Shown: piece by piece, positions 1-64,000 of the stretch
Layout of the letters: every line of letters begins with the position of its first letter
How positions within the stretch are numbered: position 1 is the first letter of the stretch
NCBI RefSeq assembly: GCF_026151205.1
Contig: NC_087077.1
Span: forward strand, 2,482,001-2,546,000
Length of the DNA: 64,000 nucleotides
Origin: Bolinopsis microptera
Taxonomy: Eukaryota > Ctenophora > Tentaculata > Lobata > Bolinopsidae
Direction: 5' to 3'
Translations under genes and position numbers: made by a program
The notes under the pieces: model-generated
Seen by the model: only the letters and a program-made list of their open reading frames with translations
What the model was told of the DNA's origin: nothing
Database searches by the model: none

Positions 1-141
1 CTGATAGCATATGTTCCGTTTGATTTGACCAAACTAATGCCTTTCATTGCTTTATAATGCCATCTTTCTCAGAATTAACACAAAAATATTCTGTAATAAT
101 TTAATTTATGCCATTCAATGATCAGTTTTTGCTCATCCCAG

Positions 142-771
142 AATCGTGCACGGCATTGGATCCAACGTGGAGTGACATGATCACTGTAACGAAGTTTCCG
201 GTGATACCGGGGACAGTGCTGACAGTTCAGTGTGGAGAACCGGACCATGATATTGTGGGCAACAATACGGTGACTTGTTTGAACGATTCTCAGTTTGAAG
301 CTGACCCGGAACCTTCTTGTAAAGGTGAAAAAACAAATATTCGCTTATTTTTACCTGGCTCGCCAATCTATGTGCGCGGCGCTCTTTTCAAGCTTCCTGA
401 ATAGGAGAGGAGCGTGCAATAGACTAGCAAGCTAGGTAAAATTCCTCTATGACGAAAAAAAAAGGATTATTTTATAAATTATTTTAATGCATTCATATCT
501 ATATATTAACGTTTCTAATATTTTCACAGCGAAGTGCACTGTAATACCAATGGATCCTTCATGGAAGAACCTATCAATCATGGAACCTGAACTGACTCAA
601 CTACCAGTGAAGCACGGTGACATTATCCAGCTAAAGTGCAAGAGAAAGTACACTAACCGAGACTGTAACAAGAGTGAAATGATAGCGACCTGTCAGAACG
701 GGGGGCTGAACCTGACTTGTTGTCTCACCAACTCTGGTTGTGTAAAAACAGGTACGAAAACAACCAATTAA
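142..771 (+). CDS. 3' end of a secreted sushi-like gene (two exons seen)
   Basis: Two exons can be read: 142-324 and 530-751, each with an AG acceptor, a GT donor and phase-1 borders at both ends, the classic layout of an extracellular module. The first encodes about 61 residues with four cysteines (SCTALDP at the start, a C in the middle, VTCLND, EPSCK at the end). The second encodes about 74 residues with six or more cysteines and a similar DPSW start. Both look like divergent CCP/sushi modules; the usual conserved Trp before the last Cys is not clear. If the donor at 752 is not used, the frame runs to a stop at 769-771, and an AATAAA lies near 1063, so exon two may be the last exon. The alternative is that the gene continues downstream and joins the large gene at 3835. 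The 5' part lies outside the window. Confidence 0.55.
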
Positions 772-3700
772 TATCGGATTAGAGAAAGAAGGTCAGTTGT
801 TTCCAGAATGGGTCCCCAACAAACCTATACGTCTCCCAACATGTATAAAAAAGTTAATATTATAGTTTATTATTAAGTTGATTAATTAAGGTGTGATATC
901 GTGCAGCAAAACTCATGGGAATGTTTTTTGTTCACGATGTTGCTTTAACATTTAATTATTATCTAGATTACTCACAATTATATGTTTTTTATCGCTTAGA
1001 ATCGTTATTAAAATAATTTAGAATGTTAATTGTATCATGCATAAGCAAAATGCAAGATACAATTAATAAATAGAAAATTGTAAATGGTAATGATCATGAA
1101 CTACAAAAGCTCTGACGGAAAAATAAAGGAGAACCTTTTAACTAATCCTGTCTCTATCTTGACTTCCAGGTAACGAAATTTTAAATAAGTGAATCTTGAC
1201 CATGGTTTCGTAATTATGGATTGGGGCAGATGAAGCACAAATCTGACATCATGCTTTATTTTCGATAAATCAACGGGTATACTCGAAATAACGATACATC
1301 ATTTTACACTAAAATTTACTGATGACATTTTCCATCAGGTTTTTGTGCAGCGCATGAATACTGAACCAACAAAACCACCAGAAGACCTATTATTGCTACT
1401 GCTCACTGCAATCTTTGATAGTCCAACAAGTGATATAGCTTAATGCTTAAGAAAAGGTTTGCAAAAGTTTTCTGATACCTTAACTTTAAGTGGTTAACTT
1501 TATAAAGCTTAATTTCCCCAGATTGACTAGAAAGAGGAATTTACCCCCAAATTCTATGTGATATTACTTTGGTACTTCATTTATAATTATACACAGCTTT
1601 ACTTCTTTCAGATATCGATAGTTGGCCAGAACGACGGAATATCAAACTCTTCCAACTGAAGACTAATTTTAGGATAGGAATAAAAGAAATATGAATTTCC
1701 ATTCCTTACTCTTTAAACGTTACGCTGGAGTATAAACAATGAATAATTGCCCATCGGCTATGTTTTATGGACCATGTCAGTGTTTAAATGTTATTTGTCG
1801 CGATTATATTTTATAAATGGAGTTCATTTCATTTTTCAAGACAATGATAGACTTTGAACGCTTTTTCGTCATAATATCACAATTATTTTATAATGTTATC
1901 GTACACAAATATTTTTTTCAAATATCTGGATTAGAACGGGGAGGTGAAAAATATTTGTTTTGACACTTGACAGTGCTTCAGGGATTAAATTGGTCAATGA
2001 TGGAAGCTGATTTATTAATGATCATTCGCTGCTACCACTACCAGTCACGTCTCAGGAAAAATATCTTTTAACTCCCAACCAAATTCCAGATTTATTGAGA
2101 GTTTACCAAATTTTAATTACAATTAGGGCAGGTAGAGTTTGAATTTGTTTAATCTCACACCTTTTGATTCATAATGGATATATTTACAGTTCTTTATTTG
2201 TATTTCTATTTGCACAATTTATTTTATAGTTTCTTAAATGCGATATTTTATCAATATTTCGTGATCAAGCAACACTGATGATAAATACCAAGTTTGACTT
2301 TTATGAAATGCTATACCATAGTTTCATTTTTACTTTTCTACCTACATGAATAAGAAACTTTATAATTTATTCAAAATTACAGTTTGAATATGGATTAGGA
2401 CTTCAGTACTTTATTTTTATAAAAACAACGCTTGTCATATTTTGTAAACTGCGCAAAGAATTGGTATCGGTAATCAAAATCCATGGATCATTTTAAAATT
2501 ACTGTGTCCGCCGTATCTTCAAGTTCAATCTTAAACAAAGGTATTTGCCATTTGGACACAACTTACTAGCCAAACCAGCATTGTAAATTTTGTATCACGT
2601 GGTGAACCCCTGACACTGACCCCCACTGTCGCTTCACTGTAGAGTTTCGACGATACAGGGGGAGCCGCGCACTCGTGCGCGGCGGGTCATACAACGTATG
2701 ACAATGTAAATTGACGTTTATTTCTAGGGTCTAGATAGCTTGCAATTTTTGAGATTCGCGAAAATCGATGATATCCAAAAAGGCTGTAGGAGGTTCTACA
2801 TGACAAAATACCGGCGAAAATAATTTTACACGCCTTAATTAATAATAAAATAACCTTTTTCGCTTCTCACTTCTGGATCTTGTCACACTTTGGATCAAAA
2901 TAACGGTGCCCCTCATTTTATTTATTATTATCATTACATGAATTTGATTTTCTACATACAACGTAATTTTGTTAACAAGGTTTGGCCGGTAGAGGGTCTG
3001 CAGTAGTCCCATTACCTAAGTATTGCTGTTCCACTACTAAACAACGTAATTTTGAAAGAAACTTGTACTTACAATTTAAACACGTGTAAAAGTTTTGAAA
3101 CGTAGCCCACGTGCAACTCTGTCACGTGTGTAATTTTACACTCTTCCGCCGCGCAGTGCAACCAGAATGCAAAAACGCGCGGCATATAACTTGTTTGATG
3201 TTTGTTTCCAGTTTGTTTCATTATTTAAACCTTTGCATCGTTCGCGTTGGTTTGTCGGTACTCGGTTTGCCGTTCAGTTTTACTAAATAAGTAACAAAAA
3301 TCCGCAAATTTACTACGTTGGCGCATATTTTCGGTTAAACTGTATCGCTCCTCTGATCAACCGAGTCTGCACACGTCATGGTAACGCCATGAAAATGAGC
3401 ATATTGAGCTGTAGGTCGTAGGATGACCGAATGACAGGGTGCCCGCGGCCGCAATAAATTCATCATTACACTTATGACTACTCTGTACTCATGCGAAATG
3501 TTCAAACAAATAAAATGGTTTTGATCTTAACATAACATATTTACACATTACATTACTTTGGAACCAAACACAGGCCGAATTAAATAGCCGATAGCGCTAA
3601 ATATGAGCCAACTATTTGAAAATTTGTAAACAAATCATCAGGCTGCAGGCTGCCAAGTGCCAACCGCTTCTAAAATGATTTATAGATCGAATATGTACAA

Positions 3701-3834
3701 AAAATTTTTGTTGAAAAAGGCGTTCTCAAACCGTTCATACTCTGACCACTGTACTTGGTACAATGTCAAATAAAATCTCAGCGATCCTGAGATTTTCTGA
3801 AGCTATGTTTTACATAAAATTTTACGTTTGAAGG
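772..3834. other. Non-coding stretch between two sushi-type genes
   Basis: No convincing exon was found. The sequence is AT-rich with many stops. A stretch near 1957-2018 resembles 12473-12535 in the same orientation (both begin ttttgacac and continue with tgacagtg), so it is probably an old dispersed repeat. A short GC-rich hairpin, ccgcgca...tgcgcgg, lies near 2664-2682. The last 600 bases before 3835 would hold the promoter of the next gene; no specific promoter motif could be identified. Confidence 0.5.
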
Positions 3835-3913
3835 ATGGTGAGATTTATAGTCGTCATCTCCATTTTGTTAACGCTGGCTGAAATACACTCTTCGGATACA
3901 GGCGAATACAAGG
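3835..3913 (+). CDS. First exon with signal peptide
   Basis: An ATG at 3835 opens a frame beginning MVRFIVVISILLTLAEIHS, a good secretory signal: one Arg, then a hydrophobic core of about 13 residues. The exon ends at 3913 after EYK plus one base, directly before a strong donor (gtaagt), giving a phase-1 border that matches the next exon at 4842. The donor is the first of 18 identical copies in the 33-bp array that follows. If none of the donors is used, the signal-peptide frame stays open through the whole array to a stop near 4546, which would give a secreted 237-residue repeat protein. Confidence 0.65.
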
Positions 3914-6900
3914 GTAAGTACATATTTCCATCTAGCGAATACAAGGGTAAGTACATATTTCCATCTAGCGAATACAAGGGTAAGTACATATTTCTATCTA
4001 GCGAATACAAGGGTAAGTACATATTTCTATCTAGCGAATACAAGGGTAAGTACATATTTCTATCTAGCGAATACAAGGGTAAGTACATATTTCTATTTAG
4101 CGAATACAAGGGTAAGTACATATTTCCATCTAGCGAATACAAGGGTAAGTACATATTTCTATCTAGCGAATACAAGGGTAAGTACATATTTCTATCTAGC
4201 GAATACAAGGGTAAGTACATATTTCTATCTAGCGAATACAAGGGTAAGTACATATTTCTATCTAGCGAATACAAGGGTAAGTACATATTTCTATCTAGCG
4301 AATACAAGGGTAAGTACATATTTCTATTTAGCGAATACAAGGGTAAGTACATATTTCCATCTAGCGAATACAAGGGTAAGTACATATTTCCATCTAGCGA
4401 ATACAAGGGTAAGTACATATTTCTATCTAGCGAATACAAGGGTAAGTACATATTTCTATATAGCGAATACAAGGGTAAGTACATATTTCTATATTTCTAT
4501 CTAGCGAATACAAATAACGGAGTAGTTCGCTGTTTATTAGTCTCATGATTGAAATACTGATATTATATGGATAATATCCGGTTCCAACCGGAAATTATCC
4601 ATATATCAGTAGCGAATACAACTTACAAGGGTAAGTACATATTTCTATCGTTCAAATCGCCAATGAAATCGAATTTAATATTGCTGATGGATTTGGATAT
4701 CCGCGATACAGAACATCACTTCCATTTCCAAAGATAACAACGAGTTCAAAAATTTAATAAACCATCCAAATTTTAACTGCAGACTTGTTATGATCATTGT
4801 CAACATCAAGTTTTAAACTCGCTAGTAACTAACTTTTTTAGATTTGAGCGACTGTTTTACCTGGGGTAAAAAGTTTGCACCTACTCCGGAAATGAAGTTG
4901 CAGCCGATTGAGGCCCTCGTGTTCACAGAAGTTAAAAAACCGCTTAATCTGATCCGCGAGTGCTATCACAACTCCACGTGCTTATTCGTCACGTGCGATA
5001 ATACAGTGATGGACAATGTCACGTGCAATGTGTGGCCTGGTTGGACCGGGTTTACTACGGATTACTTTATTGACGAGAAAAACGCACTGGTTAGTCATCT
5101 TCCAAGTTGGACTTACAACACGACATGTCAATATTGGAGTTACAGAGGTTGGTTCAATTTATAGTCAGGAAAAGAGCGTCAATTTGGGATGTATTGTATA
5201 CGCCAATTTTCAAAGGAGACTTAAATTTAAAGTCTTAAAGTTTAAAATCCTTCTAAGCTGTCGGGTTCTTAAGCTGCATAAGGAGTGTTATAAAGTTGTT
5301 GTACTCTATAAGTGTATATTCACCTACAAGCATAACTGCTTGGCGTGATGAGGTACATCTTTGATTGGTCGAAGGTCTTTCAACAACACAGCATCATCAT
5401 TTTCATAGTAGTCCCCGGCTTATGACGGGTTCATAGCGGTATTAAACATGTTTTTCTGGGCCCAAACATTCTACGCTCCTACTATGCTATTACTGGTCTC
5501 TTGACTAACTCCCAATCATCTGTCCATATGGTATTGTTTCTGGACAAATAGATGGTATACGATGCCCTCAGGCTGATCTCAGCGATCTTCATGCAGGCCT
5601 TCTTCTTCTCTTTGTTGTTTACGTTCAGGTGGTTCATAAAGGTTGGGAGGCTATAGTTGTAAATGCCTCGAGCTCCCACTTCTACTGTCTGGAGCTTGCA
5701 AGCCCATCCGTTGGCTTCTATCTCTTCTGTCAGCTGCTGATATCTCTTCATCTTTCGCTTCTCTTGATCAGCAAAGTTCTGCTCATTTCCACAAGTCAGC
5801 TCCATTAGATAAACCTTCTTTGCTTTATCTGAATAGATCACTACATCAGGTCTTAGTGGTGTAGCTGCAATGTGCTGCGGGAAGTTCCTCTGTCTCTCAT
5901 CCTCATCAAATATTATCTTCCAGTCGTTGGCATCTGAAAAGAAATATCTTTTGGTCTTATGATGAGTTGGGTCAGCTAAGGTAACCTTCTCGCGCTTATT
6001 GCCTGCCTTGTGAAAGACCGACGGTGCCCTCTTCGATTCCTTGGCGATGTCGGAATTAAACTCTTCAATCTGTGATGAAACAGTCTTCATGATTTCACGT
6101 AGGACCTGATCATGGCGCCAGTTGAAACGTCCCTGTCTCAGTGCAACCTTGCAGAACGTGAGGATATGATTGAGTGTCCCTTGTTTGCTGCAGAGTTTAC
6201 AGTTTCCTGAAACGGCTTTATTCCAAAGCTTTAGGTTGCTAGGTGTTGACGCAGTGTCATGGATAGCATTGACATGAAACTTTAACAGTTCCGGACTAAG
6301 TTGATAGATCAGGTTATTCCACGTGGTGTCAAATGTCATTGTATTTTCCCATGTGAGAAAGAGGTTTTGCCGCTTTTTGTCAAAAAGTGAACAAATAAGT
6401 GTCTCTTCATCAAAGGTCCTCACCATGTTGGTTAGCAGTTTCCTCTCTGATGTGTCCTCATATCTTGTCTCATACCCGAGGCCAGTTGTACCAACTGCAG
6501 GTTTTCCAACTAACTCTTGGAAGTAAAGTTGGCGCTGACGGTCTTTCAGCTCTTTGGGATAAGACCACATCTTCTGTGTGTGTGCAATAGCCTTATGGTT
6601 AGAGTACACTTTTTTGATGTAGGGGTCACTTGAGTTACAAAGTTGGTGTCCCTTAATAAGTTGGATGACTTTGTACTCAGTGCAGATGTTTTTCAGCTGC
6701 AATCCTTTCTGGTCTCTACTCCTGTAGAGGACGGTGGTGGTACAAGGATGCGCAATCCCTAGCCACTTCTTAAGGTATCTGTTACACAGTGCCTCAAGCT
6801 CTCTCACAAATGTGATGGGTAGGTTATAAACAGTAAACCCCCATGACATCTTACTAATGATGAGGTGGTTATACACCCACGCCTTCATTGGACCGGTGAT

Positions 6901-9900
6901 TTCATCATTAGACGTTGTTTCCAAAAGGTCCTCTAACTTCTTCTTAATCATGGACCGAATTTCCTTCACCTCAAGATCTACATACATGTACATTCCTAGG
7001 AACTTCATTGGTGCTTGGATAATGGACGGCACCTGTTGTTCGCTTAGTACAAACTCTGCATCATAGGTATTGTACTTTCCTCCAGTACACTTCATAGACA
7101 TAGACAGGCACTTCGATGGTTTAGCCTTCATTTTCTTCGACCAGTCCAGGAACTCTTCTACTACCTTCAACATCTTCTTCATCTCCTTCTCGCTCTTCGA
7201 CAATAGGGCTAGGTCATCAGCAAATGCTTTCTTTGAGGTCTTGCTATCACTGAAGCTTGGCTCATACCCAACTTGACTGCACAGTACAGCTAGAAGTTCC
7301 AGTAGGATGTTGAATACTATAAGGAACAGGATCACGGACAGTGGGTCTCCCTGGAACAGGCCTAGCTCATACCAGAATGTTCTGGATGTCCATTTTCTGC
7401 ACTTAACTAGGACACTGAGGCTTCCATAATACTCAATTATAAGCTTAATGAAGCTTTCAGGTAGGTGGTACCGGCGTAGGGCATAAATAATAAGGCTGTG
7501 CGGGACTCTCCCATACGCATTCATAAGGTCAATCCAGATCACGTGGACTTGTCTTCTGTGGCTTTATTAACATCGATAAAATCATTTAAAAATGAACATC
7601 TATGAAATGCTGTTATCTGTTATTTAACCTCTCCTTTCGTTCAGACACGTTGCAGCACTGTTTGGAGTATTTTATCCCGCCTTCAGTTGAATTGAACGCC
7701 AAAAAACATAATGTTGTGAAGACCACAAGTTTAGTAGCTTGTTATGACACATGTAAAAATTCAAAAAAACGGATTGGCTTCACTTACTACTGGAAAAGCA
7801 ATGATTGTTGGATACACGATAAAGTCTTCGGGACAGTCTTGTCAAACAACGAAACATCACGTTCATATTCCTTAGTGTCAGCCCGAATGGGTTGCCTGTT
7901 TCAAGATAGCATTGGTAAGTAATCCAGCCCGCAGCCGCGTGTTATAACTTATAGTTACTGACACAAATCTGTCAGTATTTTAAGCATTTTAAGAATCATT
8001 TTGTTGATATTGTCGTGAAAGTCAAGGATCATTTATATTGACAATAGATAGGACAATGGATAGACAGTTATACGTTTGCTGAAAATGCTACGTATTTAAC
8101 AATAACAGAATACAGATCGCGTAGTGTTTACAGCCCAAAATTTACTCATTAAAATATCCCTCCAGATGAAGTTTGTTACAAACGTGAAATAAGTTATCGC
8201 GGAGATGAACTGGAGGAATTGAGAAAGGGTTCTGTTACTCAAGAAGCCATCGACTTTCGATACGCCTACCGGAATCCCAGTATTTGCAACAAAAGATGCA
8301 TGGAGTACAAGTAAGTTTTATCAGAGTGAGACCCAAACTGGGCCATGTCGTCATAAACGCCGCGCACTGTCTGTTGTGATGTTTTTCAATGTTATCAAAA
8401 CTCTTATATTGCAGCGGTAACTGCTTCTTTTTTACGCTGGATGTTATTACTCTCAAATGTACACTTCACGGCCCCAATGTGACGGCTGAGGACAACATAT
8501 TCTCCTATACTGCCAACTGGGCCTGTTTGTCTGGTGAGTGAGAGAGAGGGGTTTCCTTAAGGGGGACGGGAGGGGGTGGTCTTAAATATTCATGAAAATT
8601 TCAAAAGAATTCTCCTGAAGGCCCCTTGACCTCTCTAACCAATCACCATATATGCAATTTTAAAATATGTAAATATTAAAATATAGGCGTGCATAAAAAT
8701 TGGCTGAAATGTTTGAATGACCAACATCTTCTCCTTGAAAAACATTCGACGTTTTTTAAGTATAACCTTCTTGTCTACAGCTTAGTGCTGTCTCAATTTA
8801 TCAGACTGCATGGTCGGTAAAAATATTAAACGGCTAAAAAGCTGAGCACTTTTAAACATTTAGCCTGGCGGCTGGCCGGGTCTCCAGGTAATTTTGGTCG
8901 GGAAACAAAATATGAACGATTAATTCCCTCCAAATTTTCGCCAATGATTTATTACTTTAAATGAATAACAGGGATATATATTTTAAGATTCTTTATTTGT
9001 CCCCACCAAATCGCAAAAACATGTATTTTCCGATGTAAAGAACGATGTACCCTGCTTAAATATATATAATATATAACCTTTAACAGGCCTGCAATGCCCC
9101 GATGCGATAACAGGAGAACTTTATAAGGAACTGGAAATAAAATGCTTACTTCCAAAAAGAAAAGCAAAAAATAGAATCTGGAGAATTGATGGCATTCCTG
9201 TAGAAACAAATGATCCCAGTTTCGAGATGAAGTACCTGGACCCCTCAAATAGTGACTCCGGCTATGTATCACTGTTTATTCACAACGTGACAGAACGACA
9301 AGTTTGGATGAACATTTTTTTCCATTTCAAATCTCATCAATTCAATAGGAAAATTTTTATTTCTGACACGTTATCACAACAAAATGTCCATTAATGCAAA
9401 TGGATGCTTTTAATCAAGTTTGGATACCATTCTATCCCCGTGTAGTTTATGATCCATTAGTACAGTAGACAACAAATTCCCTTTGACAGAACACTTATTA
9501 GAGATCGTAACGAAATTTTCTCAGATAGAGGTGAACATAACAGTAAAAATGAAACATGAGCACAGTCACGTTATCAAGGTGACTTCTATTTTGTACAAAG
9601 GTAAGGGCTTTTTTTATGTCATTGCTATCATACCACTTTTATACAGAGATGCCCATAAGTCAGTGTGCAAACGAATGGGCTTATAACAAAGTCATTTTTC
9701 ATGTTGGAGACTTGCAACTTTGCAGATGACATACTGTGAGTGTAACTACATTATCCAACAGAACCCCCTATGTTGGAGCCCTTTGATGTTACGGAATCGA
9801 AAATCGACATGACTGAATTACAAGTATACAACATGAGTGAACCCGAGCAATTCCGTCTACCAGAGGGCTACGTAACGTACGGCGCAGATCTTGCAACTGA

Positions 9901-12900
9901 CGGCAACATTTACACCTGCTTTTGGTCAAAGTCAAGTGGTGCTGATGACCTCGCTTTCTTCAGCATGGCCTTTGAAAAGCCGTATTTTGTGGACGAGGTT
10001 AAGGTTCACATGATGTTCTTCATATCAAGTGGTCTAAGAGAGCAGTGGCTTGACGGGGGAAATTACGATTACGACAATTGTCATCTCACCGCTGATCACT
10101 ATTATGTAAGTGGGAAAAAAAGTGGGGAAGGAGGGTGGGATGTGGAGGAGGAAGAGGGGTAGATGGAGGAGTGGGAGGGTGAGAGCGGAAGTCTAAACTT
10201 TTGAATTTTATAAATATCATTGTATTTCAGGCTTGCAAAGAAAATGACGGCCCTTTGAAGGTGGTCATGAGAAACTGTTCAGACTCCGATTGTTCAGTCT
10301 ATGATGAATATTTCTGCGGTGAAATTAATACAAACCAAGGACTCTCGCAGGTTAAAAGTCTCAAATTATTTTCCAGTCGTTTAGCATTGAAAAATATCAA
10401 AACAAGGAATCGGGCGTTAGTTAAAATGTAAACATTTTGTTTCTCTCAGGAAGACCAGATCTACAAGGTGTCATGCAGATCTGTTGGAGATATGTTGGTA
10501 GTTCTACGAGAAACCCCAGGAAACGTCCGTATATGCGAGTTACAGATCAGCAATTATCGTAAGTGCACATGTCGAGAAAGACCTCCTTCGAGCTGGACGG
10601 GAAAAAGTTATCCAGCGCCTGATCCTTGGAGATAGAGTTCAATTTCCTTTATTTTTAGAAATATTTTATGATCTATGGATTGATCTGACCAGTCAAACCC
10701 ATCGCCCCAATGGTTAACATTGGGGCAATCGAATGAAATACTTTTCATACTCTCCTAACTTCAACTTTAAAGTGAGTTCCTACAAAACACTAACCGTGTC
10801 ACCGTTTAGCCCAAGAATGCCCCGACAGAAACTATCTCACCTTCCCTGGTCACGTGTGCCTGCCTTGTCCTGACCGTTACAACAGCCTCCCCTACTCGTG
10901 CCAGCACGGGGAATGGGAATGTGATCCTGATACCAACCTTGCCGAACACATTTATATGTGCTCCTCTGACTTCGCTACCTGGGGTAAAATTATATTGAAA
11001 CTGATCGATCAATATGTTCAGTCGAAATGTTCTGCGATTTATGGATAATACATATTTCCACTCATTCATGTTACTGGGCCGCGCTCAGCCTGTCATTCCG
11101 CCGAATCTCTATTAACGGGTGATACTCGTAAAATATCTGTTCCATATATTGGACCGTCGACGACTCCAACCGTCGACGAGTCCAACTCGGCGCGCGTCCT
11201 GGTAGGTTATAAACCTACAAAATCTCTATGAACATAAATATAATAGCCTGAGGTCCCCAGGTAATCATTCATGTTGCAGCTGTCGCAAATAATTTGGTCG
11301 AATCTATTTTCCATGTTAATTCTTCTGTTAATTAAGATATATCAATTTTCTCCCCAGATCTCACTTCTGTCGCTGACGATGAGGTGAACGGTGACGTCAC
11401 ACTTTCCTGGAATCCCGAGATCCCTGACAATTATACTCAGTTCCCCCCTGCCAACGCGTTTGATCGTCACTTATACACTTGTGTTGCCTTAACAAGCACT
11501 GAATTGTACGGAGGGCCTTCTCTGTGGTTGAAAGTGAACCTTGGAGATCTTTATATGGTGAAAAATGTAACCGTTTACACTGTTTTTGAGGATGACTGGT
11601 TCTTCTATCCTCCTAGACGGTACGGGTGTCACACGAATAATGGAGACTACGAGGTATAAACTGTTGTAGCTTTCCACTTCATACTCAAAATATCACTATT
11701 ATTATTTAATATTCCTTTGGTATTATATAAGGAATTGAATTAAAGGAACATGCCTATTGCCTTCAGCCTTGACACGACAACCAATTTAGCCCGTTACTTT
11801 GGAAAAATTCAGATCTGTCCATCAACATTTTTTACCGTACACTGTCTAGTCATTTACTACTGATTACAACCGTAAGTATGAAATTAATTTCTCCATATCC
11901 CAGAACTGCAAGGAAGCGGAGATAAATTCTGTGATTACTTTGTACGACGGAGAAACTGAGGTGAAGGAGTGTGGGGTTCTAGCTATATCAGCTGCCGATA
12001 CTCTCCAAGCCGATCAGATCTACACTGTAACATGTAACGGGAGGGGTGATTCAATCATCCTGTCTGCAGGAACTTCTGCTCTGAGAATATGTGAGGTCGT
12101 TGTGGAATCAGGAGGTAAGTTTATCAGGTCATTAAAAAAGGATAAGTCCTGTCAATAATTATTATTTTTATAACCCTATTTTTAAAAAAATTTAAATTTC
12201 GTTCTTTGCCATTAATAATAATATGTACATCAGTAAAATACAGAAAATGTCACCACTAACATCGAGAACGTCTGATATCCTCCGCCTCAGAACAGAACTG
12301 CACGACTGACCAGTTTTTCGAGGAGAGTAGCAACACGTGTCACAGCTGCCCTGAGGGCGAGCTGAGTTACGGTTGTCAAACTGGGACCTGCTCCTCTGAC
12401 AGGACTACACTGTCTTCCAGCATGTGGGGTGAGCTTCTCCCAATAATAGTTGTGGGGAGGTGAGGCGTATTGTTTTGACACGTGACAGTGATTCTGGGGT
12501 TTGATTGGTTAATAGTGGCATGCTGATTGGTTTATTATTGGCACGTGTAAAACAAATATGCCTCACCTGCCCATATTGTTCCAGAATCTAACAGAGACTC
12601 TTCTGCGTGTAATTGCGAGGAGGATGTATTGTTTAGATCTTCCCATATCTTTTCAAGTCCTTACCTTATATTCAAGCACAGTCCTGAGATTTAACACTAA
12701 TTTAATATATAACACAAAAGTAGTGTTATTAAACTTCAAATTATTATGATCACTATCCGTTTATTTTCAATTTTTCTAAAGAGCCAACAGCTGAATACAC
12801 CATCGACTATGAAGCCACTGCTGTGAGTATACTTGAGGGTGCCCTGGAAAAAACGACAATCGAGGAGATCGAAGAATCTCTTTTGTTTCTGTCGGACAAA

Positions 12901-15900
12901 GACTTATCGACGGTGACCGATTTGGTTGGTGTAACCGACTGGATACAGTTGGATCTGGGAGAAAATTGGAAAATAGGGGGCTTCACTATTCACACAATGT
13001 TCTTCAGTGATTGGTTTTTTTGTCCTACACAGCCCTGTCTCCACAGCATATCAAATTATGAGGTTATTACTAATTAATTACTAATTATAGCAATTTCTAA
13101 TTAAAGCAATTACTAATTATAGCGATCAATTTAACGTGAGTTTAAACTTGATGAGATGACTGGACAGTTTCGTGTTTATCCTACGACCTACACTTATAGA
13201 TAACGTAACTGGTAATAAATTACTAATAATCTGCAAGCACCGCCTAACCGTTTCATATCTCGATTATCAGTTCCTTTCTCAGAGCTGCAAAGACGAAGAA
13301 TCAATCTCTATATCAGTGGGTTTTGAAACTTCCGATCGGTTTGAGATGAACCCAACACACGATTTGACTCAAAACGGTCAGATTTACAATTTCGAATGCA
13401 ATGTTGTCGGTCAGTACATAGGGTTCTTCTCTCTGTCTTTATTTCGGATTTCCGAAATCGTAGTTCTGAGGGGCACAGGTAAATTTAATTAGCAATTAAT
13501 TATTTATTTATTCATTTGATTACTTTTAATTATTTAATTAGTCCAAATTAGTAATTATTTAATAATGTGCGCTGTTTTATTTAACGGTTAAAAATTGTGA
13601 TATTGTATAATATAGTATAATATAATATATATTATGTTGAATGTGTAACATAGTGTGTTGTGTCTCCAAGGAACTTATTCGTTAAGCTGGAAGCTACCTG
13701 AGTAGTTAGAATTACATTTATAGGGCCAGGGTGCATAATTTAATGACCTTTTTCCATACCAGGTCACGCTTGAATATATCTTTTGGGGTATGTTTTTTGA
13801 TGTCGAAGCGTGGTATAAATATTAGAATTTATTGTTATTGGTATTTAATATTTATTTTCCCATAAAGTCTCACTTCTGTCTTCGTAACGCAGTTTTACAA
13901 ATATTTGGCCACCCAAACCAATTTACCCCCATCAGCTGAACTGTGCAAAGCTAACCACTTCTTAAAAGAACCGAACAACATATGTCTTCAATGTGATTCT
14001 GGGCTGTACAGTCACGGGTGCTCTTCCACGAGTTGTACTGAGGATAGGGTTGAGGTCTCAACCAGTCATTGGGGTTGGTGATAACTTTCTCTCAAAACCT
14101 TCAGTTTACAATCCTATAATACCTATAGATCAATTTTGATGTTAATACCGCATTCTAAGCCACAGCCATGTCCTAAGATACGTGTGCGGGAATTTTGGCT
14201 GTCACAAATCACAATCTTTAAATTTTGACTTCTTATTGCCCATCATCAAATACATTTTCAGAGCCATATGGAATCGGAGAAGAACCAGAGAAACTACAGC
14301 CAGAATCTGTATCACAAAGTATAACCACACTATCCCAAAAGGCGTCGTATGCTACAGACAATGATCTGTCTACTTACTCCCTAGCCTCCGCCTCCGATAG
14401 TGACATTTGGTTCAAAGTGGAGTTTTCCCAGGATAAAAACGTTTTTCTGTACGCGGTGCAAGTTTTTCAAGAGTTCTACTCAGACTGGTTCTATTGTCAA
14501 GACCCGGAAGATTATTGTCGTGTGAGCCAGGAAAATTATCAGGTCAGTTTATTATCGTAGACATATTATTATGGTTATTGGTTATCCGTTCATCTTATTA
14601 AATGAATTGCCTAGGAGTAGGACGATTCTTGAATTTTACTGGAATCTTATTATATCTCATTATATTGCCGCAATAATTGCCTGTCAAAGCTGAACGAGGA
14701 AATATAGAATTCATATCAAACAAATTTGCCGAACGACAACTTCTTGGTAACACTGAATAAACGATATGAATAACAGGAGTGCAAAAACAAAGGGACGGAT
14801 ATTCAAGTGGACGTTTACTCAGACGATACCTTGATCAACAACTGTGGTACTATTGAACTAACTGACGGACTAACTCAAACCAGTCAAGAATACCAAATCA
14901 GTTGTGGATATGAAGGAAATGCAGTCCTCTTCAGCAAATCAACGTCTGGCGAAGGTAATTCCTGATCGAAAAATAAATACAATTGAAAATAATACAAACT
15001 GTAGATTATCATGACTAACACAATGTCTTTAGTTAATAATAATAATTCAGTAAACTTATCACAAACTATAATATAACTGGTTAGCAACTCGCCAGGCTTA
15101 AAAGTTTAGAATATAATAATAATTATTACCTCGACACTAATATTACAAAGTTTACTATTTAATTTTGTTAACCAACAGGTTGGATCAAGCTATATGAAGT
15201 GGTTGCGTATACACAAGGTATTGTACACAATTTTGCACATTTTTTGGGTATTGTTATGCTTATAGTTATGATGCAATTTATTGTAACGGACCATAACTGT
15301 AAGGACGTTGATCCTCGTTTTTTCTTTATTTGATCACCTCTAACGCAGTCCTGCCGTGAAAAATAATGACCTTCGCGGGATAACTGACAGTTCATTTTAG
15401 GACCAGTATATTAATTTAATGTTCATAATTAATTGCTGTTTTTAGATAAAAAATATCTAATTCTATATCCTCCCCTAGCACAAGACTGCCCTGGCGGTCA
15501 GCACCTTGTAGCAGAAACCAACACTTGTGTGCTGTGTCTGGAGAACACTTACAGTGCGGGTGGTTTCCTCACCCTTGAGTGTACTTCATGCCCTGAGGGG
15601 TTTACTGCTCCGGCAGGGTTCGCTTCTGAAGAGAGTGACTGTGAATTGGGTACGTGTTTGAATGGTTTATGAGTATGGCCCAACTGTTTTTTAAGATCAA
15701 ATTTAGTACGGAAAAAATTCAAAGGTCAGAAAATAACCGGTTCTTTTGCGATAGTCAAAACGCGACAACTAGCGCTGGATGGCGACAACTAGCGCTATCC
15801 AGCGCTAGTTGTCGCCATCCAGCGCTAGTTGTCGCTATCCAGCGCTGGATAACGCTGGCCAGCGCAAAATATATATGTTCGATAATTGTCGCTATCCAGC

Positions 15901-18900
15901 GCTAGTTGTCGCCATCCAGCGCTAGTTGTCGCCATCCAGCGCTAGTTGTCGCTATCCAGCGCTAGTTGTCGCTGGCTATGCGACACTGTCGCACGCGATA
16001 GTTTGCGATGGCCAGCGCAACTGGCCATCGCAGAAAACAGTTCGATAACTAGCGCTGGATAGCGACAACTAGCGCTGGATAGCGACAACTAGCGCTGGCC
16101 AGCGCTGGCCAGCGCTAAGCGATAGCCAGCGCTGGCCATCGATATCCAGCGCACAATTTTTGCGCTATTACTCGTCAGCTAGCGCTGGCCAGCGCTAGCC
16201 AGCGCTAACCAGCGCTAGCCAGCGCTAACCAGCGCTAACCAGCGCTAGCCAGCGCTAGCCAGCGCTAGCCAGCGCTAGCTGACGAATAATATCGCATTTA
16301 TATTGCGCTCATGGCCAGCGCTGGCTGACGAGTAATACTAATATCGAGCGTGCTAAATCACTCTACAGTCGATCTTCGAGATTGTTCTAAAAGGGCCCCC
16401 GATGGTTGTAACCAACTTGAATCAATGCAATGTATTTTCGGACGCTAATTCCGAATCAACCCCCATGACATAGGGTTAAAATGCTCTCCTGACGAGATAT
16501 TGGCGAAAAACTGTATCGATCACGTGATATGACCGTATAAGAGGCATCATGTAGCCGGTGGGCCCAACATGATACGACATATCTTGACACGTCGGGGTTT
16601 GTCGGGATTTGTCAGGGTTTGTCGGGGTTTGTCGGGGTTTGTCGGGGTTTGTCAGGGTTTGATGGGGTTTGACGGGGTTTCCGGTTTGTCGAGCCTGGAG
16701 GCTTTTTTTTTTTTTTTTTTCTTTTTTTTTGAGTCTCCCAACAAAAAGCCGAGACGGAGTCATCAAGCTTTACGTGGAAAAACACTATACAAGAAGGCCT
16801 CATGTAGCCGGTGGGCCCGAGGCAAAACCCCTCGACAAACCCCGACAAACCCCGTTTGTCGGAGTTTGTCGGGGTTTGTCGGGGTTTGTCGAGCCTGGAG
16901 GCTACATGATGCCTTATAAGGAAGTTAGTCTAATTTCTCGTCGGGGTTAGGGTTTCAGCATATAATGTTTTTGTTAAGGATTGGGTTAGGGTTAGGGTTG
17001 GGATCAGATTAGAGGGTTAGGGTTTCGAAAAGTCGTTCAGAACCAGCTAGAGTCAGAGAATGGGTTAAAAAAGTCACGTTACAGTCGAGTGTAAAGTGAT
17101 TAATCATCATCCGAGTAATATCACAAGTATATGATTTTGATACATTGCGCTGGCTAGCGCTGGCCAGCGCTGGCTAGCGCTGGTTAGCGCTGGTTAGCGC
17201 TGGCCAGCGCTGGTTAGCGCTGGTTAGCGCTGGCTAGCGCTGGTTAGCGCTGGCTAGCGCTGGCCAGCGCTAGCTGACGAGTAATAGCGCAAAAATTGTG
17301 CGCTGGATATCGATGGCCAGCGCTGGCCAGCGCTGGCTATCGCTTAGCGCTGGCCAGCGCTGGCCAGCGCTAGTTGTCGCTATCCAGCGCTAGTTGTCGC
17401 TATCCAGCGCTAGTTATCGAACTGTTTTCTGCGATGGCCAGTTGCGCTGGCCATCGCAAACTATCGCGTGCGACAGTGTCGCATAGCCAGCGACAACTAG
17501 CGCTGGATAGCGACAACTAGCGCTGGATGGCGACAACTAGCGCTGGATGGCGACAACTAGCGCTGGATAGCGACAATTATCGAACATATATATTTTGCGC
17601 TGGCCAGCGTTATCCAGCGCTGGATAGCGACAACTAGCGCTGGATGGCGACAACTAGCGCTGGATAGCGCTAGTTGTCGCCATCCAGCGCTAGTTGTCGC
17701 GTTTTGACTATCGCAAAAGAACCACATAACCTATATATAAAACTCTTAGCTTTTGTCTTTCCAACCTTTGAATGGTTGTATGGCAACTTTTCATTTTTTA
17801 ATTTTTAATATAAATTTAGGACAAAAAAAAGTCAAAGGTCAGAAAATAACCTAAACCTCTTAGCTTTTGTCTTTCCAACCTTGAATGTTTCTTTTAAAGT
17901 TCAAAACGAATACTTTACCGCCAAAATAGAGCCGATAGGTTGTGCGAAATTCATTCTTACGTACTTGTATAAAAATAATTCTAAAATATTAGTTTCTAAC
18001 CAATACTTCTACCAGATTACGTTGATGTTGTCGTAGGACCCTACTCCATCGGGGAGACAGTTGTGCAAGAGGGACTCGATCTCCTTGGAACCACCACCCT
18101 TGCTCAACATGTACAGGGGAAACATTTCAAACACCTTCTTCGGATAAGCTGGTTTCAAGACAGAGTAACAGTTGAAAGCTTATGTAACGACAACACAATG
18201 TCAATAGTGTGCGAGGCAGAGGATCAAGTTATGGTCGTCACAGAATTGGAGCACCACTTCATGTTATACTTTTACTCTCTCGTAGAAGATCAAAATGATG
18301 CGGATAGTCCCCGTAAATTTGTATTGGATTATAGTGAGTGTCGAGAGGAAGAGAGGGAATATGAATTAGTTTTTCTCTCGACCATTCCTTCATTTGGTCC
18401 AACTACTGTGTCAGGTACGATTTTTAAATTCTTTAATTCACATTGGACAGATAAATTACGCTCGGGACGTGTTCACTCTTTATACATGCAACGAAACAGA
18501 GTGTAGTGATAAAATATAAACCTTAATAAATCCTAGATTGTGAGGTTATTCGCGTTGATGACCGTTGGGATCTCTCGATTGCTGCTGTCCCCAGTCAGCT
18601 CCCAGCACAGTCTATGAGTGAGGTGGATGTCGGGTGTGAGGCGGGGTATTTCAATGGAGGTGATAAGGTGATCACCTGTCTGGGAGACAGCTTCTATATC
18701 GTTCAAAATAATGGACCTCTATGTCTTGCACGTGAGTAAAATTGTTTCCTCATCCTACATATTATGCTTGTTATCATTTTTAAAGATGATCATGAAGGCT
18801 TTCAGCTCTAGACAGGTTTTCTGCATTGATTATCACTAATGAAAGTGAAAGTCTTGTGAAAGTGAAAGTGAAAGTGAAAGTAAATGACAGTTAAAATCAA

Positions 18901-21900
18901 ATGAATAACGTCACCTCAGAGCCAGTGGAAGACCACCAGTTTACTGATATAGATATATCACTGAGCGGTGCTTTGCCTGAATGTAACAATGCTGAGGGAA
19001 CTCAGGCAGCAGACTTGGATCTGACGACTTGCACTGGTCAGTTCAAGAGTTGGTTTCTTTTTCTGGATATTGAAGGAATAAATGTATCTTACTTGTCTGG
19101 CACCGTTTACAATGTCCTCTTTTTTGGCAAACAATAACACGCAAAATATCGTACAATTGTAATCTCCGTGTAGACCAACATAATTATTTACCTGTCAGCT
19201 TTTCAAACTAATGACCATCCTCCAGGAGCACAATCAGCAGATGGACTTGAAGAGGCTTGGGTTGACTTTCAATTCGATGAAATAACTTATGTAAACAACG
19301 CTAGCTTATACACTGTCTTTTATGACAACTGGTGAGTCTGTATGATATCTTAAATATAACCACGGTAAAGATACGGATCCTTTGCTGCTTCGCTGGAGGT
19401 AACGAGGATTACTTCAATCTGAAAAAAGTGGTACCTTATCACTGATTTAACCTTCAAATCTTAAAATCCTTGACCCTTATAACAAACATCAGGTATGATA
19501 ACAATGAGGCGTGTGTGTTAAGCGAAGAGGCGTTTCAGCTATGCAAGGAAACAGAGGTTGGGACTACAGTAGATCTTTATCTGGAAGACGATTTAGTTAA
19601 ATCCTGTGGAAGCATCACTGAAAATAAAGGATTAACGCAAGAAGAGCAGATATTTAAGTAAGCTGATGTTTGTGTTTGTACTCATGTATGTTTAAATGGA
19701 CTGTATTTTTGGTTTGAGATGTTTATTTAAAAAATAGTTTTGTTTTGAAAAACGTTTCAAGTGTGTTTTATTAATTTAATGCTTTATTTTAGATTTTCCT
19801 GTGATGGAGTAGGAGACAGAATCAGGATTAGTAATCCGAATTTGGAAGACAATGGAATTGTAAAAATGTTTGAAGTGGTTATCACTTCACTTGGTAAGAC
19901 GCCGTCTAATCAACCTTTATTTTCGTGCATTGTTTTTATCTTTTTTTTTCGTTAGATTGTAAGAAGATAAAATCCACTTCGACGTGGGTAATTTTTATTG
20001 TGAATACGAGTGGGGTATGAATAGTGAATACTCTATCATTCCATTTCCTCAGAGTGTGAAGATCCCGTGACGCCACTAAACGGAATCTTGAAATCACAGA
20101 ATTACACCCACGTTGAATTTCAATGTAACGAGGGTTACATCCTTCTTGGAAAATCCTTATTGACATGCCAGGAGTCAGAAAGCTGGGAGGACAGTCCTAT
20201 TTGTACCCCTGGTAATGGATGTTCAACTGTGGATAATTGATACTTTTTCGATGGTGGATAAGTCAGATAATTTAGGAACAAATTTTAAACAGAAAGCTTA
20301 TATTTCCCCCGTAATGAAAACTTTCACCTTACGTGATCGTATTATACTGTTCGCTCTAAGTCTAAGAGAAATCATACCTGCTAAATTTTAATGTTGTCTT
20401 TTCTCCCGAAGATTGTGGAGAGGTTCAAGTACCTGAGAATGGGGTCGTGGAGTCAACAAACGTTACACAAACTACTTTCAATTGTAACGAGGGCTTCGTT
20501 CTTCTGGGGAGATCAGTTGTGAGCTGTCTTGAATCCAGAGTTTGGGAAAATAGCCCTGAGTGTACAATTGGTAAGAATAGCCAACTTTTATTCTTATGAC
20601 GATCAACTTGAACGTGAGCTTTATCTATTGATTCATATAATTAAGCACTCTGTTCCTATCTTTGTTCCTATATTTGTTCATATCTCAGATTGCGGGGTAC
20701 CTCAGGCACCTGATAATGGCATTTTGGAATTAGAAAATTTCACCCATGCTACTTTCTCCTGCGATGAGAGTTACCATCTAATTGGGAGTTCGCTGGTTAC
20801 TTGCCAGGAATATGGACAATGGGAGGATGGCCCGAAGTGCCATGTTGGTAAGATGAACAGTTATTAAGAGAAGTCTGTAATCTACTAGTCTGATTGGAAA
20901 TTGGAATTGATAGTGATGTATAATTTATACTGTACATTGTATTATACGTATCAATGAGCTTCTGCACGGCATTCGTTTGTGTTGACAATTTCTGCCACAT
21001 GCATATTAGATTTAAAATTATCATATTATTATGAATGTATAAGATGTTCACAATTTATTCATAAATCAATTATTTTATTCCATCAGATTGTGGAGAAGCT
21101 GAAGCACCCTCGAACGGCGTGATAGAATTTCAAAGCTTTGAACTTGTCACAATCAAATGCAACATAGGCTTCGGCTTATTCGGGGAGTCGACGCTTACAT
21201 GCCAGGAGTCTGGATCGTGGAAAACTGGTTCCATCTGCTATTTAGGTTACAAAACACTATTTCTAGTTGTAAATTGTGATTACCTTATCGAAATTTATTT
21301 GAACGGACATTAATTGGACGCTGGAGGCCTTAGCGTTCATTTTAATGTCCGTTCAAATAAAATCCGACAAAGTAGTTAAATTAGATAAAATTAGATAAAA
21401 ACCTTCGAACGTTCATTTTAATATCCATTCAAAATTATGTCGGTTCACGCAATGTCCGGTCAAATTTCACTTACTTTCTGAAATCTAATTTCACCCAACT
21501 TTCCAGACTGTGGAGATCCCCAAACACCTCTAAACGGAATCGTGGAATCAGAAAACTACACTCACATTACCTTTCAATGTATCGAGGGTTATCGTCTTCT
21601 TGGAAACTCAGTAGTGAGTTGCCTTGAGTCCAGAAATTGGGAAGACAGTCCGAAGTGCACGATTTGTAAGATATGAACATACATATTTTAATTATTTCAT
21701 AGCATATAACGTAATACTTTAATTTGCCCCTTATGCCAAAATTTTAACTATTATTATGGAATATAATAATATGTAGAATTAATAACTCAATATTCAGCTA
21801 ATCCAATGCTTGGCGATAACTTTGTTTCTATTTGATAAGATTGCGGAGAAGTTCAAACGCCCCAGAACGGGATGGTGGAATCAGACAATTTCACCATCGC

Positions 21901-24900
21901 CACTTTTAAATGTGACGATGGATTCACTCGACTTGGAAGCTCAGTAATCACGTGCCTGGAAACTGGACAATGGGAGCAACACCCTGAGTGTATCATTGGT
22001 AAGATTGTTGGAAGCACAACTTTTTAAGAAAAGATTTCAATTGAGTTTTGTATTCTGCCAATGAAGTCAATTCTTGGTTTGAAAACCTTTGATTAATCGA
22101 TTTTTCGTAAAATAAATGCAAATATATTCTCCACATCTAGATAGCACAGCTGATCTAGACATCTTGCCGCAGATTGCGGAGACTGTCCAGCACCAGCTGA
22201 CGGTTTCGTGCAGTTCATGAACATGACCAACGCAGTGGTCGAATGTAACTGGGGTTTTATAAACATTGGGAGCACGGACCTGGAGTGTCTTGACACTGGA
22301 GAGTGGCAGGAAAGTCCTCTCTGTATTACTGGTGAGGTTTTTACATGCTGTGGGATTACATTAAAGATAGAATTCCATGATTCCTTAGGTAGCTTCAGAG
22401 TTAATAAGTAAACAAATAAAATTACAAATCTGAGGCTGTAAATATCAAAACTATACACAAATTTGAATGTGGTGAGTGTGACTAAAAATTGTGATTATCA
22501 GATTGCGGCGAGCCTGAGGATATCCTAAACGGCTTCAAAGACTTTGATAACCTCACTAACGCAAGGTTCGTCTGCAATGACGATTTTTACCTTGTTGGGA
22601 ACGAAATGATTAGATGTCTTGAATCAGAGATTTGGGAGGAAACGCCTTGGTGTGCCCCTAGTAAGTAAACTCTGTATGTTGCTGCAGTTTTAACTTTTAT
22701 CCTTTTCTAACATCTTTTTTATTGAAGGAATAAGATGAAAGTTTAGTGAATAGCGGTACTATCAATCTGATCGCACAAAAGTTAACTCTTTGGCTTCGAT
22801 TATTTCATACATTAACCAGATTGTGGGGGAGTATTGGCACCCGCAAACGGTTACGTTGAAGTTCAAAACCTGACCCGAGCTGTCATCATGTGTGATGAGG
22901 GGTATGCTCTGAGTCTGAGCGGAGGCTCCGTAGTTAGTTGTCTTGGCTCTGGACTCTGGAGCGAATATGGTGCTCAATGCGAAATCAGTAAGACTTTTTG
23001 AACTTTCCATGCGTTGTTGTTTGAATATTTTCACTTTAATTTTATAATTTGTAATGTGTTGAGCTATGATTAACGACATATCTTATGTTGAAATTTTTAC
23101 GTAATATACTATAATTTCATGATTTAGTTATTTTGTAAACTTCTCATTGCAGTACCATTCTCGAAGTACATTTATTATGATAAGGAAGAGGGTGCATTAC
23201 AGCTAAGCATGGATAACCCTGAATCGAACGAGGGTTTGTTTGGGATAGTTTCTTTTTCTCAACTCGACCAAGATTCAAATGAAGAGGTGCTTGTTGAAGT
23301 TGAATGGTTTTATGACAAAATCAAGCTCACAAGCTTTTGTAACGATGACGTGTTTGTCACAGAAGGGGAAGAACAGATACTGATTTTTGCAGAATTGACT
23401 CAAGATTTTGTGTTTTACTTTGACACCGAAGAAGGAAGTGACAGTGATCTTCCAAAATATGTACAGTCAATTAGTGACTGCAAAGAAAGATTAACTGACG
23501 GTGGTGTGACGTTCATCTCCACAAACGCACCCAATTTAAAAGAGTCTGTTCTTCCAGGTGAGCTTTTAATTTAATTTTTACAGCATACGACATTTCACAG
23601 AATCCTTTAAATCAAAAACGTAACGATTTAAAAATCATCTAACTAGCTTTAAATAATCAATATCTGCTTCTTGTTCTACCTTTATTGATGTTATAATAAT
23701 CTGAAAGGAAAAATGTTTAGAGCTCGTTAAACTTGAAAAGTATAATAATATACAAATTTTAAAGATTTATAAACGTTTTCATGTACCCAATCACAGATTG
23801 CGAAGATGTCAGTGATCGTTGGGATCACTCAACTGTTGCGTCTCCCAGTCAGCTTCCATCAGAGTTCCAGGATGAGGTGGATGTCGGGTGTGAGGCGGGG
23901 TATTTTAACGGAGGTGATAAGGTGATCACCTGTCTGGGAGACATATACTACCATGTGGGGGATAAACAACCTCACTGTGAAGCAAGTAAGAGATACCTGG
24001 TCACACTTCTCAGAGCACCCCCCCCCCCCCCCCCCCCCCGCTCATTGCAACGACTTCATTGCTTTTTTATGGGATGAAAAACGCTCAAATGACAAGATCT
24101 ACTTTTACCAAGTGTTTAAGGGTTTGTCTAATCGTAAGCTCTTCCTGCAACAGTCGTGTTTTTATCAGGTCCATTGGTGAAACACCGAGTAAATATAACC
24201 AGCGCATCAGTAAGCAGTTCTCTAGACGAATGTGGTGACGCTTCAGGATCAGCAGGGCAAGATATGAACCTAAAAACCTGCAGCGGTAGTAGCAAGTCAA
24301 CCGTTTTTATCATTTTTTACAGTATAACGAGATTTAGAATCATTAAATCCAGCAGCGATCACTCTTATCGGTACATCACTGTAACAGATCAAGTTTTCTT
24401 CCTCTTACTATAAGCAGTAAAATCTATTACCTAGTTCACACTGATTAAACTCATCGTTCAGGATCAGAAGCAATTGATGGCGAGGCTTGGATTGAGTTTG
24501 TTCTTGATGAAATGAGATACGTTAACAATGTCAGCATTTTCACTAACTTCTATGATAACTGGTATGTTGAATTAAAGAAATCTAACTGCAGTTTGATTTA
24601 ATGTCTAAATTAAAGTTCCAAAGTTTAATTGAAAGAATTGATACAATTAAATGTGCTCACGTTACTTAACTTTTGAGATGGACCTCTATAAAAGTTCAAG
24701 CCATTATTCCCAGGTACAATACAAGTGATCCATGTGTGGCTAGTGAAGAGGCCTACAGGTCCTGTAAGATGTTGGAGAGTGGTGTTATAGTAGACCTTTA
24801 CCGTAATGGTGTGTTTGTTAAAACGTGTGGCACAATAACAACAAATCAAGACTTCACCCAAGTCGATCAGACTTATAGGTTTGCGAAAATTGCAGTTTTG

Positions 24901-27900
24901 CAAAATTATCATTGATAAAGGTAAATACGACGAGGTTCAAACGATTTACGGCTTACCCCACCTCTAAGGGCTGAAGCAAGGTTGGGATTTATGGGCCTGT
25001 TTGACTGTTCCATTTTTATCATTTTGCGACTTAAAATATAATTTAAAATTAGTCTCCATTTTCTGCAGTGTTTCATGCGACGCAGAAGGAGATATGGTGA
25101 AATTGAGGAAATCTGCAAGTCACGGTTATATAAAAGTTTATGAAGTTGTTGTCACATCTTTAGGTAAGGGAAATCAAAGCAGTTTTAATTATTCCCAAGA
25201 ATTTACGCCAATGATATTAATCATTAAACCGCTTCATGTTTCAAGAATTCCTGTAAATCATATTTTATATTTCCAACAAGTCAGCAACTTTCTTTCATCG
25301 GTGATTTGCACTTCAAGTTTATTGAGCGTATTTGTAAATAACCGGTTCTTAATGTTACAATAACTACAGTGTATTACTTACAGATTGTCCAGAGTTGACT
25401 GTTTTGAACGGAATAGTGACCACTGACCAGGACTCCAGTCAGTACGTTCTTGTCACCTGCGATCCAACCTGCCGCTATTACAGTTTGTTTATTTTCAGTA
25501 AACACATTTTATTCTCTACTTTTAAAGTTTTATGTGAATGATGGATATCCGTTATCCAGTGTGCACCATCGAATGACTATTTACCTGACTTATCGAATAT
25601 CGAATTCTACCGGACTTATCTTCCCTCCAGCCCTGATTAAAATATTTTGGCAATATTTGATAAACCTCACTCCCAGCTCAAACAAGTATTTTGAATCTCA
25701 CGGACGTTGTCGTGGAAGGAAAAGCTCGGTGTCTAAATGGAAAGTGGACTCCCCTCCCTTACTGTCTTCCAACATGTGAATCTAACATGTGTGATGACAA
25801 GTTGTCCTGCAGGCTGGTCCATGCTATCCCTCTCTGTTATTCGGGTACTGTTGTTATATGGTCGATATAGTATTAGCTGTACCTTGGTAAATTTTAATCA
25901 TTCCTTTCTCGAGAAAGCCTTCACCCATTATAGCACTTCGGACTTCCCGGCAAGTTTAATTTCTGACATCTCCAGAGTAATTTCGATATTCGACAGTTGT
26001 GGAAAACTCCGTACAGTAACTGAGATTTACATCAGGTTGCGGAGAACTCTGTACAGTAACTGAGATTTACATCAGGTTGCGGAGAAGCCCAGGCTCCTCT
26101 AAACTCCGTACAGTAACTGAGATTTACATCAGGTTGCGGAGAAGCCCAGGCTCCTCTAAACTCTGTACAGTAACTGAGATTTACATCAGGTTGCGGAGAA
26201 GCCCAGGCTCCTCTAAACTCTGTACAGTAACTGAGATTTACATCAGGTTGGGGAGAGGCCCAGGCTCCTCTAAACTCTGTACAGTAACTGAGATTTACAT
26301 CAGGTTGCGGAGAAGCCCAGGCTCCTCTAAACTCTGTACAGTAACTGAGATTTACATCAGGTTGCGGAGAAGCCCAGGCTCCTCTAAACTCTGTACAGTA
26401 ACTGAGATTTACATCAGGTTGCGGAGAAGCCCAGGCTCCTCTAAACTCTGTACAGTAACTGAGATTTACATCAGGTTGCGGAGAAGCCCAGGCTCCTCTA
26501 AACTCTGTACAGTAACTGAGATTTACATCAGGTTGCGGAGAAGCCCAGGCTCCTCTAAACTCTGTACAGTAACTGAGATTTACATCAGGTTGCGGAGAAG
26601 CCCAGGCTCCTCTAAACTCTGTACAGTAACTGAGATTTACATCAGGTTGCGGAGAAGCCCAGGCTCCTCTAAACTCTGTACAGTAACTGAGATTTACATC
26701 AGGTTGCGGAGAAGCCCAGGCTCCTCTAAACTCCGTACAGTAACTGAGATTTACATCAGGTTGCGGAGAAGCCCAGGCTCCTCTAAACTCTGTACAGTAA
26801 CTGAGATTTACATCAGGTTGCGGAGAAGCCCAGGCTCCTCTAAACTCCGTACAGTAACTGAGATTTACATCAGGTTGCGGAGAAGCCCAGGCTCCTCTAA
26901 ACTCCGTACAGTAACTGAGATTTACATCAGGTTGCGGAGAAGCCCAGGCTCCTCTAAACTCCTGTACAGTAACTGAGATTTACATCAGGTTGCGGAGAAG
27001 CCCAGGCTCCTCTAAACTCTGTACAGTAACTGAGATTTACATCAGGTTGCGGAGAAGCCCAGGCTCCTCTAAACTCTGTACAGTAACTGAGATTTACATC
27101 AGGTTGCGGAGAAGCCCAGGCTCCTCTAAACTCTGTACAGTAACTGAGATTTACATCAGGTTGCGGAGAAGCCCAGGCTCCTCTAAACTCTGTACAGTAA
27201 CTGAGATTTACATCAGGTTGCGGAGAAGCCCAGGCTCCTCTAAACTCTGTACAGTAACTGAGATTTACATCAGGTTGCGGAGAAGCCCAGGCTCCTCTAA
27301 ACTCTGTACAGTAACTGAGATTTACATCAGGTTGCGGAGAAGCCCAGGCTCCTCTAAACTCTGTACAGTAACTGAGATTTACATCAGGTTGCGGAGAAGC
27401 CCAGGCTCCTCTAAACTCTGTACAGTAACTGAGATTTACATCAGGTTGCGGAGAAGCCCAGGCTCCTCTAAACTCCGTACAGTAACTGAGATTTACATCA
27501 GGTTGCGGAGAAGCCCAGGCTCCTCTAAACTCTGTACAGTAACTGAGATTTACATCAGGTTGCGGAGAAGCCCAGGCTCCTCTAAACTCTGTACAGTAAC
27601 TGAGATTTACATCAGGTTGCGGAGAAGCCCAGGCTCCTCTAAACTCTGTACAGTAACTGAGATTTACATCAGGTTGCGGAGAAGCCCAGGCTCCTCTAAA
27701 CTCCGTACAGTAACTGAGATTTACATCAGGTTGCGGAGAAGCCCAGGCTCCTCTAAACTCTGTACAGTAACTGAGATTTACATCAGGTTGCGGAGAAGCC
27801 CAGGCTCCTCTAAACTCTGTACAGTAACTGAGATTTACATCAGGTTGCGGAGAAGCCCAGGCTCCTCTAAACTCCGTACAGTAACTGAGATTTACATCAG

Positions 27901-30900
27901 GTTGCGGAGAAGCCCAGGCTCCTCTAAACTCCGTACAGTAACTGAGATTTACATCAGGTTGCGGAGAAGCCCAGGCTCCTCTAAACTCCGTACAGTAACT
28001 GAGATTTACATCAGGTTGCGGAGAAGCCCAGGCTCCTCTAAACTCCGTACAGTAACTGAGATTTACATCAGGTTGCGGAGAAGCCCAGGCTCCTCTAAAC
28101 TCTGTACAGTAACTGAGATTTACATCAGGTTGCGGAGAGGCCCAGGCTCCTCTAAACTCTGTACAGTAACTGAGATTTACATCAGGTTGCGGAGAAGCCC
28201 AGGCTCCTCTAAACTCTGTACAGTAACTGAGATTTACATCAGGTTGCGGAGAAGCCCAGGCTCCTCTAAACTCTGTACAGTAACTGAGATTAACATCAGG
28301 TTGCGGAGAAGCCCAGGCTCCTCTAAACTCTGTACAGTAACTGAGATTTACATCAGGTTGCGGAGAAGCCCAGGCTCCTCTAAACTCTGTACAGTAACTG
28401 AGATTTACATCAGGTTGCGGAGAAGCCCAGGCTCCTCTAAACTCCGTACAGTAACTGAGATTTACATCAGGTTGCGGAGAAGCCCAGGCTCCTCTAAACT
28501 CTGTACAGTAACTGAGATTTACATCAGGTTGCGGAGAAGCCCAGGCTCCTCTAAACTCTGTACAGTAACTGAGATTTACATCAGGTTGCGGAGAAGCCCA
28601 GGCTCCTCTAAACTCTGTACAGTAACTGAGATTTACATCAGGTTGCGGAGAAGCCCAGGCTCCTCTAAACTCCGTACAGTAACTGAGATTTACATCAGGT
28701 TGCGGAGAAGCCCAGGCTCCTCTAAACTCTGTACAGTAACTGAGATTTACATCAGGTTGCGGAGAAGCCCAGGCTCCTCTAAACTCTGTACAGTAACTGA
28801 GATTTACATCAGGTTGCGGAGAAGCCCAGGCTCCTCTAAACTCCGTACAGTAACTGAGATTTACATCAGGTTGCGGAGAAGCCCAGGCTCCTCTAAACTC
28901 CGTACAGTAACTGAGATTTACATCAGGTTGCGGAGAAGCCCAGGCTCCTCTAAACTCCGTACAGTAACTGAGATTTACATCAGGTTGCGGAGAAGCCCAG
29001 GCTCCTCTAAACTCCGTACAGTAACTGAGATTTACATCAGGTTGCGGAGAAGCCCAGGCTCCTCTAAACTCTGTACAGTAACTGAGATTTACATCAGGTT
29101 GCGGAGAAGCCCAGGCTCCTCTAAACTCCGTACAGTAACTGAGATTTACATCAGGTTGCGGAGAAGCCCAGGCTCCTCTAAACTCTGTACAGTAACTGAG
29201 ATTTACATCAGGTTGCGGAGAAGCCCAGGCTCCTCTAAACTCCGTACAGTAACTGAGATTTACATCAGGTTGCGGAGAAGCCCAGGCTCCTCTAAACTCT
29301 GTACAGTAACTGAGATTTACATCAGGTTGCGGAGAAGCCCAGGCTCCTCTAAACTCCGTACAGTAACTGAGATTTACATCAGGTTGCGGAGAAGCCCAGG
29401 CTCCTCTAAACTCTGTACAGTAACTGAGATTTACATCAGGTTGCGGAGAAGCCCAGGCTCCTCTAAACTCCGTACAGTAACTGAGATTTACATCAGGTTG
29501 CGGAGAAGCCCAGGCTCCTCTAAACTCTGTACAGTAACTGAGATTTACATCAGGTTGCGGAGAAGCCCAGGCTCCTCTAAACTCCGTACAGTAACTGAGA
29601 TTTACATCAGGTTGCGGAGAAGCCCAGGCTCCTCTAAACTCCGTACAGTAACTGAGATTTACATCAGGTTGCGGAGAAGCCCAGGCTCCTCTAAACTCCG
29701 TACAGTAACTGAGATTTACATCAGGTTGCGGAGAAGCCCAGGCTCCTCTGAACTCCGTACAGTAACTGAGATTTACATCAGGTTGCGGAGAAGCCCAGGC
29801 TCCTCTAAACTCTGTACAGTAACTGAGATTTACATCAGGTTGCGGAGAAGCCCAGGCTCCTCTAAACTCCGTACAGTAACTGAGATTTACATCAGGTTGC
29901 GGAGAAGCCCAGGTTCCTCTAAACTCCGTACAGTAACTGAGATTTACATCAGGTTGCGGAGAAGCCCAGGCTCCTCTAAACTCCGTACAGTAACTGAGAT
30001 TTACATCAGGTTGCGGAGAAGCGCAGGCTCCTCTAAACTCCGTACAGTAACTGAGATTTACATCAGGTTGCGGAGAAGCCCAGGCTCCTCTAAACTCTGT
30101 ACAGTAACTGAGATTTACATCAGGTTGTGGAAAACTCCGTACAGTAACTGAGATTTACATCAGGTTGCGGAGAAGCCCAGGCACCTCTAAACTCCGTACA
30201 GTAACTAAGATTTACATCAGGTTGCGGAGAAGCCCAGGCTCCTCTAAACTCTGTACAGTAACTGAGAATAACATCAGGTTGCGGAGAAGCCCAGGCTCCT
30301 CTAAACTCCGTACAGTAACTGAGATTTACATCAGGTTGCGGAGAAGCCCAGGCTCCTCTAAACTCTGTACAGTAACTGAGATTTACATCAGGTTGCGGAG
30401 AAGCCCAGGCTCCTCTAAACTCCGTACAGTAACTGAGATTTACATCAGGTTGCGGAGAAGCCCAGGCTCCTCTAAACTCTGTACAGTAACTGAGATTTAC
30501 ATCAGGTTGCGGAGAAGCCCAGGCTCCTCTAAACTCCGTACAGTAACTGAGATTTACATCAGGTTGCGGAGAAGCCCAGGCTCCTCTAAACTCTGTACAG
30601 TAACTGAGATTTACATCAGGTTGCGGAGAAGCCCAGGCTCCTCTAAATTCCGTACAGTAACTGAGATTTACATCAGGTTGCGGAGAAGCCCAGGCTCCTC
30701 TAAACTCCGTACAGTAACTGAGATTTACATCAGGTTGCGGAGAAGCCCAGGCTCCTCTAAACTCTGTACAGTAACTGAGATTTACATCAGGTTGCGGAGA
30801 AGCCCAGGCTCCTCTAAACTCTGTACAGTAACTGAGATTTACATCAGGTTGCGGAGAAGCCCAGGCTCCTCTAAACTCCGTACAGTAACTGAGATTTACA

Positions 30901-33900
30901 TCAGGTTGCGGAGAAGCCCAGGCTCCTCTAAACTCTGTACAGTAACTGAGATTTACATCAGGTTGCGGAGAAGCCCAGGCTCCTCTAAACTCCGTACAGT
31001 AACTGAGATTTACATCAGGTTGCGGAGAAGCCCAGGCTCCTCTAAACTCCGTACAGTAACTGAGATTTACATCAGGTTGCGGAGAAGCCCAGGCTCCTCT
31101 AAACTCTGTACAGTAACTGAGATTTACATCAGGTTGCGGAGAAGCCCAGGCTCCTCTAAACTCCGTACAGTAACTGAGATTTACATCAGGTTGCGGAGAA
31201 GCCCAGGCTCCTCTAAACTCCGTACAGTAACTGAGATTTACATCAGGTTGCGGAGAAGCCCAGGCTCCTCTAAACTCCGTACAGTAACTGAGATTTACAT
31301 CAGGTTGCGGAGAAGCCCAGGCTCCTCTAAACTCCGTACAGTAACTGAGATTTACATCAGGTTGCGGAGAAGCCCAGGCTCCTCTAAACTCCGTACAGTA
31401 ACTGAGATTTACATCAGGTTGCGGAGAAGCCCAGGCTCCTCTAAACTCTGTACAGTAACTGAGATTTACATCAGGTTGCGGAGAAGCCCAGGCTCCTCTA
31501 AACTCTGTACAGTAACTGAGATTTACATCAGGTTGCGGAGAAGCCCAGGCTCCTCTAAACTCTGTACAGTAACTGAGATTTACATCAGGTTGCGGAGAAG
31601 CCCAGGCTCCTCTAAACTCCGTACAGTAACTGAGATTTACATCAGGTTGCGGAGAAGCCCAGGCTCCTCTAAACTCCGTACAGTAACTGAGATTTACATC
31701 AGGTTGCGGAGAAGCCCAGGCTCCTCTAAACTCTGTACAGTAACTGAGATTTACATAAGGTTGCGGAGAAGCCCAGGCTCCTCTAAACTCTGTACAGTAA
31801 CTGAGATTTACATCAGGTTGCGGAGAAGCCCAGGCTCCTCTAAACTCCGTACAGTAACTGAGATTTACATCAGGTTGCGGAGAAGCCCAGGCTCCTCTAA
31901 ACTCCGTACAGTAACTGAGATTTACATCAGGTTGCGGAGAAGCCCAGGCTCCTCTAAACTCCGTACAGTAACTGAGATTTACATCAGGTTGCGGAGAAGC
32001 CCAGGCTCCTCTAAACTCCGTACAGTAACTGAGATTTACATCAGGTTGCGGAGAAGCCCAGGCTCCTCTAAACTCCGTACAGTAACTGAGATTTACATCA
32101 GGTTGCGGAGAAGCCCAGGCTCCTCTAAACTCGTACAGTAACTGAGATTTACATCAGGTTGCGGAGAAGCCCAGGCTCCTCTAAACTCCGTACAGTAACT
32201 GAGATTTACATCAGGTTGCGGAGAAGCCCAGGCTCCTCTAAACTCCGTACAGTAACTGAGATTTACATCAGGTTGCGGAGAAGCCCAGGCTCCTCTAAAC
32301 TCCGTACAGTAACTGAGATTTACATCAGGTTGCGGAGAAGCCCAGGCTCCTCTAAACTCTGTACAGTAACTGAGATTTACATCAGGTTGCGGAGAAGCCC
32401 AGGCTCCTCTAAACTCTGTACAGTAACTGAGATTTACATCAGGTTGCGGAGAAGCCCAGGCTCCTCTAAACTCTGTACAGTAACTGAGATTTACATCAGG
32501 TTGCGGAGAAGCCCAGGCTCCTCTAAACTCCGTACAGTAACTGAGATTTACATCAGGTTGCGGAGAAGCCCAGGCTCCTCTAAACTCTGTACAGTAACTG
32601 AGATTTACATCAGGTTGCGGAGAAGCCCAGGCTCCTCTAAACTCCGTACAGTAACTGAGATTTACATCAGGTTGCGGAGAAGCCCAGGCTCCTCTAAACT
32701 CTGTACAGTAACTGAGATTTACATCAGGTTGCGGAGAAGCCCAGGCTCCTCTAAACTCCGTACAGTAACTGAGATTTACATCAGGTTGCGGAGAAGCCCG
32801 GGCTCCTCTAAACTCTGTACAGTAACTGAGATTTACATCAGGTTGCGGAGAAGCCCAGGCTCCTCTAAACTCCGTACAGTAACTGAGATTTACATCAGGT
32901 TGCGGAGAAGCCCAGGCTCCTCTAAACTCTGTACAGTAACTGAGATTTACATCAGGTTGCGGAGAAGCCCAGGCTCCTCTAAACTCCGTACAGTAACTGA
33001 GATTTACATCAGGTTGCGGAGAAGCCCAGGCTCCTCTAAACTCTGTACAGTAACTGAGATTTACATCAGGTTGCGGAGAAGCCCAGGCTCCTCTAAACTC
33101 CGTACAGTAACTGAGATTTACATCAGGTTGCGGAGAAGCCCAGGCTCCTCTAAACTCCGTACAGTAACTGAGATTTACATCAGGTTGCGGAGAAGCCCAG
33201 GCTCCTCTAAACTCCGTACAGTAACTGAGATTTACATCAGGTTGCGGAGAAGCCCAGGCTCCTCTGAACTCCGTACAGTAACTGAGATTTACATCAGGTT
33301 GCGGAGAAGCCCAGGCTCCTCTAAACTCTGTACAGTAACTGAGATTTACATCAGGTTGCGGAGAAGCCCAGGCTCCTCTAAACTCCGTACAGTAACTGAG
33401 ATTTACATCAGGTTGCGGAGAAGCCCAGGTTCCTCTAAACTCCGTACAGTAACTGAGATTTACATCAGGTTGCGGAGAAGCCCAGGCTCCTCTAAACTCC
33501 GTACAGTAACTGAGATTTACATCAGGTTGCGGAGAAGCGCAGGCTCCTCTAAACTCCGTACAGTAACTGAGATTTACATCAGGTTGCGGAGAAGCCCAGG
33601 CTCCTCTAAACTCTGTACAGTAACTGAGATTTTACATCAGGTTGTGGAAAACTCCGTACAGTAACTGAGATTTACATCAGGTTGCGGAGAAGCCCAGGCA
33701 CCTCTAAACTCCGTACAGTAACTAAGATTTACATCAGGTTGCGGAGAAGCCCAGGCTCCTCTAAACTCTGTACAGTAACTGAGATTAACATCAGGTTGCG
33801 GAGAAGCCCAGGCTCCTCTAAACTCCGTACAGTAACTGAGATTTACATCAGGTTGCGGAGAAGCCCAGGCTCCTCTAAACTCTGTACAGTAACTGAGATT

Positions 33901-36900
33901 TACATCAGGTTGCGGAGAAGCCCAGGCTCCTCTAAACTCCGTACAGTAACTGAGATTTACATCAGGTTGCGGAGAAGCCCAGGCTCCTCTAAACTCTGTA
34001 CAGTAACTGAGATTTACATCAGGTTGCGGAGAAGCCCAGGCTCCTCTAAACTCCGTACAGTAACTGAGATTTACATCAGGTTGCGGAGAAGCCCAGGCTC
34101 CTCTAAACTCTGTACAGTAACTGAGATTTACATCAGGTTGCGGAGAAGCCCAGGCTCCTCTAAACTCTGTACAGTAACTGAGATTAACATCAGGTTGCGG
34201 AGAAGCCCAGGCTCCTCTAAACTCCGTACAGTAACTGAGATTTACATCAGGTTGCGGAGAAGCCCAGGCTCCTCTAAACTCTGTACAGTAACTGAGATTT
34301 ACATCAGGTTGCGGAGAAGCCCAGGCTCCTCTAAACTCTGTACAGTAACTGAGATTTACATCAGGTTGCGGAGAAGCCCAGGCTCCTCTAAACTCCGTAC
34401 AGTAACTGAGATTTACATCAGGTTGCGGAGAAGCCCAGGCTCCTCTAAACTCCGTACAGTAACTGAGATTTACATCAGGTTGCGGAGAAGCCCAGGCTCC
34501 TCTAAACTCTGTACAGTAACTGAGATTTACATCAGGTTGCGGAGAAGCCCAGGCTCCTCTAAACTCCGTACAGTAACTGAGATTTACATCAGGTTGCGGA
34601 GAAGCCCAGGCTCCTCTAAACTCCGTACAGTAACTGAGATTTACATCAGGTTGCGGAGAAGCCCAGGCTCCTCTAAACTCCGTACAGTAACTGAGATTTA
34701 CATCAGGTTGCGGAGAAGCCCAGGCTCCTCTAAACTCCGTACAGTAACTGAGATTTACATCAGGTTGCGGAGAAGCCCAGGCTCCTCTAAACTCCGTACA
34801 GTAACTGAGATTTACATCAGGTTGCGGAGAAGCCCAGGCTCCTCTAAACTCTGTACAGTAACTGAGATTTACATCAGGTTGCGGAGAAGCCCAGGCTCCT
34901 CTAAACTCTGTACAGTAACTGAGATTTACATCAGGTAGCGGAGAAGCCCAGGCTCCTCTAAACTCTGTACAGTAACTGAGATTTACATCAGGTTGCGGAG
35001 AAGCCCAGGCTCCTCTAAACTCCGTACAGTAACTGAGATTTACATCAGGTTGCGGAGAAGCCCAGGCTCCTCTAAACTCCGTACAGTAACTGAGATTTAC
35101 ATCAGGTTGCGGAGAAGCCCAGGCTCCTCTAAACTCTGTACAGTAACTGAGATTTACATAAGGTTGCGGAGAAGCCCAGGCTCCTCTAAACTCTGTACAG
35201 TAACTGAGATTTACATCAGGTTGCGGAGAAGCCCAGGCTCCTCTAAACTCCGTACAGTAACTGAGATTTACATCAGGTTGCGGAGAAGCCCAGGCTCCTC
35301 TAAACTCCGTACAGTAACTGAGATTTACATCAGGTTGCGGAGAAGCCCAGGCTCCTCTAAACTCCGTACAGTAACTGAGATTTACATCAGGTTGCGGAGA
35401 AGCCCAGGCTCCTCTAAACTCCGTACAGTAACTGAGATTTACATCAGGTTGCGGAGAAGCCCAGGCTCCTCTAAACTCCGTACAGTAACTGAGATTTACA
35501 TCAGGTTGCGGAGAAGCCCAGGCTCCTCTAAACTCCGTACAGTAACTGAGATTTACATCAGGTTGCGGAGAAGCCCAGGCTCCTCTAAACTCCGTACAGT
35601 AACTGAGATTTACATCAGGTTGCGGAGAAGCCCAGGCTCCTCTAAACTCCGTACAGTAACTGAGATTTACATCAGGTTGCGGAGAAGCCCAGGCTCCTCT
35701 AAACTTCGTACAGTAACTGAGATTTACATCAGGTTGCGGAGAAGCCCAGGCTCCTCTAAACTCTGTACAGTAACTGAGATTTACATCAGGTTGCGGAGAA
35801 GCCCAGGCTCCTCTAAACTCCGTACAGTAACTGAGATTTACATCAGGTTGCGGAGAAGCCCAGGCTCCTCTAAACTCCGTACAGTAACTGAGATTTACAT
35901 CAGGTTGCGGAGAAGCCCAGGCTCCTCTAAACTCTGTACAGTAACTGAGATTTACATCAGGTTGCGGAGAAGCCCAGGCTCCTCTAAACTCTGTACAGTA
36001 ACTGAGATTTACATCAGGTTGCGGAGAAGCCCAGGCTCCTCTAAACTCTGTACAGTAACTGAGATTTACATCAGGTTGCGGAGAAGCCCAGGCTCCTCTA
36101 AACTCTGTACAGTAACTGAGATTTACATCAGGTTGCGGAGAAGCCCAGGCTCCTCTAAACTCCGTACAGTAACTGAGATTTACATCAGGTTGCGGAGAAG
36201 CCCAGGCTCCTCTAAACTCTGTACAGTAACTGAGATTTACATCAGGTTGCGGAGAAGCCCAGGCTCCTCTAAACTCCGTACAGTAACTGAGATTTACATC
36301 AGGTTGCGGAGAAGCCCAGGCTCCTCTAAACTCCGTACAGTAACTGAGATTTACATCAGGTTGCGGAGAAGCCCAGGCTCCTCTAAACGGGACAGTGGAA
36401 TTTCAAAATGAAACCCATACTACTTATAACTGTGACGAGGGTTTCTCTTTACTGGGTAGGAGGATGGTGACATGTCTTGAGTCAGGGAGTTGGGAGGAAA
36501 GGACGTGGTGTTCACCTGGTAGGTCCCGTACAGCAACCAAATCTGGCAGTGTAGACCTTCAGTTCTCTTCTAAGCACAAACTTACTCAAACTTATATAGT
36601 GATCAAAAGAGTGCAAACAAAATGCTGTCAAATATTAATAACAAATAACATACAACTCATAACACTGACGCTCAAAACCCGTCCCAGATGAGGGAGGAGG
36701 AACTCTAGCTGTCTCCAGACCAGTGTTTGATGCTACCCGGCTGGTCCGGTGGCTGGGCAGATGGCGGTTCAGAGCCCGATGTCCAGGTGGTCATGTCGTC
36801 TGGACGTGTAGGTGTCTTCAAACGTAAGTATTGTTGCGTTAGATTGCTGAAATATAGTGGGTTAGCATTTCAGAGTTCCGAAGGATTTGATTAGAGGTTT

Positions 36901-39900
36901 ATTGTACTTTCATCGCAATCTGCGTGTTTGATTGCAGGGCAGATTTTCCCGGGAACTGTGAAGGGAGTGAGATTAGTGTTAATGGAACAGACTGTTATTT
37001 CACAAACTCTCCCGACAATAACCTCGTTAAAATGACGGTAAGTGCTCTGTCTTCATCTGTACGTAACGAAACTGAAAGTGTTACTTCTCAGATAAATTCT
37101 TCATCATTGTGAAGTTAATGTCAGTATTTATTCCTTCATTCTCCAACTAAAGGGGAACTGAAAGCTAACTTTAAGATAATACAATCCGAGAGGTCAAACA
37201 GCAATTTTATTATAGGGATATGCAGTTTGTGTGAAAAACAAGACAGTACCAGATCACTGCGACTATTTCTCTGAGATCCCGGAACTAATCCACACGAGAT
37301 CCACAGCTTCAAACCACCCCAGCATCTCCTGTGCAGTTTCATCTCACCCTTCTCCTGTTTCCTGTACTGTGGCTGTTATTGAGGGAGACAGCTTAACTCA
37401 CTGGTATGCTACAACTTAATGTTTTGCTTTCTTTACACTTTAAATCTTCAAGCAGCCGTACCGTCGCCTAATACCAACAATACATGTTCTATTTTGGAAG
37501 TCTTGACGATATTATCCATGAAACATGACAGGAGGGAATCAGAAGATGTCACTAAAGGTACAAGTGAGGTGGTGGTAACTGAAGATGGGGTTTGCTCTGT
37601 GAAGTGTTTTGACGAGAGTTTAGGATCCTGTGTTCTTAGTCTCATATGTGCTGCATCTGGTGATACGTTAGTGGTCGCTCAGCACCGTGTTCTCTCAGAG
37701 ATCGTTAGAAATACGAATTTATAAAGTAAATGAGTTTTTGAGAAATCAGTTATTTGAAGAGTAGTATCCACCACATTAGGAGAGTTTTAATTAACACTTT
37801 ATTATCGTAGGTCTCCGCACATAATGGCAAACTGTCCAACGTGCAAAGAAATGATCTGCCCTCCGTTTAGGGATTGCAGGATCATTGATAACCTACCAAC
37901 ATGTACCATGGGTATGTTGCAAACCTTAAATTTCCTTACTCCTTACTCCTTACTCCTTACTCTTTACTCCTTACTTCTTACTTCTTACTCCTTACTCCTT
38001 ACTCCTTACTCCTTACTCCTTACTCATTACTCATTACTCATTACTCATTACTCATTACTCCTTGCATCTTAAAAATAACATTTGAGATGATTTATTGATA
38101 AACTGTTTAAATTCTTTTGCAGCGTGTGAAGGTTTCCTGGTGCCAGACGGACACGTGAATATCACGGGAACGACAGCTGAGGTCACGTGTGACAACAAAT
38201 ACTCGTACTCTGTGAACAGTAAACACATGTGTACACTAGACGGCAGGTTCGGCCTATTTGATTTTTAATCTTCCTGCGATCTTGACTGAGTTAGCATAAG
38301 TTTCTTGGGTTGTTATTCAAAATATTTGGATATCAATCGACAGAAAATCTTTTTATATGGACATCAAGCTTTAATATTTTGTCGCTTTGTCGCTTTCAGT
38401 CTCCGCAACTTGACCCGGTGCTATTTGATTTGTATCACTCAGTAATCAATGCTATCTGTTTCAGATGGGAACCACTTCCGGGAAAATGTGTACTGCAAGA
38501 TTGTGAGACATACCAATGCGAAGAAAACGAATACTGTAGGCTGGTAACCCCTGATCCTCCTCCTTATATACACAGTGACGACCCTTTCCACAACCCCATC
38601 TCACCTCAATGCTTCAAAAGTAGGACTTGTCTGACTGATTCAAGCTCGTTGCTTGGTATATAACTGAACTGCAAATCAAGCTGTCGTAATTTTAGTTGAG
38701 TTTTTATTGTGGTTCATCGTGGAGACGTTTTAATTCTCACACCTTTATTAATTTTCTTAGAGTGTCCTGAGTTCACGATTCTGAATGGATTTGTAGAAAA
38801 CGACAACAGTAGCGCCTACATCGTCTGCAAAACGTCAAACTACCGCTTGAGAGGTATTTGCAAAGACGTTTCTTTTAAAGCTAGGCATAAAGATATATTT
38901 ATTGATGTCTCAACCTTAATAACGAGAAGGTAGGACAAGATAAAAATGAAATCGTAAGCTTTTAATTGAACGCCACGCAATTTACCCAGATATTTTGTAG
39001 GATCCAGGTCTCTTGAATGTCTTCCAACTGGTCTATGGAGTGATATAATCCCATCATGTGATCCTACTTTTTGTAGCGTTATGAACTGTGAAACTGGCCA
39101 ATTCTGTCTTGAAATGGAATATTTCGCCATTTGCAGGTTAGTAAAAACCTACTCCTTCCCTCCTTCAATATATCATTGATCTCATCTCCTTTATCCCAAA
39201 GCCCCGATCATCTCTAACCGAATTATCTAATAAACCCAGATCAAGATGTCCAGCTCTCACCATACAGCATGGTACAGTTGATGATCGCAATCTCACCGCA
39301 CTCATCACATGCGACATCGGCTATTTCCCTGATTATAGTGACAATAGTGAACATGTTGGCGGAGATATTGTTATCACTTGTACCCAGAAAGGAATATGGA
39401 ACAAGAATATTCCTCACTGTCGGCCAAGTACGTATGACAACATGATAGGAGAAGTACACAAAATACACATTTTCGTTCATTGAGCACCATAAACAGTGTA
39501 TTGTGGAGTCAAAGCGAAACAAAACATACTCCTGATACTGTTAACCTAGCTTAAAACACCTGCAGAGTGCCCGGAACTGTTAACCTAGCTTAAAACACCT
39601 GCAGAGTGCCCGGAACTGTTAACCTAGCTTAAAACACCTGCAGAGTGCCCGGAACTGTTAACCTAGCTTAAAACACCTGCAGAGTGCCCGGAACTGTTAA
39701 CCTAGCTTAAAACACCTGCAGAGTGCCCAGAACTGTTAACCTAGCTTGAAACACCTGCAGAGTGCCCGGAACTGTTAACCTAGCTTGAAACACCTGCAGA
39801 GTGCCCGGAACAGTTAACCTAGCTTAAAACACCTGCAGAGTGCCCGGAACTGTTAACCTAGCTTAAAACACCTGCAGAGTACCCGGAACTGTTAACCTAG

Positions 39901-42900
39901 CTTAAAACACCTGCAGAGTGCCCGGAACTGTTAACCTAGCTTAAAACACCTGCAGAGTGCCCGGAACTGTTAACCTAGCTTAAAACACCTGCAGAGTGCC
40001 CGGAACAGTTAACCTAGCTTAAAACACCTGCAGAGTGCCCGGAACTGTTAACCTAGCTTAAAACACCTGCAGAGTGCCCGGAACTGTTAACCTAGCTTTA
40101 AAAAAAACCTGCAGAGTGCCCGGAACTGTTAACCTAGCTTAAAACACCTGCAGAGTGCCCGGAACTGTTAACCTAGCTTAAAACACCTGCAGAGTGCCCG
40201 GAACAGTTAACCTAGCTTAAAACACCTGCAGAGCGCCCGGAACAGTTAACCTAGCTTAAAACACCTGCAGAGTGCCCGGAACAGTTAACCTAGCTTAAAA
40301 CACCTGCAGAGTGCCCGGAACTGTTAACCTAGCTTGAAACACCTGCAGAGTGCCCGGAACTGTTAACCTAGCTTAAAACACCTGCAGAGTGCCCGGAACT
40401 GTTAACCTAGCTTAAAACACCCGCAGAGTGCCCGGAACTGTTAACCTAGCTTAAAACACCCGCAGAGTGCCCGGAACTGTTAACCTAGCTCAAAACACCT
40501 GCAGAGTGCCCGGAACTGTTAACCTAGCTCAAAACACCTGCAGAGTGCCCGGAACTGTTAACCTAGCTCAAAACACCTGCAGAGTGCCCGGAACTGTTAA
40601 CCTAGCTTAAAACACCTGCAGAGTGCCCGGAACTGTTAACCTAGCTTAAAACACCTGCAGAGTGCCCGGAACTGTTAACCTAGCTTAAAACACCTGCAGA
40701 GTGCCCGGAACAGTTAACCTAGCTTAAAACACCTGCAGAGTGCCCGGAACTGTTAACCTAGCTTAAAACACCTGCAGAGTGCCCGGAACAGTTAACCTAG
40801 CTTAAAACACCTGCAGAGTGCCCGGAACAGTTAACCTAGCTTAAAACACCTGCAGAGTGCCCGGAACTGTTAACCTAGCTTAAAACACTTGCAGAGTGCC
40901 CGGAACTGTTAACCTAGCTTAAAACACCTGCAGAGTGCCCGGAACTGTTAACCTAGCTTAAAACACCTGCAGAGTGCCCGGAACTGTTAACTTAGCTTAA
41001 AACACCTGCAGAGTGCCCGGAACTGTTAACCTAGCTTAAAACACCCGCAGAGTGCCCGGAACTGTTAACCTAGCTTAAAACACCTGCAGAGTGCCCGGAA
41101 CTGTTAACCTAGCTTAAAACACCTGCAGAGTGCCCGGAACTGTTAACCTAGCTTAAAACACCTGCAGAGTGCCCGGAACTGTTAACCTAGCTTAAAACAC
41201 CCGCAGAGTGCCCGGAACTGTTAACCTAGCTTAAAACACCCGCAGAGTGCCCGGAACTGTTAACCTAGCTTAAAACACCCGCAGAGTGCCCGGAACTGTT
41301 AACCTAGCTTAAAACACCTGCAGAGTGCCCGGAACTGTTAACCTAGCTTAAAACACCCGCAGAGTGCCCGGAACTGTTAACCTAGCTTAAAACACCTGCA
41401 GAGTGCCCGGAACTGTTAACCTAGCTTAAAACACCCGCAGAGTGCCCGGAACTGTTAACCTAGCTTAAAACACCCGCAGAGTGCCCGGAACTGTTAACCT
41501 AGCTTAAAACACCTGCAGAGTGCCCTGAACTGTTAACCTAGCTTAAAACACCTGCAGAGTGCCCGAAACTGTTAACCTAGCTTAAAACACCTGCAGAGTG
41601 CCCGGAACTGTTAACCTAGCTTAAAACACCTGCAGAGTGCCCGGAACTGTTAACCTAGCTTAAAACACCTGCAGAGTGCCCGGAACTGTTAACCTAGCTT
41701 AAAACACCTGCAGAGTGCCCGGAACCAGCGCAGCTCACAGAAGGAACAGGAACCCAGCACACAACCCTCTCCTCCGTCACAACAACATGTCACGTGACCC
41801 ATATTCTGGTCGGCTCAGCGGCCCGAGAGTGTGGGGAGGATGGGCAGTGGAGCGGGGACCCGGCCTCTTGTCATACTGGTTCCTGTGATCTAGTGACGTG
41901 TCCGGCGTATTTCAAGTGTGGTTCTGGAGATGGATTTGCTAAATGTGTTCAGTGTAAGTGGATGGTTCTTATATTGAATCCTCCAATCTGAATATGTTTC
42001 AGGCTATATTAGTTTCTTGAGACGCCTTTTCTTGCTTTATTCGTAAGACCGAGATTGGAGAAAATATATTGTTTATAGCACCGGGCCTATTTAAATATCT
42101 CCAATTGTTACCTTTGGATGTCATTTGCGATAAATATTTGGGTGATTTATTTCATGATTGCGTGGCGAAATTGATGCCAGCAGTGAAATTTATTCTGAAA
42201 TGGTGAATTCGATTTCAGTTATAGAGTCGGACTTTGAAGACTTCTTATCAGCTTGTCTTCAACGCATTCAATACGAGGATGATTGTGATAAAGAAATTGC
42301 AGAGATCGAAGACCTCATACCCGATTCTTTCATCCATAGTTTTGCTAACTCGATATTAAAGGTAAATTATCCACCTGAATCTATTATAATTTATAATTGT
42401 GTATTATACAGTTCACGGAAAATAACACTAACAGTCTCTTTATGTCTGCATCGGAATATCAGTTTTTTGGACCAATCAGGAGGTTTCCGTAATATAACAC
42501 TCGAATGAGTCTCTCATCTATTACAGGTAAAACTGGATGGCAATACTCAGCCCTACTTTATCAGCAAGAAGTTTTTAAGGAAGATTACCCCAAGAGAAAA
42601 AGAATTCTCGGAACAGTTCATGACAAGTACAAAAATCTGTTCCATTTTATTTTTGAGTACAGCTCTGTTAAAGCACAATTTTTGACCCAATAAGTTGATT
42701 GCTATGCTTGAAGAATGTACCTGTTATCCTGAAAGGAAACAAATAATAATCACTTCTGGATAATAACGACAATTTGTCTCATCTCTTTAGTGATAATAAA
42801 GATAGTAGAGCACTACACAGAACATATCGAAACCTTGTTATACCGAGAGAACAGGGAGGTAAAACTGATCAGTTTATTATTTTAAGTTTAAAAACACGTT

Positions 42901-43491
42901 TATTATACCCTCCTTAATTATCGTAGGGCGTTTTTTGTATAGTTGTCGAGTTCACAAGTTAGCTCAACTCAAACTCTGTTAAATTAATTTGCTAGTATAA
43001 TTGTGTTATGACTGTCCCGCATCATGATCAGGTTCTTGTCGCGAAGTGTATGCTGATGATAAACTCAAATATCAGAGCTATTCAGCACAAGAACACAGAA
43101 GAAAGACCTACAAGAACCAAAAAAGAAGCACGGCAGGTTAGTTTAGTTTTAGATTGTACTTAATCAGCTTGCTAATCTCGTCGCTCTGGTCTATTTTCAA
43201 TTTTACTATTTCTCTGACGTTTTTAAGGAAGAAATAGTACGAGGCCGCACACAGGATTTGGCATGCTCTTTTTCCGTCGTGGTTGTTTTACAGTCGCTTC
43301 GTTTCGGCTTCGCTATAATATTCAAAGTTTTGCAATACTTATTAATATTAACTAACTTTATCGCTCTCCACAAGTTTTCCAAAATTTTACTTCAGGCCTG
43401 GCTAGATGCCAGCAAGAAGCATAGAAATAACCCCGGAAAAAAGGAAACAAAGAATCCTGCTTACTCTGGTATACATTCTGGATTATGTTAA
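3835..43491 (+). CDS. Giant mosaic extracellular protein (PAN-like, Ig-like, fucolectin-like, CCP, FOLN-like)
   Basis: This is a gene model assembled from about 50 exons on one strand. Nearly all modules are bounded by phase-1 introns and adjacent exons are phase-compatible almost throughout. Order: signal peptide, PAN-like modules, Ig-like module, four fucolectin-like domains separated by Cys-rich linkers, ephrin-receptor-like repeat, unknown module, CCP, fucolectin-like, nine CCP, second unknown module, CCP, fucolectin-like, CCP/FOLN, CCP, divergent fucolectin-like, FOLN, three further CCP units, CCP/FOLN, basic tail. No transmembrane segment was seen, so a secreted or matrix protein is most likely; the mix recalls animal scaffold and recognition proteins such as the SVEP1/polydom type, without being one. 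Introns hold a LINE, a foldback element and three minisatellites. The weakest joins are 9087-9490, 37403-37811 and 41953-42219. It could be two or more adjacent genes. Confidence 0.6.
3904..4515 (+). repeat. 33-bp minisatellite whose unit contains a splice donor
   Basis: Eighteen units of 33 bp run from 3904, with a partial unit to 4515 and a stray unit near 4610-4650. Each holds gaatacaag followed by ggtaagtacat and a pyrimidine-rich tttctatctag. The unit therefore includes a consensus 5' splice site (AAGG/GTAAGT) and also an acceptor-like TCTAG. Variation is limited to a few C/T and A/T sites. The first unit overlaps the end of the signal-peptide exon. Unit length is a multiple of three, and in the exon frame each unit reads EYKGKYIF(L/P)SS without a stop. 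Confidence 0.95.
4558..4608. repeat. Short imperfect hairpin
   Basis: The arms tgatattatatggataat...ccggtt and aaccgg...attatccatatatca pair over about 23 bases with a tiny loop. It lies just after the 33-bp array and before its stray copy. It is probably a small foldback remnant. Confidence 0.7.
4842..5147 (+). CDS. Cys-rich extracellular exon (PAN-like?)
   Basis: The acceptor ttttttag precedes 4842 and the donor follows 5147; both borders are phase 1 and the length is 306 bp (102 residues). The translation starts DLSDCFTWGKK and carries six cysteines, with spaced motifs ECYHNSTC, VTCDNT and CNVWPG. It resembles the next exon in placing a Cys pair near the middle and may be a divergent PAN/Apple domain, but that family call is weak. 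Several NxT/S sites fit a secreted protein. It joins in frame to the signal-peptide exon upstream. Confidence 0.6.
5345..7557 (-). mobile_element. 5'-truncated R2-type non-LTR retrotransposon in an intron
   Basis: The antisense open frame 5482-7542 (686 codons, opening on a GTG rather than an ATG) carries, in order, RT motif A (IDLMNAYGRVPH), the motif GLFQGDPLSVILF, the catalytic FADDLAL near 7211-7225, a CCHC knuckle (C-x2-C-x7-H-x4-C) near 6155-6205, and a restriction-like endonuclease signature near 5800-5860 (RPDVV...MELT, then a downstream KRYQQL). The order RT, CCHC, endonuclease is that of R2/Hero-type LINEs. The frame begins at RT motif A, a stop lies just upstream, and the N-terminal zinc fingers and RT fingers are missing, so the copy is 5'-truncated. 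The reading frame that remains is intact, implying a fairly young insertion. The 3' limit near 5345 is a guess; no clear target duplication was seen. Confidence 0.85.
7645..8533 (+). CDS. PAN/Apple-like modules (three exons)
   Basis: Exons 7645-7914, 8166-8310 and 8415-8533. The first (phase 1-1, 90 residues) reads HCLEYFIPPS then CYDTCKNSKKRIGFTYYW...CWIHD, the Cys spacing and aromatic core of a PAN/Apple domain. The second and third are joined by a phase-2 intron and together encode a second similar module: EVCYKRE, then CNKRCMEYNGNCFFF and CTLHGPN. The block ends in phase 1 at ACLSG. PAN domains usually bind proteins or carbohydrates in secreted receptors and proteases. The intron before 7645 hosts the LINE. 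Confidence 0.7.
9087..9600 (+). CDS. Ig-like module exons, internal join unresolved
   Basis: An acceptor (taacag) opens an exon at 9087 that reads GLQCPDAITGEL...KCLLP...RIWRIDG...DSGYVSLFIHNVT, with the Cys, Trp and D-x-G-x-Y landmarks of an Ig-like fold. The frame runs to a stop at about 9393. No good phase-1 donor was found, although the next exon, 9490-9600 (EHLLEIVTKF...ILYKG), is clearly phase 1 at both ends and needs one. Either an unusual donor is used or this module is decaying. Confidence 0.5.
9762..10983 (+). CDS. Fucolectin-like (F5/8C-type) domain 1 plus Cys-rich linker
   Basis: Exons 9762-10105, 10231-10350, 10450-10558 and 10810-10983. The first three form one domain: GADLATDGNIYTCFW near the start, then the strand VDEVKVHMMFF, a Cys-rich middle (ACKENDG, NCSDSDC), and the closing IYKVSCRSVGDMLVV...VRICELQIS. 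A DG...TC motif early and VR(I/V)CE late are landmarks of the eel fucolectin/tachylectin-4 (FTP) family, a jelly-roll fold that binds fucose and calcium; the sugar-binding residues could not be confirmed by eye. The last exon encodes 58 residues with seven cysteines (QECPDRNY, VCLPCPDR, CQHGEWEC, MCSS) and is the recurrent linker of this region. Inner introns are phase 0, outer ones phase 1. Confidence 0.7.
11076..11280. mobile_element. Old repeat fragment split by a MITE
   Basis: The pieces 11076-11112 and 11230-11270 match, with small changes, the continuous segment 45528-45600 (shared words gccgcgctcagcctgtcatt and aatagcctg). The 45-kb copy lies inside a larger inverted-repeat element, so this is a fragment of the same family. 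The two halves are separated by the 108-bp insertion described next. Confidence 0.75.
11113..11220. mobile_element. Non-autonomous DNA transposon (MITE), copy 1
   Basis: This 108-bp insertion starts taacgggtga and ends aaacctacaa. It is flanked by the direct repeat aatctctat (11104-11112 and 11221-11229). The matching 45-kb repeat lacks it, giving a natural empty site. A related copy in the other orientation lies at 44388-44483. An 8-9 bp target duplication is typical of hAT elements, but no transposase is present, so that assignment is an inference. Confidence 0.85.
11358..12428 (+). CDS. Fucolectin-like domain 2 plus Cys-rich linker
   Basis: Exons 11358-11653, 11904-12114 and 12291-12428, with phases 1-0, 0-1 and 1-1. 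The domain contains ANAFDRHLYTC, LWLKVNLGDLYMVKNVTVY, the recurrent TVFEDDWFF, NCKEAEINS, YTVTCNGRGDSIIL and ALRICEVVVES. The linker (46 residues) reads QNCTTDQF...TCHSCPEGEL...CQTGTCSSD, the same plan as the linker after domain 1. The domain is encoded by two exons here but three in domain 1, so one intron has been gained or lost between the copies. Confidence 0.75.
12782..14073 (+). CDS. Fucolectin-like domain 3 plus Cys-rich linker
   Basis: Exons 12782-13062, 13283-13478 and 13936-14073, with the same phase pattern as domain 2 (1-0, 0-1, 1-1). Landmarks: DWIQLDLGENWKIGGFTIH, FFSDWFFCPTQPC, SCKDEESISI, IYNFECNVVGQYI and FRISEIVVLRG. The early Cys of the TC motif is replaced (DKDLSTVTD), so the calcium/sugar site is probably altered. 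The linker reads ELCKANHF...ICLQCDSGLYSHGCSSTSC. The last donor, ggttggtg, is weak. Confidence 0.7.
14262..15217 (+). CDS. Fucolectin-like domain 4
   Basis: Exons 14262-14542, 14777-14954 and 15179-15217. The first carries YATDNDLSTYSLA, DIWFKVEFSQDKN and EFYSDWFYCQDPEDYC; the second carries ECKNKGTDIQ, NNCGTIELTDG and YQISCGYEGN. The last is a 39-bp exon (13 residues), phase 1 at both ends, reading GWIKLYEVVAYTQG, which supplies the closing strand of the fold. Such a small exon is easy to miss in automated annotation. Confidence 0.7.
15479..15649 (+). CDS. Ephrin-receptor-like (GCC2/GCC3) Cys-rich repeat
   Basis: A phase 1-1 exon of 171 bp. The translation CPGGQHLVAETNTC..C....YSAGG...C..CPEGFTAPAGFASE..DC matches the ephrin-receptor-like Cys-rich repeat found in SVEP1-type and other animal matrix proteins. 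It follows the fourth fucolectin-like domain and ends in phase 1 before the intron that holds the large foldback element. Confidence 0.75.
15739..17725. mobile_element. Large foldback element with palindromic-repeat arms
   Basis: The ends are inverted: the left begins GGTTCTTTTGCGATAGTC and the right ends with its complement near 17723. Arms of roughly 600 bp are made of tandem variants of cgctagttgtcgc/ccagcgctggc, each containing the palindrome AGCGCT, so the element can fold both as one big hairpin and as many small ones. The centre (about 16380-17090) has G-rich and telomere-like repeats and an 18-base poly-T. The direct repeat ataacc flanks it (15733-15738, 17726-17731). A paralogous uninterrupted copy of the flanking sequence at 17836-17890 shows the empty site. 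No transposase frame is present. Confidence 0.85.
16592..17035. repeat. G-rich decamer arrays and interstitial telomere-like repeats
   Basis: About nine gtcggggttt-type units run from 16592 to 16684, and further units in both orientations lie at 16834-16890. They are followed by several ggttagggtt words at 16940-17030. Runs of four G spaced by about six bases are capable of G-quadruplex formation. Inverted flanks (catcatgtagcc near 16544, ggctacatgatg near 16901) give an inner hairpin. All of this lies inside the centre of the foldback element. Confidence 0.85.
17726..17895. repeat. Local duplication marking the foldback insertion site
   Basis: The words ctcttagcttttgtctttcc occur at about 17742 and 17857. 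The second copy is preceded by tcaaaggtcagaaaataacc, which in the first copy sits on the far side of the foldback element at 15719-15738. The second copy therefore preserves the uninterrupted ancestral sequence. Confidence 0.85.
18016..18414 (+). CDS. Unknown extracellular module, copy 1
   Basis: A single exon, phase 1-1, 133 residues, beginning DYVDVVVGPYSIGE and ending TTVSG. It has only two or three cysteines (SLCNDNT, IVCEAED, SECREEE) and alternating hydrophobic/acidic stretches such as QVMVVTELEHHFMLYFYS, suggesting a beta-rich fold. The exon at 23153-23557 is clearly its paralogue (shared pattern of a Cys-Asn-Asp, then E-L-x-x-x-F-x-x-Y-F, then S-x-C-x-E). I do not recognise the family. 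Both copies are followed by a CCP and a fucolectin-like domain, so the three form a duplicated cassette. Confidence 0.65.
18537..19893 (+). CDS. CCP plus fucolectin-like domain 5
   Basis: CCP exon 18537-18731 (DCEVIRVDDRWD...VDVGCEAGYFNGGDKVITCLGD...LCLA), then fucolectin-like exons 18920-19036, 19226-19331, 19493-19657 and 19793-19893. The latter read TQAADLDLTTC, AWVDFQFDEITYVNNASLYTVFYDNW, ACVLSEEAFQLC, KSCGSITENKG, FSCDGVGDRIRI and VKMFEVVITSLG. Intron phases (1, 1, 2, 2, 1) differ from domains 1-4 but match those of domain 6 exactly, supporting a cassette duplication. The short array gaaagt at 18840-18885 precedes the second exon. Confidence 0.75.
20053..22987 (+). CDS. Nine consecutive CCP/sushi exons
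   Basis: Exons 20053-20211, 20412-20570, 20689-20847, 21087-21245, 21507-21665, 21840-21998, 22173-22331, 22502-22660 and 22820-22987. The first eight are each exactly 159 bp; the ninth is 168. Every exon is one complete sushi domain with phase-1 borders: (D/E)CG(E/D)xxxPxNG at the start, F/I-x-C-(N/D)-x-G-(Y/F)-x-L-x-G in the middle, S/T-C-x-E-S-x-x-W-E-x-x-P-x-C at the end. CCP domains mediate protein binding in complement regulators, selectins and many invertebrate recognition molecules. Equal lengths and high similarity point to recent tandem exon duplication. Confidence 0.9.
21293..21363. repeat. Small foldback (MITE-like) in an intron
   Basis: The arms tttgaacggacattaa and ttaatgtccgttcaaa are perfect complements separated by about 28 bases. 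Degenerate relatives of the same arm follow at 21410-21470. It sits in the intron between the fourth and fifth CCP exons of the run. Confidence 0.8.
23153..23557 (+). CDS. Unknown extracellular module, copy 2
   Basis: A single phase 1-1 exon of 135 residues: FSKYIYYDKEEGA, LVEVEWFYDKIKL, SFCNDDVFVTEGEEQ, LIFAELTQDFVFYFD and SISDCKERL. It aligns by eye along its length with 18016-18414. It is quite acidic and has no membrane segment. The function is unknown; the conserved position ahead of CCP plus fucolectin-like domains suggests a structural unit of the cassette. Confidence 0.65.
23797..25163 (+). CDS. CCP plus fucolectin-like domain 6
   Basis: CCP exon 23797-23985 is almost the same as 18537-18731 (shared VDVGCEAGYFNGGDKVITC). 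Fucolectin-like exons follow at 24169-24285, 24462-24561, 24714-24878 and 25069-25163, reading GSAGQDMNLKTCSG, AWIEFVLDEMRYVNNVSIF, CVASEEAYRSCK, KTCGTITTNQDF, VSCDAEGDMVKL and IKVYEVVVTSLG. Exon number and phases are identical to domain 5. A 22-base poly-C tract (24018-24039) lies in the first intron. Confidence 0.75.
24018..24039 (+). repeat. Poly-C tract
   Basis: An uninterrupted run of 22 C in the intron after the CCP exon. Such tracts are unstable and their length in the assembly may be unreliable. Confidence 0.95.
25384..25844 (+). CDS. Split CCP plus short follistatin-like (FOLN) module
   Basis: Exon 25384-25482 gives the first half of a sushi domain (DCPELTVLNGIVTTD, VLVTCDPTC). Exon 25677-25844 gives the second half (DVVVEGKARCLNGKWTPLPY) followed by a compact six-Cys unit (CESNMCDDKLSCRLVH... 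C). Both joins are phase 1; the donor at 25483 (gtttgt) is weak. The C-x4-C-x5-C-x8-C spacing resembles FOLN/follistatin-N-like modules, which recur at 37811, 38465, 39001 and 41714. The 57-bp array starts about 150 bases later. Confidence 0.65.
25996..36359 (+). repeat. 57-bp minisatellite (about 183 copies) made of a splice acceptor plus exon start
   Basis: The array begins with two 40-bp short units (25996, 26036), followed by 181 units to 36359, nearly all 57 bp. Each unit is gttgcggagaagcccaggct, then cctctaaactc(c/t)gtaca, then gtaactgagatttacatcag. The end of each unit (branch-like taactga, then ttacatcag) is a 3' splice site and the beginning is the first 29 bases of the CCP exon at 36360. 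The main polymorphism is one C/T. Two further 40-bp units lie at about 30124 and 33641. Rare variants recur about 3.5 kb apart, showing a higher-order duplication. In the exon frame every unit contains a TAA stop. Confidence 0.95.
36360..36518 (+). CDS. CCP exon that closes the 57-bp array
   Basis: A 159-bp, phase 1-1 sushi exon: CGEAQAPLNGTVEFQ, YNCDEGFSLLGRR, VTCLESGSWEERTWC. It has the same length and strong similarity to the eight 159-bp exons at 20-22.7 kb. Its first 29 bases and its acceptor are the sequence amplified in the preceding array, so the exon uses the last of about 183 near-identical acceptors. If an upstream copy is used without a second splice, the frame meets TAA within about 40 bases. 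Confidence 0.85.
36719..37666 (+). CDS. Divergent fucolectin-like region (exons, partly uncertain)
   Basis: Exons read as 36719-36823 (DQCLMLPGWSGGWADGG, VQVVMSSGRVGVFK), 36943-37037 (FPGNCEGSEISVNGTDCYF), 37216-37403 (GYAVCVKNKTVPDHC, SCTVAVIEGDSLTHW) and about 37453-37666 (TCSILEVLTI, GVCSVKCFDESLGSC, LICAASGDT). The close resembles fucolectin-like ends (C...GDxLVV...SEIV). If the last exon runs to the better donor at 37726, an in-frame TAA falls just before it; a donor at 37667 (gttagt) avoids the stop and gives the phase needed by the next exon. The join into 37453 is out of phase as read. This part may be decaying or misassembled. Confidence 0.45.
37811..37911 (+). CDS. FOLN-like mini-module exon
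   Basis: The exon reads NCPTCKEMICPPFRDCRIIDN then LPTCTMG, with the Cys spacing of the short modules elsewhere in this gene. It needs a phase-2 start, consistent with the donor proposed at 37667, and ends phase 1. It is followed at once by an intron carrying a 7-bp repeat. Confidence 0.55.
37926..38062 (+). repeat. CTTACTC heptamer array
   Basis: About 18 tandem copies of a 7-bp unit (cttactc, drifting to attactc) begin some 15 bases after the donor of the FOLN exon. The tract is pyrimidine-rich on the transcribed strand. Confidence 0.9.
38123..39427 (+). CDS. Two CCP/FOLN units and a further CCP
   Basis: Unit 1: exons 38123-38246 (ACEGFLVPDGHVNI, VTCDNKYSYSV, MCTLDGR) and 38465-38619 (WEPLPGKCVLQ, CETYQCEENEYCRLV). 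Unit 2: 38761-38853 (CPEFTILNGFVEND, IVCKTSNYRLRG) and 39001-39136 (SLECLPTGLWSD, FCSVMNCETGQFC). The last exon, 39240-39427, is a CCP (RCPALTIQHGTVDD, ITCDIGYFPDYSD, ITCTQKGIWNKNIPHC). CCPs in units 1 and 2 are split by an internal intron, as at 25384-25844, unlike the single-exon CCPs at 20-23 kb. Phases are consistent throughout. Confidence 0.7.
39540..41713 (+). repeat. 39-bp minisatellite (56 copies) made of a splice acceptor plus exon start
   Basis: The unit is agtgcccggaactg, then ttaacctagcttaaaa, then cacctgcag. Fifty-six copies of the acceptor cacctgcag/agtgcc can be counted; one unit (near 40100) has a 3-bp expansion. Variation is mainly T/A in gaac(t/a)g, A/G in ctta/ctga and T/C in acc(t/c)gcag. 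Each unit carries branch-like ttaac, a short tract and AG, then the first 12 bases of the CCP exon at 41714. In the exon frame each unit contains a TAG stop. Confidence 0.95.
41714..41953 (+). CDS. CCP plus FOLN-like exon that closes the 39-bp array
   Basis: A single phase 1-1 exon: CPEPAQLTEGTGTQH, TTTCHVTHILVGSAARECG, DGQWSGDPASC (CCP), then SCDLVTCPAYFKCGSGDG, AKCVQ (FOLN-like). Here both modules share one exon, without the internal intron of the two upstream units. The exon is GC-rich compared with its surroundings. It uses the last of 56 copies of its acceptor. Confidence 0.75.
42219..43491 (+). CDS. Basic C-terminal region or small separate gene
   Basis: Five phase-consistent exons: 42219-42361, 42527-42626, 42791-42858, 43032-43136 and 43396-43491 (stop TAA). 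The product begins IESDFEDFLSACLQRIQYEDD, continues KVKLDGNTQPYFISKKFL, IIKIVEHYTEHIETLLYREN and ends TKKEARQ...KKHRNNPGKKETKNP. It is acidic at first and strongly basic at the end, with helical propensity and no signal or membrane segment. The first exon can join 41953 in phase 1 (as the tail of the giant protein), or an ATG at 42200 could start a separate gene (about 180 residues). The lack of extracellular Cys-rich modules favours a separate intracellular protein. The family is not recognised. Confidence 0.5.
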
Positions 43492-44387
43492 CCCTCAAGC
43501 AGGTGGCTCAAAGATTAATGCAAAATTTGATCGCATCGGAAAAAGATGAATTGTAGCTTTTTATTTTAATTTAGGGTATCAACGTTTATTAATGATTAAA
43601 CAATTTTGCTTTTACATTTTAAAAGATTACCACACCGTTTATTTGATGAAAACATTTTTAGATCGTGTATCTTTGAAAATTTTAAACTTTGTTAATATAA
43701 TTTATTAAAACATGGTTGTGTCTCACTAATTTTTATTCAATCATCAATGCAAATGTGTTATTAACATTTATAAATTATATAATTATAATCGATTTTATTG
43801 ATGATTGACTGGTTTAGATTAAACATTACTTTACAATTTACATCACACATAAGTCATACTCATAATTGATAATGTTCCACGAATAATTTTCTACCATTTA
43901 GCAAATTAAACGTCATTTTCTTTTGGCTTTGCTGATTTACGCTTTTTAGTTTTCATAGTTAAATTTTCTTTTCATCACAGTTTTCTAATTCTCCTGATAT
44001 TTAGCTTCCAGTACCTCGATGCGATTGTGACTTGTGTTATATTATTGACACTGACCTCGCTGATTGGTCACTGGTCAAAAATTCGATAAAAACTGTGAAA
44101 TTTCGATCATAAAACAAAACACCGGCAAAAATGAAAAAGCTTCAATCCAAAAATTTGCAGCGCGATGCATTACTGGGCCGTAGTGAATTCATTCCCGATC
44201 TCATTTTCAAATCCTGGGATTCGGGAATACCGACCGAAATAAATCCCGGGATTCCCGAAAATCGGGAAAAATTTCCCGGATTCCCGAAAATCGGGAATTT
44301 ACCGAACATTGAACATTGAAAGTTTGTTAAAACAAATGGTGCGAATCCTGGAGTTCGACTACGAGTTTCATAAAAGTGTACTTGAGT

Positions 44388-44483
44388 TGTAGTGTGTAGG
44401 TTTATAATCTACAAGGACGCGCGCCGAGTTGGAATCGTCGACATAATATTTGAAACAAATATTTTACGAGTGTCACCCGTTAA
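44388..44483. mobile_element. MITE, copy 2
   Basis: A 96-bp element, the reverse-orientation relative of 11113-11220 (shared ttaacgggtg, ctcggcgcgcgtcc, ataaacctac). It is flanked by the direct repeat tacttgagt (44379-44387 and 44484-44492). The 11-kb copy has an extra 16-base internal duplication that this one lacks. Confidence 0.85.
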
Positions 44484-45090
44484 TACTTGAGTAGTATAAA
44501 GTGTCAATTGCCATTTTGATTAGAATCGTTAAAGATTAGTTCAAAACATTCAGTTTATCCATTCAAATGAAAATGCACATCTTTTGTCAAAAGAACCTCG
44601 CAAGAACTTTTACATCGTCACCTGAATTCGCAGTAAACTCGGACATGTAGCTTTGTTTGCAAAAAGTAATAAAGTCTGAATGATCAATTGTGAATCGACG
44701 TGTATAAACGAAACCAACTCGCGCGCAGCAAAGCAACCACACTCCACAAAACTAAAAACAAAGTGGTCGGATCAGGCAGCTAGCAGTGCTACTGCTAGAT
44801 GCGCGCATATATTTTACAACAGTACAACACTAGAGGGTGCACCATAAAAATAAACTTGCTCGGATTTTAAAAATTTTTGTACCATTGTTTTCTAGAGACT
44901 GTGAGAATTTTCACAATACCAAATTTGTCATACCTTTTTAGAAAGATCAGTGAGTTTCGCCTAGGTGCCATATTTGATGGTGCGCGGCTTTTGGAGCAAA
45001 ATTAGCTGTAAAAGTCGCGTAATTTGACCAAATTTGACCAAATTTGTTGATTTTTGTCGTATTATTTGGATATATCTTCAGTTCCTTGAT

Positions 45091-45873
45091 TGACCATTGT
45101 TAATGATTTGGCCCGGCGCGCGCTACTTCGTAGCACTTGCCGTCGGGTAGCATTTCGAGAAGAAAGCGGCGCGCGCTACTTCGAAGAAATTTAGACGAGT
45201 AACATCCGTCAATTCCTTGAATGAGATCATTCTGAAAATTGGCGACGACCTTCCAATAGGGCTTTCACAACTGTCCGAAAAATTTGTTGGATATCGGAGT
45301 TGATATAGTGATCAAAATGGGGCAAAATACGCTGCTTTTAGCTGTAACATAATTTTTGATGGTTGGATATGCTTTAAACTTTTCAGATACTTTCCTTGTA
45401 AGTTTATGAGTAAGCTTACCAATTTTTGTTGCAATCAGAGGTCGGGAAGGATACTTAATATCTATTTGTTTGAAGAAAATTGTGCTGGCCGAAATTAGCG
45501 CTAAAAAACCATCATACAGTTTACTGGGCCGCGCTCAGCCTGTCATTCCGCCAAATCTTTATTCGTTAATGAACATAATAGCCTGGGGTCCTCAGGTAAC
45601 ATTCAGTCGGCACGCGCGGCTCACTGTCGATGGCGCACTACCTAACAACACGTGCAACGTAACATGAAATATGAAATAAAAGCACGTGTGGCGATGAGTG
45701 TTATATCATGATTATTTATTACCCAGCGTTTGAATCGAAGATTCGAGCATTAGCTTGACGGATGTTACTCGTCTAAATTTCTTCGAAGTAGCGCGCGCCG
45801 CTTTCTTCTCGAAATGGCCCGATGGCAAGTGCTACGAAGTAGCGCGCGCCGGGCCAAATCATTAACAATGGTC
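45091..45873. mobile_element. DNA element with about 120-bp terminal inverted repeats
   Basis: The left arm 45091-45211 and right arm 45757-45873 are nearly perfect complements (outer end tgaccattgttaatgatttg, then GC-rich gcgcgcgctacttcg twice). The 545-bp interior has no open frame of note and includes the sequence also found split at 11076-11270. No clear target duplication was seen. This is probably a non-autonomous DNA transposon. Confidence 0.85.
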
Positions 45874-47330
45874 AAAGCATTAGCAAACTAATCTAGGCGC
45901 TAAAATTATTAAAATTACATTGCATAAGGTTTCCCAAAATTCGGGATTGACTTCACTACTGGGCCGCGCCGCGCATCTAATAAGGGGCCATTTAGTATCT
46001 ACTTATAGGTAGTTTGCTAAATAGGGGGAGGGGATGGTTTTGGAATTTCGGACAACTCTGGTCAGGGGAGGGGTGGTTTCTAAAAATCTGGACGTCCGGA
46101 AATTTTGGCAAAATTAACAACAAAAAAAGGTGCGTGACACAAAAAATGTGAACTTGATCATGTGACTCGCGAGGACAAACGTCCTGTTGAAAATTGATCA
46201 CCTCTAGCGAGCCCGGCAAGTGGTAAGGTTTTTTGTTTGGCTAAAATTTTGTTTGGCTGAAATTTTGTTCGGCTTAAATTTTGCTTGGCTGACCTGATTA
46301 CATGTAATGAATAAAGTAAAGTAAAGTGATCAGAAAAGCTAAAACTCTCGTTCTAACACAAGGGCGGTCGTACATACATACATACATACATGATACATAC
46401 AGACAGAAATAATCTTTCGAATTATACATTACTAGAAAAGCTGTGGTCACTGGGAGGAAGGCCAAGGTAATAGTATTCTTGGATAGAAATGTTTTTATCG
46501 CATAAAAAAATATCCATCCCAACTGAGGATACAGCCGATTTAAATATAAAACACTTTAAACACAACGTAATTACCACACAACTGAACAAAATGCTGTTCC
46601 AACAATCATTGTAGGTGTGCATTCCAACACCGTTGCTATGCAACCTTTGATTTTCACCTAACTTCTTATTTCTCATCAAATTTGCACGTGGGTGGTGGTA
46701 CGAAGAGAAAGTTTCGAATCATAATAGAGATAATTATAATGGTATTATTATTATTAAATCTAAAATAGCTAATAATTTAATCAATTATTAACAGGCCCCT
46801 TGTGGGCAATAACATACGCTTTATAAATTATATAAACAAATTCAAGTCTATTTTCCGATTTTGCTAATTGTCTCTTTAGATCTGTTTCGGTCTTTAGTGG
46901 GAGTACCCACATCTGCTGGTTGAGAATGCTCAACATAACATTCATGATGCTTGACTGCTTTATTGACCCGGGCAGGCACCGGGGGCATCCCAACACCAGT
47001 GCGTTGGGACATAGTGTTGGTCTGTTTCAGGATGTGTTAGATCCCAGAGAAGCCGCCATCTCCTCTACTGCTTTAGCTCAGCGGCAGCATGAGCCCTGGT
47101 TTCCTGCCACATTGGTACCTCTGAAAGTACAGAAAGGTGGTGGATTTCGGGGTCCAGGATCCTCCCTCTTTATTCTTTAAGGTGTTATCATTTCTCAGAG
47201 ATGTTTGCAGAGTTTTTGTTTTCTAGTCTATTTAGTTGGCTAAGTCCTGGAGAGATTCATTTTGTTCCCAAAGAAATTCGATATTAGAACTTCTTCTAGA
47301 GTTCTAGATAGGAATATGAGTCAGTTGGTA

Positions 47331-50300
47331 GGGGAGCCAGTGAAAACGTGTCAAACAGTATATATACAATAAATTAAATCAAGTGATGCAATTGGCAGAG
47401 CACAATCGTAAATCCTGAGCAATAGATATCATCTATCCCTCGTAGCTCTTCTCCTCAGGTATCAGGTTGAAGGAGACATTGGATATAGGGGCAGTCCATG
47501 CCTTCTTTGCCTTTCCACGTACACCTCTAACAGCTACTAGCACACTCCTCATTATATCCATGCTCAGGCGTGTCCTGATGTTACACATCACCTGGCTGTA
47601 GTCCTCCTTTGTCTTGGTGGCTATCAACACAGCAAGTCTTCTTATGAAACACTTGGCCTCCGGTGCCATTCCTCCTGTAGTGGTAAATACAAGGGGGACG
47701 AATGACCCTTTCTCCAATTGTAGCACTCGGTTCATGTACTGGTTCTTTTTCTCATTCTCGTGCAGAGTGTAGAGCTGTGGCATGGTCTTTCCTTGATATG
47801 TAGGCGATTTAGGATTGAAAATGCGCACATCAAAGAAAGTCCTCTCAAATGTGCTCCACACTCCTCTTGCTGATATATCAAGCCTAGCCTTATCAGCATT
47901 GTTGCCCTTTTGTTGGAAGTTGGCCGATTCTATAGGTGTTAAAAGGGGCTCAATCCTCACATCCTTGGTCACCAGCCTAAGGTATTCAGCAACGGAGTCT
48001 CTCACGTTGTTATGACGGTAGTTCACATACCCCCCTCTCTTACAGCTGAGGATATGATTGTGATCATTCTTGGCTCCGCAATCGCAGAATCTTGGGGTGT
48101 TAGGGATGTCCCAACCATACCGGAGATGAACAGCATCTCTGAAGTCTTGCTTGCTGTAAGCATACCCTAGCTGTTGAATGGGGAGACATGTTAGCCAAGC
48201 TCCTGACCCATGCTCTTGTACCAGCTGCAATGACTCCCTGGTATTCTCATCCACTTCACTCATTATCTCAGCAAGCTCCTTCTTCAAGCGTAATTCTTTA
48301 ACTAACTTGAGGCAATCTACTCTGCCCTTTATCTTAATTTTATCCAACTTCATCAGGGATGTCTCCTGGTGATAGATAAGGTCAACCAGCTCCTCTGTTA
48401 TCTTAAGTGACGTCTGGTATTCCTTCTCCGCGATCTCTACTGGATTAACAATACCAAGCCCCCCTAATCTTACAGGTAGCGCAAACATTCTCCTGTGCAG
48501 ATCAGACACATTCCTACCAATAATTGCAGGGATGAACTTTTCTCTTATACACTTCTCCAATGGGATGAAGAGGTCTTTAGTGTCTTGGATGGTACGCATC
48601 ACAAAGGTCCACCGATGACATAGGGCTTTGGTATACCCTGATAGGGCTGCCTGAGGTTCATCGAGGGCAATATCTGACAACTCTTCTACATCCTTCACCC
48701 ATTTCTCTACTTTCTTTTTTACATATGTCTCTCTAGCCTCCTCTCCACCTATCACTGCTCCCAGATGACGCTCCCCATCACATGTGATCTCTATACCAGT
48801 CTCTCCAAATAAAAACGTGGCTGCTGGTAGTAGCGATTTTTCTTTTAAGATAAGAATAGTCTTCACTGCTTTAGGGAAGTAGCCTAACTTAGGACCGTTT
48901 ACACTGAGTAAATCCCACCACAGCCGGAGTTTCTTCAGGGTACCTGCTGCTGCAGAGTCATCTGCATACCACGCTTGCATCAATTCTCCTAACTTTGTCA
49001 CGCTGGCCAGGATGTTGATAAGAGGACGAATACCGATAGCATACTCTGCCATTGCTGCCACATCCCCTTGCGTTGCCCCTTCATCAGAGTAAATTATCTC
49101 ACACGAATATGTGTCGTTGACAATGAGTTTGGCTGATTTCTGATAGGTGTTTTTCAGGTATTGGTGAAACGGAGGACATAGCTGCCTAATGTTGTGAATA
49201 GCTGCTTTGCGATTAAGCCTGTTAAACGCAATATCAGCATCAACAAGAAGCACTGCCTCTGTCTTAGGATCTTCCCATGTCCTCTTAACTGCTCTGATGG
49301 ATGCCTCAATGCCTGACTCTAGCCCAGCACATGACTGAAGAGGTCCTGCAGCCTCTTGTATATCATCCTTAATTACCCCAATAACCACCTTGCCAACAAT
49401 ACGCCGAAGAACCTCTCCTACCCCCACCGGCCGTACACCAGGATTACCTCTCTTATCGTCACCCTTATTCAGTGGTACCAGTCTACAGGCCACAAACTCA
49501 TTCAGACTCTCTGGGTTAACATCCTCTACACACAAACGCTTTGCAAATTCAGCTATTGCACCGCAGAGTTGAAAAGGAAGTTTCCCATACGCTTTAGAGC
49601 ACAAGATGTGCTTCCACCCATCTGCATCCAAATGGGTTGGGCCACCTGAGCCCTCAACTAGCTCTGCCGATATTTCAGCAAATATCACCGACTGTGCCTG
49701 AGGCGCTGTTATAGGTAGAAGGATATCAGCTGGAGGTGTCTCAGCTTTAGGATGTTTCTCTTGTAATAGACTCTTTATCTTTCTATTTAATGTGTGTACC
49801 CCAACAACTGAGTCTTCGTTGTTGATGAGCTTCATGGCCTGACATACTTTACCCACCATCATTAACCTACTAAAGCCTTTCATTTTTGATGGATCTTCAG
49901 ACTTTTTCCTTCGTTTTAGCTTCTCCTGGATGACACGAGCCTCATCCATGAGGGAATTGAGGTCGCCATCCTTCCACTTTTCTAGTCTATCTACCAGGTA
50001 CTTGGCATTGTCTCTAGCTTTTGACTTAGATGAAGGCTTCTGTAACATAATAGGGATAAATATATGGACTAGCTGCAATGAAAGACTCTCCCAGGCCGTT
50101 TTATTCACAAACAGGTACAAAAGTCGTGTCAACTCTTTGATAAACTTCTCCCCACTCTTACCCCTTGGCACCATAAACAAATTCCTACACCACGTAATAA
50201 TTTCATCATATATCCCCGTAAGTTCTGACCGTATACACCCTTCCCCAGCCATGGTACCCCACATCAGATTATTTGATCTATTCAACTGGCAGCAGTCACA

Positions 50301-50806
50301 GTACCATTCATCATCTTCACTGATTTTATGATCCTCATACTCTTCATCACTCATACACAAGCAGGCCTTATGAATCCAAACCTCGCACTCCTCACACTGC
50401 AAAGCATCTACATGCCATTCAACTCTGGTTTTACATATAGGACATATGTCATCTATCTTCTCCTTCTCCTTTGGTCTACATTTTTTCTTCTTATCAACTC
50501 TTGTTTTATGATTGATGTTTACTTCTAGGACTTGAGGTCTATTTAACAAGGGTTTCTCTGTTCTGATGTGGCGCCGAAAGTCATATCTCGAAGAAGATGA
50601 TTGAAGTTTGATAGAATTGGTTGAGTTTAATACTTTCTGATTATACACAGGTTCGTTAGTACTTTCTTCTTCAGCTTGTCCGTTGGTCTCTACATGTTCT
50701 GTACTGGCTGGGGCACTATCAGTGTGCCCCGTTTGCCCGTCCTTGTTTGCCATCCCTGAACTCAATAAATGTAATAGATTTGTAGTGTTGTAATTAGTTT
50801 AATTTA
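47331..50806 (-). mobile_element. Complete PHD-finger retroelement with 13-bp target duplication
   Basis: The element is bounded by the direct repeat gagtcagttggta at 47318-47330 and 50807-50819. On the minus strand it has about 50 bases of leader, one long open frame and about 100 bases of trailer with no poly-A. A variable-length target duplication and absence of LTRs fit a non-LTR element. The intact frame and clean duplication indicate recent insertion, upstream of and divergent from CEP78. Confidence 0.8.
47433..50753 (-). CDS. Retroelement polyprotein: PHD finger, reverse transcriptase, nuclease-like domain
   Basis: The first ATG in the frame is at 50753 and gives MANKDGQTGHTDS; the open frame itself reaches back to a TTG at 50765. 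The N-terminal third has a PHD finger (CPICKTRVEWHVDALQCEEC, then WIHKAC and WYCDCCQ). The RT follows with motif A VDADIAFNRLN, motif B GATQGDVAAMAEYAIG and catalytic YADDS near 48955-48971. A late section has a Cys/His cluster (CDCGAKNDHNHILSCKRGGY) and a nuclease-like block, RLDISARGVW...FFDVRIFNP, near 47815-47890. The gene has no frameshift or stop over about 1106 residues. Similar PHD-less RT proteins are common in coral and fish genomes; the exact LINE clade could not be assigned by eye. Confidence 0.75.
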   Translation of the reverse strand: MANKDGQTGHTDSAPASTEHVETNGQAEEESTNEPVYNQKVLNSTNSIKLQSSSSRYDFRRHIRTEKPLLNRPQVLEVNINHKTRVDKKKKCRPKEKEKIDDICPICKTRVEWHVDALQCEECEVWIHKACLCMSDEEYEDHKISEDDEWYCDCCQLNRSNNLMWGTMAGEGCIRSELTGIYDEIITWCRNLFMVPRGKSGEKFIKELTRLLYLFVNKTAWESLSLQLVHIFIPIMLQKPSSKSKARDNAKYLVDRLEKWKDGDLNSLMDEARVIQEKLKRRKKSEDPSKMKGFSRLMMVGKVCQAMKLINNEDSVVGVHTLNRKIKSLLQEKHPKAETPPADILLPITAPQAQSVIFAEISAELVEGSGGPTHLDADGWKHILCSKAYGKLPFQLCGAIAEFAKRLCVEDVNPESLNEFVACRLVPLNKGDDKRGNPGVRPVGVGEVLRRIVGKVVIGVIKDDIQEAAGPLQSCAGLESGIEASIRAVKRTWEDPKTEAVLLVDADIAFNRLNRKAAIHNIRQLCPPFHQYLKNTYQKSAKLIVNDTYSCEIIYSDEGATQGDVAAMAEYAIGIRPLINILASVTKLGELMQAWYADDSAAAGTLKKLRLWWDLLSVNGPKLGYFPKAVKTILILKEKSLLPAATFLFGETGIEITCDGERHLGAVIGGEEARETYVKKKVEKWVKDVEELSDIALDEPQAALSGYTKALCHRWTFVMRTIQDTKDLFIPLEKCIREKFIPAIIGRNVSDLHRRMFALPVRLGGLGIVNPVEIAEKEYQTSLKITEELVDLIYHQETSLMKLDKIKIKGRVDCLKLVKELRLKKELAEIMSEVDENTRESLQLVQEHGSGAWLTCLPIQQLGYAYSKQDFRDAVHLRYGWDIPNTPRFCDCGAKNDHNHILSCKRGGYVNYRHNNVRDSVAEYLRLVTKDVRIEPLLTPIESANFQQKGNNADKARLDISARGVWSTFERTFFDVRIFNPKSPTYQGKTMPQLYTLHENEKKNQYMNRVLQLEKGSFVPLVFTTTGGMAPEAKCFIRRLAVLIATKTKEDYSQVMCNIRTRLSMDIMRSVLVAVRGVRGKAKKAWTAPISNVSFNLIPEEKSYEG

Positions 50807-50996
50807 GAGTCAGTTGGTAAGATAGCTTTACGAAATTGTGTACGATTCCTTTTAAATTCTGATGATACTTTTGTATTTCAGGGCAGCTAACAACAATAGT
50901 ATAATACTAAATATTTGTATTCCATCTTTAGTTCATTATAGTTTTGTAATTTATTTAATTATACTAACAATATTTCTTAATTATAGGTACAGTATA

Positions 50997-52496
50997 ATGA
51001 AAGCTTCTGTACTGGATCGATACAAAACAGCATGTGCCACAATGGGAATAGCTCAAAATTCATTCATTTGCAAGGGATTGGAGAAGCCGATTCTTCATGT
51101 AAGGGTTGGCAAAATTCAGCCAGAAGAATGGACACCTATCATTAAATGTTTGGAGAACAATTCATCTATCACAGAGGTTATTATAGAAGCCACAGTTCCC
51201 ACCCACTGTGCATATGTGAAAAGATCAACAACTCCCTCGTTTACTTTGACGGTGAAAAACCAATTCATGAAAAGTCTTTCAAGCTGTCTAGTGTGCTCTT
51301 CTGCAATTCATAGGCTATCCATCATTAGTGTACCCTTGAAGAAAACTCAGTTAGAACATTTATCACGGGGTTTGTCAAGAAACCAGTCCTTGGAGTTTCT
51401 TTGTCTGAAAGGATCTGTCATAGGACAGAAAGCGTTCAACGAAATATTTGCCACAGTAAGAACGTCGTTGAATATAACCCATCTCGACTTTTCTTACTGC
51501 AAATTGTCAGATGAATCGTGTTCCCACATAGGAGCTTTACTTAGGTCTCAAACCTTGGAAAGACACACACAAACATGGAAACACACTTTGCGCTACAATA
51601 ATCCAGATGCAGCAAATGTGACAGGTTTAAAGCGAATCACATTGAATGGCAATCCAATTGGTGATGAGGGTTGTGAAGTTATAACAGATGCTATGCAAGA
51701 TGATTATTGGATCAGGGCTCTTGATCTTCAACAGTGTGATATAACGGATGAAGGTGCAAAGCTGTTTTTAATATTGCTGGAGGATAATGCTTGTATATCA
51801 GTTTTGGATTTAAGGATGAATCCACAAATCAAAGATGGTAAGTTGTTAGAAAAGATCAATGATTGTTTGGGTCGAAACAAACAAAATGATGCAGAATGTT
51901 TTGCTGTTGGGGAATTACAGGAAACTAAAAAGGCTCCAAAACCAAAGAAAACTCCCAGGCGAAGCATCTCAAATATCAATCTTAGAAACTCACTGAATGA
52001 AGCTAGAACTCCCAAAAAGGCAAACGAATCTAAAGCCCCTAAGAAGGTGACTCAATATGAGAATTATTACAATTCTATGCTTAAAAATTCAGTTGTTAAG
52101 AACATTGAACATTTGAATGACATATCTTTACACAATGACAAAGACAAGTTTTCCCCTATTCTGATTCACCAGACCCCTCCAGTAAAGCAGGCTGTTGCAT
52201 CTAAACAACAAGAGGAAAAGCAGATTTTTGCCATGCTTGATGAATTAAAAAATGACTTGGAAATATACAAAAAAGAATTATATCTTGAGAAGGAGAAGAC
52301 CAAAGTCTTGCAAAGTCAAGTTAATGCCCTTGAAAGAGAGAACTTGTTCCTTAAAAACCAACAACAGATTGATAAAAGTGAACTAGAACCAGAGCTCTTG
52401 GATACTATTGAAACATCCTTCAGTCAGTTTCACAATTTTCTCGATATGCTCAAACAAGCTGGCTATGGGGACCTTTGTCAACTTGTAAACAAATAG
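50997..52496 (+). CDS. CEP78: Centrosomal protein of 78 kDa
   Basis: The product starts MKASVLDRYKTACATMG and is 499 residues, shorter than the roughly 690-720 of the human protein. It has the CEP78 leucine-rich repeats (SLEFLCLKGSVIG, ITHLDFSYCKLSDESC, LKRITLNGNPIGDEGCEVI, IRALDLQQCDITDEGAKLF, VLDLRMNP) and a distal coiled coil ending in the family signature (SFSQFHNFLDMLKQAG). CEP78 acts at the mother centriole in ciliogenesis and centrosome control. The whole coding region is one uninterrupted exon. An acceptor just before 50986 suggests at most a 5'-UTR intron. A lysine/proline-rich linker lies between the two domains. It sits head-to-tail with a ciliary dynein gene. Confidence 0.9.
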   Translation: MKASVLDRYKTACATMGIAQNSFICKGLEKPILHVRVGKIQPEEWTPIIKCLENNSSITEVIIEATVPTHCAYVKRSTTPSFTLTVKNQFMKSLSSCLVCSSAIHRLSIISVPLKKTQLEHLSRGLSRNQSLEFLCLKGSVIGQKAFNEIFATVRTSLNITHLDFSYCKLSDESCSHIGALLRSQTLERHTQTWKHTLRYNNPDAANVTGLKRITLNGNPIGDEGCEVITDAMQDDYWIRALDLQQCDITDEGAKLFLILLEDNACISVLDLRMNPQIKDGKLLEKINDCLGRNKQNDAECFAVGELQETKKAPKPKKTPRRSISNINLRNSLNEARTPKKANESKAPKKVTQYENYYNSMLKNSVVKNIEHLNDISLHNDKDKFSPILIHQTPPVKQAVASKQQEEKQIFAMLDELKNDLEIYKKELYLEKEKTKVLQSQVNALERENLFLKNQQQIDKSELEPELLDTIETSFSQFHNFLDMLKQAGYGDLCQLVNK

Positions 52497-52825
52497 ATCT
52501 CTTTTTTTGGGAATTTTATTGCTGATAATAAGTTTTCTGATTCATCATGTAACTGACTCTGTATTAGCTTTAAAAGTAATTATTGTGCTGTCAGTAGTTT
52601 AGTGTTAAAGTACATTATAGTAACTCCAGTGAATTTGTGGGTAACGCATGATACTTAGTTATTTTTACTCTGTTATTTATTGTTTAAACATTTGGGTGAC
52701 ATTACATTTACGTTTTATCCTAATCCCAGTGACAAACGTTTTGAACGAGATGACCACTATACGACACTGTTGCTGGGATCTTTAATTTGTGAACTGTTTG
52801 TTGTATTGTAAATTGTTATATTGAT

Positions 52826-52831
52826 AATAAA
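52826..52831 (+). terminator. Polyadenylation signal of CEP78
   Basis: AATAAA lies 330 bases after the stop codon and about 230 before the dynein start codon. No better signal lies between the stop and this site. Confidence 0.7.
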
Positions 52832-53058
52832 GTTTTATTGCATGATACTATGATACACGTCGTACTCATATCCTTTTATTTTCTTATGATTAAAATTATT
52901 CCACAACGATCTTAGAAAGTGAGCTTATGACCTTGGATTATGTTCGAAATATCCCGTACCTTTAACTTTGTGATAATATGTTAGATGATATTTTAGTTGA
53001 TATTTTTTATCCCTAATAAAAACCTCTTGGTCAGAGCATTCTCTAGGGTCGCAATGTA

Positions 53059-56000
53059 ATGTCTGTGTTTGTGGAGGAACGTCTCAGATGGTTGGAAGGA
53101 AAGTTATCATTATCTCTACCTGTCAAGACAGAACAGATAAAGACGCTGTTTAGTGATTCTTGCAACAAGTTAGTAGTGTTCAGTAGGTAGTTAGTTTAAA
53201 GTTAGTAGACACAATTCAGTAGACACAAGTTAGTAGACACAAATTAGTAAACTTCTCTGTTTAATTTGGTATACTTCACTCATTTAGATGGTAAATAAAG
53301 CAGAAAAAACGGCGTGGTTCTATTGATCATGAATCGTTAAAATTGTAATAAATTACACTAGTTACATAATTGGGGTATTTGACAATTAGCTGATTGAACT
53401 CGTTTCAGGGATACACTACTTGACTTTTTAAACAATGAAGACATCAGAAGACTCTTTGTGGGTGTGGAGGGTTCAGTGGTCAACATCTCGCTCACCCACC
53501 CTCCTTCCTCACAAAAATGCCTCGTCTTTCTCAAGGGGGGACACATCGGCAAAGTCAGAAAAGATGCAATAGAAGAAAGTATCACGTTGTTTGACTTGTC
53601 CAAGAATTCGGTGGAACAGATAGAAGGTATGATGGATAGTGTGTTCGTGCCACTGATCCTCACAGAGGACTCTCATCGTGGGGAGAAGATGATGGAGAAC
53701 TTGCACAAACTTGCTTCTATCCTTCAGATCACTGCTGGAAACGAACGGGTATATTACGACCTATGAAAAACTACATTTTATAATGATTGTTTGACGATTC
53801 AATTTGGAAGAGCAAGCAACAATGTATTCCGCTTATTTAAAGAAATATCATTTATAATGCATATTTCCATTTTCCATGTTAGAATTGACAATAATGACAT
53901 GTTCAAGTTAAAGGTTTCTACAGTTTTCTTATCTTACTAAGTATACATACATCCTTTTTATTAAACCTGCACTTTCAGGGAGATGTAGTGTTACCAGTAC
54001 CCCTACTAGACGTACTACTAGAATCAGCAGTTGTCAACAACAGCGTCATTGTCATCTTGGAGACAACCGTCATCTCCTGGACCAAGCAGATCAGAATTGC
54101 TCTCAAACTTGATCTCGACAAAGCTCTTAGAGCTCAAAAAGTTGTAGGACCTTTGGCTGAGCTCAAAGTAAGCTACTATATCTAGTTGAATGGGCGGATT
54201 CTATTTTAGGTTATCAAAATGTTGCATTACAACTCCATCAAGTAACAAGAGTCTTCATGCACTAATAATATTTTGGATTTTTAACAGCTATTGCACATTG
54301 AAACTAATTTCTTAACTAGTAAACTGATTTACTTTATCACCTGCAATGCGGGTTCCGCATCTTATTACACAGGAACACTTAAAATTATTTGTTTTATAGA
54401 AGAGTTGAACGTACTCTTAAAAAAATAATTTCACTAAGTAATAAACCTTCCAAGGTCTGGGAGGAAAGACAAAGCAAGTTGAACTCGATCCTTGAACAAC
54501 TTGACTGTCGGCTAGCCACTCAGATTCTGAAGGAGCTGGCTAACCTGGGAAATGTTTACGCTAAGTCGTTTACCGTTGTTATCGACGATATAAAGCAGGT
54601 AAGCCTTTCTGCTTTCTACTATTTTATTTTCAGCTCAAAAGTTATATTGATAGATTATTAACCGTACAATTTGATATTTCAGTTTCTCATTCAGGCTCAT
54701 CTTGTATATTAGCTAGTGTTCGTAGCAAAATCTCAATATGTTATGTTTTATGCTGAGCATGAACATACGAACTTACAAACATACAAACCAGGCACTAACC
54801 GAAACAGAAGACAATATCATGTACCTCAAACCACTGGAGCCGTATCTGAACAAGCTAGCTGTGGTTACTACCACTGATAAATCAATTAATATCATCGCTC
54901 CCATCGTTCATCTCCTTGGTTAGTATTGTCATATTTTGAATATCAGGTATTTTTATGTTTAATTAACTCAATTCAAGAAGCTTCAATTTTTGCAAGAAAG
55001 TTTTCATTCGCTATAGAATCAGAAAATTAGACTACTTTTCAAAATAATAAAATGTCCAGATTTGCTCTGGAGACACATACTGTACTTTTCAAAGTAACAA
55101 AATGTCCAGATTTGATCGTACTTTTCAAAATAATAAAATCTCCAGATTTGATCTGGAGACACAGCAGATACTACCACGAACCACGAAACTTTAAGCGGCT
55201 GTTACGTCACCTGTCTACTTTGGTTGTGAGCAGCGCTCATCGCTTCGTGGGGGCTCAGATTCTCAGCAGCACCGAGAAAGCGTTCACAAACTTAAAACAT
55301 GCTCTGAAACTCTGCGCTAAATTCAGAGGTTGGTTGTTCAACTTTGAGTGGATATTTTATATTTATTTAAAGTTGTTGCTTGTATTGTACATTATCTAAG
55401 GACACAAGCTGCCTGCATGAAAGGTTCATTGTTTCGATAGCATATTAACTTAAAATGTATTAATATTTCTAGCGATAAGAGTTTAATCATTGTTGAATTG
55501 TTTTCAGTACAACTTTCGGTAAAAGTTTCAAATTAAAGTTCAAGCTAAATACTTAGCATCTTACTTTAGGCTCTGAATTAGTATTTTCACACTTTAACGC
55601 ATTTTTTGCACATGTAGTACATCATACATGTCAAATAAATCGAAGACTCTATTGCACAGGTTGTTATCTTGACAAGCGGGAGAAGTGTAACGAACACAAC
55701 AAACAACAAGTCAGTCAGTACAACGAAAACAAGAAAAGTGAAAATGGAATTAAGATGGTTACTGGACCCTTCATAACCATGCACATGAAGAGACACCATG
55801 GTTTAATTCTTTGTACAGTACTTTGTACAGTACTTTGTACAGTACTTTGTACAGTTCTTTGTACAGTACTTTGTACAGTTCTTTGTACAGTTCTTTGCAC
55901 AGTTCTTTGTACAGTTCTTTGTACAGTTCTTTGTACAGTTCTTTGTACAGTTCTTTGTACAGTTCTTTGTACAGTTCTTTGTACAGTTCTTTGTACAGTT

Positions 56001-59000
56001 CTTTGTACAGTTCTTTATAACCTCTAGAACAGTTCTGGAAAACCAGACTATTTACATTTTGCACAACCTATTTCCAAGCTATCTTGAGCACATCCCCCGC
56101 CCCCCAGGTATGTTTACTGTAAATAACCTCTCTCTCTCTCCCCAGGTATGTTTAGTGTAAGCAACCAGGATGCAGAAGAGAAAGATCCCGATATGTGGAC
56201 CAACTCTTCGTGGCCAGCCCGCAACGCTCCTCCTTTCTCGATCCTGAACAGCTTCATGGAGAGAGCTAACGATGTGTTGGACCTGGTCCAGACCGCGCAG
56301 CACTTCAAGAATCTGGAGAGTGTTGCAGAGATAGGGGGTGTCGGAACAAGAGTCTTGGTGGGTACTGGGTTTTTTAACCTCACTTCATTCTTGATGATAA
56401 CCATTATGTCTATCATGTCATAAACCTTACTTTATCGAACTCTAATACAACTTTTTGATGTTATTGACCCAATTATGATAATCGTGCTAGATAAAGAAGT
56501 AAAAAACGTTTTTTGATGAAAGACATTATGTAAATAACACACCCTGGTCCCCAACAGATACCATTGTGACGGAGATACACGGGAGGTTCGACTCAGCAAT
56601 GAAGAGTTTCATGACACTGACAGAACAGAACGTGCTGGATGTCAGCAAGCAGGACGAGCTCTTCGAACAGGAGTTCTTCGAGTTCCGAGCTCTTGTCCGG
56701 GACTTGGAGAACCAGATGGCTCACGTTATGAGGATATGTTTTGATAGGTGTGCTAACACTTCAGCTCACATCAGACTCTTAGAGGTTAGTTGCGAGTTAT
56801 TTACCAGCTTAATTAATCACCAGGGTAAAAGATAGAGAAATGTGCGATTCCGCAATTTTTATTTTTATTGCAGCCGTATGTTTCAACTGACTAGCTTGCA
56901 AATTATGTTCTCTTGGTCATTTTTGATAAAGCTTTGTTGACCACTGTGCTACTTATGTATGATATCCATACATAAATACTTCAAAGAAAACGTTAACTCA
57001 GAAAAGGGCACATAGCCAGTCAAAACCATGATTATGTTTATGACTGGCTTTGTGGCCTTTTCTGAATTTGCCTTTGAAGTTTAACAAACATCAAATGAAT
57101 GGAAAAGTTCATGTTTTATTGTTTCTGTGTTCCGAGACGATTACAAACTACACTGTAGCTGTTTGTTTCTATTTTTACCGCACACAAGCAAAGTTTTAAT
57201 ACATTATGCGAACAATCCAGCATTGAGCGGCGAGTTTCTGCAAAGAGTGGAGTGACACTGCAACGTGCATGTGTCTGATAGTGCAATCGTGCATAATCCT
57301 ATGATCTGCCAATATAATTATAATATGCTGAATCAATGCAGCTATTAGTATTATACAATTTGAAGCTATGATACGGCGGCTTAGCGGTGTTATTGCCTGT
57401 ACTTGACAGCTAAAAGCTTCTGTAAAATTAAAATTTTCAGATTAAAGAAGAAATTATAATATCAAACCTTGGGCCTGGTTAAAGTAAAGCATGCAATATA
57501 ATGTAGTGGTTGCTATGTAGTGGTTGCTATGTAGTGGTTGCTGGTAAAAAGAGGAACAAATAAATTCCATTATTAATGGATAGTGGGGATATTATCCTCG
57601 TCTTATCGATTGTATTCAGGTATTTGCTGGGGTTAGTGGCAGGGAGAGCGTGCAGCGTGCCTTATCAGACAAACTCTCCAAAATTGTATCAGGTAATAAT
57701 ATCATCCTATTTTAATCATGATTAACATTTTCGTTTAAAATATGATTACACAAGTGAGGTAATCCAAATTATAGTTCTCGAAAAAGACACGTCGATTCCT
57801 CCCAAAAGGTAATATAAACCGGACATGTTACCAGGTATGATGGACGAGGTGTTGGATGTTAAGGATATGTTAGACCGGAACATCTCAGCTCCAAACCACA
57901 AGAACATGCCAGACACAGCGTCCCATATGTGCTGGTTACGGGCACTTAGAGAGAGGATTGTTAAACCTATGGAGAAGCTGAGGGGTACTATACCTGAACT
58001 TCTGAGTAATAATGAGGTGAGTTGCACCGAAAACAAGTCTGGTTAAATGGGTTTTAGATTTGATTTTGAATCAAATAAAACTGTCCAAATAAATCAAATA
58101 AAACTGATTTTGAGGTTTGCCTGGCCTTTGCCTGGTCATTCTTGTTCAATCCTCAGCTGAACAGTCTAACTCTAATACTAATGGACAGTGGTGTCTCACG
58201 CACTGCAGCATACCATGTGAATAGCTTAGAATAGCAGTGAATATTGCACTGCATGACACATTCCATCCCCTGCACTTCAAATATACTAATTTCACGCGTT
58301 CTTACACTCCACTTTCCGTCAAATCAGCTAATATTAGATCGTGCACTGTCTGTATTGGGTCACGTGAGAGTCACGTGTTTCTTATAATATATGTGAATAT
58401 AATATGTGAGCATTATATGTGGATTGAATATATATGTGGACCAGCTTCTGTAAAAAGTATATGGCTGAGATGTGTGGAAAAAGTAAGGCTGTGAATGGTG
58501 GCCTCTATAATATTGGAGCTCCTCACGGCGACATATTTACTGTAGTGAATGAATGGGCTAGTCCAGGGCAACTGCGAAAATTACTGATTGTGCTTGAACA
58601 GGTTGCATTAGATTATCGATTAAAATTATCGTAAGTGCGATTTCGCGTGCAACTTATAGAGGCGAGCGCCCTAAAAGTATTCATCGTGTTATATTTTTCT
58701 TGCAATCCATGAAATGATAATCTATGCTATCTGCTTATCAATTATAGTTGACGGGGTCAAGATCACATTTATTGGTTATCTGTGGCAATGAAAATCACGT
58801 AAAGCATTAGAAGAAGCGCGTGATTTTAACTATAGGTAGTATTAAGACTATGGCATACCTCTTGATCTGCACACTTGTTACAATATATCACCGTTTTATT
58901 ATGTACTTGTTCACCGTTTTGATTCACTTTTTCACCGTTTTTTCACACAGTGTAACACCACCTCATACTTCACAGTTTTGGTTCGTTGACGAAGATTCTG

Positions 59001-62000
59001 TTTACTCGAACAGTTCAATACTAAAAGCAGCATTATACTCCAGCAGCACCATGGATCACCCACCTGTAATGCACCTTCATACTTCCATATCGTTACCTAG
59101 ATTATCAGTTATTTTTAATTACTGAAGTTGTACTTTCATCTCATTTCAATCATTATCATATAACTATTATGTAATTAAATAATGTATTTAAATACGATTT
59201 TAAACAATTCACGGGTCAGACTGGACATGAAATTGTTTCGATAAAAAGCGATAGATCACCAAAATTAGGACTAGTCAGTAGTCAAGAGTTTCAACAAAAC
59301 TCATTAAAACATGATGTGACAGGGCTGGAAGCTGCGTGTACAATACGACACAGTTCTAGCTGACATCGACGAGGCGTTGTCCAGACTGGAGCATGTCTGG
59401 AGGAAGGATATCAAGACAGAGCTCACTTCTAAACTTACCCAGAACTTGTACGTCAACATTGGAGATGGACCCTTGATCAAGGTAGGAGTTAAGTTAGTTT
59501 TCTTATTTGGAACATGTTGAAAGTTCAACTGTAATAAGGTGGCCTCTTTTTTAAGATGTAGGGAGGCTTGATTGATTTGATTCACTATCTTTTACTGTTG
59601 TTTTACTTTTAAGGATTTGTTCATCTTGATGACAAACTAACCAGGTCAATCTGGATCACTCGTTGCTGCTGGTACTGAAGGAGGTACAGTTCATATCAGA
59701 TCCTGACAAGATTCCTGTCACTGTGCAAGCTCTTCTTGACCAAGTGGGTACCATAATTTCTAATGTTTTATAATTGAATCCACCGGGGAAAATTCCGAAA
59801 TGATATTCCTGCCGGAATCGACCGGATATCCGGCTGATACCGGATTAGCCCAGATAATGGACGATTTTAATCCGTTATCGTTTTTTAATAAACACCAGAA
59901 ATTAGCTGACGGATATCAAAATTAAAAGAATTGTAAAAAATATGCTGCTATTTTGGTTTTTTATAATGGTTCATTTATTGACTCTTTATTATTGATAATA
60001 TCAAACGGCCAAAAAGAGTATCAATAGGCCAAAATAATATCAAATGGCCAATAAATGTACTGCTAATGGACGGAATTCAAACTAATCAGCCTACCCCGGG
60101 GCTTGTTATGAGATTATCCTGAACTTGCTTAATCTTTTACATTCCGTAACTTGCTTGATCAAAATGTCATCAAAACATCATAGATAATGGAACCACCACA
60201 TATATACATGTAACGCGTTATTAATTCTATCACGAAACGTCAGTTCCATATTAGCAACAGTGCCGTGTATTTTCTAAGCTGTTGAGAAGGATATCTAATC
60301 TCTAATGACAGTGCTGAGTTACCAATCACATTCCTGACCATCCTCATTTGTATTGTCAAGTTCATTCCTTGTTCGATATCAAATTATCTCATACGGGAGG
60401 AAGTATATTAAATCAGGGTATTTTTGCTATTGTGTTTAGATGACTCCTCGAGGTAGCCTCACCACTCTTAAATCAGGGCATTTCTCAATCTACTCAACTA
60501 AATATTAGGGAAGTTGGTCGTTTAGCTCCGGACAGTCTATGCAACGTCTATGCAACGTCCGTGCAACAACAAAAGAACCGTCTATGCAACGTCTATGCAA
60601 CGTCCCTGCACAATGAACACTCTATGCACACTCCCTGCACGGTCAGTCTATGCAACGTCTATGCAACGTCTATGCAACGTCCCTGCACAGTACCATATGA
60701 ACACCGGCTACTAGCCGGCTACTAGCCGGCTAGTAGCCACTTTTGTAATAACAGCTCCTCAACTTCACATTAACAACCGGCTACTAACCGGCACTTGAAA
60801 AGTGGTCACTAGCCGGCTACTAACCGGCTACTAGCCGGCTAGTGACCACAAAGTGGCTACTAACCGGCTACTAAGCGGTCACTAGCCGGCTATTAGCCGA
60901 GCTCTAAAGCAGACCTATTAGTAGCCGGTTCTAAACCGGCTAGTGACCGGTTAGTAGCCGGTTAGTAGCCACTTGGTGGTTACTAGCCGGTTAGTAGCCG
61001 GTTAGTAGCCGGCTAGTGACCGCTTTCTAAGTGCCGGCTAGTAGCCGGTTTGGAACCGGCTACTAGTAGGTCTGCTTTAGAGCTCGGCTAATAGCCGGCT
61101 AGTGACCGCTTAGTAGCCGGTTAGTAGCCACTTTGTGGTCACTAGCCGGCTAGTAGCCGGTTAGTAGCCGGCTAGTGACCACTTTTCAAGTGCCGGTTAG
61201 TAGCCGGTTGGTAATGTGAAGTTGAGGAGCTGTTATTACAAAAGTGGCTACTAGCCGGCTAGTAGCCGGCTAGTAGCCGGCTAGTAGCCGGTGTTCATAT
61301 GGTACTGTGCAGGGACGTTGCATAGACGTTGCATAGACGTTGCATAGACGTTGCATAGACTGACCGTGCAGGGAGTGTGCATAGAGTGTTCATTGTGCAG
61401 GGACGTTGCATAGACGTTGCATAGACGGTTCTTTTGTTGTTGCATGGACGTTGCATAGACGTTGCATAGACTGTCCGGAGCTAAACGACCAATGCAAGTT
61501 GCCAAATATTATTATCGGATCAAACCGGTGGGACATGTCGTATGACATCGGTTTGACGTATGACACAGGTTTGTCCTATGATCTGACTATTATCTCACTA
61601 ATCATCCCCTCCTGACCTCGTGACTCTGCTAGCTACCATCACGTGACTATGAGATAGTAACTGTATCTCCTCATCATGATACTGGATCATAAACCCAAAT
61701 CTACGATAGAGTAGCATCAAATGGTTTGTACGGAGTACCGTGCCAAATTCGAACGAACAGCGAGTTTAATCTCATAGGCTCGAACAGTAAAATAAGCAAG
61801 TGTGATTAGGACAATAATCGGGTTGATTCCGGTTCTAAAATTGATATCCGGTCTGGTTGAAAAAATCTGATACTAATAAAGTACTAGAATTGATATCTTA
61901 TAATGTTATAGAAATTGCCTAATATTTCGACATGTATCTTTTACCTAAATTCAAACTTTGACTATTGTCTGATATGATCAGTTTCGTAAAAGTACATACA

Positions 62001-63880
62001 ATAATTCAGGTGGATACGAACACTCTGAAAGTGACAGCAGCCAGACTGGAAACCATCGCCACTCACTACAACAAACTCCGCAGTAGGATCAGACCCCACG
62101 AGGAGCAACTCTTTACTGCTAAGATAGCTCAGATTGAGACTTTGTTGAGACAAGGTATTTGCTAAGATAGCTCAGATTGAGACTTTGTTGAGACAAGGTA
62201 TTTACTGCTAAGATAGCTCAGATTGAGACTTTGTTGAGACAAGGTATTTACTGCTAAGATAGCTCAGATTGAGACTTTGTTGAGACAAGGTATTTACTGC
62301 TTAGATAGCTCAGATTGAGACTTTGTTGAGACAGGGTATTTGCTAAGATAGCTCAGATTGAGACTTTGTTGAGACAAGGTATTTGCTAAGATAGCTCTGA
62401 TTAAGACTTTGTTGAGACAGGGTATTTGCTAAGATAACTCAGATTGAGACTTTATTGCTCCCTAACCTAATCTACAGTTGAATCGAACTAGTCTTAGTTT
62501 GTTCTTATAGTTGAGTGTTTGTATTTTAACATAGGCTTTTTCAGGAAAAGAATCTCTAACGTGGAAGAGTCTAGAAACAGATGATTTTATCGAGGAAGCA
62601 ACATCCCTGCTGTTGGAGGACTGCTTCAAGAAGTTACAGGCAGTCCAAGCAGCACAGAGTCAGATAGAAGCTAAGGTGGCACACTGGCATGGGTACTTGT
62701 GTCAGAGCCTCTTTACCAGTGACCAGTCCTGCTTTATTGAGGATTGGATCGTAAAACAGAAAGAGGTTTGTGGAATTTAGATTTTACTTGCCTTCATGCC
62801 TCGTTCAGTTTAATGTCAGAGGGTTGGAGTAACGATCTTTAGGAATCTATATTTCTATTTATTCACCCTTCGAACTCATTATCTACCTGCCTAATATTTT
62901 TATCGGAAGCTAAACATAACGATCATTTAATTCCCTGGTACGTTGAATGATAAGCAGTTTTTAACAGATGTTAATGATGGTCAGGTATCAGAAGGATATG
63001 CAGTGTTAGCCAACATGTACGGAAGTAAGATTAGCAGTGTGGTGAAGGAGGTCCACAAGTTGCTGCAGGTGTCCGAGAACAGTCCAGCTTGGCAGAGTTA
63101 CACTGCTTTCCTTGATAATCTTATCAGCACAGGTAATATAATGTGTGACAGCGTAACACTTTAATAATCGGTGACATTTTCAAACTATGTGACACTTGCA
63201 TTGGCAAGGCTATGCTGCATTCTACCACTCTGTAATACCTTAGAGATAATCTACAATGTGTAACATCATCTCTCTACAGTCTGTAACTGTGTGACACTGT
63301 AACACTGTAACACTGTGTACTGTCACACTGTAACACTTAATTTAAAGTAAATGTTACACACCCCTGGGCCCTGAACCCCACCTTGTCCAGGTCTGGTAGC
63401 AGCAATGAGGGACGCTCTGACACAGCTCTACAACCTGATAGCACTGACTGACCCAGAGGATAAACCTAAGATACTGGTCAGAGTGGAGCTAGTGGGGGGT
63501 ATGGTACAGTATCATCCTCCCATTGATAAGGAGTCTGCTGATATCAGTGTCCAGGCAAGTTGGGTCGTACTTGCTATTTTGTTGTTCTGTTCATTTTTTG
63601 TAGCATTTATTGATTATTCGTAATTATATATTATGGCAATTGCATGATTCCATCACAATACTTTTACTGACATAATTCAAAATGTTCAGGAGATGGTGTT
63701 TAACTGGGTAACCCAGATGGTAGATTACTGCGAGCTGATACCACGTCTGGTTCCAGACTGTGAGTCATACGCCAAGGTTATCGAGCAGACCCCAGAGATT
63801 GTGGACCTCATTAATAGTATCAGGGGTGTCATGGACGATAACCACCAATCCTGCCAGCTACTTCAGGATAATTTCATGAG
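53059..63880 (+). CDS. Axonemal dynein heavy chain, N-terminal tail (partial)
   Basis: Eighteen exons join in phase: 53059-53186, 53409-53748, 53979-54167, 54455-54598, 54792-54918, 55146-55328, 55660-55800, 56146-56361, 56558-56784, 57620-57692, 57835-58016, 59323-59481, 59645-59743, 62010-62154, 62545-62765, 62985-63132, 63391-63554 and 63690-63880, about 1025 residues. Landmarks of the DHC_N1 tail: WEERQSKLNSILEQL, ALTETEDNIMYLKPLEPYL, IWRHSRYYHEPRNF, EIGGVGTRVL, RLLEVFAGVSGR, HKNMPDTASHMCWLRALRER. The tail dimerises and binds intermediate chains; the motor lies downstream of the window. The EIGG-x-GT and RLLEVF signatures indicate an axonemal rather than cytoplasmic chain; the paralogue (DNAH number) was not settled. 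The 63554 donor is GC rather than GT. Confidence 0.85.
55034..55165 (+). repeat. Threefold repeat of a dynein splice acceptor
   Basis: Three copies of tacttttcaaa(a/g)taa..aaaat(g/c)tccag followed by atttg(c/a)tc run in tandem, with AG dinucleotides at 55058-59, 55108-09 and 55144-45. The third is the acceptor of the real exon at 55146; copy 1 also includes the next exon bases ctggagacac. This is the same organisation as the large arrays upstream, at an early stage. Confidence 0.9.
55808..56018 (+). repeat. 12-bp array with acceptor-like units
   Basis: About 17 copies of ctttgtacagt(a/t) begin eight bases after the donor of the dynein exon ending at 55800. Early copies have A and later ones T at the last position. 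Each unit contains ttctttgtacag, a plausible 3' splice site. The intron also carries the duplicated acceptor at 56101-56150. Confidence 0.95.
56101..56159 (+). repeat. Twofold repeat of a dynein splice acceptor
   Basis: ccccaggtatgttta occurs at 56102 and again at 56141. The second copy is the acceptor and first bases of the exon at 56146; the first lies 38 bases upstream, separated by a CT tract. Confidence 0.9.
56979..57080. repeat. MITE-like hairpin
   Basis: The outer acttcaaag/ctttgaagt and inner tcagaaaaggg..catagccagtca/tgactggctttgtggccttttctga pair around a loop of about 12 bases. It lies in the long dynein intron 56785-57619, which otherwise shows only AT-rich sequence and a fourfold ggttgctatgtagt repeat near 57500-57545. 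Confidence 0.8.
58017..59322 (+). other. Dynein intron without recognised content
   Basis: Only short frames are present (for example 58237-58634) and none resembles a dynein segment. A ttttcaccg word recurs three times near 58890-58945. The exons on either side join in phase 0. Confidence 0.6.
60514..61492. mobile_element. Second large foldback element with palindromic-repeat arms
   Basis: The ends ttggtcgtttagctccgg and ccggagctaaacgaccaa are perfect complements 979 bases apart. Both arms continue with gcaacgtctat repeats (outer), then arrays of the self-complementary ccggctagtagccgg (inner), meeting near 61003 almost without a loop. The element is a near-perfect palindrome of about 490-base arms and contains no open frame. 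It sits in dynein intron 59744-62009, whose remaining sequence is featureless apart from several ccggata words near 59810-59850. Confidence 0.9.
62110..62455 (+). repeat. 43-46 bp repeat of a dynein exon end plus splice donor
   Basis: About eight copies of ctaagatagctcagattgag followed by actttgttgagacaag/gtattt. The first copy is the end of the coding exon 62010-62154 and its donor; the others lie in the intron. Copies vary in a short tactg insertion and decay towards 62455. In the exon frame each extra copy reads into a TAA. Confidence 0.95.
63245..63345 (+). repeat. Degenerate tgtaacac repeats
   Basis: Words tgtaacac and tgtgacac recur irregularly in the intron between the dynein exons ending at 63132 and starting at 63391. 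Confidence 0.7.
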
Positions 63881-64000
63881 GTACGAATTTGTTCTTAAAT
63901 TATATTATATCAATTGAGATTGAATTGAGAGTTTTTGTTAATTTAATTTTTGTTCATAATGAGTCGGAATTATTCTCTCTCTGACGACGGGGATCCTTTG

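Follow-up and report, generated by a model that had tools for sequence, protein, structure and literature searches.

Tandem arrays with units that hold exon-intron borders in Bolinopsis microptera: probable "mirages" and a possible excess at donor sites

A stretch of 64,000 nucleotides from contig NC_087077.1 of Bolinopsis microptera, here called the window, contains minisatellites whose repeat units include an exon-intron border. This raises the question of whether tandem duplications are attracted by splice junctions or whether a few of them straddled such a border by chance. The original prediction favored repeated seeding at junctions. The arrays are probably "mirages," meaning ordinary minisatellites derived from a short tandem duplication that straddled an exon-intron border by chance and was subsequently lengthened.

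Arrays and splice junctions in the window

TRF found the arrays at the predicted places and with the predicted periods. Five arrays in the window have a smallest period of at least 25 bp, and TRF combined with sequence reading, the gene model, and Pfam placed a splice junction within the unit of all five, as had been proposed. Two are donor and three are acceptor arrays, each junction is located within the terminal repeat unit, and the copies are 90 to 98% alike according to TRF. The automatic exon filter recognized two of the five; the other three were placed from the sequence, the gene model, and Pfam. Homology backs four of the five junctions, two in dynein exons and two in sushi exons. No predicted exon edge of the gene model was near the 16/32-bp array at 46231 or the 10- and 20-bp arrays within the palindrome at 15.7 to 17.7 kb.

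The arrays predicted at 3904, 25996, and 39540 seem, by the gene model, to be part of one large gene for a sushi/ephrin-receptor-like secreted protein. The claim of two unrelated genes may thus be right, as a split of three arrays to two. The features of this gene are as follows, with a slash marking the splice junction.

3835 to 3913, + strand: first exon, open frame from an ATG, signal-peptide-like start MVRFIVVISILLTLAEIHSS..., end in phase 1; the exon at 4842 continues in phase
3902 to 4492, + strand: 33-bp donor array, 17.9 copies (TRF), unit GCGAATACAAGG/GTAAGTACATATTTCTATCTA with the donor within the unit
4500 to 4650, + strand: extension of the 33-bp array, broken up by a short hairpin element with arms at 4564-4583 and 4586-4605
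25996 to 36388, + strand: 57-bp acceptor array, about 182 copies, unit with ACATCAG/GTTGCGGAGAAGCCCAGGCTCCTCTAAAC (TRF, wraparound alignment)
36360 to 36518, + strand: sushi exon (PF00084, 1.9e-6, residues 12-46), its first 29 to 30 bases within the unit of the 57-bp array
39537 to 41725, + strand: 39-bp acceptor array, 56 copies, unit with CACCTGCAG/AGTGCCCGGAAC (TRF, wraparound alignment)
41714 to 41953, + strand: sushi exon joined to the last 39-bp copy (PF00084, 1.7e-6, protein 1-52 on profile 1-56)

The junction at 3913 was assigned to a donor on the basis of the open frame, the near-consensus site ACAAGG/GTAAGT, and the agreement in phase with the exon at 4842, although it could be coding. 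GT is kept in 18 of 18 copies in the wraparound alignment. A repeat of 11 residues in place of a donor array is doubtful but conceivable because 33 is divisible by 3 (3 x 11) and the frame of the ATG stays open across all copies, from 3832 to 4548; the exon of the gene caller also ends within an inner copy. Set against this are the near-consensus donor in every copy, the closure of the frame shortly past the array, the in-phase joining of the first donor to the exon at 4842, and the observed unit variants (CCA/CTA, TCT/TTT, and TCT/TAT in frame), all of which alter a residue. The protein encoded by the first exon had no Pfam match. A genome search with the stretch from 3800 to 4400 gave a match only at its own place, in a loose first look at one array with one candidate scored.

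Both sushi acceptors directly precede their exons, as TTTACATCAG/GTTGCGG before 36360 and ACCTGCAG/AGTGC before 41714. The start of the 36360 exon rests on the neighboring sushi exons at 22173, 22502, and 22820, which have the same CG right after the acceptor in the gene model, because PF00084 matches the 36360 exon only from residue 12. The order of variants in the 57-bp array was without clear clustering among the 70 of about 183 copies that were split.

The second gene encodes a dynein heavy chain, and its model extends from 53.4 kb to past the end of the window.

54792 to 54918, + strand: dynein heavy chain exon 5' of the mirage intron (gene model, PDB alignment)
55034 to 55153, + strand: three imperfect copies around the acceptor TCTCCAG/ATTTGATC (TRF, sequence)
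55146 to 55328, + strand: dynein heavy chain exon DLIWRHSRYYHEPRNF..., aligned without gaps over the join
56101 to 56165, + strand: two-copy case, CCCCAGGTATGTTTA followed by C or G and TGTAA, twice; the second copy is at the candidate exon start 56146 (sequence, gene model)
62010 to 62154, + strand: dynein heavy chain exon ending in LLRQ (gene model, homology)
62112 to 62457, + strand: 43- to 46-bp donor array, unit ending GAGACAAG/GTATTT (TRF, 43 bp x 7.7 copies; wraparound alignment)
62545 to 62765, + strand: next dynein exon, GKESLTWKSLETDDF... (gene model, homology)

For the region from 55034 to 55153, TRF reports two copies of 36 bp, starting at 55082; the acceptor before 55146 is ATCTCCAG/ATTTGATC. 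When the exons 54792-54918 and 55146-55328 were joined and compared with solved structures in the PDB, an outer-arm dynein beta chain matched with an E value of 2.6e-10 and without a gap over the join. The join of 62154 to 62545, which uses the donor GAGACAAG/GTATTT, was likewise free of gaps against solved dyneins (E value of 1.6e-5).

The same dynein gene continues into the 40 kb sampled 3' of the window (L001 to L004, in window-extended coordinates), and it contains two further junction arrays there. A 47-bp acceptor array at 69327-70102 precedes the exon YSYLWKDD..., the first residue of which aligns to FDYLWKQD of dynein, a weak (2.4 bits) but collinear match. A 32-bp donor array at 77668-77837 is located at the end of an exon, and dynein homology reaches this edge, several of the listed chains covering the query to its last residue, 48. 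Laxer settings of the gene caller gave an acceptor at this array; the donor reading comes from the sequence and the gene model. The arrays at 80465, 90186, 95698, and 100708 in these 40 kb were not at a called junction, in the case of 90186 by the automatic call only.

The prediction that the copy joined to the real exon is at the end of the array agreed with all five arrays of the window. As independent evidence for an outgrowth of the units from the junction into the intron, this arrangement has no value because it is the only one that leaves a working gene. No systematic divergence between border copies and inner copies was found in the arrays that were split into copies. The exon edge is the source or template of the units and not their product, because some units hold conserved coding residues, such as LIW, YLWKDD, and IDLENR.

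Frequency of junction arrays beyond the window

The proposal that every array sits at a junction describes the window, with five of five, and fails outside it. An automatic test covered 26 arrays outside the window with units of 25 to 110 bp that were at least 80% alike, leaving out units longer than 110 bp or with less than 80% identity. From strict to lax settings, the number of junction-spanning arrays was 4 compared to 2.05 expected, 5 to 2.51, 5 to 2.96, and 3 to 3.24. With these automatic gene calls, the excess is not significant: it is about 2-fold under strict settings and disappears under the laxest ones, and the donor side contributed 2 observed compared to 1 to 1.5 expected arrays. 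The idea that junctions seed minisatellites in general was thus not supported, with only the donor word described below in clear genome-wide excess by arrays. The five of five in the window is not typical of the genome.

Junctions were also sought by eye because the gene caller misses short cysteine-rich exons. With these additions, 6 of the 26 arrays were at junctions, 5 at donors and 1 at an acceptor. This count is soft, since the arrays received closer inspection than the background and the sequence was read for only 7 of the 20 nonjunction arrays.

Two samples outside the window were chosen by position or by gene. Among 12 stretches of 10 kb at fixed positions on other chromosomes, L012 contains a 35-bp donor array of 121 copies at the end of a weakly EGF-like exon, and L008 contains a 97-bp donor duplication of 1.8 copies according to the gene model. 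Five stretches were near dynein and ferlin genes, with L056 chosen because of L042. L042 and L037 come from the arrays picked by the unrelated word TTGGAGAA described below: in L042, a donor array is located at a ferlin exon that ends in IDLENR, as in myoferlin, and L037 has a donor array by the gene model only. Two donor arrays were read by eye in a gene of the ferlin region in L056. Its exon 560-735 had no homologue in the PDB, the junction there being placed from frame and context only, and the gene caller called the wrong strand at 7313, where the donor was read from the sequence. L041, L042, and L056 apparently belong to a single ferlin gene, so the cases in L042 and L056 are not independent.

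A word test counted three copies of a short word with gaps of 18 to 48 bases in the whole genome (264.65 Mb, of which 13 contigs of 15 to 26 Mb hold 97.5%). Long arrays dominate the match counts, which are given as three-copy matches for single hits.

AGGTAAGT, donor word: 1426 for 10772
TGAAGTGA, control: 575 for 12773 (4.5% in arrays)
AAGAGGTT, control: 457 for 9956 (4.6% in arrays)
AGTGAAGT, control with GT swapped to TG: 357 for 10608
TTGGAGAA, control: 74 for 14109
TGAATGGA, control, reversed donor word: 12 for 7977
TTTCAGGT, acceptor word: 332 for 15961 (2.1% in arrays, compared to 0.15 to 4.6% for control words)
TGGACTTT, reversed acceptor word: 19 for 8703

A hundredfold enrichment of AGGTAAGT, as 1426 compared to the 12 of its reversed word would suggest, was rejected since other controls reach 357, 457, and 575. 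An enrichment of the acceptor word from 332 compared to 19 was not accepted either, other control words being also high.

Arrays among the matches listed numbered 7 in 14.1 Mb for AGGTAAGT, 17 in 264.65 Mb for TTGGAGAA, 9 in 80.7 Mb for AGTGAAGT, and 17 in about 110 Mb for TTTCAGGT. Assuming that the matches listed are complete in genome order up to the last one, and with units shorter than 25 bp included for all words, AGGTAAGT arrays per Mb among the matches listed were 7.7-fold (p 0.0001) and 4.4-fold (p 0.005) those of two controls, or 6.6- and 3.8-fold with a repeated unit counted once, so that p ranged from 0.0001 to 0.016 for an overall 4- to 8-fold excess. The value for TTTCAGGT was 2.4-fold that of one control among the matches listed. 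A modest excess on the donor side is therefore likely; the acceptor side is at most weakly raised, and an excess there is not established.

Arrays picked by these words were assigned to exons as far as possible. The 7 AGGTAAGT arrays listed belong to 6 unit families; 6 were fetched, 5 resolved, and 3 of these found at an exon, one array being left out as a repetition of the unit of another and one because its stretch was all array. Of 17 acceptor-word arrays listed, 14 were fetched; the three left out were a repeated unit and two arrays with units of 10 bp. Seven of the 14 are at an exon start, four with homology and three with an open frame only, one of the latter also predicted with a good score by the gene caller, and the other seven were without a visible exon or unresolved. 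The exons beside the arrays picked by splice words have homology to UQ_con (ubiquitin-conjugating enzyme, presumably UBE2W-like), GMP synthase, P4-ATPase, ephrin-receptor-like proteins, and dynein, and below the Pfam cutoff to reprolysin/ADAM and sushi. The unrelated word TTGGAGAA listed 17 arrays, of which 13 were examined after removal of 3 with units shorter than 25 bp and 1 repeated unit, and these gave two donor and no acceptor junctions. Units of the junction arrays are 26 to 97 bp long, with one of 109 bp according to TRF.

Pure chance would mean that the arrays are randomly scattered and that the window was an outlier picked by a scanning reader. The automatic test outside the window and the 2.1% of TTTCAGGT in arrays, which is inside the range of the control words, speak for it; the 6 of 26 reached when arrays placed by eye are added and the excess of the donor word in the whole genome, among the matches listed, speak against it, making it a rather doubtful explanation. 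Slightly less probable still is the opposite alternative, that donor junctions are real hotspots, where polymerase pausing, R-loops, or occupancy by splicing factors would break or re-copy the DNA at intron starts and seed duplications. The rate of AGGTAAGT arrays, the 5 donors to 1 acceptor outside the window, by-eye additions included, and the 2 donors to 0 acceptors among the 13 TTGGAGAA-picked arrays would agree with such a process. This rate, however, is based on 7 arrays, all from the first 14 Mb listed; of the 5 that could be resolved, only 3 are at an exon, and control words are up to 4.6% in arrays at the match level. In addition, the single ferlin gene apparently accounts for three of the donor arrays, two of them in L056 and one in L042, the window has 3 acceptor to 2 donor arrays, and the automatic test found donors barely above expectation.

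Position of the border within the unit and origin of the arrays

The position of the junction within the unit discriminates between mechanisms. It was evaluated in 20 of 23 arrays, with L056b (0.02), L033 (0.14), and L036 (0.23) left out as misregistered or partial and the value for array 77687 set by eye to 0.59 instead of 0.49. In these 20 arrays, exon sequence makes up a fraction of 0.25 to 0.91 of the unit, and a uniform spread, which randomly placed segments would give, was not rejected (KS test, p = 0.14). Reverse splicing had been offered as one mechanism. An origin at the RNA level, by this route or by copies made of intron ends, would insert junction sequence repeatedly, and the presence of splice sites within the units may seem to suggest it. 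Cuts at a splice site should place the junction at the edge of the unit, which was the case in 0 of the 20 arrays kept, and the units are contiguous exon-intron DNA, so that such an origin is hardly credible.

Another mechanism offered was selection for redundant splice sites, with extra copies aiding the recognition of weak sites. In agreement with this, the GT and AG letters were intact in all but 1 of 879 cases in ten junction arrays (wraparound alignment, one deleted copy not counted), and some mirage sites, such as GTATTT and GTCGGT, look weak. Contrary to it, splice-signal columns were variable in 8 of 64 cases compared to 71 of 358 other columns, which is no significant difference (p = 0.22). 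Mirage sites also scored as ordinary ones did (p = 0.12 for 12 donors, p = 0.37 for 11 acceptors), in a sample biased to strong sites since 3 of these donors and 7 of the acceptors had been found via consensus words. Use of an inner copy, judged by eye, would lead to a stop in the frame of the exon in the 57-bp and 39-bp acceptor arrays, while it would add 11 residues in frame in the 33-bp array. Selection of this kind is very unlikely.

The preferred mirage explanation would require three steps. A short tandem duplication of DNA would straddle an exon-intron border by chance, slippage or unequal exchange would lengthen it, and the gene would be shielded in that splicing uses the copy joined to the exon and removes the remaining copies with the intron. 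The variable position of the border within the unit, the occurrence of such arrays, with different units, in several unrelated genes, the two splice joins that are gap-free by homology, and the backing of other exon edges are consistent with this sequence of events. A general duplication process would also be expected to leave most arrays without a junction, as was the case for 20 of the 26 outside the window (automatic calls, plus a reading of the sequence for 7 of these 20). Two observations run counter to the mirage explanation: AGGTAAGT occurs in three-copy arrays more often than all five control words, and outside the window, 5 of the 6 arrays at junctions, by-eye additions included, are at donors. 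In view of this donor-word excess and the share of donors, a process other than chance may be at work at donors.

Related systems and biological meaning

Introner elements are dispersed repeat families with splice sites that create introns. The arrays share with them repeats that bear splice sites; they differ in that the unit at 3800-4400 is private to its own locus, with no similar copies elsewhere in a loose first look at this one unit. The closest counterpart is found in amphioxus. According to two papers (PMC3087553, PMC3902484), mirages were named in Adh3 of amphioxus and later found in globins, TnC, and PGBD5, with normal splicing and with known length variation and somatic instability. 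Tandem units that contain the boundary, at 5' and 3' ends of introns, are common to both, and the 26 to 97 bp of the junction arrays here are within the 10 to 160 bp given for amphioxus units, many of which have AG/GT signals (PMC3087553, PMC3902484). The copy number reaches about 182 here, in contrast to 3 to 6 in BflGb6 of amphioxus, and the mirages of amphioxus are backed by RT-PCR and length polymorphism (PMC3087553, PMC3902484), whereas those of B. microptera are known from the sequence of one assembled haplotype. Correct splicing despite the copies is a feature of the amphioxus mirages; here, it is represented by protein homology over two joins only. Amphioxus mirages are further marked by copies that evolve in concert within a cluster and by border copies that diverge; here, the copies are 90 to 98% alike in the window, variants show no clear clustering in the split part of the 57-bp array, and border copies do not diverge systematically in the arrays that were split.

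Two further systems are more distant. An RdRp gene of potato gained an intron by tandem duplication of an exon piece that contains AGGT (PMC4974935). Duplication provides extra splice signals in both cases, but here, the intron pre-exists and the copies lengthen it. The CeRep25B minisatellite of Caenorhabditis elegans is found near alternative exons and is thus also tied to splicing regions; it is one repeat family inside introns, in contrast to the locus-specific units with a junction here (PMC4039745).

The literature searched, which was thin on subscription journals, yielded no earlier report of mirages in ctenophores among the papers listed. As far as could be seen, the arrays of B. microptera match the amphioxus mirages and are of a known kind that is new in the ctenophore lineage.

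Mirages in a wholly scannable genome other than that of amphioxus make the attraction of tandem duplications to junctions directly testable. A donor-side hotspot is possible, and a true donor excess would point to a mutation process linked to transcription or splicing. In the far-reaching version of this idea, which is rather unlikely, intron starts in this non-bilaterian genome would be hotspots for the birth of minisatellites, transcription or splicing would sculpt the DNA at donors in perhaps thousands of introns, and the same would have happened independently in amphioxus. The arrays also bear on the question of whether such duplications contribute to the lengthening of introns and to the supply of new ones. 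With up to about 180 competing splice sites ahead of the real one, they are a natural experiment on the choice of sites by the spliceosome.

Arrays close to splice junctions and duplication at exon scale

Five arrays lay near a splice junction without spanning it, the first in the window and the others in further stretches of the same genome:

55807-56016, 12-bp array, unit TTCTTTGTACAG, 17.5 copies
L043 691-1691, near-junction, non-spanning array
L041 652-1507, near-junction, non-spanning array
L015 5633-5891, near-junction, non-spanning array
L054 1405-1647, near-junction, non-spanning array

The 12-bp array did not reach the junction, the dynein exon beginning 130 bp further on, and each of its units looks like an acceptor, composed of a tract plus AG. 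In the other four, a dynein or ferlin splice site was located 7 to 20 bp beyond the array end.

Another outside stretch contained longer units:

L016 925-4686, pair of long arrays, 465-bp units

Both arrays, which were inverted relative to each other, carried an entire Ig-like exon inside the 465-bp unit; this is tandem duplication at exon scale.

Hairpin and palindrome

A small, near-perfect hairpin (4564-4605) was present within the tail of the 33-bp array, flanked on either side by pieces of the 33-bp unit, TAGCGAATACAA, as if a short element had been inserted into the array. A much larger structure was composed of 10- and 20-bp repeats:

15739-17723, palindrome, arms 15739-16151 and 17311-17723

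Its arms of 413 nt were 99% complementary, and it looks like a foldback element.

Open reading frames in and between the genes

5485-7563 (-), ORF with reverse-transcriptase match (RVT_1)
47436-50798 (-), ORF with RVT_1 reverse-transcriptase match below the cut-off and a weak PHD-like match
50856-52493 (+), unbroken ORF of 546 codons containing leucine-rich repeats (match to LRR_6, 1.5e-11)
L003 6769-7797, 343-codon ORF within a dynein intron downstream of the window

The leucine-rich-repeat ORF was situated between the two genes of the window. The ORF in the dynein intron is of GIY-YIG/Penelope-like appearance, a putative assignment, and the two minus-strand ORFs are probably non-LTR elements within or between genes.
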